Origin: an uncultured Roseovarius sp.
GTDB taxonomy: Bacteria > Pseudomonadota > Alphaproteobacteria > Rhodobacterales > Rhodobacteraceae
DNA: 50,997 nt
Direction of reading: 5' to 3'
Assembly: GCF_913054395.1 (NCBI RefSeq)
Contig: NZ_CAJXIP010000007.1
Location: 1 to 50,997 of the forward strand
Below the pieces are notes generated by a model. It saw only the letters and a list, made by a program, of their open reading frames with translations, was not told the DNA's origin and did not search any database. The first letter of the stretch is position 1, and every line of letters starts with the position of its first letter. The translations under genes and the position numbers were made by a program. This document shows positions 1 through 50,997 of the stretch, in pieces.

Positions 1-1836
1 CTCGGGCGTCGTGCGGACGCTGATGTCGTGCGTCGTGTTCTTCAGCAGGTATTCCTCGACGCCGCGCAGAACGTGGAGCGCGATGGAGGACTGCGACCGC
101 ACGTGGCCGGTGCCGCCGCAATGCGAGCAGACCTGCGTTGTGGATTCCAGCACCGATGCGCGGATACGCTGGCGCGACATTTCCAGAAGACCGAAATGCG
201 AGATGCGTCCAACCTGGATGCGCGCACGGTCGTTCTTCAGGCAATCCTTGAGCCTCTTCTCGACGGCGCGGTTGTTGCGCTTCTCTTCCATGTCGATGAA
301 GTCGATGACGATGAGGCCGGCAAGGTCGCGCAGGCGGAGCTGGCGGGCAACCTCTTCGGCGGCCTCCAGGTTGGTCTGCAGCGCCGTGTCCTCGATCGAG
401 TGCTCGCGGGTCGAGCGACCGGAGTTGACGTCGATGGCGACGAGCGCTTCCGTCTGGTTCATGATCAGATAGCCGCCGGACTTCAGCGTCACCTGCGGCT
501 GCAGCATGCGGTCGAGCTGTGCCTCGATGCCGGAGCGCGAGAAGATCGGATGCAGGTCGCGGTAGGGCTGGACCACCTTGGCGTGGCTCGGCATCAGCAT
601 CTTCATGAAGTCTTTCGCTTCACGATAGCCTTCTTCACCGGCAACGATGATTTCCGAGATGTCCTTGTTGTAGAGGTCGCGGATCGAACGCTTGATCAGC
701 GAGCCTTCCTCGTAGACAAGGCATGGAGCCATCGAGCTGAGCGTCAGCGTGCGGACGTTCTCCCACAGGCGCATCAGATATTCGAAGTCGCGCTTGACCT
801 CGACGCGGGTGCGGTTGGCACCTGCGGTGCGCAGGATCACGCCCATGCCCTGCGGCACTTCGAGCTCGCGGGCAATTTCCTTCAGGCGCTTGCGGTCCTG
901 CGGGCTGGTGATCTTGCGGGAAATCCCGCCGCCCCGCGCCGTGTTCGGCATCAGCACCGAGTAGCGACCGGCAAGCGACAGATAGGTGGTCAGGGCTGCA
1001 CCCTTGTTGCCGCGCTCTTCCTTCGCCACCTGCACCAGCAGGATCTGGCGGCGCTTGATCACTTCCTGGATGCGGTACTGCTTGCGCGGCCGACGTACGA
1101 CGCGGTCGGGAACCTCTTCCATGGCGTCTTCTGCGCCGACGGATTCGATCTCTTCCTTCTCGCCGTTGTCGTCGTCGTCATCATCGTCGTCATTGTTGCG
1201 ACGGTCTCGGATGTCTTCGGAGATCGAATCGGTCTCGACCATGGCCGCCATTTCGCCGGGCGTGCCCTTGTCGTCGCCATCGGACGTCTCGGGAGCTGAC
1301 TCGTCGGTCGTAGCCTCGACCGCTTCGGCGTCCACTGGCTTCTTGCGCGCACGGCTGCGGCGCGGCTTTGCCTTCGGCTTTTCCGGTTCGGCGGCGGCTG
1401 CTTCGCCGGGGCTGACCTCGGCGGCTTCGGCACCGGCCTCGCTGGCGGCCGCTTCCGCCGAAAGTGCGGCCGGCTCGTTGACGTAGGGCTGTTCGGCGGA
1501 CGCCGGGTCGACGGGATCCGCCGAGTCGTCATCGGCGATCCGCCGCTGATCTTCCGCTTCGGCCTGCTTCAGGGCCTGCCGGTCGGCATGCGGGATCTGG
1601 TAGTAATCGGGGTGAATTTCGGCGAAAGCCAAGAACCCGTGACGGTTGCCGCCATAATCGACAAAGGCTGCCTGCAGCGAGGGCTCGACCCTCGTCACCT
1701 TTGCCAGATAGATATTGCCGCGGATCTGTTTCTTGTGTTGGGACTCGAAATCGAATTCTTCAATACGGTTGCCGCGAACGACGACTACCCGCGTCTCCTC
1801 TTCGTGAGACGCGTCGATGAGCATTTTGTCTGCCAT
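1..1836 (-). CDS. rne: Ribonuclease E, N-terminal 612 residues (3' end beyond the window)
   Basis: Endoribonuclease at the core of the RNA degradosome; it cuts AU-rich single-stranded RNA and matures rRNA and tRNA. The frame runs from the ATG at 1836-1834 to the window edge with no stop, so the C-terminal scaffold is missing. Visible in order: the start MADKMLIDASHEEETRV, an S1 RNA-binding domain from about residue 37, the catalytic magnesium-binding motifs with VAIDVNSG and IVIDFID, and a Zn-link CSHCGG near the truncated end. The S1 domain is interrupted by a long low-complexity insert at about residues 88-250, rich in Ala, Glu and Pro, with a basic patch and an Asp tract; such inserts are common in alphaproteobacterial RNase E. 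The sequence is Rhizobiales-like. It is divergent from amiC, with a long structured leader. Confidence 0.96.
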   Translation of the reverse strand, partial: MADKMLIDASHEEETRVVVVRGNRIEEFDFESQHKKQIRGNIYLAKVTRVEPSLQAAFVDYGGNRHGFLAFAEIHPDYYQIPHADRQALKQAEAEDQRRIADDDSADPVDPASAEQPYVNEPAALSAEAAASEAGAEAAEVSPGEAAAAEPEKPKAKPRRSRARKKPVDAEAVEATTDESAPETSDGDDKGTPGEMAAMVETDSISEDIRDRRNNDDDDDDDDNGEKEEIESVGAEDAMEEVPDRVVRRPRKQYRIQEVIKRRQILLVQVAKEERGNKGAALTTYLSLAGRYSVLMPNTARGGGISRKITSPQDRKRLKEIARELEVPQGMGVILRTAGANRTRVEVKRDFEYLMRLWENVRTLTLSSMAPCLVYEEGSLIKRSIRDLYNKDISEIIVAGEEGYREAKDFMKMLMPSHAKVVQPYRDLHPIFSRSGIEAQLDRMLQPQVTLKSGGYLIMNQTEALVAIDVNSGRSTREHSIEDTALQTNLEAAEEVARQLRLRDLAGLIVIDFIDMEEKRNNRAVEKRLKDCLKNDRARIQVGRISHFGLLEMSRQRIRASVLESTTQVCSHCGGTGHVRSQSSIALHVLRGVEEYLLKNTTHDISVRTTPE

Positions 1837-1871
1837 GTAAATTCTGCTCCTCGGCGCAGCCGAGCAGGTGC

Positions 1872-1897
1872 AAAAAGGCCTGCCGCTAGGACAGGCC
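1872..1897 (-). terminator. Terminator-like hairpin inside the rne leader
   Basis: On the minus strand, GGCCTG (1897-1892) can pair with CAGGCC (1882-1877) across a 9-nt loop, followed directly by TTTTT (1876-1872). This is the form of an intrinsic terminator, yet it lies between any distant rne promoter and the rne ATG at 1836. It could be an attenuator, or the 3' end of a leader-derived small RNA. The 6-bp stem is short, so efficiency is uncertain. Confidence 0.5.
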
Positions 1898-2093
1898 GTT
1901 CATGCATGATGGTGATTGCGCCGGAAAAAATGGTTCCCTTTGAACGATGTTGCGGCGACAGCCGGACGGCTGACGGAGCATTTGGCTCCTTCAGGGTATC
2001 CAGGTTCTGAAACACTTGCCGAGACATGAAAGTCCAAACGAGAACGACGATATCTTAGGCCTCGAGGGCCGGTGGAGGTGCTCTTGTTGAGCT

Positions 2094-2111
2094 TGGGTGG
2101 CGCGCCACCCA
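2094..2111. repeat. 18-bp perfect palindrome in the rne leader
   Basis: TGGGTGGCGCGCCACCCA reads the same on both strands. In rne leader RNA it could form a GC-rich hairpin, or it could serve as a dimeric protein-binding site in the rne/amiC intergenic region. Its function is unknown. Confidence 0.5.
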
Positions 2112-2373
2112 GTATGTGACCGGCCAACGCCGGATGAGATCGAGTATCAGGAATAAAATGTACAGACGGCGGATGAACTGCTCGGATTCGGCGCCAGGTT
2201 CCTTTTGGGCTGGCCAGCCTGCGGGCAGACTATCCCGTCAACACTTTAGTCCTTAACCGCCTTGTATGGTTTCCGTGACATAATAGCAAGGGAAAAGCCC
2301 GTACCGCCATATTCTCGATTGAATTAAGAGGCTAGTGGAAGCCGTTGATTCGTAAGCGCCGATCAGCAAAATC

Positions 2374-3672
2374 ATGCATGTTCGGGCGCCCACGAAAGAC
2401 GGGGACATTGAAGTCGGCAAGCGGGACGACGTCGGAATGATGGTTACCAGAGGGCGCATCGCTGCGCCGAAGCGGTTGATCGCGCGAATCGGGCGCGGCG
2501 CCGTGTTCGGCATTCTTTCCGTCGCGCTGTTGGGCGTCGGCGGACTGCAGGCTGCGGACAAGCCGCTCCTGGCCTTTGCGGCCCGTATCGCCGGCGATGA
2601 TGCCCGCACCCGGATTGTCATCGATTTCGACGAAAAGCCGGAGTTTTCCGTTCACTATGTGGCCGCGCCGGAACGGGTGGTGGTCGACCTTCCGGCAACC
2701 GCGTTCGGCTTTCCCGACGAGGATCTTGCCGCGCGCGGCCTGTTCAACGACATCCGCTTCGGCGCCATGGACGAAACCAGTGCCCGTCTTGTTCTGACCG
2801 CCAAGCGGCCGGTGCAGTTGAGCCTTGCCGAGGTGCAGGAGGGCGAGAACGGCGAGTTCCGCCTGGTTCTGGATGCGGAGATGGCCACGGCCGAGGCTTT
2901 CCAGAAACTTGTCCAGGGCCAGGAGTGGGAAGGCAGTGCGGCTGCCGCCGATGAGTCTCTTGCCGCCGTCGACGATGACGCCTTCGTCGTGGCAATCGAT
3001 GCCGGCCATGGCGGCATCGACACCGGAGCGATCGGCACGACGACGCAGACCCCGGAAAAGTCGATCACGCTGTCGTTCGCGAAACTGCTCGCCGAGGAAC
3101 TGGGCGGCGAGGCGGGCATCGACGCCGTGCTGACCCGCGACGACGACGTGTTCCTGTCCCTCTCCGAGCGGGTGACGCTGGCGCGCCAGGCGAAGGCGGA
3201 CCTGTTTATCTCCCTGCACGCCGACACCCTCAGCCAGAAGGACATCCGTGGCGCGACTGTCTATACGCTCTCCGACCGCGCCTCCGACCGCATGGCCGAA
3301 AACCTTGCGGCGCGTGAGAACCTTTCCGATCAGATCGCGGGAATCCGCCTGAAGGACGAGCCGCCGGAGGTCGCCGACATCCTCCTCGACCTGACCCGCC
3401 GCGAGACCCAGGCTTTTTCCGTGACGCTCGCTCAGAACGTCCTCAGCTCGTTCGAAGGGCAGGTCGGCCTGATCAACAACGCCCACCGTCATGCCGGTTT
3501 CCAGGTGCTGCGCGCTCCCGATATCCCGTCGGTGCTGCTGGAACTCGGCTTCCTGTCCAATGCGGATGATGAGAAGCTTCTTCTCGACGAGGCCTGGCGC
3601 AAGAAGGTGAGCAGGCTGCTGGTTGATGCGGTCGGCCGTTACAAGAACATGGCGGTTGCCAACGGCGGCTGA
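2374..3672 (+). CDS. amiC: N-acetylmuramoyl-L-alanine amidase, AMIN plus Amidase_3
   Basis: Periplasmic zinc amidase that removes the stem peptide from muramic acid in peptidoglycan, needed to separate daughter cells. The protein has 432 aa. After a basic N-terminus there is a hydrophobic export segment (residues about 42-59), then an AMIN domain (about 65-170) that targets the protein to the septum, and the catalytic domain from about 205. The expected zinc and catalytic residues are visible: His in DAGHGG, Glu in TPEKSI, His in SLHAD and Glu in LLELGF. A start at 2437 (411 aa) would give a more typical signal peptide and is a real alternative. The gene precedes mrcA in the same direction, a conserved pairing of wall hydrolase and synthase downstream of rne. 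Confidence 0.94.
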   Translation: MHVRAPTKDGDIEVGKRDDVGMMVTRGRIAAPKRLIARIGRGAVFGILSVALLGVGGLQAADKPLLAFAARIAGDDARTRIVIDFDEKPEFSVHYVAAPERVVVDLPATAFGFPDEDLAARGLFNDIRFGAMDETSARLVLTAKRPVQLSLAEVQEGENGEFRLVLDAEMATAEAFQKLVQGQEWEGSAAAADESLAAVDDDAFVVAIDAGHGGIDTGAIGTTTQTPEKSITLSFAKLLAEELGGEAGIDAVLTRDDDVFLSLSERVTLARQAKADLFISLHADTLSQKDIRGATVYTLSDRASDRMAENLAARENLSDQIAGIRLKDEPPEVADILLDLTRRETQAFSVTLAQNVLSSFEGQVGLINNAHRHAGFQVLRAPDIPSVLLELGFLSNADDEKLLLDEAWRKKVSRLLVDAVGRYKNMAVANGG

Positions 3673-3918
3673 GGGGACGGCGGGTTGCGGGTTGGCAACA
3701 CCGCCAGCAGAAACGCACCTGGCGCAGAGTTGGGAGCTGGGAGGAGGGGACTCGAGCCCTATTTTCCTCACATTCAAACCGTTAGTCGCAGCCAAGTGCT
3801 ACGGCGACTCGGTTGCTGAGCCTATGCCTGCTTGCGCAGGGACATCCGCCGTGCAAAACCGCATCAATCGTGCGATGGTGTGCTGGCACCGAATGACAAG
3901 CCGAACGGTAGCTTCGAT

Positions 3919-6375
3919 ATGATCAGACTTATTGGGTATTTCTTTGGATTGGCATGCGTTCTGTTTCTGGGCGTTGCCGTCGTCGCCGCGATTTATCTCG
4001 CCGGCGTTTCCCGGGATCTGCCCAATTACGAGGTTCTGAATTCCTACGAGCCGCCCGTCGCCACCCGCGTCCATGCGGGCAATGGCGCCCTGATGGCCGA
4101 ATATGCCCGCGAGCGGCGTCTCTTCCTGCCGATCCAGGCGATCCCGCACCGGGTCAAGGCGACCTTTCTTTCGGCCGAAGACAAGAATTTCTACAATCAT
4201 CCGGGCGTCGATCCGGCGGGCTTGGCGCGCGCCATCGTCAACAACCTCCAGAACATCGGTTCCGGTCGCCGGCCGGAAGGCGCATCGACGATCACCCAGC
4301 AGGTGGCGAAGAACTTCCTGCTCAGCAACGACCAGACCATCGACCGCAAGGTCAAGGAAGCCATTCTGTCCTTCCGCATCGAGCAGACCTATTCGAAAGA
4401 CAAGATCCTCGAGCTCTACCTGAACGAGATCTTCTTCGGCCTGAATTCCTACGGCATCGCCGGGGCGGCGCTGACCTACTTCGACAAGTCCGTGACCGAG
4501 CTGACCATCGCCGAGTCCGCCTATCTGGCGGCCCTGCCGAAGGGCCCCAACAACTACCACCCGTACCGGCGCGAAGCCGCGGCCATCGAGCGCCGCAACT
4601 GGGTCGTCGATCGGATGGCCGAAAATGGCTACATCACGCCAGCCGATGCGGCCGAGGCCAAGCAGCAGCCACTTGGCGTGAAGCCGAGGACCGGTGGTTC
4701 GCATCTTGCGGCCTCTGAATATTTCGCCGAGGCGGTCCGTCGCGAGATCATCGAGAAATACAGCGACGACACGCTCTACGAAGGCGGCCTTTCCATCCGC
4801 ACCTCGCTTGATCCGGAACTCCAGGTTCTGGCGCGTGCCGCTCTCCACAATGGCCTCGTCCAGTACGACGAGCGGCGCGGCTTCCGTGGACCGCTCTCCA
4901 GGATCGCCGTGAGCGGCGACTGGGGACCGGAGCTCGCCAAGGTACCAAGCCTTCGCGATGTGCCGGAATGGCAGGTCGCGGTGGTGATTGCCGTCTCGAG
5001 CAAGGAAGTCGATATCGGGCTGCAGCCTTCCACGGATGCCGGCGACAAGGTTGATGAAGCACGCAAGATGGGCGTGATCAAAGCCGAGAACATGAAGTGG
5101 GCCTACCGCGACGCCGCGGGCGAGCGGAAGACGGCGAAATCGCCGGAAGGCGTTCTCGAGCCGGGCGACGTTGTCTATGTCGAGCCGATCGCCGACGAGG
5201 AAGGCAGCTATCGCCTGCGCCAGCCGCTGAAGGTGCAGGGCGGTTTCGTCGCCATGGACCCCAACACCGGCCGCGTGCTGGCCATGACAGGCGGCTTTTC
5301 CTATGCGCAGTCGGAATTCAACCGCGCGACGCAGGCGATGCGTCAGCCGGGCTCCTCCTTCAAGCCGTTCGTCTACGCGGCCGCGCTCGACAACGGCTAT
5401 ACGCCCGCTTCGGTGATCCTCGATGCGCCGATCGAAATGGTTTCGGGCGGCCAGGTGTGGCGACCGGAAAACTACGGCGGCGGATCGGCCGGCCCGCAGA
5501 CCCTGCGGCTTGGGATCGAGAAGTCCCGCAACCAGATGACCGTGCGGCTGGCGCAGGACATGGGCATGGAGCTTGTGGCGGAATATGCGGAGCGCTTCGG
5601 CATCTATGACGACATGCTGCCGGTGCTGGCCATGTCCCTTGGCTCCGGGGAAACTACCGTGCTGCGCATGGTTTCCGCCTACGCCGTGATTGCCAATGGC
5701 GGCAAGCAGATCAAGCCGACCGTCATCGACCGTATCCAGGACCGCTATGGCAACACGATCTTCCGCCACGAGGAGCGCACCTGCGACGGCTGCAATGCCA
5801 CGGCCTGGACGGGCCAGGACGAGCCGACCCTGGTCGACAACCGAGAGCAGGTCCTCGACCCGATGACCGCCTACCAGATCACCTCGATGATGGAAGGCGT
5901 GGTCAAGCGCGGAACCGCGGCCGGCAAGATCAACATTTCGGATCGTCCGGTTGCCGGCAAGACGGGCACCACCAACGACGAGAAGGATGCCTGGTTCGTC
6001 GGGTTCACGCCCAACCTCGTGGCCGGTGTCTACGTCGGCTTCGACACGCCGGCACCGCTTGGTCGCGGCAGCACCGGCAGCGGGCTTGCTGCGCCGATTT
6101 TCGCTGACTTCATGGAGAAGGCGGTCAAGCATCTGCCGGCGGAGAAATTCCTTGTGCCTGAAGGGATGCAGTTCATCCCGGTCAATCGGACGACGGGCAT
6201 GATGGCCTTCGAAGGCGAACCGGATACGATCGTGGAAGCCTTCAAGCCCGGAACCGGCCCGGCCGTCGTCTTTGCCGTCATCGGCGAGGGCGAGTACCTG
6301 CCACCGGAAGAGATCCTCGAGACCTCTCCGCAGGCGCAGCAGGCGGTCACATCCGGTGCGGCCGGCCTCTTCTAG
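3919..6375 (+). CDS. mrcA: Penicillin-binding protein 1A, bifunctional transglycosylase/transpeptidase
   Basis: Class A PBP that polymerises lipid II into glycan strands and cross-links the stem peptides. It has 818 aa, the usual length. A single N-terminal membrane anchor (residues about 5-28) is followed by a GT51 domain with the catalytic Glu in SAEDKNF (about residue 87). An OB-like insert comes next, then the penicillin-binding domain with SxxK in GSSFKPF (Ser about 479), SRN, and KTGTTN (about 680). The start chosen is the ATG at 3919 that opens with the hydrophobic anchor; an upstream ATG at 3832 would add an unsupported hydrophilic stretch. All catalytic motifs are intact. The sequence is strongly Rhizobiales-like. 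It lies 246 bp after amiC and 102 bp before prfB. Confidence 0.97.
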   Translation: MIRLIGYFFGLACVLFLGVAVVAAIYLAGVSRDLPNYEVLNSYEPPVATRVHAGNGALMAEYARERRLFLPIQAIPHRVKATFLSAEDKNFYNHPGVDPAGLARAIVNNLQNIGSGRRPEGASTITQQVAKNFLLSNDQTIDRKVKEAILSFRIEQTYSKDKILELYLNEIFFGLNSYGIAGAALTYFDKSVTELTIAESAYLAALPKGPNNYHPYRREAAAIERRNWVVDRMAENGYITPADAAEAKQQPLGVKPRTGGSHLAASEYFAEAVRREIIEKYSDDTLYEGGLSIRTSLDPELQVLARAALHNGLVQYDERRGFRGPLSRIAVSGDWGPELAKVPSLRDVPEWQVAVVIAVSSKEVDIGLQPSTDAGDKVDEARKMGVIKAENMKWAYRDAAGERKTAKSPEGVLEPGDVVYVEPIADEEGSYRLRQPLKVQGGFVAMDPNTGRVLAMTGGFSYAQSEFNRATQAMRQPGSSFKPFVYAAALDNGYTPASVILDAPIEMVSGGQVWRPENYGGGSAGPQTLRLGIEKSRNQMTVRLAQDMGMELVAEYAERFGIYDDMLPVLAMSLGSGETTVLRMVSAYAVIANGGKQIKPTVIDRIQDRYGNTIFRHEERTCDGCNATAWTGQDEPTLVDNREQVLDPMTAYQITSMMEGVVKRGTAAGKINISDRPVAGKTGTTNDEKDAWFVGFTPNLVAGVYVGFDTPAPLGRGSTGSGLAAPIFADFMEKAVKHLPAEKFLVPEGMQFIPVNRTTGMMAFEGEPDTIVEAFKPGTGPAVVFAVIGEGEYLPPEEILETSPQAQQAVTSGAAGLF

Positions 6376-6477
6376 CCTGAACCAAGGGATATCTCTGCGC
6401 CGGCGCGGCCTTTACATCCGCGGCCGGCGCAACTATGTCCACCCCGTCTTCCAATCAAGCGAGAGTAAGAAATACCC

Positions 6478-7609
6478 ATGCGGGCTGAAATCATTGGCGT
6501 CGTCGACGAAATCAAGCAGGCCATAAGCCTGCTGAGGAGGCATCTTTGACTGGGATCAGGCGGTACGACGGCTGGACTGGCTGAACAACAAGGCAGAGGA
6601 TCCCAACCTCTGGAACGATGCCACCGAAGCCCAGAAGCTGATGCGCGAGCGCCAGCAGCTCGATGACAGCATTGCCGGCGTCAAGCGCCTCGAGCAGCAG
6701 CTGAACGACAACATCGAGCTGATCGAGATGGGCGAGGAAGAGGGCGACGAGAGCGTTGTCAAGGATGCCGAGGACGCCCTGAAGACCCTGAAGGCCGAAT
6801 CGGACCGTCAACAGGTCGAGGCGATGCTGTCCGGCGAGGCCGACGGCAACGACACCTATGTCGAAGTCCATTCCGGCGCTGGCGGAACCGAGTCCCAGGA
6901 CTGGGCCAACATGCTGCTGCGCATGTACACCCGCTGGGCCGAACGCTCCGGCTACAAGGTCGAGATCCTGGAAATGCACGACGGCGAAGAGGCCGGCATC
7001 AAGTCCGCGACGATCCTGATCAAGGGCCACAATGCCTATGGCTGGATGAAGACCGAATCGGGCGTGCACCGCCTCGTGCGGATCTCGCCCTATGACTCGA
7101 ATGCGCGGCGGCACACGTCGTTCTCGTCGGTCTGGGTCTATCCGGTCGTCGACGACTCGATCAACATCGACATCAACGAGAGCGACTGCCGCATCGACAC
7201 CTTCCGGGCCTCGGGCGCCGGCGGCCAGCACATCAACACCACCGACTCGGCCGTCCGCATCACGCACATTCCGACCGGCATCGTGGTGTCCTGCCAGCAG
7301 GAGCGTTCGCAGCACAAGAACAAGGCCAAGGCCTGGGAGATGTTGCGTGCCCGCATGTACGAAGCAGAGTTGAAGAAGCGGGAAGAGGCGGCCAATGCCG
7401 AAGCCGCGTCCAAGACCGAGATCGGCTGGGGGCACCAGATCCGCTCCTACGTGCTGCAGCCCTACCAGATGGTCAAGGACCTGCGCACCGGGGTGGAGAG
7501 CTCCGCGCCGGACGATGTCCTGAACGGCGACCTCAATCCCTTCATGGAAGCGGCTCTTGCCCACCGGATCAGCGGCAAGGCCGACGCTGGCATCGACGAC
7601 GTCGACTGA
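6478..7609 (+). CDS. prfB: Peptide chain release factor 2, expressed by programmed +1 frameshift
   Basis: RF2 recognises UGA and UAA stop codons and triggers hydrolysis of peptidyl-tRNA. The coding sequence is split: 6478-6546 is read in frame to CTT, the ribosome slips +1 over T6547 at an in-frame TGA (6547-6549), and reading resumes at 6548 to the stop at 7607-7609. The slip site CTT TGA C is preceded by AGGAGG at 6535-6540, the internal Shine-Dalgarno element known to stimulate this event. The joined product has 376 aa, the normal RF2 length, with the GAGGQ catalytic motif and an SPY version of the SPF stop-reading tripeptide ([13 protein letters not shown]), as I recall for alphaproteobacterial RF2. 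Annotators that ignore the frameshift would start the gene at 6641 and lose the N-terminus. Confidence 0.96.
6535..6550 (+). promoter_or_regulatory. prfB: prfB programmed +1 frameshift signal
   Basis: AGGAGG, CAT, then CTTTGAC. This matches the E. coli prfB arrangement (SD-like element, 3-nt spacer, CUU UGA C). When RF2 is scarce the UGA is read slowly and the ribosome shifts forward, so RF2 regulates its own synthesis. Confidence 0.97.
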
Positions 7610-7634
7610 CAGCCCTGGGCCGGACGATGATATG

Positions 7635-7671
7635 AGAAGAGCGGCCGCATCGACGGCCGCTCTTCTGCATT
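7635..7671. terminator. Strong terminator between prfB and the NAD kinase gene
   Basis: A perfect 13-bp inverted repeat (7635-7647 with 7654-7666) with a 6-nt loop, followed on the plus strand by GCATTTTA. It sits 25 bp past the prfB stop and 75 bp past the convergent NAD kinase stop, so it can end transcription in both directions, although the T-tract is short. Confidence 0.85.
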
Positions 7672-7741
7672 TTAGGGGGGGAACGCGCTGGAATGACGCT
7701 TGGCGTCAGTTGGCCCGGCCTCAAGCGCGGCTTGTGCGATC

Positions 7742-8515
7742 TCAGTTGTTGAACTGCTCGGCCACGATGCGGTCCGACCAGGAGTGGTCCGGATCGGACA
7801 GGATGCGCGCCGTCATCTCCTGGGACTGGGCGATCTCTACGTGCAGCACCGACTTCACCTCCATGTTGTCGGCGACCGCGTTCACCGGGCGCTTGTCGGG
7901 CTCCAGAATGTGGATGTCGACGCGGACCTGATTGGGCAGAAGGGCGCCCCGCCAGCGGCGCGGCCGGAAGGCGCTGACCGGCGTCATGGCCAGCAGCGGC
8001 GCTTCGAGCGGCAGGATCGGCCCATGGGCCGAAAGATTGTAGGCCGTCGATCCCGCCGGTGTGGCGATCATCAGCCCGTCGCAGATCAGCTCGTCGAGCC
8101 GCACCTGGCCGTCGATCTCGACGCGCAGCTTGGCGGCCTGGTAGGACTGCCGGAACAGATAGACCTCATTGATGGCCAATGCGATGGAGCTTGTGCCGTC
8201 GGCGTTGGTCGTCTTCATCTGCAGGGGATGCAGCGTGTTCTCCACCGCGACCTCGATCCGCTCCCGCAGGTTCTCGGTGCGGTAGTCGTTCATCAGGAAG
8301 CCCACGGAGCCGCAGTTCATGCCATAGACGGGCTTGCCCGAGCTCATCGTGCCATGCAGCGTGTGCAGCATGAAGCCGTCGCCTCCCAGCGCCACGACGA
8401 CGTCGGCGTCATTGTCGGAGATATTGCCGTAGATGCCGATCAGCTCCTCGCGCGCAGCAAGAGCCTCGGGGGCGGAGGACGCACAGAAAGAGAGGGACTT
8501 GGCTGGGTTCGACAT
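7742..8515 (-). CDS. nadK: NAD kinase
   Basis: Phosphorylates NAD to NADP in the cytoplasm with ATP (or polyphosphate in some homologues). It has 257 aa, the normal rhizobial length. The start is the ATG at 8515 giving MSNPAKSLSF, preceded by a GAGG-containing ribosome site; the frame extends upstream to 8680 but that extension resembles nothing. The family GGDG motif is at residues 44-47 (VALGGDGFML). The middle carries NEVYLFRQ and the conserved TPAGSTAYNLSAHGPI segment, and the C-terminus ends with SDPDHSWSDRI. The closest resemblance I recognise is to Rhizobium-type NAD kinases. It is convergent with prfB. Confidence 0.95.
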   Translation of the reverse strand: MSNPAKSLSFCASSAPEALAAREELIGIYGNISDNDADVVVALGGDGFMLHTLHGTMSSGKPVYGMNCGSVGFLMNDYRTENLRERIEVAVENTLHPLQMKTTNADGTSSIALAINEVYLFRQSYQAAKLRVEIDGQVRLDELICDGLMIATPAGSTAYNLSAHGPILPLEAPLLAMTPVSAFRPRRWRGALLPNQVRVDIHILEPDKRPVNAVADNMEVKSVLHVEIAQSQEMTARILSDPDHSWSDRIVAEQFNN

Positions 8516-8687
8516 GGCTCGCCTCGTATTAGCGGCCATACCTACCCGCAAAAATCCTTTGAAGACAAGCGCTTTGCGCCTGAACTGGTACTCCCGATCG
8601 GCTACCCCGGGAGCCGGAGATCTCGACAAAACGCAATTTTTCGCTTTACAGGAAAGCAGAATCTGGTAACTCGACGGCATTGGAAAT

Positions 8688-8763
<76 letters not shown>

Positions 8764-9367
8764 ATTCATCTTCTCAGGCGTAGGCCTGTGCCACGCATTT
8801 CCCCTTCTGTAAGCCGTCCGTCACCGCTGCTGGCTCGCCTGCATGCGCGCAAAACCGCGGCCGTCGACGGCCCCTCCGCTCCACAGCAAGAAGAAGAGCG
8901 GAACCAGCAGGTTTAACTGCGATTCCAGGCCAGCCATAAACCGGGTGAAGCAGCCTCACGGGCGACTTCATTCGGTGATGCTTCAGCATCCGTCGCTCTG
9001 TGGGGAGGGGCGAAACCGCGGCGCTGCTGCGTGTCAGGACCTCCAACGAATACGGCCACATAAGCTCTGTACCCCATAGTTCGCGTGTAGCGCGTTAATT
9101 ATGGGTGTGCTCTTTAATTTGAGTGTTTCTATTCGGCGGGTGTGCTTCTATACAGGTGCTCTGATTGGAAAGCGCGCCCGGTATTTAAGTATATTTTGAT
9201 TTTTTTCCACAAAGGCGGATTCGTTGCTCATGAAACTTTGCCGTCGCCACGCTGAAAAGTTACTGTTCTGTACGCGCCGATCATTCCGTCCGAGGTGACT
9301 GTGAATATCGTGTGTGTGCTTTGCGAAGGAAGAATTCACGTGGACGGAAGACAGCGGTGCGGGGAAA
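8764..9367. other. Gene-free stretch between tRNA-Thr and the polysaccharide cassette
   Basis: About 600 bp with no convincing gene. The first half is GC-rich; from about 9080 to 9260 it becomes clearly AT-rich, which is unusual here and suggests the promoter of the downstream cassette. No direct repeat of the tRNA 3' end and no integrase gene were seen, so there is no proof of an integrated element. Confidence 0.5.
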
Positions 9368-10669
9368 ATGGTGCCTCAAGGTTTTTCTAACGTCATGGGC
9401 CCGATCATTGCCAGGGCTCGATCCTCGCATGCCATCGTCAGTACGTTCGCCGCCGGAATAGCCACGCGGCTGCTCATCTTCGTGATGACGATCCTGGTGG
9501 CGAGGCACCTGTCGCCGGAGGGGTATGGTCAGTTCACCTTCGCGACCGGCTGCGCGATGCTGATCGCGCAGACTGCCGGCCTCGGCTGGCCGATGCTGAT
9601 GTCGCGGCTCATTCCGTCCTTTCGGGCGCAGAGCGACTGGTCGTCGCTGCGATCGCTGCTGCGGTGGGGCGATATCGTGGTGCTCTCGGCGGCTGTGGTC
9701 GCAACCGCGATTGTCGCTTCGCTGTCGCTCTTTCCCGGTGCCCGGTCCGAGATCGCGATCGGTCTGGGGATGGCCCTTGTCCTGATCATCCCCAGTGCAA
9801 TCAATCTGGCCCGTCGCAGCCAGCTCGCCGGCGCCCGTCGCCCCGCACTCGGGATCCTGCTCGACGAGGGGGTTCCGCCGCTCATTCTGATCGCGGCCCT
9901 GGTCATCGGCGTCGTCGCGGATGCCCGGCATGCGGTCATCCTGTTGGCCATCTCGACGGCCCTGGCGGCGGCGGCGGCCACCGTGGCGCTCTGGCGTGCC
10001 ACGCCAAGGGAGGTCTGGGCGGCACCGGCACAGGGGCAGCCTGCGGTCTGGATGGGGATGGCCTTTCCGCTTCTCCTCGGTCTCCTGTCGAAGCTGGTCA
10101 TGGATCGGATGGACATCCTGATGCTCGGTCCCCTCGCGGGGTTCGAGGAGACCGGCTACTACGGATCCGCCTACCGCTTGACCTATCTGGTGACGTTTCC
10201 CCAGGTCATGCTGATGACGGTGATGACACCGATGCTGAGCGAGATGCATGCGTCCGGCCGGCTTGCGGCCATGTGGCGGGCATTCGGCCTGTCGAGCATC
10301 TTCGCACTGGCGACCTCGGTGCCGGCAAGCATTTTGCTTTTCATCTTTTCCGACGAGATCATGACGCTCGCCTACGGCGCCCAGTATGCCCCGGCGGGAT
10401 CGACATTGCAGGTTCTGGCGATCGTTCAGACCCTGACGGCGCTTTCGATACCCTGCGCCAGCCTGCTGATTGCCAACGGCCAGGGCCGTTCCTATGGTGT
10501 TTTCAGCCTTCTCGGGCTCGCGGTCAACGCGGGCCTGAACCTTGTCCTTATCGATGCGATGGGTGCAGCGGGCGCGGCCCTGGCCTCTCTGGCCGGCGCT
10601 GCCCTCATCTTTTCGGGGCAGGGGTGGCAGATCCTGAAGCTTTACCGCACGTCCAACATGAAGGACTGA
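9368..10669 (+). CDS. Wzx-like polysaccharide flippase (MATE/oligosaccharide exporter type)
   Basis: A membrane protein of 433 aa with about twelve hydrophobic segments. It carries the N-terminal signature of the polysaccharide biosynthesis/flippase family (ILVARHLSPEGYGQFTFA) and a central segment with MDRMDILMLGPLAGFEETGYY typical of lipid-linked saccharide flippases. It probably moves undecaprenyl-linked glycan units across the inner membrane. The ATG at 9368 is preferred; a GTG at 9314 would add 18 residues with no membrane character. Leu codons are mostly CTG/CTC, like the genes to its left. It overlaps nothing and is followed 3 bp later by the sulfotransferase, so the two are co-transcribed. 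The substrate is unknown. Confidence 0.85.
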   Translation: MVPQGFSNVMGPIIARARSSHAIVSTFAAGIATRLLIFVMTILVARHLSPEGYGQFTFATGCAMLIAQTAGLGWPMLMSRLIPSFRAQSDWSSLRSLLRWGDIVVLSAAVVATAIVASLSLFPGARSEIAIGLGMALVLIIPSAINLARRSQLAGARRPALGILLDEGVPPLILIAALVIGVVADARHAVILLAISTALAAAAATVALWRATPREVWAAPAQGQPAVWMGMAFPLLLGLLSKLVMDRMDILMLGPLAGFEETGYYGSAYRLTYLVTFPQVMLMTVMTPMLSEMHASGRLAAMWRAFGLSSIFALATSVPASILLFIFSDEIMTLAYGAQYAPAGSTLQVLAIVQTLTALSIPCASLLIANGQGRSYGVFSLLGLAVNAGLNLVLIDAMGAAGAALASLAGAALIFSGQGWQILKLYRTSNMKD

Positions 10670-10672
10670 TCC

Positions 10673-11512
10673 ATGTCCAAGCACTTTTTCCAGAATGCGA
10701 CCTTGCGGCGCGTTCTGCTGAAGACCTACCGGGCCTATGCCAGCTCCATGGTCTGGCGCAAGGGGCCGAAGGTGTTCATCAATTCGATCCCGAAGGCAGG
10801 CGCGCACCTTGCCACCGCGATCATCGAAGAGGTGCCGGGACTGATGCAGTCACGGCTGCACATCGATATGTGGGACGTCCACAGCGGAAAAGAGCGCCTT
10901 GCTCCCATCGCAGATTTCAAAGCCGACGTTGCGAGATTCAAACGGCTGCTTTCGGAAGTCCGTGCGGGTCAAATTGCAACGGGGCATCTGCCATGGAATC
11001 CTGAGATTGCCGCAGCTCTCAGGGATATGAACTTCAAAGTCGTCTTCATTACGAGAAGTCCGAAGGACATCGTAAATTCGAATCTTCATTACATAAAAGG
11101 ACTTAAACGCATCTACATCCACGAGCGGTTGATGCGTGAATATGCGACAGACGAAGAGAGGCGTGACGCCATAGAAAAGGGAATTCCTCCACGGTTTCCT
11201 GGCGATCCCTGCCTTGATTCAATTGCAGACATCTTCAAGGCCTATGACGGATGGGCAAATGAAGAAAGTAGCGAGAAACTTGTTCTCGCTTTCGAGGACC
11301 TCGTCGGCATGAGGGGCGGCGGCTCTCAGGAAAAGAGAATAGACAGCATAAAGAAGATCGTTGCCCATGTAGGTTTGCGGCCGGATCCCTCTGTGGTGGA
11401 GGAAATCGAAAGAGCGTCCCGATCAAAGAGAAGCTTCACCTTTCGTAGCGGGAAGATTGGCGAAGGAAAGTCCACATCACAGGCGTCCAACTCCGGAGCT
11501 CCTAGCAAGTGA
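10673..11512 (+). CDS. PAPS-dependent sulfotransferase, probably for surface glycan
   Basis: Transfers sulfate from PAPS to an acceptor and releases PAP. It has 279 aa. The 5'-phosphosulfate-binding loop is visible near residue 38 (NSIPKAGAHLATAI) and the 3'-phosphate-binding segment near residue 124 (VFITRSPKDIVNSNLHY). The family's usual C-terminal GKxGxW segment is present only as FRSGKIGEGK and then gives way to a Ser-rich tail, so the last 20 residues look diverged. From about 10.9 kb the DNA becomes more AT-rich than its neighbours. It is the middle gene of a cassette with a flippase and an acyltransferase, which makes a polysaccharide acceptor likely; the actual acceptor cannot be read from sequence. 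Confidence 0.8.
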   Translation: MSKHFFQNATLRRVLLKTYRAYASSMVWRKGPKVFINSIPKAGAHLATAIIEEVPGLMQSRLHIDMWDVHSGKERLAPIADFKADVARFKRLLSEVRAGQIATGHLPWNPEIAAALRDMNFKVVFITRSPKDIVNSNLHYIKGLKRIYIHERLMREYATDEERRDAIEKGIPPRFPGDPCLDSIADIFKAYDGWANEESSEKLVLAFEDLVGMRGGGSQEKRIDSIKKIVAHVGLRPDPSVVEEIERASRSKRSFTFRSGKIGEGKSTSQASNSGAPSK

Positions 11513-12183
11513 AAAATGCAAAGATCAGACTACTGATTCAGGTCTTACTCTTTTTTGCTCCGTGGTTTCTGCGCAAGCAAGCGTTGAAGGCTTTTCTTGG
11601 GTTCCAGATCGGACCTGGTGCCCGCATCGGGTTCTCTGTCGTAGGTGCTCGTGTTGTCCAGTTGGACGAGGGGGCAGTGATCGGGCATCTGAACATCGTT
11701 ACGTCGCTTGATGTTCTGCGTCTTGGCGCCAATTCGGTTATAGGAAATCTCAACTGGATTTCTTGCGCATCACGAGGCTCGTTCCGAGACGATGCAGAGT
11801 TCTCCGACCGCTCTCTCCTGCTTGGTGCTCATGCGGCCATTACCAATCGCCATCTCTTCGACTGTTCGTCCAGAGTGGAGATAGGCGCCTTCACGACCAT
11901 TGCAGGGTGGCGTTCACAGTTCCTGACGCACTCGATTGATCTTCGGGAATCCCGACAGACCTTGGGACCGATCGCCATCGGCGAGTACTGCTTTGTCGGC
12001 ACGGCTTCTGTTGTTCTGAAAGGGGCGGTGCTGCCTGATCACAGTGTTCTGGCTGCCGGCGCAGTTCTTGCCAAATCTTTCGATCTTTCCTGGCATCTCT
12101 ACGGGGGCGTACCTGCGAAACCCGTGCAGCCCATTGACAAAGCCGACGCCTACTTCACGCGCTCGGAGGGCTGGGTCCACTAG
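11509..12183 (+). CDS. Hexapeptide-repeat acyltransferase (WbbJ/LbetaH family)
   Basis: 224 aa. After a hydrophobic, basic N-terminus comes a left-handed beta-helix built of imperfect hexapeptide repeats (IGPGARIG, VIGHLNIV, IGAFTTIAG, IGEYCFVGTASVVLKGAVLPDHSVLAAGAVL). The ending YGGVPAKPV is typical of O-acetyltransferases acting on sugars. The GTG start overlaps the sulfotransferase stop (GTGA), so translation is coupled. Codon use is lower in GC than in the flanking genes, which suggests an origin different from its neighbours. The stop codon overlaps that of convergent cysQ through the shared CTAG. A role in glycan O-acetylation is inferred from context. Confidence 0.8.
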   Translation: MKNAKIRLLIQVLLFFAPWFLRKQALKAFLGFQIGPGARIGFSVVGARVVQLDEGAVIGHLNIVTSLDVLRLGANSVIGNLNWISCASRGSFRDDAEFSDRSLLLGAHAAITNRHLFDCSSRVEIGAFTTIAGWRSQFLTHSIDLRESRQTLGPIAIGEYCFVGTASVVLKGAVLPDHSVLAAGAVLAKSFDLSWHLYGGVPAKPVQPIDKADAYFTRSEGWVH

Positions 12184-13022
12184 TCGCGTCCAAAGCTGAC
12201 TTTTAGATCATTCTCCGTTGCTTCCTCATCCCGCCGCCCCCAGGCAATGAAATGCGGGTTGGCGAAGTCGCTGTCGTGGAGCTGTTCCCGCTTGCCGTAG
12301 GCGAGCGGCTTGCCGTCGAGAGTCACCGTCGATCCGCCGGCGCCGCGCAGCACGGCATCTCCAGCCGCGGTGTCCCATTCCATCGTGCGTCCGACGCGGG
12401 GGTAAATATCCGCTTCCCCCGTGGCGATCAGACAGAACTTGAGCGAGGAACCGGCGCTTTTCATGTCCTTGACCGCATATTTGCCGATATAGTCGTCCGT
12501 CGCCTGATCGCGGTGCGACTTGCTTGCCACCACCATCAATGCGGTATTGTCCGGCTCTGAAACGCGGATGGCGCGCAGGATGCCGGGGGTGTCCTTGTGG
12601 AACGGTCCATCCTCTTCGACCGCGCTGCCGTCGGCCCGAGTAAAAAACATTCGCCCCCTGGCGGGCGCATAGACCACGCCGCGCGTCGGCACACCGTTTT
12701 CCACATAGGCAATGTTCACGGTGAAATCGCCGCGCCGGTTGATGAATTCCTTGGTGCCATCAAGCGGGTCAACGATCAGAAAAGTTTCGGCGTGCTTGGA
12801 ATGCGATGCGGCCTGTTCCTCTGTCACAAGCGTCACATCGGGAAAGGCGGCGCGCAATCCGGCAGAGATGATCGCATCGGCGGCTTCGTCGGCCTCGGTC
12901 ACGGGGCTGTCGTCAGATTTCACCTTCACCTCGAAATCGTCCACGTTGTAAATCTCCATGATCCGATCACCGGCCTCTAGCGCCAACTGACGGATTACCG
13001 TGACAAGCCTGTCGTAGTCCAA
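12180..13022 (-). CDS. cysQ: 3'(2'),5'-bisphosphate nucleotidase
   Basis: Magnesium-dependent phosphatase that converts PAP, the by-product of PAPS-using sulfotransferases and of PAPS reductase, to AMP. It has 280 aa. Inositol-monophosphatase fold motifs are clear: VTEEQ (about residue 67), DPLDGTKEF (about 84-92) and the C-terminal EWDTAAGDAVL. The sequence up to that motif looks roseobacter-like; the last 50 residues (from TLDGKPLAYGK) and their CTC-rich Leu codons look more like the left-hand segment, so the gene may be a hybrid. The stop overlaps that of the acyltransferase. Next to a sulfotransferase gene, PAP removal makes functional sense. Confidence 0.93.
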   Translation of the reverse strand: MDYDRLVTVIRQLALEAGDRIMEIYNVDDFEVKVKSDDSPVTEADEAADAIISAGLRAAFPDVTLVTEEQAASHSKHAETFLIVDPLDGTKEFINRRGDFTVNIAYVENGVPTRGVVYAPARGRMFFTRADGSAVEEDGPFHKDTPGILRAIRVSEPDNTALMVVASKSHRDQATDDYIGKYAVKDMKSAGSSLKFCLIATGEADIYPRVGRTMEWDTAAGDAVLRGAGGSTVTLDGKPLAYGKREQLHDSDFANPHFIAWGRRDEEATENDLKVSFGRD

Positions 13023-13157
13023 AATGCCGCTCCTTCTTGGCGCGACGCGTTCCTGCGCCGTTAATAGATAGATTACTTGCCGCCCCTTATGATACGCTCA
13101 CCCCGGGACAGCAAGAAACCCGCATAAGAAAACACGGGCAATCAGGCACAATCGACC

Positions 13158-13979
13158 ATGTTCAGAACCGCAAGACCAAGATCGAACATACATTCGGCAT
13201 TTGTCATCGCCGAACTGATCTATCATTCGGTGGTGCGCAACATCCGCAAGGGCCATAGCAACGCGATCATGGCACTGGTGATGAATATCCTGACCACCGT
13301 AATCATGGTGATGTCCTTTTACGTCATGTTCACGGTGCTTGATCTGCGCGCGGCCAAGATGCGGGGCGACTTCCTGTTGTTCATGATGTCGGGTATTTTC
13401 ATGTACCTGACCCACATCAAGGCCTTGGGCGCGGTGGTCGGGGCCGAGGGGCCGTCATCGCCAATGATGCAGCACGCGCCGATGAACACCATCATCTCGA
13501 TAAGCGCCGCTGCCATCGGCGTGCTTTATATCCAGGCGCTTTCGATGTTCGTGATCCTGTTCGTCTATCACGTCGGCTTTACGCCGTTTGATATAGAACG
13601 CCCGATTGCGGCCTTTGGCATGCTTTTGCTGGCATGGTTCAGCGGGGTTTCGGTCGGTCTTGTCCTGCTTGCAATCAAACCCTGGTTTCCTGGATTTGTC
13701 GGTATTTTCACGACCGTCTATCAACGCGCCAACATGATCGCCTCGGGCAAGATGTTCGTGGTCAACACCCTGCCGACCTTTATGTTAAACCTGTTTGACT
13801 GGAATCCGCTGTTTCACATTATCGACCAGGCACGCGGCTTTGTATTCATAAACTATATGCCACATAAAACCTCGCTCGAATACGCGATCTACCTGTCCAT
13901 CACCTTTTTGGTGATCGGTCTGATGGGCGAATTTTACACCCGGCAATACGCCTCAAGCAGCTGGAATGCGCGCCGCTAA
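13158..13979 (+). CDS. ABC-2 type permease, KpsM-like capsule export subunit
   Basis: 273 aa with about six membrane segments in the ABC-2 permease layout. The N-terminus enters the membrane after a basic stretch; the middle contains the family-like segments QHAPMNTIISISAA and the C-terminal half has FDWNPLFHIIDQARGF, a pattern shared by KpsM/Wzm polysaccharide exporters. It would pair with a KpsT-like ATPase, which is not in this window. It is divergent from cysQ and convergent with alkB, whose stop codon overlaps its own. The substrate is unknown; capsule or lipopolysaccharide precursor is the best guess. Confidence 0.78.
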   Translation: MFRTARPRSNIHSAFVIAELIYHSVVRNIRKGHSNAIMALVMNILTTVIMVMSFYVMFTVLDLRAAKMRGDFLLFMMSGIFMYLTHIKALGAVVGAEGPSSPMMQHAPMNTIISISAAAIGVLYIQALSMFVILFVYHVGFTPFDIERPIAAFGMLLLAWFSGVSVGLVLLAIKPWFPGFVGIFTTVYQRANMIASGKMFVVNTLPTFMLNLFDWNPLFHIIDQARGFVFINYMPHKTSLEYAIYLSITFLVIGLMGEFYTRQYASSSWNARR

Positions 13980-14584
13980 TCCACCACCCGACAGGTCAGG
14001 TTTATCCGCCCTTCGCCCTGCAAAAGCGCCGATGTGCCCGGCCTGATCCGGTCTATGCCGTGATAGCACAGGCGCGCCGCGCCGCCCATCACCACCACAT
14101 CCCCCGATCCAAGCCAGACCGAAGAGGTTGCCCCGCCCCTGGCGACGCCACCAATCCGGAACAAGGCATCATCGCCAAGCGAGACCGATAGGACCGGCCA
14201 GCCAAAGTCGGCCTCGTCGCGATCCTGATGCATCCCCATCCGTGCATCCGGCTTGTAATAATTGATCAGGCAGCAATCGGGCATCCTCTGCGGGCCGACC
14301 AGTGCCGCCCAGATCGCCAGCACCGAAGGCGGGATCGGCGGCCATGGCTGACCCTGCGGATGCCTCGCCTCATAGCGATACCCGCGCCGGTCGGAATACC
14401 AGCCGTACTTGCCCGCCGATGTCATCCGCACGCTCATCGGCTTGCCATAGGGGGTTTGGGGCGAGAACAGCGGCGCCTGCGACACCACGGCGCGCAGGTC
14501 CTCTACCAGGGTGGCCTGCGCATCCCCGTCAAGCCAGCCTTTGTAAATATCAACACCGCCTACAACAAGCGTTGGCTCTGCCAT
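13976..14584 (-). CDS. alkB: AlkB-type alkylated-DNA repair dioxygenase
   Basis: Fe(II)/2-oxoglutarate-dependent enzyme that oxidatively removes methyl groups from 1-methyladenine and 3-methylcytosine in DNA. It has 202 aa from the ATG at 14584, which has an AAGAGG ribosome site; the open frame extends further upstream but without family character. The iron ligands are present: H119 and D121 in MHQDRDE and H175 in CYHGIDR, followed by an Arg in RINLTCR that binds 2-oxoglutarate. NYYKPDARMGMHQD is the usual family context. Divergent from dnaK. Confidence 0.93.
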   Translation of the reverse strand: MAEPTLVVGGVDIYKGWLDGDAQATLVEDLRAVVSQAPLFSPQTPYGKPMSVRMTSAGKYGWYSDRRGYRYEARHPQGQPWPPIPPSVLAIWAALVGPQRMPDCCLINYYKPDARMGMHQDRDEADFGWPVLSVSLGDDALFRIGGVARGGATSSVWLGSGDVVVMGGAARLCYHGIDRIRPGTSALLQGEGRINLTCRVVD

Positions 14585-14656
14585 TGCAATTGCCTCTTTT
14601 TTGCCGGGCCATGAGTAATTTAGGGCAAATTTGCGGAATCCACACCCTTGCACCGC

Positions 14657-14685
14657 TTGCAGCGTTACCATGCTCTGCCTATATA
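14657..14685 (+). promoter_or_regulatory. Probable dnaK promoter
   Basis: TTGCAG, a 17-bp spacer, then TATATA, 112 bp upstream of the dnaK start. The overlapping pattern CTTG...CCTATAT also resembles a heat-shock sigma-32 promoter, which would fit the gene, so both sigma-70 and RpoH use are possible. Confidence 0.6.
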
Positions 14686-14796
14686 CGCCCAGAAACGCGG
14701 TAATGCCTCGTCTGGCGCCGTCACTCAACCGGGGATTTGATGCCGAAACGGGTCAGGTTTCCGCCACATCGCCTAAGTATGAAGGGATCGAATAAA

Positions 14797-16707
<1,911 letters not shown>

Positions 16708-16786
16708 GGCACGTCAAGGATTGATCAGGGGCGGTTTGGCGCACTGCCGGACCGCACCCTGACGATCCGTCAAAAGGAGATCCCCG

Positions 16787-17938
16787 ATGGCCAAACGTGA
16801 TTATTACGAAGTGCTTGGGCTATCCAAGGGCGCCTCGGCGGAAGAGATCAAAAAGGCCTACCGCAAGAAGGCCAAGGAACTTCACCCCGACCGCAATGCT
16901 GACAACCCCGACTCTGAACGCCAGTTCAAAGAGGCGGGCGAAGCCTATGATGCGCTGAAAGACCCCGACAAGAAGGCGGCCTATGATCGCTTCGGTCATG
17001 CCGCGTTTGAAGGCGGCATGGGCGGCCCGCGCCCCGGCGGCGGCATGGGCGGTGGGCAAGGCGATTTCGCCAGCGCCTTTTCCGACGTGTTCGACGACCT
17101 GTTTGGCGACTTCATGGGTGGCGGACGTGCCGGTGGCGGACGCCAGCGCGCCGCGCGCGGGTCTGACTTGCGTTACAACCTGCGCGTCACGCTGGAAGAC
17201 GCCTATTCGGGCCTGCAAAAGACCATCAAGGTGCCGACTGCCGTTGCCTGTGACTCCTGTCAGGGGACCGGCGCCGAGGGCGGCGCAGAGCCGACCACAT
17301 GCCCCACCTGTTCAGGCATGGGCAAGGTGCGCGCGCAGCAAGGATTTTTCACCGTCGAACGCACCTGCCCGACCTGTGGCGGTCTGGGCCAGATCATCAA
17401 GAACCCCTGCAAATCCTGCCAGGGTCAGGGGCGCATGCAAAAAGAGCGCGCGCTTAGCGTCAACATCCCTGCGGGTGTTGAAACCGGCACCCGTATCCGT
17501 CTTGCCGGAGAAGGCGAGGCGGGCATGCGCGGCGGCCCGGCCGGGGATCTGTATATCTTTATCGAGGTTGCAAGGCACGACTTGTTCGAACGCGAAGAAA
17601 CCAACCTCTTTTGTCGCGTCCCTGTATCGGTCATCAAAGCCGCGCTTGGCGGAGATATCGAAGTGCCGACGATTGATGGCGGTCGCAGCCGCGTGAAAAT
17701 TCCGGCAGGAAGCCAGACCGGGCGCCAGATGCGTTTGCGCGGGAAAGGCATGCCTGCCCTTCGCGGCGGGGGCGCCGGTGATATGTTCATCGAACTGGCA
17801 GTCGAGACCCCGGTGAACCTGACCAGCAAACAAAAAGAGCTGCTGCGTGAATTCGAGGCGATGTCAGAGGACAACAACCCCGAAAGCAAAAGCTTCTTTT
17901 CGTCGGTCAAGAATTTCTGGGACTCGATGAAAAGCTAA
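16787..17938 (+). CDS. dnaJ: Co-chaperone DnaJ (Hsp40 class I)
   Basis: Delivers substrates to DnaK and stimulates its ATPase. It has 383 aa with all class I parts: a J domain with HPD (LHPDRNAD), a Gly/Phe-rich linker (about residues 78-115), and four zinc-binding CxxCxGxG repeats ([32 protein letters not shown]). A C-terminal beta-sandwich pair follows. It carries its own ribosome site (AAGGAG) and is co-transcribed with dnaK, ending at a terminator. Confidence 0.98.
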
Positions 17939-17964
17939 GGCACTGACAATCCCTTCTTGATTTC

Positions 17965-17996
17965 AAAGGTGCGCCCCAGGGCGCGCCTTTTTATTT
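17965..17996 (+). terminator. Terminator of dnaK-dnaJ
   Basis: AAAGGTGCGCC pairs with GGCGCGCCTTT (one G-U pair) around a short loop, then TTATTTT. It lies 27 bp past the dnaJ stop. Confidence 0.88.
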
Positions 17997-18056
17997 TGCG
18001 ACGGCCACATAGCACCGGTTAACCATTCGCTAACCCTGATCAGGGAGGGTTCTGGC

Positions 18057-18821
18057 ATGAGTGATCCTCGCGCCTTTTCAGAGATACCGCTGCCGCTTTT
18101 TGTCGGCGATGAAGCCATGGAAACCACGCCGCTCGATCCGGGAAAGCTGCCCTCCTATATCCGCGATCACCGCCAGAGGTTGCGAGCACGCTTCCTCGAA
18201 GGCGGCGCACAGGCGATGCCGGATTACGAGATGTTGGAACTCGTCCTGTTCCGCGCCATTCCGCGCCGGGATGTAAAACCGCTGGCGCATAAGCTTATCG
18301 AGACATTCGGCGATTTCAACGGCGCCCTCTCGGCCACCCCGGATCAGCTTGCGGCCCTTCCCGGCGTCGGCGAGGCGGTGATAGCCGAACTGAAGATCGT
18401 CGAGGCCGCAGCGCATCGCCTGTCGCGGGCCAAGGTCCTGCGCCGCCAGGTTATGTCGTCCTGGGGTGCGCTTCTGGATTACTGCCACACCACCATGGCG
18501 CATCGCGAGACCGAGCAATTCCGGGTGTTTTACCTTGATCGCAAGAACATCCTTATTGCCGATGAACAACAGGCCGAGGGCACGGTCGATCACGTTCCGG
18601 TCTATCCGCGCGAGGTGGTGAAACGCGCACTTCAGCTAAATGCGAGCGCGCTTATCCTGGTCCATAATCATCCATCGGGCGATCCGACACCCTCGGGGGC
18701 CGATATTGATATGACCCAACAGATCGCGGCCGCAGCCGCGACCATGGGCATCACCCTGCATGACCATATCATCATCGGGAAATCCTGCGAAATAAGCTTT
18801 CGATCCGACGGATATCTGTGA
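18057..18821 (+). CDS. radC: RadC/YicR family JAMM-domain protein
   Basis: 254 aa. The N-terminal half holds a helix-hairpin-helix-like segment (LAALPGVGEAV, about residue 103), which suggests DNA contact. The C-terminal half is a JAMM/MPN metalloprotease fold with the zinc motif HNHPSGDPTPSGAD. RadC was named for a repair phenotype later traced to recG, so the true role is unclear. Single gene after the dnaJ terminator, convergent with the OmpA-domain gene. Confidence 0.92.
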   Translation: MSDPRAFSEIPLPLFVGDEAMETTPLDPGKLPSYIRDHRQRLRARFLEGGAQAMPDYEMLELVLFRAIPRRDVKPLAHKLIETFGDFNGALSATPDQLAALPGVGEAVIAELKIVEAAAHRLSRAKVLRRQVMSSWGALLDYCHTTMAHRETEQFRVFYLDRKNILIADEQQAEGTVDHVPVYPREVVKRALQLNASALILVHNHPSGDPTPSGADIDMTQQIAAAAATMGITLHDHIIIGKSCEISFRSDGYL

Positions 18822-18855
18822 TGCTCATCCGGCTTTTCTGTGCCGGTCCCGCACA

Positions 18856-20415
18856 TCAGCGCACCCAGACCTCGACCCGGCGGTTCACCTGTCGGCCCCA
18901 TGCGGTGTCATCACAGGCCATCGGCATCGCTTCGCCAAAGGCATCAACCTCGACTGCGATCCTGTCGAGATTGGCGGTCTCCGCGGCCCGCGCCACCGCG
19001 CGTTGCACGGTCTCGGCGCGGCGCAGGGCAATGTCCCTGTTCGGTCCCGCCGCGCCATCGCCGTCGCTGAACCCCACAAAAACCAACCGCCGCGCATCAT
19101 AAAGCCCAAGCTCGAGCGAGCGCGCCAATTGTTCCACATTCGAGCGCGATTGCGCGTCAAGGCGCACCGATCCCGGTTCAAACCGGAAGGTGGTGGTCAA
19201 CCGCTTGAGCGGCGACAGAACCTGCACCATCCGCTGGAGTTCCTGCAATCCGACCTCTGTTCCTGCCTGTGCAATGGCGTTGGCAAAACGGTCGCCTTGG
19301 GCATTGATCTCGATTTCTTCCGGTGCCTGATCGACAAAGCCGGCCCGACGGATCACGAGTTGCGCGGAAGGGTCGCGCAGGTAGGCCAGAAACTCGCGCG
19401 CCAGCTTGGGAAACCGCCGCGCCGGAAGATAGAGAAACAGCGGCGCGGTCAGCGGATAGTCTTCGGTCTTGACCGCACGGCGCGTCGCTTTGAGCGCAAA
19501 GCCGCATGCCCCCGTCAGGGCCAGCTCCCAGGTATCGCCCTGCTCGGATCGCGTGGTCAGCCCAAGGGCAAAGGGATCGCGCGCGACGACCTCTTCAAAC
19601 TCTGCACCGTTGGCATGGCGCCGGATGCGGCTCGTACTCGGAAGGCCCTTGGGGCCGAGCAACTGATCGACACTGGCCTGGCCAATACCGGTGCGTTCGT
19701 CCCACAGGTGCAGGTCAATCGGCGCATCCGGGCCGCCAAGCGCGTTCCAATTGACAAGCCGACCATCCAGCACCTGTGCCAACTGCGCCATGGTGATCCC
19801 CTGCACCGGGTTGCTTGCCGCAACCACGGGTATCAACGCATCCAGCGCCAGCACCCGCGCCCGCCCCGGCCTTGTCAGATCCCCCAGCCCGGCGGCCTTG
19901 GCATGGCTAAGTTCATCGCTGCGCGCCTCTCGCAGTGTCATGGCGATATCGGCCTCATTGGCCAGCAAATCGGCGAACCCCTCATCCGTATTGGTAAGGC
20001 GAAAAGTGAACTCGCCGATAAGATCGCCGGTTTTGCGGGTGCTCAGGGCATAGCTTATCTCTGTGTCACTATTCTCGTGGCGGATCACGTCATAATCGCC
20101 ACGAATGGCGAAGGCCTCGATCAGCGCAGGCATCAGGACCTTGCCAATTGTCGGGGCGCCGGAAAACACCAGCCGCGCCACGTAATTCTCAAGGTTGGGG
20201 CACCCCGGCCCCTCGCAGGCAACCCCCGATCCATCGACCGTCAACTCGCCATAAACAGTGTCGAGGCGGTAAAACTCTCCGTCAAAGCCAAGAAGATTGC
20301 CGGAAATCTCGACATCTCCGTCATGGGACCTGAGGGTCACGTCCTGCGCCGCCAGGGGGAGCACCCTGGCAAATACAAAAAGTGCGGCGAAGATCGCCAC
20401 ACGGACCATTGTCAT
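18856..20415 (-). CDS. Phosphate-binding-protein-like domain fused to an OmpA peptidoglycan-binding domain
   Basis: 519 aa from the ATG at 20415 (ribosome site GGGGGG). A signal peptide (about residues 1-23, ending LPLAAQD) is followed by an unassigned region, then a PstS-like periplasmic binding domain (about 85-340). The C-terminal OmpA domain (about 390-519) carries LVFVGFSDGDGAAGPNRDIALRRAETV and ends QVNRRVEVWVR, the layout that binds diaminopimelate. The product is probably a periplasmic ligand-binding protein tethered to the cell wall. The ligand is not evident, and no pst transporter genes adjoin. The next gene, 25 bp upstream, is co-oriented and likely co-transcribed. Confidence 0.75.
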   Translation of the reverse strand: MTMVRVAIFAALFVFARVLPLAAQDVTLRSHDGDVEISGNLLGFDGEFYRLDTVYGELTVDGSGVACEGPGCPNLENYVARLVFSGAPTIGKVLMPALIEAFAIRGDYDVIRHENSDTEISYALSTRKTGDLIGEFTFRLTNTDEGFADLLANEADIAMTLREARSDELSHAKAAGLGDLTRPGRARVLALDALIPVVAASNPVQGITMAQLAQVLDGRLVNWNALGGPDAPIDLHLWDERTGIGQASVDQLLGPKGLPSTSRIRRHANGAEFEEVVARDPFALGLTTRSEQGDTWELALTGACGFALKATRRAVKTEDYPLTAPLFLYLPARRFPKLAREFLAYLRDPSAQLVIRRAGFVDQAPEEIEINAQGDRFANAIAQAGTEVGLQELQRMVQVLSPLKRLTTTFRFEPGSVRLDAQSRSNVEQLARSLELGLYDARRLVFVGFSDGDGAAGPNRDIALRRAETVQRAVARAAETANLDRIAVEVDAFGEAMPMACDDTAWGRQVNRRVEVWVR

Positions 20416-20440
20416 AGAATGCCCCCCGAATGCTGCGCAA

Positions 20441-21418
20441 TTAGTTCCGCGCAACCTTCAGGTCATTGAACAGATTATTCAACACCAGAAAGTCACCGAT
20501 GCCATCGCAATCCGGCATCGCCAGCACGATATCCTGTACCTTGAGGCCACTCTCACCACCCGTGGCGATGGTTTGCGCCTCAAGGTCGCGTCCGCAATTG
20601 CCCGCGGTCACTTCGGCCTCGACCCGCAGGCTCACGTCGCCGGCACGCAGCGCGGTCCCGGTCGGAAAGGTATAGACCTCGGCCAAGAGAGCATTGTCCA
20701 GATCAGGCGCCCCATGCCGGGTCAGGAACCCGCCTTCGCCATGGGCGGCCCGCGCCATGTCATAGGCGGCATTGTCCCAGACGTGACCCTGATCACCGAA
20801 ATCAGCGCCGTATTCCAGCGCATGAATCTTCATGCCGCTCTGGCCACCCCATTGCACCACAAAGCGGTCGTAATAGGCAAATGTATCGACCACAGCCGTC
20901 GCGATCGCCCCTTCGCCGTTGGCAAAGGAGGCGATGAAAACAGCATTCTCACCAAGCGCGGGAACGGTCAGAACACTTTGGCCCTTATCGTCCGTCACCT
21001 CGGTAAACATCATGCCGCTTTGATGCAGGGTGAATTTCTCGTTGATCATGCAGGGCGCATCAAGCGTGACCTTCACCATCGCGGCGGCCAGCGGCTCGGC
21101 TGTCATCGTGTAGTCGCAGGCAAACCCCGGAACACTCTCTTCCTCGGGAAAGTTATCGGCAAGCAGTTCATCGGTGGCCAGGGCCAGTGTCACCGGCGCC
21201 GCAGGCAAGGCCGCGGGCTCGGGCATAGCAGCAGGTGGCGTCGGCGCCGCCGAGGTCAACGTGATCTGAGTGATTTTGATCTCGGGCTCGCCGACATCAA
21301 ATATGGCCGTGGCATCGGGTGATTGGGCCCCCGAACGGCCCGCCTGCATGAAATAGCCAATTCCAAGCGCACAGACGAGGATACCGCCAGCGGTGATATA
21401 ACGACGATACTTGGCCAT
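20441..21418 (-). CDS. Secreted or membrane-anchored protein of unknown function next to secA
   Basis: 325 aa from the ATG at 21418, chosen for its GGGAGAG ribosome site. The protein opens with a basic stretch and one hydrophobic segment (about residues 8-22), then an Ala/Pro-rich linker (about 55-80). A beta-rich periplasmic domain follows, with conserved-looking Cys pairs (ACDY, APCMI, GNCGRD, MPDCDG) that could form disulfides. I do not recognise a family with a known function. It is co-oriented with secA upstream and with the OmpA fusion downstream, so a cell-envelope role is likely but unproven. Confidence 0.65.
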   Translation of the reverse strand: MAKYRRYITAGGILVCALGIGYFMQAGRSGAQSPDATAIFDVGEPEIKITQITLTSAAPTPPAAMPEPAALPAAPVTLALATDELLADNFPEEESVPGFACDYTMTAEPLAAAMVKVTLDAPCMINEKFTLHQSGMMFTEVTDDKGQSVLTVPALGENAVFIASFANGEGAIATAVVDTFAYYDRFVVQWGGQSGMKIHALEYGADFGDQGHVWDNAAYDMARAAHGEGGFLTRHGAPDLDNALLAEVYTFPTGTALRAGDVSLRVEAEVTAGNCGRDLEAQTIATGGESGLKVQDIVLAMPDCDGIGDFLVLNNLFNDLKVARN

Positions 21419-21513
21419 AACGCTCTCCCATACCTTTGAGGGGTTACGGGAGAGGCTATTGATCAAAAAAGGCTGTCGTGTGGCGAAGAAACGGAGTCAT
21501 TCAGGCGGGCGGC

Positions 21514-24210
21514 TCAGGCCAGCCGCCCGTGACAATGCTTGAACTTCTTGCCTGACCCACAGGGGCAAAGCTCGTTCCGGCCCGGATTTCCCCATGTGCT
21601 GGGATCGGATTCAACAAATCCGTTGGCAGCGTTTTCCGGGTTTTCAGCGGGCGTTGCGTCATGCGCAGGCGCTTCCATCGCGGCCCGCTGTGCGGCCATT
21701 TCCAGCATCAGGGCCTTTTGCTCTTCCTCTGTCATCGGGCGGATCTGTGCCAGCTTCTGGGTCACATCCTCGCGCAGACTGTTGAGCATGCTTTCAAACA
21801 GCTGGAACGCTTCGTTCTTGTACTCGTTCAGTGGATCGCGCTGTGCATAACCGCGAAAGCCTACGACGCTGCGCAGATGTTCAAGCGTCAGAAGATGCTC
21901 GCGCCATTTGCTGTCGATGGTTTGAAGCAAGACCTGCTTTTCGATCATCCGCATGCTTTCGGGGCCAAAGGCAGCGGCCTTGGCGGCCATCATCTCATCG
22001 GCCGCCCGTTCAAGGCGCTCGGTGATCTCTTCATCGTCAACGCCCTCTTCGGCGGCCCAGTCGATCACCGGCAGATCCAGGTTAAGCCGCTCCATCACCG
22101 CCGCATGAAGCCCTTCGGTATTCCATTGATCGGCGTAGGTCTTGGGCGGCATATAGGTGTCAACCAGATCGTCGATCACCTCGCCGCGCATGTCCTCGAT
22201 GATCTCGGACAGATCGCTGGCCTTCATGATATCCAGACGCTGTTTGAACACCACCTTGCGCTGTTCGTTCATCACATCGTCGAACTTGAGCAATTGCTTG
22301 CGAATATCAAAGTTGCGCGCCTCGACCTTGGCCTGCGCGCGTTCAAGCGATTTGTTCACCCAGGGGTGAATGATCGCCTCGCCTTCCTTCATGCCAAGCG
22401 TCGAAAGCACCTTTTCCAGACGCTCGCTTCCGAAAATGCGCATAAGGTCGTCTTCGAGGCTCAGGAAGAATGCCGACATGCCGGGATCGCCCTGACGACC
22501 GGAACGACCGCGCAGCTGATTGTCGATACGGCGGCTTTCATGGCGCTCGGTGGCCAGAACGAAAAGCCCACCTGCGGCTTTCACAGCCTCTTCATCGGCG
22601 GCATGTTCGGCCTCGATCTTTTCGCGGATTTCTTCGGGATCGCCCTCGGGATTGGCGGCGATTGCCTCCATGATCTTGAAGTCGACATTGCCGCCAAGCT
22701 TGATGTCAGTCCCGCGCCCGGCCATGTTGGTGGCGATGGTCACGGCACCAAGTTTACCGGCATCGGCGACGATTTGCGCCTCTTTTTCATGCTGGCGCGC
22801 GTTCAGGACGTTATGCGGAATCTTCGCCTCGGTCAGAAGCCCGCTGAGCAATTCCGACTTTTCGATCGAGGTGGTGCCAACGAGGGTTGGCTGCCCCTTG
22901 TCATGCGCCTCGCGGATTGTCTCGATGATCGCGTTAAGCTTGTCTGTGGTCGTGCGGTATACCGCGTCGTCCTTGTCGATCCGGGCAATCGGCCGGTTGG
23001 TCGGCACTTCGATCACGCCAAGACCGTAAATTTCAAGGAATTCCTCGGCCTCGGTCACGGCGGTGCCAGTCATGCCCGACAGCGTGTCATAAAGACGGAA
23101 ATAGTTCTGAAAGGTCACCTGCGCGAGGGTCACGTTCTCGGGCTGGATCTTGCATCCCTCCTTGGCCTCAATCGCCTGATGCAGCCCCTCGGACAACCGC
23201 CGACCGGCCATCATCCGGCCGGTGAATTCGTCAATCAGAACGACATCGCCGTCACGCACGATGTAATCCTTGTCCTTCTGGAAAAGCTTGTGCGCGCGCA
23301 GCCCCTGATTGACGTGATGCACGATCGTGGTGCTTTCCGGGTCATAAAGCGAACGCCCCTCTTCCAGAACGCCCCGCGTCAGCAGAAGTTGCTCAAGAAA
23401 CTCGTTGCCCTCTTCGGTGAAGGTGACATTGCGGGTCTTTTCGTCAATCGCGAAATGGTCGTCCTGCAATTCGGGGATCAGCGCGTCGATTGTCAGGTAA
23501 AGTTCGCTTCGGTCCTGGCTTGGGCCCGAAATGATAAGCGGCGTGCGCGCCTCGTCGATCAGGATGCTGTCCACCTCATCGACCACGGCAAAGTTGTGGC
23601 CGCGCTGGTTCATCTCTTCGAGCGAGGATTTCATGTTGTCGCGCAGATAGTCGAAGCCAAGCTCGTTGTTGGTGGCATAGGTCACATCGGCGGCATAGGC
23701 GGCCTTTTTCTCGGCCTCGGGTTGTTGCGGATAGACAACACCGGTGGTCATGCCAAGGGCGGCAAACACCTTGCCCATCCACTCGGCATCGCGCCGCGCA
23801 AGGTAATCGTTGACCGTGACCACATGCACGCCGCGCCCGGACAATGCGTTAAGATAGGACGGAAAGGTCGCCACAAGCGTTTTGCCTTCGCCGGTCTTCA
23901 TCTCGGAAATGTTGCCCTGATGCAGGAAAATCCCGCCCATCAGCTGTACATCGAACGCCCGCAGGCCAAGCGCCCGGCGCGCACCTTCGCGGCAATTGGC
24001 AAAGGCCTCTGGCAAAAGCGCATCAAGGCTCTCGCCCGAGGCGATCCGCTTGCGGAATTCTTCTGTCTTTTCAATCAGCCCGGCATCGCTGAGTGCTTCA
24101 AACTCGGGTTCCAGCGCGTTGATCTTTTCGACCAGCGGCCGTGTCGCCTTGATCTTTCGGTCATTCGGCGTTCCGAAGATCTTTTTGGCGACCGTTGAAA
24201 TACCCAGCAT
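21514..24210 (-). CDS. secA: Preprotein translocase ATPase SecA
   Basis: ATPase that drives secretory proteins through the SecYEG channel. It has 898 aa, normal length. Features: Walker A MKTGEGKT (about residues 102-109), DEAD-like [17 protein letters not shown], the preprotein-binding domain, the second motor domain with [14 protein letters not shown] and [11 protein letters not shown], a helical scaffold, and a C-terminal zinc finger [14 protein letters not shown] for SecB and lipid contact. It is divergent from the ppi-argJ-mutT unit; the 190-bp gap presumably holds both promoters. A GC-rich inverted repeat spans its stop codon (no U-tract). Confidence 0.98.
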
Positions 24211-24400
24211 TTTTTATCCGTTCCGGTGTTTTGACTATCCGTGACAGGCAATTACTTGCCCCGCTTCCCCGGTCACCCTACAACGGGCGAAAGAGCGCGG
24301 TTTTGCCTTTATCCTAAGGCGATGTAAGGGGCCGCCGACAGAGTGTCAACGTTGCGCGCCCGTGTGGCCGCCATAGCAGTATCGTCAAAGGAATATCTTC

Positions 24401-25258
24401 ATGTTCACACGCCTTCGCCATTTGTCTGCCACCGCGCTGATCACAAGCTTTGCGCTCTGCTCTGCGGTCGCGGCACAGGACGACCCGACACTGGATACCG
24501 TCATGGCCTCGGTCGGTGACAGTACGATCACGCTTGGCCATGTTCTTGCCCTGCGCAACAGTCTGCCTGCGAATTACGACCAACTTCCGCCCGAGGTTCT
24601 TTTCAAGGGTGTTCTCGATCAGCTGATCCAGCAAACCCTTTTGATGCAGGCCCACGAGGGGCCACTGTCCACCGCCGCCAAGCTTCGCCTTGAAAACGAA
24701 ACCCGCGCCGTGACGGCTGGCGATGTGATCGACGACGTTCTTGAGACCGCCCTGACCGACGAGGCCCTGCAATCCGCCTATGAGGCCAAATATACCAGCG
24801 CCGAACAGGAAACCGAATACCGGGCCGCTCATATCCTGGTCGAGACCGAGGACGAAGCCAAGACGCTGATCACCGAGCTTGAAGGTGGCGCGAATTTTGC
24901 GGCACTCGCTCAGGAACATTCCACGGGCCCCTCGGGCCCCGGTGGCGGCGATCTTGGCTGGTTCAGCGAGGGCGTGATGGTGCAGGAATTCTTTGATGCC
25001 GCCGCCAAGCTTGAACCCGGAGAGGTCTCAGCCCCGGTTCAGACGCAATTCGGCTGGCATGTGATCAAGCTCAACGAGACCCGCGTCATGGAACGCCCCA
25101 CGCTGGACGAGGTGCGCGACGAACTGCTGGACGATATCCGTCAGGCCGCTTTCAACGATTACGTGGCCGGACTTGAGAAAAACACCGAAATTACCCGCAC
25201 AGACACAAGCGCCTATGATCCGGCGCTGATCAACAAAACCGATCTTCTGGAGAAATGA
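24401..25258 (+). CDS. Parvulin-type peptidyl-prolyl cis-trans isomerase, secreted
   Basis: Periplasmic foldase related to PrsA/SurA. It has 285 aa. A signal peptide (about residues 1-25, ending SAVAAQD) is followed by a helical chaperone-like region. The parvulin domain lies at about 135-235, with AAHILVETEDEA, GGDLGWFSEGVMVQEF and FGWHVIKL. It lacks a lipobox, so it is probably soluble or peripherally bound. It is the first gene of a tight unit: argJ starts 3 bp after its stop. Confidence 0.92.
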   Translation: MFTRLRHLSATALITSFALCSAVAAQDDPTLDTVMASVGDSTITLGHVLALRNSLPANYDQLPPEVLFKGVLDQLIQQTLLMQAHEGPLSTAAKLRLENETRAVTAGDVIDDVLETALTDEALQSAYEAKYTSAEQETEYRAAHILVETEDEAKTLITELEGGANFAALAQEHSTGPSGPGGGDLGWFSEGVMVQEFFDAAAKLEPGEVSAPVQTQFGWHVIKLNETRVMERPTLDEVRDELLDDIRQAAFNDYVAGLEKNTEITRTDTSAYDPALINKTDLLEK

Positions 25259-25261
25259 ATC

Positions 25262-26491
25262 ATGGGCGCCACCCCGCCGCTTTCACCGCTTGCCCCAGCC
25301 GCCTTTCCCGATCTTCCGACCATCGGCGGGGTGAATTTCGCCACGACCTCGGCCGGGGTGCGTTATCAGGGGCGCACCGACGTGATGCTGGTCACGCTTG
25401 CGCCGGGAACGGCGATTGCCGGGGCGTTCACGCGCTCTGCAACGCGGTCGGCGGCAGTGCTTGACTGTCAGGCCAAGATTGGCGGCGACCCAACCGAAGG
25501 CGCGGCCATCATCGTGAATTCAGGCAATGCGAACGCCTTCACCGGCAGTGTCGGCGACAAATCCGTCGAGGCCGTCACGGGGGCCGTTGCCGAACGGCTT
25601 GGCGTGCCCACCGCGCGGGTATTTTCTTCCTCGACCGGCGTGATCGGCGAGCCGCTTCCGCATCAGCGCATCATCGACAGCATCGACACCCTCAAGGGTG
25701 CGCTTAGCCCCGATGGGATAAGCGGCGCGGCGCGCGCCATCATGACCACCGACACCTTTCCCAAAGGCTCGTCCGAGACCGTGATGATCGACGGGCAAGC
25801 GGTTCATATCGCCGGGATCGCCAAGGGCTCTGGCATGATCGCGCCCGATATGGCGACGATGCTTGTCTATATCTTCACCGATGCCGCGATTGATCAGGCG
25901 ATCCTGCAAAGCACCGTTACCGCGCTTAACCGGACCACCTTCAACTGTATCACCGTCGATAGCGACACCTCGACCTCGGACACCCTTTTGGTGGCCGCGA
26001 CGGGGGCTTCGGGCATCCGTGTGACCGAAAACAACATCGGTTTCATGGAAGGGCTGCGCCGCGTCATGCTTGACCTTGCCCATCAGGTTGTGCGCGACGG
26101 CGAAGGGGCAACCAAATTCGTCGAGATTTCCGTGACCGGTGCCGCCAGCGATGCCGAGGCGCATGTTCATGCCAAAGCCATCGCCAACTCGCCGCTGATC
26201 AAAACCGCCATTGCCGGCGAAGACCCCAACTGGGGCCGAGTCGTCATGGCAGTCGGCAAATCCGGCGCACGCGCCGATCGCGACACCCTGTCGATCTGGT
26301 TTGGCGAGATGCTTGTGGCCAAGGATGGCTGGGTCAGCCCGGAATATGACGAGGAAGGCGCCGCCGCCTACATGAAAAATCAGGACATCGAAATTCACGT
26401 CGATCTTGGCCTCGGCGGAGGTACCGCCACGGTCTGGACCTGCGATCTGACCCACGGCTATATCGACATCAATGCCGATTACCGGTCCTAA
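25262..26491 (+). CDS. argJ: Bifunctional ornithine acetyltransferase / N-acetylglutamate synthase
   Basis: Recycles the acetyl group in arginine biosynthesis, transferring it from N-acetylornithine to glutamate. It has 409 aa. The proenzyme cuts itself before a Thr nucleophile in the conserved MATML segment (about residue 199), giving alpha and beta chains. An N-terminal FATTSAGVRY-type segment, IIVNSGNANAFTG and EDPNWGRVVMAVGKSG are family hallmarks. It is translated 3 bp after the isomerase gene and runs into mutT after 22 bp. Confidence 0.97.
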   Translation: MGATPPLSPLAPAAFPDLPTIGGVNFATTSAGVRYQGRTDVMLVTLAPGTAIAGAFTRSATRSAAVLDCQAKIGGDPTEGAAIIVNSGNANAFTGSVGDKSVEAVTGAVAERLGVPTARVFSSSTGVIGEPLPHQRIIDSIDTLKGALSPDGISGAARAIMTTDTFPKGSSETVMIDGQAVHIAGIAKGSGMIAPDMATMLVYIFTDAAIDQAILQSTVTALNRTTFNCITVDSDTSTSDTLLVAATGASGIRVTENNIGFMEGLRRVMLDLAHQVVRDGEGATKFVEISVTGAASDAEAHVHAKAIANSPLIKTAIAGEDPNWGRVVMAVGKSGARADRDTLSIWFGEMLVAKDGWVSPEYDEEGAAAYMKNQDIEIHVDLGLGGGTATVWTCDLTHGYIDINADYRS

Positions 26492-26513
26492 GGCCGAGCC
26501 CGAAGGTTTGCCA

Positions 26514-26912
26514 ATGAAAGTCGTTCTTGTCTCTGCCGTCGCGCTGATTGATGTCGATGGCCGCGTCCTTTTGGCCCAACGCCCCGCCGGGAAATCCCTG
26601 GCGGGGCTGTGGGAATTTCCCGGCGGCAAGGTAGAACCCGGCGAGAGCCCCGAACACGCACTGATCCGCGAGTTGGAAGAAGAGCTTGGCATCAACACCT
26701 GGGCAAGCTGCCTTGCCCCGTTGACCTTTGCCAGCCATTCCTATGACGATTTTCACCTTCTGATGCCGCTGTTCGCCTGTCGCAAATGGCAAGGCATACC
26801 GCAGGGGCGCGAGGGCCAGACCCTGAAATGGGTGCGCGCGCAGGATCTTAAATCCTATCCGATGCCGCCTGCGGATATTCCCCTGATTCCCATCCTGCGC
26901 GATTGGCTTTGA
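26514..26912 (+). CDS. mutT: 8-oxo-dGTP diphosphatase, MutT-type Nudix hydrolase
   Basis: Hydrolyses oxidised nucleotides such as 8-oxo-dGTP and so lowers mutation. It has 132 aa from the ATG at 26514 (ribosome site GAAGG); an ATG at 26472 inside argJ is less likely. The Nudix box GX5EX7REXXEEXG is complete (GGKVEPGESPEHALIRELEE), preceded by LLAQRPAGKSLAGLWEFPGGK. Last gene of the isomerase-argJ-mutT unit. Confidence 0.95.
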   Translation: MKVVLVSAVALIDVDGRVLLAQRPAGKSLAGLWEFPGGKVEPGESPEHALIRELEEELGINTWASCLAPLTFASHSYDDFHLLMPLFACRKWQGIPQGREGQTLKWVRAQDLKSYPMPPADIPLIPILRDWL

Positions 26913-27087
26913 TGGCGAAGATGGCGCATGCCGCCCATGGATGTATCTCGGTGCAAATCGACGCGCTTTAGGATGTATTTCTGAACATTCTTAAGATTTA
27001 CGTGACATTTGTACAAAATTGGGGACAATCCACATTAGCTTTAAATGTCTGCCAACTTTTTTGCTCATGTTCATCTGGGGAGGAAAC

Positions 27088-27222
27088 ATGCTTCGTACAA
27101 TTCAGGTTGGATCTTGCACGTCCATTCAGGGGATTTTTGTGGGCTTGCTGACCAATGGGTTCATTCAGGTCCGGGTCGGCAATCGGGTGTATTCCGGTCG
27201 CCCGGTCACAAGCGCCGCGTGA
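27088..27222 (+). CDS. 44-residue small protein of unknown function
   Basis: A short frame starting at an ATG with a near-perfect ribosome site (GGGGAGGAAAC at 27077-27087) and ending 44 bp before a strong terminator, i.e. a complete gene unit. The product is mostly beta-prone and basic: it starts MLRTIQVGSC and contains FIQVRVGNRVYSG, which reads like a small beta-barrel or hairpin. There is no signal peptide or membrane segment. I believe similar small proteins occur in other roseobacters near infB, but I cannot name a family. It is convergent with infB and shares its terminator. An upstream GTG at 27019 would add a stretch without coding character. Confidence 0.7.
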   Translation: MLRTIQVGSCTSIQGIFVGLLTNGFIQVRVGNRVYSGRPVTSAA

Positions 27223-27266
27223 CAGGGCCAATAGCGTCATAAAGCTAACGCCTTGTTCAACAAACA

Positions 27267-27295
27267 AAAAGGGCAGCCTCATCGGCTGCCCTTTT
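27267..27295. terminator. Bidirectional terminator between the small protein and infB
   Basis: AAAAGGGCAGCC and GGCTGCCCTTTT form a perfect 12-bp stem with a 5-nt loop. It has U-runs in both directions and lies 44 bp past the small-protein stop and 22 bp past the infB stop. Confidence 0.95.
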
Positions 27296-27317
27296 GCTTT
27301 GATCAGACGCGTGACGC

Positions 27318-29822
27318 TTAGGCCAGGGTGCGCGTGACTTCTTCGCGCTCGAAAATCTCGATCACGTCGTTGGGGCGGATATCGTCGTAGTTTTCGAACG
27401 CCATCCCGCACTCCTGACCGGATTGAACCTCGGGCACTTCGTCTTTGAAGCGCTTGAGCGTCTTGAGCGTACCTTCGTGAATCACCACATCGTCGCGCAA
27501 GAGGCGCACACCGGCAGAGCGGCGCGCAACACCTTCGGTGACAAGACAACCGGCGACCTTGCCGACGCCCGTAACCTTGAAGACCTCTTTGATCTTGGCG
27601 TAACCGATGAACTTTTCGCGGATTTCCGCGCCCAAAAGTCCCGATGCCGCGGCTTTGACGTCATCCACGAGATCGTAAATCACGCTGTAATAGCGGATTT
27701 CGACACCCTTCTGGTTGGCGCTGTTGCGCGCGGGCGCATTGGCCCGGACGTTAAAGCCAAAGACCGGCGCACCCGATGCCTCGGCAAGGCCGATATCGGA
27801 TTCGGTGATCGCACCAACCCCGGAATGAAGCACCCGCACGCGAACCTCGTCGTTGCCGATCTTTTCCATCGCCTGAACGATCGCCTCGGCAGAGCCCTGA
27901 ACGTCGGTTTTGACGACAATCGGCATCTCCTTGACGTTCTCGTCCTGCTTGGCCTTGGCCAGAAGTTGTTCGAGCGAGGTGCCGGCACCGGCAGCAGCGC
28001 GCTTTTCTTTCGCGGCGCTCTCGCGATATTCCGCGATTTCGCGCGCCTGCGCCTCGGTCTCGACGACGTTCAACACGTCGCCCGCTTCGGGCGTGCCGTT
28101 CAGACCCAGAACCTCGACCGGGGTCGATGGCCCTGCTTCCTTGACGCGCTCGCCACGGTCATTGATCAACGCACGGACCTTGCCGTATTGCTGTCCGACA
28201 ACAAAGATATCACCAAGACGCAGCGTGCCCTTCTTGATCAGAACCGTCGCCACGGGGCCACGGCCCACGTCAAGCTGCGCTTCGATCACAGCGCCCTCGG
28301 CGGCCCGGTTCGGGTTCACCTTCAGCTCCAGAAGCTCGGCCTGAAGCGCTATCGCCTCAAGCAATTCATCAAGTCCCTGACCGGTCACGGCCGACACTTC
28401 GACATCCTGCACTTCGCCGGACATCGCCTCGACGATGACCTCATGCTGCAAAAGATCGGTGCGCACCTTGTCGGGGTTGGCATCGGGCTTGTCGATCTTG
28501 TTGATCGCCACGATCATCGGCACCTGCGCCGCCTTGGCGTGGTTGATCGCCTCGATCGTCTGCGGCATCACGGCGTCATCCGCCGCCACCACCAGAACCA
28601 CGATATCCGTCACCTGGGCCCCGCGCGAACGCATGCTCGTAAAGGCCGCGTGACCGGGTGTATCGAGGAACGTAAGCAAGGCACCGCTCTCGGTTGTCAC
28701 CTGATAGGCGCCGATATGCTGGGTGATGCCGCCGGCCTCGCCCGCGACAACCTTGGCGTTGCGGATCGCGTCCAGAAGCGAGGTTTTGCCGTGGTCGACG
28801 TGACCCATGATGGTGATCACCGGCGCGCGCGGCTCAAGATCCTTGGGATCGTCTTCGACTTGCGCGATGACGTCTTCCACGTCGGCATCCGACACCCGCA
28901 CAACGCGATGGCCGAATTCTTCGATGATCAGCTCGGCGGTATCGGCGTCAATGGTTTCGTTCTGCGTCATCATCAGGCCGTTCTGCATCAGCGCCTTGAC
29001 GACATCGCCGACGCGCTCGGCCATACGGTTGGCAAGCTCGGAGACCACAATCGTTTCAGGCAGCTGTACGTCACGCACGACCTTTTCGCGCTCGACATTC
29101 ACGCCCATCGCCTTTTGACGTGCGCGCTCTTGTTTGCGCTTCATCGCGGCCATGGATTTCTGTCGACCGCCTTCACCGCCCGAAAGCGCCTGATTAAGGG
29201 TCAGCTTGCCACCGCGACGACTATCGTCACCGCCACGGCCTTTGTTGCGGCGCGCGGGTTGTTCGCGTTCGGGTTCCTGCTTGCGCGGGGCCGGTGCAGA
29301 TTTGGCCGATGCCTGACGCGGCGCTTCGGGCACGGCGTCGGGCTCTGCCGCAGCAGCGGCGGCCTTGATCGCGGCCTGCTCTGATTCGCGCTTCTTGCGC
29401 TCGTCTTCTTCAGCCTTGGCGCGGGCCCGTTCTTCGGCTTCGCGCTGTTCGCGTTCCTTGGCGTCGGCCTCTTCGCGGCGGCGCATGCGCTCTTCTTCGC
29501 GGGCCTTTTCCTGGGCTTCGCGTTCGGCAGCTTCCTCAGACTCGCGCGCCTTTGCAGCGGCAAGGGCTTTCATCCGGCGCTCCATCTCGGCGTCCGAGAT
29601 ACCTGCGGGACGCTTGCCCGAACCAGCCGCACCAGACGGCTTGCCAGCCCCACCAGCCGCACCAGCCGTTCCCGCGCCCGGTTTGGGCACGACAACGCGC
29701 TTGCGCTTGGTTTCCACCACGACGTTCTTGGTCCGGCCATGGCTGAAGCTCTGCTTCACGTTCCCCGGCCGGGAACCGCCGCCACGCACACCCAAAGGTT
29801 TCTTTCCGTCGTTGTCGCTCAT
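27318..29822 (-). CDS. infB: Translation initiation factor IF-2
   Basis: GTPase that places initiator tRNA on the 30S subunit and promotes subunit joining. It has 834 aa. The N-terminus (about residues 1-250) is a variable region rich in Lys, Arg, Glu and Ala, probably helical, typical of alphaproteobacterial IF-2. The G domain begins at about 338 with [12 protein letters not shown], then DTPGHAAF and NKIDKP. C-terminal domains include [13 protein letters not shown] and end near IEIFEREE. Last gene of the rimP-nusA-ylxR-infB operon. Confidence 0.98.
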
Positions 29823-29828
29823 ATTACT

Positions 29829-30452
29829 CTACTTTCCTTTCCGGCGCGCTGTCTCGCCGTCCGAGACGCGCAGACCTTTCAGTCTTGCCGCCTCCTCTAC
29901 AACACGTTGCAACAAACCTCCAGCACCCAGTGCCGCATGGATCGTGGTTTGTCGCCCAAAGGCCTGGCCCAGCTCGTCCGCCGTCAACCAGCCTATGAAT
30001 GAGCCGCCCTGTGGCGTGCTCAGCTTTGATTTTCCCCGCTCGGACCCATCGCTGGCCTGAATAAGAACGCGGGCCTCTTCCTTGCCCAGCATGGTCTTGA
30101 CCTTTTCATAGCCAGACACGGCGCGTCCGCCCTTGCGGGCAAGGCTGATAAGGTTGATCACCCGCTTTGCAAGCTGTGTCTCGACCAGATCGGCAAGCCC
30201 CTCGGGCACCTGAACCGGCTGTTTGGCGGCGCGGGCGAAAAGCCCTTTGGCCACCGCCTTTTCCAAGGCCGCACGATCCGCAGACACCCAGATACCGCGC
30301 CCGGGCAGCTTTTCCATCAGATCCGGGGCAATCTGCCCTTCGGGACCAATAGCAAACCGGATCAGCCCATATCTGGGCTGAACCTCGCCTGTGACGATGC
30401 ACTTGCGTTCTGGACCATCAGTCCGGTCTTTGGGTTGCCCTGCGCGCCCCAT
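29829..30452 (-). CDS. ylxR: YlxR-domain RNA-binding protein with a C-terminal L7Ae-like part
   Basis: 207 aa. The N-terminal 90 residues are a YlxR (DUF448) domain, marked by RKCIVTGEVQPRYGLIRF and LPGRGIWV. The second half (about 95-195) resembles the L7Ae/YlxQ ribosomal-protein fold (LISLARKGGRAVSGYEKV), so two proteins that are separate in Firmicutes are joined here, as is usual in alphaproteobacteria. It sits between nusA (23 bp) and infB (6 bp). A role in RNA binding during transcription or ribosome assembly is inferred. Confidence 0.88.
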   Translation of the reverse strand: MGRAGQPKDRTDGPERKCIVTGEVQPRYGLIRFAIGPEGQIAPDLMEKLPGRGIWVSADRAALEKAVAKGLFARAAKQPVQVPEGLADLVETQLAKRVINLISLARKGGRAVSGYEKVKTMLGKEEARVLIQASDGSERGKSKLSTPQGGSFIGWLTADELGQAFGRQTTIHAALGAGGLLQRVVEEAARLKGLRVSDGETARRKGK

Positions 30453-30475
30453 GTGTGCCCCCGAGGCCTGAAAAA

Positions 30476-32089
30476 TCAGGCCTCGATCTCCTCGTCATCA
30501 GCGGCGTCTTCACCCGTCTCAGGCCCGAGTTCTTCGGGATCGACCCAACCCAGCATGATCCGGGCAGTCATCACCATATTTTGCGCCTCTTCCAGCGAGA
30601 CGTCAAATTTCTCCAACACGCCCTCGTCCTTGACACGCTCGCCATTGACCGTGGTCCAGCCGCCGGCCAGTTCCCAGTCGGCGCAGGTTGCGAAATCTTC
30701 AAGCGACTTCACGTCATCTTCGGCCAGCGCCTCAACCATCTGGGGTGTGAGACCCTCAAATTCAATAAGGCTGTCCTCGGCGCCAAGCTCGCGCGCTTTT
30801 TCAAGGGCCGCCTTGGCCTGGGCTTCGATCACATCGCGGGCGCGGGCCTGCAACTCACTGGCGGTGTCTTCGTCAACGCCGTCGATCACCAAGAGTTCGT
30901 CAAGATCCACATAGGCGACCTCTTCGAGATTGGTGAAGCCCTCGGAAACCAGAAGCTGGGCAAAGAACTCGTCCAGATCGAGGTTTTCCATGAACAGGCC
31001 GGTGCGCTCTTCGAATTCCTTCTGACGACGCTCGCTGTCCTGGGCCTCGGTCATGATGTCGATATCAAGCCCGGTCAACTGGCTTGCCAGACGCACGTTT
31101 TGACCACGACGCCCGATCGCCAACGAAAGCTGTTCTTCGGGCACCACAACTTCGATGCGCTCGGCCTCTTCGTCAAGAACCACCTTGGTGACTTCGGCGG
31201 GCTGCAATGCGTTCACAAGGAAGGTCGGCTGGTCTTCATTCCACGGAATGATGTCGATTTTTTCGCCCTGAAGCTCATTCACAACGGCCTGTACACGGCT
31301 GCCGCGCATACCGACACAGGCACCCACTGGATCAATCGAGCCGTCATAGGAAATCACGGCGATCTTGGCGCGGCTGCCCGGATCACGGGCAACGGCCTTG
31401 ATCTCGATGATGCCGTCATAGATTTCCGGCACTTCCATCTTGAACAGTTCCGCCATGAATTGCGGGTCTGTGCGGCTCAGGAAAATCTGCGGCCCGCGCT
31501 GTTCGCGGCGCACATCCTTGATGTAGCAACGGATACGGTCGTTGGGGCGATAGGCCTCGCGGCCGATCTTTTCGTTGCGACGCAGGATCGCCTCGCCACG
31601 GCCCACATCGACGATGACATTGCCGTATTCTTCACGCTTGACCTGACCGTTGATGATCGTGCCGATGCGGTCCTTGAATTCCTCGTACTGGCGATCACGC
31701 TCGGCTTCGCGCACCTTTTGCAGGATCACCTGCTTGGCGCTCTGCGCGGCGATGCGGCCCATTTCAACCGGCGGAACCTCTTCGACAAAGGTATCGCCGA
31801 CCTTCGGGTCATCCATATACTGCTTGGCCTGTTCGACGGTCATTTCCGCCTGATAGTTCTCAACCGCGTCATCTTCGACGACGGTGCGCACACGGGTAAA
31901 GGTGGCGCGACCGGTCTTGCGGTCGATCGAGACGCGAATGTCCATCTCGCTGCCGTAGCGGCTCTTGGCGGCGCGCGACAGGGATTCTTCCATCGCCTCG
32001 ACCACCAGTTCGGGGTCGATCATCTTTTCGCGGGCCACGGCCTCGGCGGTTTGCAACAGCTCAAGCTGGTTGGCAGAGGTGATTGCCAT
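30476..32089 (-). CDS. nusA: Transcription termination/antitermination factor NusA
   Basis: Binds RNA polymerase and nascent RNA, and controls pausing, termination and rRNA antitermination. It has 537 aa from the ATG at 32089 (MAITSANQLELLQ). Domains in order: the N-terminal polymerase-binding region, an S1 domain (about 135-200), KH1 and KH2 (about 205-345, with VGACVGMRGSRVQAV and AIGRRGQNVRLA), and two C-terminal helix-hairpin-helix acidic repeats. Starts 4 bp after rimP ends. Confidence 0.98.
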   Translation of the reverse strand: MAITSANQLELLQTAEAVAREKMIDPELVVEAMEESLSRAAKSRYGSEMDIRVSIDRKTGRATFTRVRTVVEDDAVENYQAEMTVEQAKQYMDDPKVGDTFVEEVPPVEMGRIAAQSAKQVILQKVREAERDRQYEEFKDRIGTIINGQVKREEYGNVIVDVGRGEAILRRNEKIGREAYRPNDRIRCYIKDVRREQRGPQIFLSRTDPQFMAELFKMEVPEIYDGIIEIKAVARDPGSRAKIAVISYDGSIDPVGACVGMRGSRVQAVVNELQGEKIDIIPWNEDQPTFLVNALQPAEVTKVVLDEEAERIEVVVPEEQLSLAIGRRGQNVRLASQLTGLDIDIMTEAQDSERRQKEFEERTGLFMENLDLDEFFAQLLVSEGFTNLEEVAYVDLDELLVIDGVDEDTASELQARARDVIEAQAKAALEKARELGAEDSLIEFEGLTPQMVEALAEDDVKSLEDFATCADWELAGGWTTVNGERVKDEGVLEKFDVSLEEAQNMVMTARIMLGWVDPEELGPETGEDAADDEEIEA

Positions 32090-32093
32090 GGTC

Positions 32094-32675
32094 TTAGTCC
32101 TCCTCAGAACCGGTATCAGTTTCGGTTTCGATCTCGTCAAATTCGTCTTCGTCGATCACGCCAGCCGCCTTGCGTTGGCGCAGCATTTCCTTGATCAGCT
32201 CATCCGTCAGCACCAGCTTGGCATCGGCCAGCCAGTCGAACTCAAGCCCGATGGTGCCTTCGTCGAGGTTGATCAGAATCTCGTTGTCTTCGACGCCCGC
32301 AAGCACGCCCTTGAAGCGTTTGCGCCCGTCGATCATCTCGGATGTCTCGATCTTGGCCTCATAGCCCTCGAACATCTCGAAATCCTTGAGCCGGGTCAGC
32401 GGCCGGTCGATACCGGGGCTCGACACTTCAAGGGTATATTGGTCGGTGATCGGGTCCTCGACATCCAGAACCGCGCTCACGGCGGTGCTGATCCTGGCAC
32501 AATCATCCACTTCGATGCCACCCTCGGGGCGCTCTGCCATGATCTGAAGCGTGTGGGTCTTGCCGCCCATAAGGCGCACGCGCACAAGCTCGTAACCCAG
32601 ATCCTCGATCACGGGGGTGATGATCTCCGCCATCCGGCGGTCAATCGCAGCTTTGGCAATCAGGTCGTTTGTCAT
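32094..32675 (-). CDS. rimP: Ribosome maturation factor RimP
   Basis: Needed for maturation of the 30S subunit. It has 193 aa from the ATG at 32675 ([12 protein letters not shown]). The family pattern is clear: [41 protein letters not shown]. An acidic tail follows. First gene of the rimP-nusA-ylxR-infB operon. The open frame runs further upstream, but that extension crosses a terminator-like hairpin and a promoter and is not coding. Confidence 0.96.
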
Positions 32676-32685
32676 ATCGTCCAAG

Positions 32686-32711
32686 CACAAAAAAACGGGC
32701 GCGCGGCCCGT
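32686..32711 (-). terminator. Terminator-like hairpin in the rimP leader (possible attenuator)
   Basis: On the minus strand ACGGGC (32711-32706) pairs with GCCCGT (32700-32695) across a 5-nt loop and runs into a T-tract ending about 10 nt before the rimP start. It lies downstream of the predicted rimP promoter, so it could attenuate the operon. It might instead terminate the upstream peptidase gene. Confidence 0.65.
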
Positions 32712-32766
32712 CGAAATCAATCCGGTGGGCTTTCGGAGTGGACCCGAGAGCGCCGCTGTTGAAAGC

Positions 32767-32795
32767 CATATACGCCCCTTGCCCTGAGTCTGCAA
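32767..32795 (-). promoter_or_regulatory. Probable promoter of rimP-nusA-ylxR-infB
   Basis: On the minus strand TTGCAG (32795-32790), a 17-bp spacer, then TATATG (32772-32767). Transcription would begin near 32760, giving a leader of about 85 nt before rimP. The same architecture precedes dnaK and rpsT. Confidence 0.65.
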
Positions 32796-32812
32796 GTCCC
32801 GCGTTAAAAGAT

Positions 32813-33853
32813 TCACGCCTGGCCAAATTGCGCCTGCCAGCACGGCAGGACATCGCCCGGCGCAGGGTTGGCGGCATGGATCGCACGGGCGATCGCACGC
32901 GCCATGGCGCAGGCCGCCGCATGCCCCAGCAAAAGCGTCTCGGCAATCGGATCGTCCAGTGCGCGCGCGCCCGTCGAGGCGGCAAAGACAAGGTCGCCAT
33001 CCATCGGTGTGTGCGACGGCACAAGCGCGCGCGCGAACCCGTCATGCGCGGCGGTGGCAAGGCGGGTGCATTGCGCCTGGCTCAGGGCGGCATCGGTGGC
33101 CACGATGCCGATGGTGGTATTGGCGTGCTGCGACAGCTTGGTCGGTGGAAGCGCCGCACCGTCATGGCGCACGGGGGGGCCAAGACCGCCGAATTCATCG
33201 TCGATCTCGAACGGCGCCGCCCAGAAATGCGGCCCCTCGCCCACCGTGGCCGAGCCAAGCGCATTGACCGCCACAAGCGCGCCCACCACGGCCCCCGATG
33301 GCAACACAGCCGAGGCCGAGCCAAGCCCGCCTTTCAGCGTCGCCGTAGTCGCGCCTGTGCCCGCCCCGAAACTGCCGATTTCAAATCGCCCGGCAGCATT
33401 GCCAAGCGCCTCTGCCCCAAGCGCCTTATAGGGGTTTTCGGCCCAATCCTTGGCCCCGCCATTGAGCAGGTCAAACAGGATCGCCCCCGGCACGATCGGC
33501 ACGCGGATATCCCCCACGGCAAAGCCGCGCCCCTGCGCACGCAAGCCATCCGCCACACCCGACGCCGCATCAAGCCCAAAGGCCGACCCGCCGGACAGGA
33601 CAAGTGCATCGACCTGCTCGACCGTCTTGTCGGGGGCCAAAAGGTCGGTCTCGCGGGTACCGGGGGCACCGCCCATCACATGCACCCCGGCGGTAAACGG
33701 CACATCGCCCAGCAACACCGTGGCCCCGGTCCTGATCCGGGCATCTTCTGCATTGCCGACACGCAGCCCCGGCACATCGGTGATGAGGTTAAGCATACCG
33801 GGACGCATCACGGCGCCAGCCTCTGAATTTCCAGCGCCGTTCACTCTGCTCAT
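32813..33853 (-). CDS. P1 family (S58, DmpA/NylC-like) self-cleaving peptidase
   Basis: 346 aa from the ATG at 33853, which has a GGAGAG ribosome site at good spacing. Members cleave themselves to expose an N-terminal Ser/Thr nucleophile and act as aminopeptidases or amide hydrolases. Visible family features: [27 protein letters not shown], and the likely cleavage site at N245/T246 in [13 protein letters not shown], followed by [15 protein letters not shown]. It is divergent from the creatinase gene. The natural substrate is unknown; 6-aminohexanoate-oligomer hydrolase and beta-peptidyl aminopeptidases belong to this family. No signal peptide is seen. Confidence 0.85.
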
Positions 33854-34031
33854 GGCCACTCTCCATTTTACGTCCGAGCCTAGCGGGAATTGTCTTGATT
33901 ATGAACCTGATTCAGCCGAAGAGAGGTTTGTGCAGGGCGATGGCGTCGCCCCCCCCCATATCCGGGGACAAGCACCGCACAATCCAAACCGTCCTGAACG
34001 CCGGGACCTTTCTTTGAGTAGGAGGGTCAAA

Positions 34032-35240
34032 ATGACTTCACGTCCTGAATTTTATCGGTTCCACAACGGCGAAAAGGCACCCCTGCCATTTGCCCACTTT
34101 GAATACGAGGCCCGGCTTGCGGGCCTGCGCGCCATCATGGCCGAGACCGGCGCGGGCGCCGTTGTCTTCACCTCGATGCATAATATCGCCTATTACTCGG
34201 GTTTTCTCTATTGCGCCTTCGGTCGGCCCTATGGCCTTGTCGTGACCGAAACCGACTGCGTCACGATCTCGGCGGGCATTGACGCAGGCCAGCCCTGGCG
34301 TCGCTGTTTTTGCGACAACATCACCTATACCGACTGGCAACGCGACAACTTCTGGCGCGCCGTGGAGTCTGTTGCGGGCGAAGGCAAGGTTGTCGGCTAT
34401 GAGGGCGATCACCTTACCCTGATGCAGCGCGACAAGCTTGAGGATTTCCTCAAGCCTGTGACCATGGTTGATCTGGCCGCCGCCACCATGCGCCAGCGGA
34501 TGCGAAAATCCGCCGCCGAGATCGCCCTGATCCGGCAATGCACCCAGGTGGCCGATGTGGGCGGCTATGCGATCCGCGACGCCGTGCGCGAAGGCACCCG
34601 CGAAATTGATGTCGCCATGGCAGGCCGCGACGCGATGGAAATCGAAATTGCGAAACGCTTTCCGGATGCCGAGTACCGCGATAGCTGGGTCTGGTTCCAG
34701 TCGGGTCTCAACACCGATGGCGCGCATAATCCGGTCACCGCCCGCAAGCTTGAGCGTGGCGATATCCTTAGCCTGAACGCCTTTCCGATGATTTCAGCCT
34801 ATTACGTGGCGCTGGAACGCACCATGTTCGTGGGCGAAGTCGACGACGCCAGCCTTAGGATCTGGCAGGCGAACATCGCGGCGCATGAATATGGCATGTC
34901 CCTGCTCAAGCCCGGCGTAAGCTGTGCCGAGGTGACACACAAGATCAACACGTTCTTTGAAGAGCGTGACCTCCTGCAATACCGGACCTTTGGCTATGGC
35001 CATTCCTTCGGTATCCTCAGCCATTATTATGGCCGCGAGGCGGGGCTTGAGCTGCGCGAGGATATCGACACGGTGTTGGAACCGGGCATGGTGATCTCGA
35101 TGGAGCCGATGCTGACGCTTGGCGCCGATCAACCCGGTGCCGGCGGCTATCGCGAACATGATATCCTGGTGATCACCGAGGACGGCAATGACAACATCAC
35201 CGGCTATCCCTATGGGCCGGATTTCAACGTCGTCGGCTAA
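34032..35240 (+). CDS. Creatinase (creatine amidinohydrolase)
   Basis: Hydrolyses creatine to sarcosine and urea. The protein has 402 aa, almost exactly the length of Pseudomonas putida creatinase (403), and shares long segments with it as I recall, such as WFQSGLNTDGAHNPVT and LQYRTFGYGHSFG. Residues known for creatinase fall at the same numbers: catalytic H232, creatine-binding E262, R335 and E358, and H376. The fold is the M24 'pita-bread' fold, but it lacks the metal-ligand set of aminopeptidases. The start ATG has GGAGGG 5 bp upstream. The sarcosine oxidase operon 3.4 kb downstream would use its product, which strengthens the call. DMSP lyase DddP belongs to the same superfamily but is longer and differs in sequence. 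Confidence 0.88.
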   Translation: MTSRPEFYRFHNGEKAPLPFAHFEYEARLAGLRAIMAETGAGAVVFTSMHNIAYYSGFLYCAFGRPYGLVVTETDCVTISAGIDAGQPWRRCFCDNITYTDWQRDNFWRAVESVAGEGKVVGYEGDHLTLMQRDKLEDFLKPVTMVDLAAATMRQRMRKSAAEIALIRQCTQVADVGGYAIRDAVREGTREIDVAMAGRDAMEIEIAKRFPDAEYRDSWVWFQSGLNTDGAHNPVTARKLERGDILSLNAFPMISAYYVALERTMFVGEVDDASLRIWQANIAAHEYGMSLLKPGVSCAEVTHKINTFFEERDLLQYRTFGYGHSFGILSHYYGREAGLELREDIDTVLEPGMVISMEPMLTLGADQPGAGGYREHDILVITEDGNDNITGYPYGPDFNVVG

Positions 35241-35246
35241 AACATT

Positions 35247-35273
35247 GGGGTGCGCGTCATCGCGCGCCCCTTT
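35247..35273. terminator. Terminator after the creatinase gene
   Basis: GGGGTGCGCG pairs with CGCGCGCCCC (one G-U pair) around TCAT, then TTTA. It begins 6 bp after the stop. The U-run is short, so strength is uncertain. Confidence 0.7.
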
Positions 35274-35383
35274 ACCGCCGCCTGATCAGGCGTGGCGGCC
35301 CGATCCCTGTCGATCCGGGATTTGGGCAACCGCCAAAGCGGCGCCCAACGGCAAGATCGAAGGGCGGACGTGCGGTATCACCT

Positions 35384-36457
35384 CTACCGCGACAACCCGC
35401 CATGCAGCGTCGGCACGTCCAGCGCCGCAAACCCGTAATGCCGCAACCACCGCAGATCGGAATCAAAGAACGCGCGCAAATCCGGGATGCCGTATTTCAG
35501 CATCGCGATCCGGTCGATCCCCATGCCAAAGGCAAAGCCCTGCCATTCATTGGGGTCGATATTGCCGGCCTGCAAGACCTTCGGATGCACCATCCCGCTT
35601 CCGAGAATCTCAAGCCAGTCGTCGCCCTCGCCCACCTTGAGAGTGCCACCCTCCCAGGAACAGCGGATATCGACCTCGGCCGAGGGTTCGGTGAACGGGA
35701 AATGCGAGGCGCGAAAGCGCAACTCGACATCATCGACCTCGAAGAACGCCTTCACGAACTCTTCCAGCACCCATTTGAGGTTGGCCATGCTGATGTCCTT
35801 GTCGATCGCCAGACCCTCGATCTGATGAAACATCGGCGTGTGGGTCTGGTCATAATCGGCGCGATAGACACGGCCCGGCGCGATCACCCGCAAAGGCGCG
35901 CCCTGATCCTGCATCGTGCGGATCTGAACCGGGCTTGTATGGGTGCGCAGCACATGCGGCGGGCGATCATCACCGGGCGCACGATGGGTGTAAAACGTAT
36001 CCATCTCGGCGCGCGCCGGATGATGGCCGGGAATATTCAGCGCGTCGAAATTGAACCAGTCGCTTTCAATCTGCGGCCCCTCGGCCACGGCAAACCCCAT
36101 ATCGGCAAAAATCGCCGTCACCTCTTCGGTCACCTGGCTGACGGGGTGAATCGTCCCCACCCGGCGGTGGCGCGCCGGAAGCGTGACATCCATCCATTCG
36201 GCGCGCAGACGCTCATCAAGCGCGGCATCGGCCAGGCCCTGCTTCTTGGCGGCCAGTGCGCTGTTGATTTCATCCTTGAGGGCATTAAGCTTGGGTCCGG
36301 CCACTTGCCGTTCCTCGGCGCTCATCTTGCCAAGCTCTCGCATCTGAAGGCTGATCTCGCCCTTCTTGCCCACGGCCTGCACGCGCAGGTCCTCAAGCGC
36401 GGCCTCATCGGCGGCATTGGCAATCAGGCTGATATATTTGTCTCTGAGATCATCCAT
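35384..36457 (-). CDS. pheS: Phenylalanyl-tRNA synthetase alpha subunit
   Basis: Catalytic subunit of the (alpha-beta)2 enzyme that charges tRNA-Phe. It has 357 aa from the ATG at 36457. An N-terminal coiled coil (about 1-85) for tRNA contact is followed by the class II core with motif 2 ([21 protein letters not shown]) and motif 3 ([13 protein letters not shown]). The partner pheT is not adjacent on either side: creatinase lies downstream in the opposite orientation and a desaturase gene upstream. Confidence 0.97.
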
Positions 36458-36508
36458 CGGTCTTATCCAAATACTGCGGGTCAAGCGCGGGTTACCCCGG
36501 CTGCGCCT

Positions 36509-37396
36509 TTAGCGCAAGTGACTGGCATAATCGGCGGTGAATTCGCCATAGCCATGCGCGGTCACCTTCAGGTGCTCCCGCATCTGCTCGTGCAGCACGG
36601 GAAGCTTGTGAAACGGCACCTGCGGCAGGGCGTGATGCTCGACATGATAGGGCATGTTCCAGGCCAGGAACCGGACAATCCTGTTGGTATAGGTGGTGCG
36701 GGTATTTTCAAACATATCGGCCACAAAGGCACAACGGCCATGCTCTGCCAACAGATACAGCCGCAAAAACGGCTGCCCAAGCAGGCACGGCAGAAGCCAG
36801 ACCCAAAACAAAAGCGGCGTGACCAGAAGACCAAGCCCCGCCAGCCCGTAAAATACCAGCATGACACGCGCTTCCCGCCGCACCCGGCGATACGCACGCG
36901 CGGGCACATAGCCGCCCGGATCACGCCCCATCGCATTGCCGACAACCTGCCGGATCATGCTTGCCCAAAAGGGTAACCCCGAAACATGGATCACATAAGC
37001 CGCGCACGTCTCAGGCCTGGCCCCGGACAAAAGCTCGGGGTCCTTGCCAGGAATATTGGTGAACCGATGATGCGCCAGGTGAAAATAGCGAAACCACTCG
37101 AACGGCAAAATTAGCAAAAGCCCCGCAATCCGCCCTACCCATTCGTTCAATCGCTCCGACCGAAACGGCGTCTTATGGGTGGCCTCATGCTCCAGCGTGA
37201 ACAGAAAGCAAATCGCTATTCCCTGCCCGACAAGCGCGAGCGGCCAAAGAAACCAGCCCTGCGCGATCCATATCCCGAAGACCAGCACAAGCGCCACATG
37301 CCCCGCCAGATGGCACAGCCCGGCCGCATTTTCCCTCTCCATCAGCGCCGCACGCATGTCCCGCGGCAACCCTGAAATAAACCCCTTGTGATCCAT
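36509..37396 (-). CDS. Membrane fatty acid desaturase / hydroxylase-type diiron enzyme
   Basis: 295 aa with four or more hydrophobic segments. The three histidine boxes of membrane diiron oxygenases are present: HEATH (LEHEATHKTPF), HLAHHRF, and HVEHH (YHVEHHALPQVP). Substrate class cannot be fixed from sequence; it could act on acyl lipids or on small amines or carotenoid-like compounds. It lies 51 bp upstream of pheS in the same direction and may share its transcript, though no functional link is obvious. Confidence 0.82.
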   Translation of the reverse strand: MDHKGFISGLPRDMRAALMERENAAGLCHLAGHVALVLVFGIWIAQGWFLWPLALVGQGIAICFLFTLEHEATHKTPFRSERLNEWVGRIAGLLLILPFEWFRYFHLAHHRFTNIPGKDPELLSGARPETCAAYVIHVSGLPFWASMIRQVVGNAMGRDPGGYVPARAYRRVRREARVMLVFYGLAGLGLLVTPLLFWVWLLPCLLGQPFLRLYLLAEHGRCAFVADMFENTRTTYTNRIVRFLAWNMPYHVEHHALPQVPFHKLPVLHEQMREHLKVTAHGYGEFTADYASHLR

Positions 37397-37499
37397 GCAA
37401 AAAGCCTACGCAAAATCCGGGCCACAGGCCATAGCCCGGCTTCTTCTTGGGCCAAATACTCATTCCGACCGCAAGGCCCCGTGCCCGGCCGACTTTCCA

Positions 37500-37548
37500 G
37501 CCCCTTTGAGGGTGCGGGGCGGGCGGGTGGGAGCGCCCTCAAAGGGGC
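37500..37548. repeat. Large inverted repeat between the desaturase and regulator genes
   Basis: GCCCCTTTGAGGGTGC (37500-37515) is matched by GCGCCCTCAAAGGGGC (37533-37548), 15 of 16 positions complementary with one G-U, around a 17-nt G-rich loop. No U-tract follows on either strand, so it is not a classical intrinsic terminator. It could be a Rho-related 3' stem, a mobile palindromic repeat or an mRNA-stabilising structure. Confidence 0.6.
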
Positions 37549-37562
37549 AGGCCCCGCCGCGC

Positions 37563-38555
37563 TCAGGCCGGTTGCAATGCACCAAAGGCCTGTCGCCGCA
37601 CGGCTTCCGGGGCTTCACCGTATTTCTGGACAAACCATTTCTTCATCAACGAGACATTGGAAAAGCCGCAGGCCACCGATACCTCGTTCATCGGCATCGC
37701 TGTCTGCGTCAACAACCGGCGCGCCCGGTCAAGCCGCAGGTCGCGATAGACATTCAACGGCGTCTGGCGCAACAAATCGCCAAATCCCCGTTCAAGCTTG
37801 CGGGCGCTGACCCCAAGCAGGTCGGCGATCTGCCCCACGCTCAGAGTATCCTCGAGATGCTCAAGCATGATCTGAAGCGCGCCATTCAGCGTGGCATCCC
37901 CCTGCGCAAGCCGGTGATAGCGCAGGTGCTCGCTTGCCGGCGCCTCACGGCCCGGCTCGCTCAGCCCCAAATACCGCGCCAGGCTGGTACGGGTGAATTC
38001 GCCATCGCGTGCCCCGACAAGCTCGACCATCATCTGCACGGCAGCGGCGGGACTGATGGCGCTGCTCAGCGCCTTGTGATGACAGGTGGTCTGATCGCTG
38101 AATTCGATCCGGCGGCTTGTTTCCTGCACGCCGGGGCGGAAATCGGGATGTACCGCAAGCTGACGCGCGCCAAGAACTCCGGCAGCAAGCGGCACAAACA
38201 CCGCCGAGCCGACAAGGCAAACCCGCGCCGCATTGCGGATCGCGCGGCGCAGGGCGACAATATCCTCCTGCACCGGTCGCCATGCCAACTCGATCCCGCC
38301 CACAAGCACCAGGGTCTGATCCGGGCCACAGCCTTCGATCCCGGCAAGCCCGCCGACACCGCAGACATGATCCCAGGTATAGCTTTCGCGCCCCAAAAGC
38401 CGGTTCGCCGAGCGCAGCACGTCGATACAGGCCTCGGCGGCAAAGGCCATGGCCGGGCCTTGCGACACGAACAGGAAATCGCCCGACAGGCTGCGCCGTG
38501 AATGTAGCGCCGCTCCAGCGTTGGACCGTTCAGAAGTGAGGGCATCAAGATACAT
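37563..38555 (-). CDS. GlxA-family transcription regulator (GATase1-like plus AraC HTH)
   Basis: 330 aa. The N-terminal two-thirds is a class I glutamine-amidotransferase-like sensor domain (from about residue 25, FLFVSQGPAMAFAAEACIDVLRSANRL). The C-terminal 100 residues hold two AraC-type helix-turn-helix motifs (VGQIADLLGVSARKLERGF and MNEVSVACGFSNVSLMKKWF). Known relatives respond to betaine, dimethylglycine, sarcosine or carnitine. Its gene follows soxG by 44 bp in the same direction and is probably the last gene of the sox operon, so control of sarcosine use is a reasonable inference. Ribosome site AAAGGA. Confidence 0.88.
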   Translation of the reverse strand: MYLDALTSERSNAGAALHSRRSLSGDFLFVSQGPAMAFAAEACIDVLRSANRLLGRESYTWDHVCGVGGLAGIEGCGPDQTLVLVGGIELAWRPVQEDIVALRRAIRNAARVCLVGSAVFVPLAAGVLGARQLAVHPDFRPGVQETSRRIEFSDQTTCHHKALSSAISPAAAVQMMVELVGARDGEFTRTSLARYLGLSEPGREAPASEHLRYHRLAQGDATLNGALQIMLEHLEDTLSVGQIADLLGVSARKLERGFGDLLRQTPLNVYRDLRLDRARRLLTQTAMPMNEVSVACGFSNVSLMKKWFVQKYGEAPEAVRRQAFGALQPA

Positions 38556-38600
38556 GGTGATTGTCCTTTCCTGTCGTGCCGTCGGCTTGGCGGATAAAAC

Positions 38601-39167
38601 TCAGGTTATATTGGCCAGCGAGGTTTCAATCGCATGCAGGAACGAACCTGCGGATGAGCTGCCTGAAAGCAGGCGGTAACTGTCGTCACCGGTGCGGATG
38701 ATCAGCGTACCCAGATGCTCCATCATCGTGCGCGCACTATCCCCGATCGCAAAGACATCGGGATGCAGGTCAATCGGGCAAATCCGCTCCAGCGCGCGGC
38801 GTGCACTCGGCCCCGAAAGATCAAGCGCCACCCAGACGTCGGTCTGATCGGTGGTATAGGCGGCCCCCTTAAGGCGCGCGGCCACGACCCGTTCGGCATC
38901 AGGCGTCGGATGCACAAAGATCACAAAGGCAAGATCGCTACCCAGACGCACAAGTCGGCTGTCATCCTTTGCCAGGCTGGATTTTCCGACCTCGGGCAAG
39001 GCCACGCCATAGGCCGCCCTGATCGCCTTCCCGGCGGGTTTTTCCTCGCCCAGTGGCAGGGCGACCGACACGATCGCAAGATCGGCGGGCGCCATAAGGC
39101 GGGTGCCCGCGACAGAGATATCGGTGCCCGCAAGCGGGGCGGCGGATGTAAGGGTATACTCAGGCAC
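38601..39167 (-). CDS. soxG: Sarcosine oxidase gamma subunit
   Basis: Fourth subunit of heterotetrameric sarcosine oxidase; it resembles the GcvT fold and helps assemble the complex. It has 188 aa from a GTG at 39167 that overlaps the soxA stop by 8 bp and has AGGAG upstream; the frame could begin at a TTG at 39191. Features: SVALPLGEEKPA, FVHPTPDAERVVAARL, VWVALDLSGPSARRALERICPIDLHP and the near-terminal SSSAGSFLHAIE. Confidence 0.88.
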   Translation of the reverse strand: MPEYTLTSAAPLAGTDISVAGTRLMAPADLAIVSVALPLGEEKPAGKAIRAAYGVALPEVGKSSLAKDDSRLVRLGSDLAFVIFVHPTPDAERVVAARLKGAAYTTDQTDVWVALDLSGPSARRALERICPIDLHPDVFAIGDSARTMMEHLGTLIIRTGDDSYRLLSGSSSAGSFLHAIETSLANIT

Positions 39168-42108
39168 GAAGACGATCTCCTGCTGGATCAATGAAATGCG
39201 CCGAGACGATCTCGACCTCCATTTCGGTTCCGTGAACCGGACTTACGGCGCGCACGATCTCGCCCATGCGTGTGTCGCCGTTCTTGATAAAGCCAAGCCC
39301 GACGGAATGGCCAAGGCTTGGCGAAAAGGCCACCGACGACATCCAGCCCTGATCGTTATCCATGATCGCCTTGTCGCCCCTAGTGATGAAATGCGACCCG
39401 GCAATCAGGCCGCGATCCTTTTCGACCGGGCGGAACCCGACCAGTTTCACGGCATCCTCACGCACCATTTCAGGGCGTTGCGACAGGACATTGCCGATAC
39501 ATTCCTTGGTCTGGCTGACCATCTTGCCCATGCCAAGATTATGCGCCGTGGTCTGGCCGTTAAGTTCGTTACCGGCAGCATGACCCTTTTCGATGCGCAT
39601 CACGCCAAGCGCCTCGGTGCCATAGGGCGTGGCGTCAAATTCGCGCCCGGCCCGCATCAGGACATCCATCATCGCATTTCCATAACGCGCGGGCACCGCC
39701 ACCTCATAGGCAAGCTCGCCCGAGAACGAGATCCGGAAAAGCCGCGCCGGAGTGCCATTGCAAACCGTCACCTCGCCGCAGGCCATGAACGGAAACGCCT
39801 CGTTCGAGAGATCATGCGCCTCGTCCACCACCTTACGCAAAAGGTTGCGCGCATTGGGACCGGCCACGGCAAACTGTGCCCAGCCATCGGTGGTCGAAAT
39901 CAGATGCACATCCATATCCGGCCAGAGGCACTGGCGCGCGAATTCAAGCCGACGGAACACCAGAACCGCATTGGCGGTGGTGGTGGTCATCACGAAGTGA
40001 TTTTCCGACATGCGTGCGGTGGTGCCATCGTCATAGGCAATGCCATCCTCGCGCAGCATAAGCCCATAGCGCACCCGCCCCACGGCAAGCTTGGCGAACC
40101 CATTGGCATAGACCTTGTTGAGAAATGCGGCCGCGTCCTTGCCCTGAACGTCAATCTTGCCAAGCGTGGTCACGTCGCAGATGCCGACCGATTTACGGGT
40201 CGCCAGAACCTCGCGATCAACCGAATCGCGCCAGCCCTTTTCGCCGGGCCGGGCAAACCACTGCGCCCGAAGCCAGTTGCCGACCTCGACAAAGGTGGCA
40301 CCGTTTTCCTTGGCCCAGTTATGGCTTGGCGTCAGACGATAGGGCCGGAAATCGCGACCGCGCGATCGGCCGCCAAGGGCGCCGATCGGCACCGGCGTAT
40401 AAGGCGGGCGGAAAATCGTGGTGCCGGTTTCCGGGATCGTCTTGCCGGTGCATTCCGCCATGATCGCCAGCGCCGGGATATTCGCAGTCTTGCCCTGATC
40501 GGTGGCCATGCCAAGCGTGGTATAGCGCTTGAGATGCTCAACCGAGCGAAAGCCTTCGCGGTGCGATTGCCTGACGTCCTTGACCGTCACGTCGTTCTGA
40601 AGATCAAGCCAGCCGCGCTTGGTGCTTTCGCGCACATGCCAGTAGGGCACGCACTCGCGCGGCTCGTCCTCGGCGCGGGGCAGGTCGGCTTTGCTTGGTT
40701 TGTACCCCAGCGCCTCGATCTGGGTATTGGCCACGCTTTGGCCCTCGGCCATGGCTGCGGCCAGCGTCATCGCCCCATTCGCGGCCCCCGCAACGGCCAT
40801 CCCCGGCGGAAGATCACGCCCCGGCACAAAGGCCGAAATATCGTCGCGCCACGCGGGCCGCCCGCGTTGGTGACAGGTCAGGTGCACATTTGGGTTCCAG
40901 CCGCCCGAGACCGCAAGACAGTCGACCGGAATCACCTGACCATCGGTCAGGGTAACCGATTTCAGCCCCTTGCGCCCGATCGTATCGACCACACCCGCAT
41001 TGCGAATGTGACGCGCGCCCGGCACATCGCAAACCGCAGGCGCGTCGCGCACGTCGATGATCGCGGGCACATGTACGCCCTTGGCGACAAGATCGGCGGC
41101 CGTGCGCCAGCCGTCGTCGTTATTGGTAAACACCGCAACCTGCTGGCCCGGTGTGACGCCATAGCGGTTGGCATAAGAGCGCACCGAACCGGCCAGCATC
41201 ACGCCGGGGCGGTCGTTGTTGCCAAAGGCAATCGGGCGTTCGGTCGCCCCCGCCGCCAGAACCGCACGTTTCGACGTTACACGCCACAGGATTTGCCGGG
41301 GCTTGCCGCCCGAGCTTGCCAAGTGGTCGGTGCAACGCTCAAGCGCGCCGTAAACCCCATGATCATAGGCACCGTAAACCGTGGTGCGCGACATCAGGCG
41401 CACGTTGTCCATCGCCGCCAGTTCAACCAGCGCCTCTTTGGCCCAACCGGCACCGGGCACGCCGCCAACTTCAAGCGTTTCGGAATTGAGGCGCCCGCCA
41501 AGGGTGAAATCCTCATCCGCCAGAATGACCCGCGCCCCGGCACGTCCCGCCGTGAGCGCCGCCACAAGACCCGTGGGACCGGCGCCGATCACAAGCAGGT
41601 CGCAATGCAGATAACCCTTGTCATAGATGTCCGGATCTTCCTGCATCGACAGGCGCCCAAGGCCGGCGGATTTGCGGATGATCGGCTCGTAGAGCTTTTC
41701 CCAGAAGGCACGCGGCCACATGAAGGTCTTGTAATAAAACCCCGCCGAGAGGAATGGCGACATGAAATCCGTCACCGCCATCAGGTCGTGTTCAAGCGAT
41801 CCGCGATGGTTCTGGCTTTTGGCCTGAAGCCCGTCGAACAACTCGGTCACGGTGGCGCGTGTGTTGGGCTCCTGATGCGCACCGCTTCGAAGCTCGACAA
41901 GCGCGTTCGGCTCTTCCGATCCGGCAGTGAATATCCCGCGCGGGCGGTGGTATTTGAACGACCGCCCCACCAGGCGCTGGCCGTTGGCCAAAAGCGCCGA
42001 GGCCAGCGTATCGCCGGGATGGCCCTGCATCGCTTTACCGTTGAAGGTGAATTTGAACTCTTGTGCGCGGTCGATCTGGCCGCCGCTGATCCGGTTGACC
42101 TGGCTCAT
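39160..42108 (-). CDS. soxA: Sarcosine oxidase alpha subunit
   Basis: Largest subunit. It binds NAD+ and carries the tetrahydrofolate site where methylene from sarcosine oxidation is captured. It has 982 aa. Order: an N-terminal ferredoxin-like region (RPRGIFTAGSEEPNALV), an NAD-binding Rossmann segment with VIGAGPTGLVAAL (about residue 170), a further dinucleotide-domain region, then a GcvT-like folate-binding half (about 600-982, with KIDVQGKDAAAFLN and FRISFSGELAYEVAVP). All parts look intact. It overlaps soxD by 4 bp and soxG by 8 bp, so the subunits are translationally coupled. Confidence 0.96.
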   Translation of the reverse strand: MSQVNRISGGQIDRAQEFKFTFNGKAMQGHPGDTLASALLANGQRLVGRSFKYHRPRGIFTAGSEEPNALVELRSGAHQEPNTRATVTELFDGLQAKSQNHRGSLEHDLMAVTDFMSPFLSAGFYYKTFMWPRAFWEKLYEPIIRKSAGLGRLSMQEDPDIYDKGYLHCDLLVIGAGPTGLVAALTAGRAGARVILADEDFTLGGRLNSETLEVGGVPGAGWAKEALVELAAMDNVRLMSRTTVYGAYDHGVYGALERCTDHLASSGGKPRQILWRVTSKRAVLAAGATERPIAFGNNDRPGVMLAGSVRSYANRYGVTPGQQVAVFTNNDDGWRTAADLVAKGVHVPAIIDVRDAPAVCDVPGARHIRNAGVVDTIGRKGLKSVTLTDGQVIPVDCLAVSGGWNPNVHLTCHQRGRPAWRDDISAFVPGRDLPPGMAVAGAANGAMTLAAAMAEGQSVANTQIEALGYKPSKADLPRAEDEPRECVPYWHVRESTKRGWLDLQNDVTVKDVRQSHREGFRSVEHLKRYTTLGMATDQGKTANIPALAIMAECTGKTIPETGTTIFRPPYTPVPIGALGGRSRGRDFRPYRLTPSHNWAKENGATFVEVGNWLRAQWFARPGEKGWRDSVDREVLATRKSVGICDVTTLGKIDVQGKDAAAFLNKVYANGFAKLAVGRVRYGLMLREDGIAYDDGTTARMSENHFVMTTTTANAVLVFRRLEFARQCLWPDMDVHLISTTDGWAQFAVAGPNARNLLRKVVDEAHDLSNEAFPFMACGEVTVCNGTPARLFRISFSGELAYEVAVPARYGNAMMDVLMRAGREFDATPYGTEALGVMRIEKGHAAGNELNGQTTAHNLGMGKMVSQTKECIGNVLSQRPEMVREDAVKLVGFRPVEKDRGLIAGSHFITRGDKAIMDNDQGWMSSVAFSPSLGHSVGLGFIKNGDTRMGEIVRAVSPVHGTEMEVEIVSAHFIDPAGDRLRA

Positions 42109-42392
42109 TTGCTACGCCCCTTTGCCCGGGCCACATCGCGGGCCATTTCGACCGAAGTAATCTCATGGGTGGTGGTGTCGCGGGTCACCACGAGCCACGA
42201 GCGGTCGCCCTGTTCGTGATACCAAAGCTCGGCATGTTTGCCCGCCGGGTTGTCGCGCAGATAGCCGTATGCATGGAACGCCTCGGCGGCATCGTCGGCC
42301 TGCCAGTCGGGGCGCTCAATCAGAGAGGCATCGCCGAGATAGACAAATTCGGCGGCATCGCGGGGGCCAAGAAGGGGGTGATTGATGATCAT
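42105..42392 (-). CDS. soxD: Sarcosine oxidase delta subunit lacking the usual zinc site
   Basis: 95 aa. The delta subunit normally binds zinc through Cys6, Cys9, His59 and Cys63. Here the first residues are MIINHPLLGPRDAAEF, so positions 6 and 9 are Pro and Gly; His59 is kept, and position 63 is Asp. Three of four ligands are therefore gone while the rest of the fold (YLRDNPAGKHAELWYHEQGDRSW) is well kept. I believe such Cys-less SoxD forms occur in other roseobacters. Overlaps soxA by 4 bp and follows soxB by 70 bp. Confidence 0.85.
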   Translation of the reverse strand: MIINHPLLGPRDAAEFVYLGDASLIERPDWQADDAAEAFHAYGYLRDNPAGKHAELWYHEQGDRSWLVVTRDTTTHEITSVEMARDVARAKGRSK

Positions 42393-42462
42393 GCGTCCGT
42401 GCCCTTTGTCAGCGGTTGGACTTGAGTATTTTTGGAAAGATGAAAGGTCATATGGGCGCGCC

Positions 42463-43725
42463 TCAATGCAGGTTGGGCTGATTGCCCTGACCTTTTTCGT
42501 CGATCAGGTTGCCGCGCCTGAACCGGTCAAGACGCATTTGCGTGGCCACCGGGTGGGGTGTGTCCTTGGCCAGCAGATGCGCATAGCACATGCCGCTTGC
42601 CGGCGTTGCCTTGAACCCGCCATAGCACCAGCCGCCGTTGAAATAGAGGCCGTCGATATCGGTTTTGTCGATGAAGGGAGAGCCATCCATCGACATATCC
42701 ATGATGCCGCCCCAGCTTCGCAGCAGGCGGGCGCGCCCGATCATCGGCATGATCGCCATGCCGCCCTCGGCGACGTCCTCGACCACGGGCAGGTTGCCGC
42801 GTTGCGCATAGGAATTATAGCCGTCGATATCGCCGCCAAACACGAGCCCGCCCTTGTCGGACTGACTAACGTAGAAATGGCCCGCCCCGAAGGTGATCAC
42901 GCCGGGCAGGACCGGTTTGAGGCCTTCGGTCACGAACGCCTGGAGAACATGGCTTTCGATCGGCAGGCGCATGCCCGCCTGCGCCATCACCCGGCCCGAC
43001 GAGCCGGCGACACAGACCGCGACCTTGCGCGCACGGATCGCACCGCGCGAGGTTTGAACACCGCGGCATTTGCCGTTTTCGATGTCAAAGCCGGTCACCT
43101 CGCAGTTCTGGATGATATCCACGCCGCGTTCATCCGCACCGCGCGCATAGCCCCAGGCCACTGCATCGTGGCGCACCGTGCCGCCCCGCCGCTGAAACAA
43201 CCCGCCCTTGATCGGGAAGCGCGCGTTTTCATAATCGAGGAACGGCAATTCGGCGCGAAGCTGTTCGGTGGTTGCAAGCTCGGCATCGGCACCGGCCAGG
43301 AACATCGCGTTGGCGCGGCGCACGAAGGCATCACGCTGTGCATCGGTGTGAAACAGGTTCAGGATCGACCGCTGGCTGACCATGGCATTATAGTTGAAAT
43401 CCTGTTCAAGCCCCTCCCAGAGCTTGAGCGACATTTCATAAAACGGTTCATTGCCCGGCAGCATGTAATTCGAGCGGATGATCGTGGTGTTGCGCCCGAT
43501 ATTGCCCGAGCCGATCCAGCCCTTTTCGAGAACCGCGATGTTGCGCATCCCGAATTCTCGGGCGAGGTAATAGGCCGTTGCCAGACCATGACCGCCGCCA
43601 CCGATGATCACGATGTCATATTCCGGTTTCGGGTCAGGCTCGCGCCAAACCGGTTTCCAGCCTTTGTTCCCGGTCAGCCCCTCGCGGAGGATTTTCAAGG
43701 CAGAGTAGCGCATGAGGCGATGCAT
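42463..43725 (-). CDS. soxB: Sarcosine oxidase beta subunit
   Basis: Catalytic subunit that oxidises sarcosine with FAD; a second flavin, FMN, is bound covalently at a His. It has 420 aa from the ATG at 43725, or 416 from an ATG at 43713 (MRYSAL), which matches the family length better. The FAD-binding motif is IIGGGGHGLATAYYLA (about residues 40-55), followed by VLEKGWIGSGNIGRNTTI. The probable FMN-His is in RHDAVAW (about 186). First gene of soxB-soxD-soxA-soxG, divergent from a GlxA-type regulator. Confidence 0.95.
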   Translation of the reverse strand: MHRLMRYSALKILREGLTGNKGWKPVWREPDPKPEYDIVIIGGGGHGLATAYYLAREFGMRNIAVLEKGWIGSGNIGRNTTIIRSNYMLPGNEPFYEMSLKLWEGLEQDFNYNAMVSQRSILNLFHTDAQRDAFVRRANAMFLAGADAELATTEQLRAELPFLDYENARFPIKGGLFQRRGGTVRHDAVAWGYARGADERGVDIIQNCEVTGFDIENGKCRGVQTSRGAIRARKVAVCVAGSSGRVMAQAGMRLPIESHVLQAFVTEGLKPVLPGVITFGAGHFYVSQSDKGGLVFGGDIDGYNSYAQRGNLPVVEDVAEGGMAIMPMIGRARLLRSWGGIMDMSMDGSPFIDKTDIDGLYFNGGWCYGGFKATPASGMCYAHLLAKDTPHPVATQMRLDRFRRGNLIDEKGQGNQPNLH

Positions 43726-43874
43726 CCTGTTGGTGTCTCTGATCCAGCATCGCGTTTTAACCAAGGATAGACTTGCCTGAAAAAGTCACATACGTACCAA
43801 ATATGGACAAGATTACACGAAACCCGGCCTAGCCCCTGAGAATCGGCATCCTGCCGATAGAAGGCTTTGCGCTT

Positions 43875-44768
43875 ATGTCCTATGCCGCCACGACAGAACC
43901 CTGGCGCGCCGCCAACCTTTTGGCCGGGCGCAGGTTGTACGAGGTGATCAACATCGCCGCCACGGCCAGACCGGTCGCAAGTTCCGGGGCCGCCGAGATA
44001 ACGCCGCAGGCGGGGCTGGGGGATGATCTTCGCCTTGATTACCTGTTTGTAGTCGCCGGGGGCGATCCGGCCCTTTATCCTGCCCGGCCAATCACCGCAT
44101 GGCTCACGCGACAGGCACGCGCCGGGGTTGTCCTTGGCGGGGTATCGGGCGGGCCGATCATCCTGGCGCGCGCCGGGCTAATGGCTGGGCGGCGTATGAC
44201 GGTGCATTGGGAATATGCCACGGCCCTGGCCGAAATTTCGCCGCAGCTTGCGATCGAGCGCACGCTTTACGTGATCGACCGCGACCGGATGACCTGTGCC
44301 GGGGGCACCGCGCCGATGGACCTTATGCATGCGTTGATTGCCCAGCATCATGGCACCGATTTCGCCCGTCACGTCAGCGACTGGTTCATGCATACCGAGA
44401 TCCGCCCGCCCACCGGGCCACAGCGATCGGGGCTTGTCGAGAGGGTCGGCACTCATGCTCCGGCCATTCTGGACGCGGTCGAGGCGATGGAGGGCAATAT
44501 CGCCGATCCCCTGCGCCTTGATCAGCTTGCAAAACAGGCGCGACTGTCGGCGCGGCAACTCAACCGGCTGTTTCAGGACAAGCTTGGCACCACGACCATG
44601 GGCTATTACCGCGAATTGCGGCTGGAGCGGGCGCAGAACCTGCTGCGCAATTCGGGCCTGTCGCTGACCGAGATCGCACTTGCCACCGGCTTTGCCAGTT
44701 CCTCGCATTTCTCGCGGGCCTATACCGCGCAATTCGGACAGGCACCCTCGCGCTATCGCCAAGCGTAA
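43875..44768 (+). CDS. GlxA-family regulator (GATase1-like plus AraC HTH), divergent from soxB
   Basis: 297 aa from the ATG at 43875. Sensor domain (MSYAATTEPWRAANLLAGRRLY, then GVVLGGVSGGPIILARAGLM) followed by a C-terminal AraC DNA-binding part (LDQLAKQARLSARQLNRLF and LTEIALATGFASSSHFSRAY). In-frame codons just upstream, back to 43836, encode IGILPIEGFAL, which is the first strand of this domain, so the true start may be a CTG at 43836; there is no ATG, GTG or TTG before an in-frame TAG at 43830. Its position opposite soxB suggests it controls sarcosine oxidase. Confidence 0.88.
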   Translation: MSYAATTEPWRAANLLAGRRLYEVINIAATARPVASSGAAEITPQAGLGDDLRLDYLFVVAGGDPALYPARPITAWLTRQARAGVVLGGVSGGPIILARAGLMAGRRMTVHWEYATALAEISPQLAIERTLYVIDRDRMTCAGGTAPMDLMHALIAQHHGTDFARHVSDWFMHTEIRPPTGPQRSGLVERVGTHAPAILDAVEAMEGNIADPLRLDQLAKQARLSARQLNRLFQDKLGTTTMGYYRELRLERAQNLLRNSGLSLTEIALATGFASSSHFSRAYTAQFGQAPSRYRQA

Positions 44769-44784
44769 AGTGCTGAATCAGACC

Positions 44785-45579
44785 CTAGTCTGGCCGCCGC
44801 CTGGTTTGATCCGCCTGAAGCAGCGCCTCGATTCTGGCGAGCCGCCCGACGACCTCGTCGCGATGACTGTCGGTCCTTTCGACATCCTCAGCATGGTGCG
44901 CATCCTGCATTGAATTCACGATCAGACCGACCAGAAGGTTCACCACGGCAAAGGTCGTGACCATGATGAAAGGCACGAAAAACGCCCAAGCATAGGGGAA
45001 CACCTCCATCACCGGGCGTACGATGCCCATCGACCAGGATTCAAGCGTCATGATCTGAAACAGCGAATAGGCAGAGCGCCCCAGATCGCCAAACCACTCG
45101 GGGAAATGTGCGCCGAAAAGCTTGGTCGCCATGACCGAACCGATGTAAAACAGCATCCCCATCAGCAGGAAAACCGACCCCATTCCCGGCAGGGCATTGA
45201 CCAGCCCTTCGACCACCCGGCGCAAGGACGGCGCAACCGAAACCACCCGCAAAAGCCGCAGGATGCGCAGCGCGCGCAGCACCGAAAGACCTTGCGTGGC
45301 GGGCACCAGAGAGATGCCGACGATCACGAAATCAAAGATGTTCCAGCCGCGAGAGAAAAACCCGGTCACACCGCGTGCAAAAAGCTTGGCCGCGATTTCA
45401 ACCACGAAGACCGCAAGGCAAAGCTGATCCAAAAGGGTGATGAGATCACCGGCCCGATCCATGACCGGGGCCGAGGTTTCCATTCCCAGAATGAGGGCGT
45501 TGAACAGGATCACCCCGAGAATGGCGTTCTGAACAGTGGATTTATCGAGGAAGCTGCCGACGTGGGTGCGAGAAATCAT
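44785..45579 (-). CDS. Bacterial voltage-gated sodium channel (NavBac)
   Basis: 264 aa, six membrane segments plus pore loop, active as a homotetramer in the inner membrane. The voltage sensor S4 has Arg at 102, 105, 108 and 111, at every third position as expected. The selectivity filter is TLESWSMG (178-185), the same as I recall for the NavMs channel. A C-terminal coiled-coil-prone tail (about 225-264, VERTDSHRDEVVGRLARIEALLQ) fits tetramer assembly. Sodium selectivity follows from the LESW motif by family knowledge. Convergent with the GlxA-type regulator. Confidence 0.93.
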   Translation of the reverse strand: MISRTHVGSFLDKSTVQNAILGVILFNALILGMETSAPVMDRAGDLITLLDQLCLAVFVVEIAAKLFARGVTGFFSRGWNIFDFVIVGISLVPATQGLSVLRALRILRLLRVVSVAPSLRRVVEGLVNALPGMGSVFLLMGMLFYIGSVMATKLFGAHFPEWFGDLGRSAYSLFQIMTLESWSMGIVRPVMEVFPYAWAFFVPFIMVTTFAVVNLLVGLIVNSMQDAHHAEDVERTDSHRDEVVGRLARIEALLQADQTRRRPD

Positions 45580-45656
45580 GGGCCTGCCTATATGTCCTGC
45601 CTGAATATTTGCGCTTCATATGGGCGCACACCGGCAAAGCTGCAAGCCGCGAACCT

Positions 45657-46043
45657 CTAGTCCTTGGCGCGCGCAAGCATCCGGCCAAGCGGACGACCGC
45701 CGAGAATATGCAGATGGTAATGCGGCACCTCCTGCACGCCATTCTCGCCCGCGTTGCTTATGCTGCGAAAGCCATCGCCGCCCTCGCCCGGCTGCACGCC
45801 GGTCAGGCGGCAAACCTCGCCCACCGTTCGGGTGAAATCGACGATTTCGGCATCTGTCGCGGCAAGGGCGAAATGATCGTGACAGACATAGGGCCCCTTG
45901 GGGATCACCAGCACATGCACCGGCGCCTGCGGCTCGATGTCATAGAACGCCAGGCTATGCCCGGTTTCCAGAACGGTCTTATTGGGGATTTCACCGCGCA
46001 GAATCTTGGCGAAAATGTTCTGCTCGTCATAGGCATAGGGCAT
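45657..46043 (-). CDS. HIT family nucleotide hydrolase (HINT-like)
   Basis: 128 aa. The histidine triad is HYHLHILGG near the C-terminus, with an upstream IFAKILRGEIPNKTV and a VIPKG segment, the HINT subgroup pattern. It probably hydrolyses AMP-linked substrates such as adenosine phosphoramidates. Begins 8 bp after the glycosyltransferase gene in the same direction. Confidence 0.93.
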   Translation of the reverse strand: MPYAYDEQNIFAKILRGEIPNKTVLETGHSLAFYDIEPQAPVHVLVIPKGPYVCHDHFALAATDAEIVDFTRTVGEVCRLTGVQPGEGGDGFRSISNAGENGVQEVPHYHLHILGGRPLGRMLARAKD

Positions 46044-46051
46044 GGTGGTCC

Positions 46052-47629
46052 TCAGTCTGCAAAAAGATGGTCTTGTCGGGTGATTTCATGCGCCTTTTCG
46101 CGCGAGATATCAAGGAAGCGCACCAGAAGATCGGCATGCTGATCGCGCTCGTCGGATTGACGCAGGATCAGATGGTTTTCAAAACCTGCATCCCGGATAC
46201 TGTCGCTTTCATAGGTCATGTCGCCCCGGATGGTCGGTAACAGCCGCGCAAGCGTATCCTCGGGCGTCTGTTCGCCGGTAAGGCCGACGCGCATGGCATG
46301 ACCGATAAGGTATTCATCGCTAAAATCGCATTGTACCTCCAAAAGTCTGGTGGTCGCGCGGTCCCCGCAGAAATCCTGCAACAGATCAATGCTGCCGGGG
46401 TCCATGCACACGATAAGGCGGTCGGTTTCGTAATAATCAAACAGCATCCGCATCAGGGCACGGCGATGGCGCGTGCGTTTGGCCAAGGTGGCCTGAATGC
46501 CCCCCAGATCAGGCAGGGCCGTGCTCTCTTCGTTAAACAGGTACTCGATCGCGGGCAGGTTCGTGACCTGGCGAATCCGGTCCAGCAGACGCTTGGCCAC
46601 ATGCCATTTCTTGCAGACCACGATCATCAATTCGCGCTCGCGGCCGAGGCTGCTTTCGGTTTCCCAGAAACGGCTTGCAAAGCGGCGCCCATCACGGCCT
46701 CGCGCCGAAAGAAACTTGAAGAGACTGCGCCCCTCGTCGGAAATCTGGAAGCGGGCGCTGTCATTGGCATAAAGCATGCCAAGACGTCGCTTGAGTTCCA
46801 GCGCCTCAGGGCTGATCTTGCGGGCAAACAGGTAATCCTGACCCAGCAAAAGATCGTAGTGATCGTTATAAAAGGTCACCGGCATGCCGTAATCGGTGAA
46901 CATCAGGAACGTCAGGGTCCGGGTGCTGATCTCATTTTCGGGCACCAGATGGGGCACCAGCGTTTGAAAAAACGTCTCGTCGGGAATCCAGGTCGTGCGA
47001 AAGAAGCGCATCACGTCGCGCCGCTTGCGCGTGAAATCAAGAATCCATTCAATCGTGCGGCGGCGCAGACACCACCACTGGCTTCCGATCTGAACCTGGA
47101 TGTCGCGCGGGATCTCGCGGGTCAGGCCAAGCCTGGTTTGCAGGTTGTAAGAGGCATAGAACCTTTTGGGCTGGGTCCGTTCATTAAAGAAGTGGCGGTA
47201 AATAAGCCGCTCTTCCTTCATCCCGGTCTTGATCCAGTCACTGTCGAAGTAATCAAAGCTTTCGATGTAATCGACATCCGCGGAATCCAGAAACTCATGC
47301 GCAAAGCTGGCGGATTTGATCGGCGCGCAATCCCCCGACAGCATGTAGAAATGCGTGGCGCGCGGAAAGGCTTGGACTGCGGCCTCGACAGCGTAAAGCG
47401 TCGCCTGCACAAGCGACCACTCGCCCCAACCGCACTTGATCCGCTTTTTGGCGAAGGTCACATTCGGATTGTCGGCCAATTCGGTTTTGATCCGCTCGAA
47501 ATACTCGGGCTTGGCGCGGGCATCGAAATGAACCGCCATATAGTCGCCCGCCGCCGTAAGCATCTGCGCCTGACGAATAATCGCCTCGGGGTCTTTATGG
47601 CATAGAAGGATAAAGGCGATTTTTGCCAT
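46052..47629 (-). CDS. GT14-like beta-1,6-N-acetylglucosaminyltransferase with a C-terminal extra domain
   Basis: 525 aa. The N-terminal half (about residues 1-270) resembles core-2/I-branching glycosyltransferases: IAFILLCHKDPEAI, CGWGEWSLVQATLYAVEAA, FYMLSGDCAPIKS, and GSQWWCLRRRTIEWIL. The C-terminal half (about 300-525) is an uncharacterised domain found in roseobacters (DUF5928-like, from memory). No signal peptide is seen, so it acts in the cytoplasm. It lies opposite a sulfotransferase gene, pointing to synthesis of a sulfated surface glycan; donor and acceptor are not known. HIT follows it on the same strand. Confidence 0.82.
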   Translation of the reverse strand: MAKIAFILLCHKDPEAIIRQAQMLTAAGDYMAVHFDARAKPEYFERIKTELADNPNVTFAKKRIKCGWGEWSLVQATLYAVEAAVQAFPRATHFYMLSGDCAPIKSASFAHEFLDSADVDYIESFDYFDSDWIKTGMKEERLIYRHFFNERTQPKRFYASYNLQTRLGLTREIPRDIQVQIGSQWWCLRRRTIEWILDFTRKRRDVMRFFRTTWIPDETFFQTLVPHLVPENEISTRTLTFLMFTDYGMPVTFYNDHYDLLLGQDYLFARKISPEALELKRRLGMLYANDSARFQISDEGRSLFKFLSARGRDGRRFASRFWETESSLGRERELMIVVCKKWHVAKRLLDRIRQVTNLPAIEYLFNEESTALPDLGGIQATLAKRTRHRRALMRMLFDYYETDRLIVCMDPGSIDLLQDFCGDRATTRLLEVQCDFSDEYLIGHAMRVGLTGEQTPEDTLARLLPTIRGDMTYESDSIRDAGFENHLILRQSDERDQHADLLVRFLDISREKAHEITRQDHLFAD

Positions 47630-47780
47630 TACAGAAACGATTTAACCCTGATTTCCTGGACTGTTTATAGCAATAGCCGTGAAGAAGGTCCGAATAAACA
47701 GACTTTCTTTGGTTTTTTGAACCGGGTAGACATAATTCAAAGCTGCAAAAAACAGGCAGCAGTGTGCGGAGGCAGTAAAT

Positions 47781-48599
47781 ATGGGGTTCCCAGGCACCTG
47801 GATGACCGAGAGTGAAAGCGTGGTTTATCGCGTGGTTCCGAAATGCGCCTGCTCGACGATCGGTCAGGTTCTTTATTATTCGGATCATGGCAAATTTTTT
47901 GACGGCGACATTCATGACGCGACCGACGGCCTGCATAAATGGGCCCGTGAGGACAGCCAGAAACTGATCAATGCGAATGCCAGGACGCACACCTCTTATG
48001 CCTTCACCTGCGTGAGAAATCCCTACACCCGCATCCTGTCGAGCTTTTTCGACAAGATCTGCGGCATTCAGCGCAACGGCAGGCGCTATCGCGGCAAGCT
48101 TGTGCCGACCCTTGTCCAGAAATACGGGATCGAGGTTGGCGGCGATGACGGCAAACAGGACTTTGACCAAATCAAAAGCTTTCGTCGCTTTCTTTTGTTC
48201 GCGCGCGACACCATCCGCTGGAAACGCCCGATGGAGCCCGACATTCACTGGTCGGCCATGTCGGGCCACGTGTCGACATTCATCGTGAACGGCGGCACCT
48301 ATGACAAGATTTTCTGGACCGAGAAATTCAATGACGGGATGCAAGAGGTGCTTGACGCGATCAACAGCCCGGAAAAGGTCGATCTCAAGAAAATGCCGCG
48401 GTTCAATGAATCCGAGGGGCACGGTCCAAAGCGCGCCCATCCGGTAGAGGACTATTTCGACGATCTGTCGATGCATCTGGTCTATGAAATCTACAAGCGC
48501 GATTTCGAGCTGTTCAAATATGACTTCGAGAATCCTGCCAACAAAATGCCGACCGGCGAAATCGACCTTGCGGAAGTGCATGCAAAGCTGGGCGTTTGA
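47781..48599 (+). CDS. Sulfotransferase family 2 protein
   Basis: 272 aa. The PAPS-binding loop is VVPKCACSTIGQVLYYSDHG (about residues 19-38) and a 3'-phosphate segment is FTCVRNPYTRILSSFFDK (about 75). Similar proteins modify carbohydrates in animals and bacteria. It is divergent from the GT14-like gene (151-bp gap), so the pair probably shares control. It is of a different type from the sulfotransferase at 10.7 kb. Confidence 0.85.
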   Translation: MGFPGTWMTESESVVYRVVPKCACSTIGQVLYYSDHGKFFDGDIHDATDGLHKWAREDSQKLINANARTHTSYAFTCVRNPYTRILSSFFDKICGIQRNGRRYRGKLVPTLVQKYGIEVGGDDGKQDFDQIKSFRRFLLFARDTIRWKRPMEPDIHWSAMSGHVSTFIVNGGTYDKIFWTEKFNDGMQEVLDAINSPEKVDLKKMPRFNESEGHGPKRAHPVEDYFDDLSMHLVYEIYKRDFELFKYDFENPANKMPTGEIDLAEVHAKLGV

Positions 48600-48628
48600 C
48601 CGATAGACCGGTGATTTCATAAGGGGCT

Positions 48629-48656
48629 TTGCATTTGCACCGAACTGGCGTATATG
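48629..48656 (+). promoter_or_regulatory. Probable rpsT promoter
   Basis: TTGCAT, a 16-bp spacer, then TATATG, 125 bp upstream of rpsT. It has the same architecture as the dnaK and rimP promoters in this window. Confidence 0.6.
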
Positions 48657-48780
48657 CCGCCCCATACATGCGCGTGATGCCCGCTCAGGCAAGAATCATG
48701 ACCCCGGAGATCGGGGGCCCGGTCTGGTATCGTTGCGCGTCACATAACACATACCAAACCAAAGTAAGGGTCTGATTCAC

Positions 48781-49044
48781 ATGGCTAATACGCCCCAATC
48801 CAAAAAACGCGCACGTCAGAACGAAACCCGTTTTGCCGTCAACAAGGCGCGTCGCTCGCGCATCCGCACCTTTCTGCGCAAAGTAGAAGAAGCCATCGCA
48901 TCCGGCGATAAGGAAGCGGCAACTGCCGCTCTGCGCGCGGCTCAGCCCGAGCTGATGCGTGGCGTCACCAAAGGCGTGTTCCACAAAAATACCGCTTCGC
49001 GCAAAATTTCGCGCCTTGCTGCACGGGTCAAGGCAATCGCCTAA
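48781..49044 (+). CDS. rpsT: 30S ribosomal protein S20
   Basis: Binds 16S rRNA in the 30S subunit. It has 87 aa and is very basic; the start [15 protein letters not shown] and the helical pattern are diagnostic. It has its own promoter with a leader of about 120 nt and a strong terminator. It lies 486 bp before dnaA, an arrangement known from Rhodobacteraceae. Confidence 0.98.
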
Positions 49045-49530
49045 GCCAACCCAGCTAAGTTATTGAATGCAAAAGGCACCGGTCCGATCGGTGCCTTTTT
49101 GTTTTTCCTCCTCCAAAACAGGCCCGATAGATTCTTTTCAGTCAAAGCCCCTGTCAAGCGCGAAGATCAGTTGCCCGCGCGCTTGCGACTTTGCTAGCTT
49201 CAGCAGGCGATTCACGCTTGGGGGGACAGGCTAAGTCAGCACTCGTATGCTTTTGAGAAACAAAAGCCGTTGTATGCTGTACTCTGCTTATGTCCATTGC
49301 GTATGCATTTTATAAGGCACTCAAAGTGCGCGGTTTTTGGGACGGGCCGCGACACCTTAGTTATGGCTTACTGAAATGTATTTGGCTTTGTGTTAAAGAT
49401 TTGACAGCCGTTGATTTTGGTCATCGGGCAACATGTCTTTTTTTCAAAACCCGATCCTGGTCGCAGACCAAGGCGGCCTGACCATGTCAGGCTGGTATTT
49501 GGATGATCAATAGTCGCGAAACGGGGAAGC
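49045..49530. other. rpsT-dnaA intergenic region
   Basis: 486 bp. It contains the rpsT terminator and, by position, the dnaA promoter; the part from about 49240 is AT-richer than its surroundings. I found no clear set of DnaA boxes (TTATCCACA) here, so I do not call an origin. A 63-codon open frame at 49290-49481 lacks a ribosome site and family features. Confidence 0.55.
49071..49105 (+). terminator. Terminator of rpsT
   Basis: AAAAGGCACCG pairs with CGGTGCCTTTT around GTCCGAT, followed by TTGTTTTT. It lies 26 bp past the stop. Confidence 0.93.
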
Positions 49531-50901
49531 ATGACACAAGATCAATGGGGCCAGTTGAAGCAGAAGCTTCAGCAATCAGTCGGGCAGAGCAATTTCAAGA
49601 ACTGGATTGAACCGCTGGAGTTTTCCGAACTCGCGGATGGTGTGGCGACATTTCAGGTCCCCACCAGCTTTCTTGGCAACTATGTCTCGCAACACTTCGG
49701 CGATCTTATCCTCTATCAGATGAATTCGGTCGTCCCCGACGTCCGACGCATTCACTTTCAGGTGGCAGCCAACACCGCCGAACGCCCCACTCGGGCACCG
49801 GCACGCCAGTCGCAGCCGGCCACAGGCAGCGCGAACGGCATGCCGGCGGGCGACAGCATGGTGCCGACCGCGCCGCTGGATGAGCGCTTTACTTTTGACA
49901 CCTTTGTTGTCGGCAAACCCAACGAACTTGCCAATGCCGCCGCGCGCCGCGTTGCCGAAGGCGGGCCGACAACGTTCAACCCGCTGTTCCTTTACGGTGG
50001 TGTCGGCCTTGGCAAAACCCACCTGATGCACGCCATCGCTTGGGAGCTTCAGACCACCCGTCCAGACCTGAATGTCGTCTACCTGTCGGCCGAACAGTTC
50101 ATGTATCGCTTCGTGCAGGCGCTGCGCGACCGCAAGATGATGGATTTCAAGGAAATGTTCCGCTCGGTTGATGTGCTGATGGTTGATGACGTTCAGTTCA
50201 TCGCGGGCAAGGACAGCACCCAGGAAGAGTTTTTCCACACCTTCAACGCGCTGGTCGATCAGAACAAGCAGATCGTGATTTCCGCCGACCGCGCCCCCGG
50301 CGAAATCGCCAATCTGGAAGAACGGATCAAGTCGCGCCTGCAATGCGGCTTGGTGGTTGACCTGCACCCGACCGATTACGAATTGCGCCTTGGCATCCTT
50401 CAGTCCAAGGTCGAGCGTCACCGCGAACAATATCCCGACCTGAACATGGCCGACGGCGTGCTGGAATTCCTTGCCCATCGCATCAGCACCAATGTGCGCG
50501 TTCTGGAAGGCGCGATGACCCGGCTGTTTGCCTTTGCCTCGCTTGTCGGTCAGCCGATCACGCTTGAGCTGACCCAGGATTGCCTTGCCGATGTGCTACG
50601 CGCCTCCGAACGCAAGGTCTCGGTCGAAGAGATTCAGCGCAAGGTCTCGGATCACTATAACATCCGGCTGAGCGACATGATCGGCCCCAAACGCCTGCGC
50701 AGTTTTGCGCGGCCGCGTCAGGTGGCGATGTTCCTTTGCAAACAGATGACCAGCCGCTCTTTGCCCGAAATCGGCCGCCGGTTTGGCGGACGTGACCACA
50801 CCACCGTGATGCATGGTGTAAAGCGGATCGAGGAACTGCGTATTCAGGATGCCCAGATCGCCGAGGATCTTGAGCTTTTGCGTCGCACCCTCGAGGGTTA
50901 A
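49531..50901 (+). CDS. dnaA: Chromosomal replication initiator DnaA
   Basis: Binds DnaA boxes at oriC and opens the duplex when loaded with ATP. It has 456 aa. Domain I (about 1-85) is followed by a flexible linker rich in Pro/Gln/Ala (about 86-115). The AAA+ domain has Walker A GGVGLGKTH (about residue 152-160) and Walker B VLMVDDVQF. The C-terminal helix-turn-helix ends in the signature GRDHTTVMHGVKRIEEL. Intact and roseobacter-like. Its presence suggests that the right end of the window is near the origin. Confidence 0.98.
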   Translation: MTQDQWGQLKQKLQQSVGQSNFKNWIEPLEFSELADGVATFQVPTSFLGNYVSQHFGDLILYQMNSVVPDVRRIHFQVAANTAERPTRAPARQSQPATGSANGMPAGDSMVPTAPLDERFTFDTFVVGKPNELANAAARRVAEGGPTTFNPLFLYGGVGLGKTHLMHAIAWELQTTRPDLNVVYLSAEQFMYRFVQALRDRKMMDFKEMFRSVDVLMVDDVQFIAGKDSTQEEFFHTFNALVDQNKQIVISADRAPGEIANLEERIKSRLQCGLVVDLHPTDYELRLGILQSKVERHREQYPDLNMADGVLEFLAHRISTNVRVLEGAMTRLFAFASLVGQPITLELTQDCLADVLRASERKVSVEEIQRKVSDHYNIRLSDMIGPKRLRSFARPRQVAMFLCKQMTSRSLPEIGRRFGGRDHTTVMHGVKRIEELRIQDAQIAEDLELLRRTLEG

Positions 50902-50997
50902 GCGCCAGACTTATCCGCACCTGACGGTCAGACCTGCCCCATCGGGCGGCTCTGACCTTGACGCTGCCTCAAATACAGCCGAAAACGCAATAAATCA
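50902..50997. other. Region downstream of dnaA with a hairpin and one DnaA-box-like site
   Basis: TTATCCGCA at 50911-50919 differs from the DnaA box TTATNCACA at one position. At 50926-50957 GGTCAGA and TCTGACC flank a further GC-rich pairing, forming a strong hairpin with no U-tract. The next gene, likely dnaN, would start outside the window. Confidence 0.35.

Follow-up and report, generated by a model that had tools for sequence, protein, structure and literature searches.

Conserved sequence common to several organisms is a described cause of assembly errors that join different genomes (metaMIC; PMC9661791). As a counterpoint, the authors of GUNC rate misassembly as relatively rare compared with mis-binning (PMC8201837). 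The window, that is, the whole stretch of 50,997 nucleotides analysed here, corresponds to G000:C7:1-50997, and G000 is a genome of 262 contigs that total 3.76 Mb, with a completeness of 95.89 and a contamination of 2.15, which we infer to be a metagenome bin. Contig C7 resembles an inter-genome translocation misassembly in the sense of the metaMIC paper (PMC9661791), in that its two flanks stem from different genomes and its breakpoint probably lies in conserved sequence, but it was called from comparative evidence and a sister contig and not from reads. Like the chimeric genomes with a lineage conflict inside contigs that GUNC treats (PMC8201837), G000 carries core genes of a distant lineage despite its low reported contamination; as a difference, the surplus copies in G000 amount to partly redundant contamination.

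Judged by comparison of sequences, C7 is most probably an inter-genome misassembly, an artefact and no remarkable gene transfer, and we put the probability of this reading at roughly 0.95. A sequence-only reading had noticed that a single contig combines core genes from two alphaproteobacterial orders, which protein identities, DNA blocks and a PrfB tree bear out. Of the two explanations it offered, that of a chimeric contig is favoured by a second contig, C43, which breaks at the same 20-mer with a different foreign partner, and that of a foreign housekeeping segment is opposed by native gene copies elsewhere in G000 and by C43. The features of the window are as follows.

1-8763, strand not given: Rhizobiaceae arm, rne-amiC-mrcA-prfB-nadK-tRNA-Thr, from blastn gene order, protein identity, PrfB tree and tRNA
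Within this left arm, minus strand: rne, truncated by the contig end
Within this left arm, minus strand: nadK
8688-8763, left arm: tRNA-Thr(TGT)
9374-12183, plus strand: flippase-, sulfotransferase- and hexapeptide acyltransferase-like genes, from Pfam, foreign to the host genus
12180-13022, minus strand: hybrid cysQ (Inositol_P family, PF00459), 5' part native and 3' part rhizobial, from Pfam and protein identity
12373-12392, plus strand: proposed join, the 20-mer TCCCATTCCATCGTGCGTCC, the longest word that C43 and the window share exactly around cysQ
12393-50997, strand not given: native arm, with cysQ 5' part, ABC permease, alkB, dnaK, dnaJ, radC, secA, infB, nusA ... dnaA, from DNA identity

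The gene order of the left arm, rne to tRNA-Thr, matches Rhizobiaceae and Rhizobium loci by blastn. We compared its proteins with Rhizobiales-type reference loci (L032-L092 and L139-L163, mainly Rhizobiales) and with the second copies in G000. Identity to the best Rhizobiales-type locus was 83% for the partial rne product (612 aa), 65% for amiC, 79% for mrcA, 87% for prfB and 82% for nadK, versus 59%, 37%, 47%, 61% and 56%, respectively, for the second copies, and these ranges (65-87% versus 37-61%) agree with the initial impression that all five genes are Rhizobiales-like. A single-gene PrfB tree, in which 18 of 48 inner branches are open, placed the window copy beside Rhizobium sp. Root274 (support 99/97) inside Rhizobiaceae, and the other PrfB of G000, on contig C80, within the host genus. 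Its 51 rows comprise the window PrfB, 29 loci (L003-L031), 20 of 80 named loci and the C80 copy; L002, the thirtieth locus of the PrfB sampling, is the window itself. The window PrfB reached only 60-63% identity to the best PrfB of each same-genus genome (23 of 23 sampled). The rhizobial donor itself did not turn up among the matches listed from 297 Rhizobium-family genomes, searched by DNA with at most two candidates scored per genome; the closest of these (G641) was 80% identical across nadK to tRNA-Thr. The native copies of these genes lie on C9 (rne), C80 (mrcA-prfB) and C54 (nadK), and C80 also carries the amiC homologue that is 37% identical to that of the window. Since G000 has each of the five core genes in a native version elsewhere, the left arm is surplus and did not replace native genes.

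The right arm showed 85-91% DNA identity to G001, G010 and G020, which are among the same-genus references, across long blocks: 85-87% to G010 and G020 at 12334-18290, 87% to a single G001 contig at 18018-33814, and 86-88% to all three at 36001-50997. Other genus members were lower, mostly 75-82% across dnaK-dnaJ among the matches listed from 59 other genus genomes (at most five candidates scored per genome). Protein identities to same-genus loci were 88% for the ABC permease, 85% for alkB, 98% for dnaK, 92% for dnaJ and 90% for radC; secA, infB, nusA and dnaA were placed through DNA, inside the 85-91% blocks, and a PDB search confirmed the identity of DnaA. In a plasmid collection, the top-ranked record for SecA (73%) and DnaK (88%) was Qingshengfaniella alkalisoli, of the order Rhodobacterales, Rhizobium-type records gave about 60% for SecA and 73-77% for DnaK, and the permease had a single weak match. 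DnaK, DnaJ, SecA, InfB, NusA and DnaA had been likened to roseobacters, and the DNA identity to the host genus supports that assignment as Rhodobacterales, at the level of the order and not of roseobacters sensu stricto.

Composition also separated the two arms. In hand-picked gene sets, leucine codons shifted from CTG 0.55, CTC 0.24 and CTT 0.17 in five left genes (199 Leu) to CTG 0.43, CTT 0.35 and CTC 0.09 in ten right genes (365 Leu), the change from CTG/CTC to CTG/CTT that had been noticed by eye. Tetranucleotide correlations to Rhizobium references were 0.91 for 1-8770, 0.85 for 8771-12372 and 0.79 for 12393-16000, and those to native references were 0.72, 0.73 and 0.92, respectively; agreement here partly reflects homology in the two regions (1-8.8 kb and 12.3-18.3 kb) whose homologous loci served as references. 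Right of 12001, the only 4-kb block without separation was 28001-32000 (0.78 native, 0.80 Rhizobium).

The transition between the arms falls within cysQ, which is conserved at the join and reads through it as one intact open frame. The N-terminal 210 residues of CysQ share 92% identity with the genus, against 46% with Rhizobiales-type loci, and the C-terminal 45 residues share 80% with L148 (from a Rhizobium mesoamericanum genome), against 58% with the genus; most of CysQ had rightly been assigned to the right-arm side, only its last part being rhizobial. Among the matches listed from the 59 genus genomes, those that extend to this end of cysQ lose homology at 12287-12349, mostly at 12334, none covers 8776-12286, and further left matches occur only at the tRNA. 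We place the proposed join within cysQ, either on 12373-12392 itself or no more than a few tens of bases away, which tightens the interval of 8.7-12.6 kb considered earlier.

The proposed 20-mer, TCCCATTCCATCGTGCGTCC, is shared by the window (12373-12392) and C43 (2331-2350); it occurs once in the window and in none of 100 shuffles. Nine of 194 loci contain it, all from C7, C43 and G388, a member of another genus of the same family. The exact word was absent from the compared genus and Rhizobiales loci, whose closest versions, in G010 and L139, each have a single mismatch; we infer that both partners other than G388 (two of three) carried it exactly. Of the two 60-base flanks of the 20-mer in C43, one is 92% identical to G020 and 90% to G010, and the opposite one is 87% identical to G388. 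In the window, the 60 bases to its right are 83% identical to G020 and G010, and the 60 bases to its left fit a Rhizobium-type locus best (77%), although several such loci are no better than native ones. These left 60 bases resolve lineages poorly: seven Rhodobacterales-side references score 60-65%, and of 18 Rhizobiales-type loci 17 score 62-77% and one is an outlier at 28%. The 18 were kept from 21 Rhizobiales-type cysQ loci, three having no motif at up to five mismatches; two (L149 and L152) were near-random on one or both sides, which we read as misplaced motifs.

We then asked where the native locus continues. In G010 and G020, the dnaK, alkB, ABC permease and cysQ locus runs uninterrupted on one contig into the next genes, which by eye are kdsB-, galU- and galE-like. 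The true native continuation past cysQ in G000 lies on C43 (L134) from 2351 onward, which matches G010 and G020. C43 is itself a second chimeric contig of G000, with about 2.3 kb of G388-like sequence (alkB, ABC permease and cysQ 5' part) followed by native DNA. In windows of 300 bases, C43 from 1 to about 2300 is 86-96% identical to G388 and 66-76% to G010 and G020, except for two pieces of at most 61 bases (80-81%) and the last window of that part, which contains the switch (82%). From 2401 to about 15700, identity is 78-94% to G010 and G020 and 69-82% to G388 where aligned. In a search of 295 sampled genomes of the host family (at most two candidates per genome; G010 and G020 lie outside this sample), G388 was the sole close match among those listed, at 90% over C43 1-2480, the next reaching 71% over that full length and up to 77% over shorter parts only. 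The two hybrid cysQ genes had prompted us to consider a Campbell-type integration, which we rejected: the foreign half of the second gene matches G388, from the host family, and not Rhizobium.

The native core-gene copies of G000, together with the switch of C43 at the same 20-mer, argue for misassembly. When several organisms carry the same word, a k-mer graph error would be expected to split a native locus at that word and to join its two halves to different wrong partners, as seen here, and the foreign piece of C43, which stops at the contig end close to the start of dnaK, resembles a graph fragment. The organisms would have occurred together in one sample, their common cysQ word would have formed one node in the k-mer graph of the assembler, and the assembly walk may have left that node twice by the wrong branch. 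The Rhizobiaceae arm could then have been binned through its attachment to 38.6 kb of native sequence. As a counterpoint, the smallest k of some assemblers exceeds 20 bases.

An additional switch within the left arm, by which the polysaccharide genes of 8764-12180 would come from yet another organism, would supplement misassembly at cysQ and not replace it; we regard it as unlikely. It draws on the lack of any DNA match to this stretch among those listed from the 297 Rhizobium-family genomes, and on the flippase, whose matches, present in 17 of 19 genomes from beyond the host family, reach no more than 21-31%. Against it, tetranucleotides and leucine codons of the stretch (CTC 0.25, CTT 0.21) are closer to the Rhizobium side, the end of cysQ beyond it is rhizobial, and polysaccharide genes vary greatly among relatives. 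An ancestry on the Rhizobium side is only suggested for 9374-12183, which had no DNA match among those listed from either the 59 genus or the 297 Rhizobium-family genomes. The flippase had no match in six genomes inside the host family, and plasmid searches aimed at the source of 8.8-12.2 kb listed no match above about 30% identity. Pfam found no integrase or mobility gene among three ORFs beside the tRNA, and the remaining left arm was surveyed by eye only. At 10673-12183, a sulfotransferase-like gene stands beside the acyltransferase gene and cysQ. As CysQ removes a by-product of sulfotransferases, these neighbours may work together in the donor, provided that its gene order matches the one seen here.

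In a real transfer, at least 12.4 kb of Rhizobiaceae DNA, core genes included, would have entered the native cysQ through homology at the conserved stretch, which would account for a cysQ frame that is intact and conserved at the join, as expected from homologous recombination. We nevertheless consider such a transfer very improbable. To explain C43, another donor would have had to recombine independently at the very same 20 bases, and the segment was seen in no other sampled genus genome (23 for PrfB; 59 by DNA, among the matches listed). Moreover, it runs to the contig end, and the L052 DNA beyond rne matches that end at 88% and otherwise only C46, at 68-75%, with no comparable identity elsewhere in G000. 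The need for two donors and two events at one place disfavours real transfer compared with misassembly. A chimera made at the bench, during amplification or library construction and not by the assembler, seems more improbable still: template switching can occur in short similar sequence and is compatible with the join, but two contigs with long arms switch at one word, and single chimeric molecules would rarely dominate both. Just as little credence goes to the conserved cysQ stretch as a real recombination site at which this Rhodobacterales lineage acquired the Rhizobiaceae housekeeping segment and, in a separate event, a segment from another genus of its family while keeping both core sets.

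If C7 is a misassembly, as we favour, quality control should not take C7 1-12372 or C43 1 to about 2330 as gene transfer. The approach also offers a test for chimerism that needs no reads, which is to find the missing native half of a locus and check for a break at the same word with another partner.

No duplication of the right arm was seen over window 12300-31000, which matches only pieces of C43 elsewhere in G000, and DnaA is single. Scanned for tandem repeats, the window shows one short array, at 29428-29477, away from the join. Synteny with G020 breaks at about 26911-27262: 18016-26910 lies on G020 C61 in plus orientation, and 27262-33915 and 36001-50997 lie further along in minus orientation, while G001 is intact there. 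Finally, GC content at 46001-50000 falls to 0.54-0.55, below the rest of the right arm; this section holds ORFs that by eye are glycosyltransferase- and sulfotransferase-like, and it lies inside the block that is 86-88% identical to three genus members.
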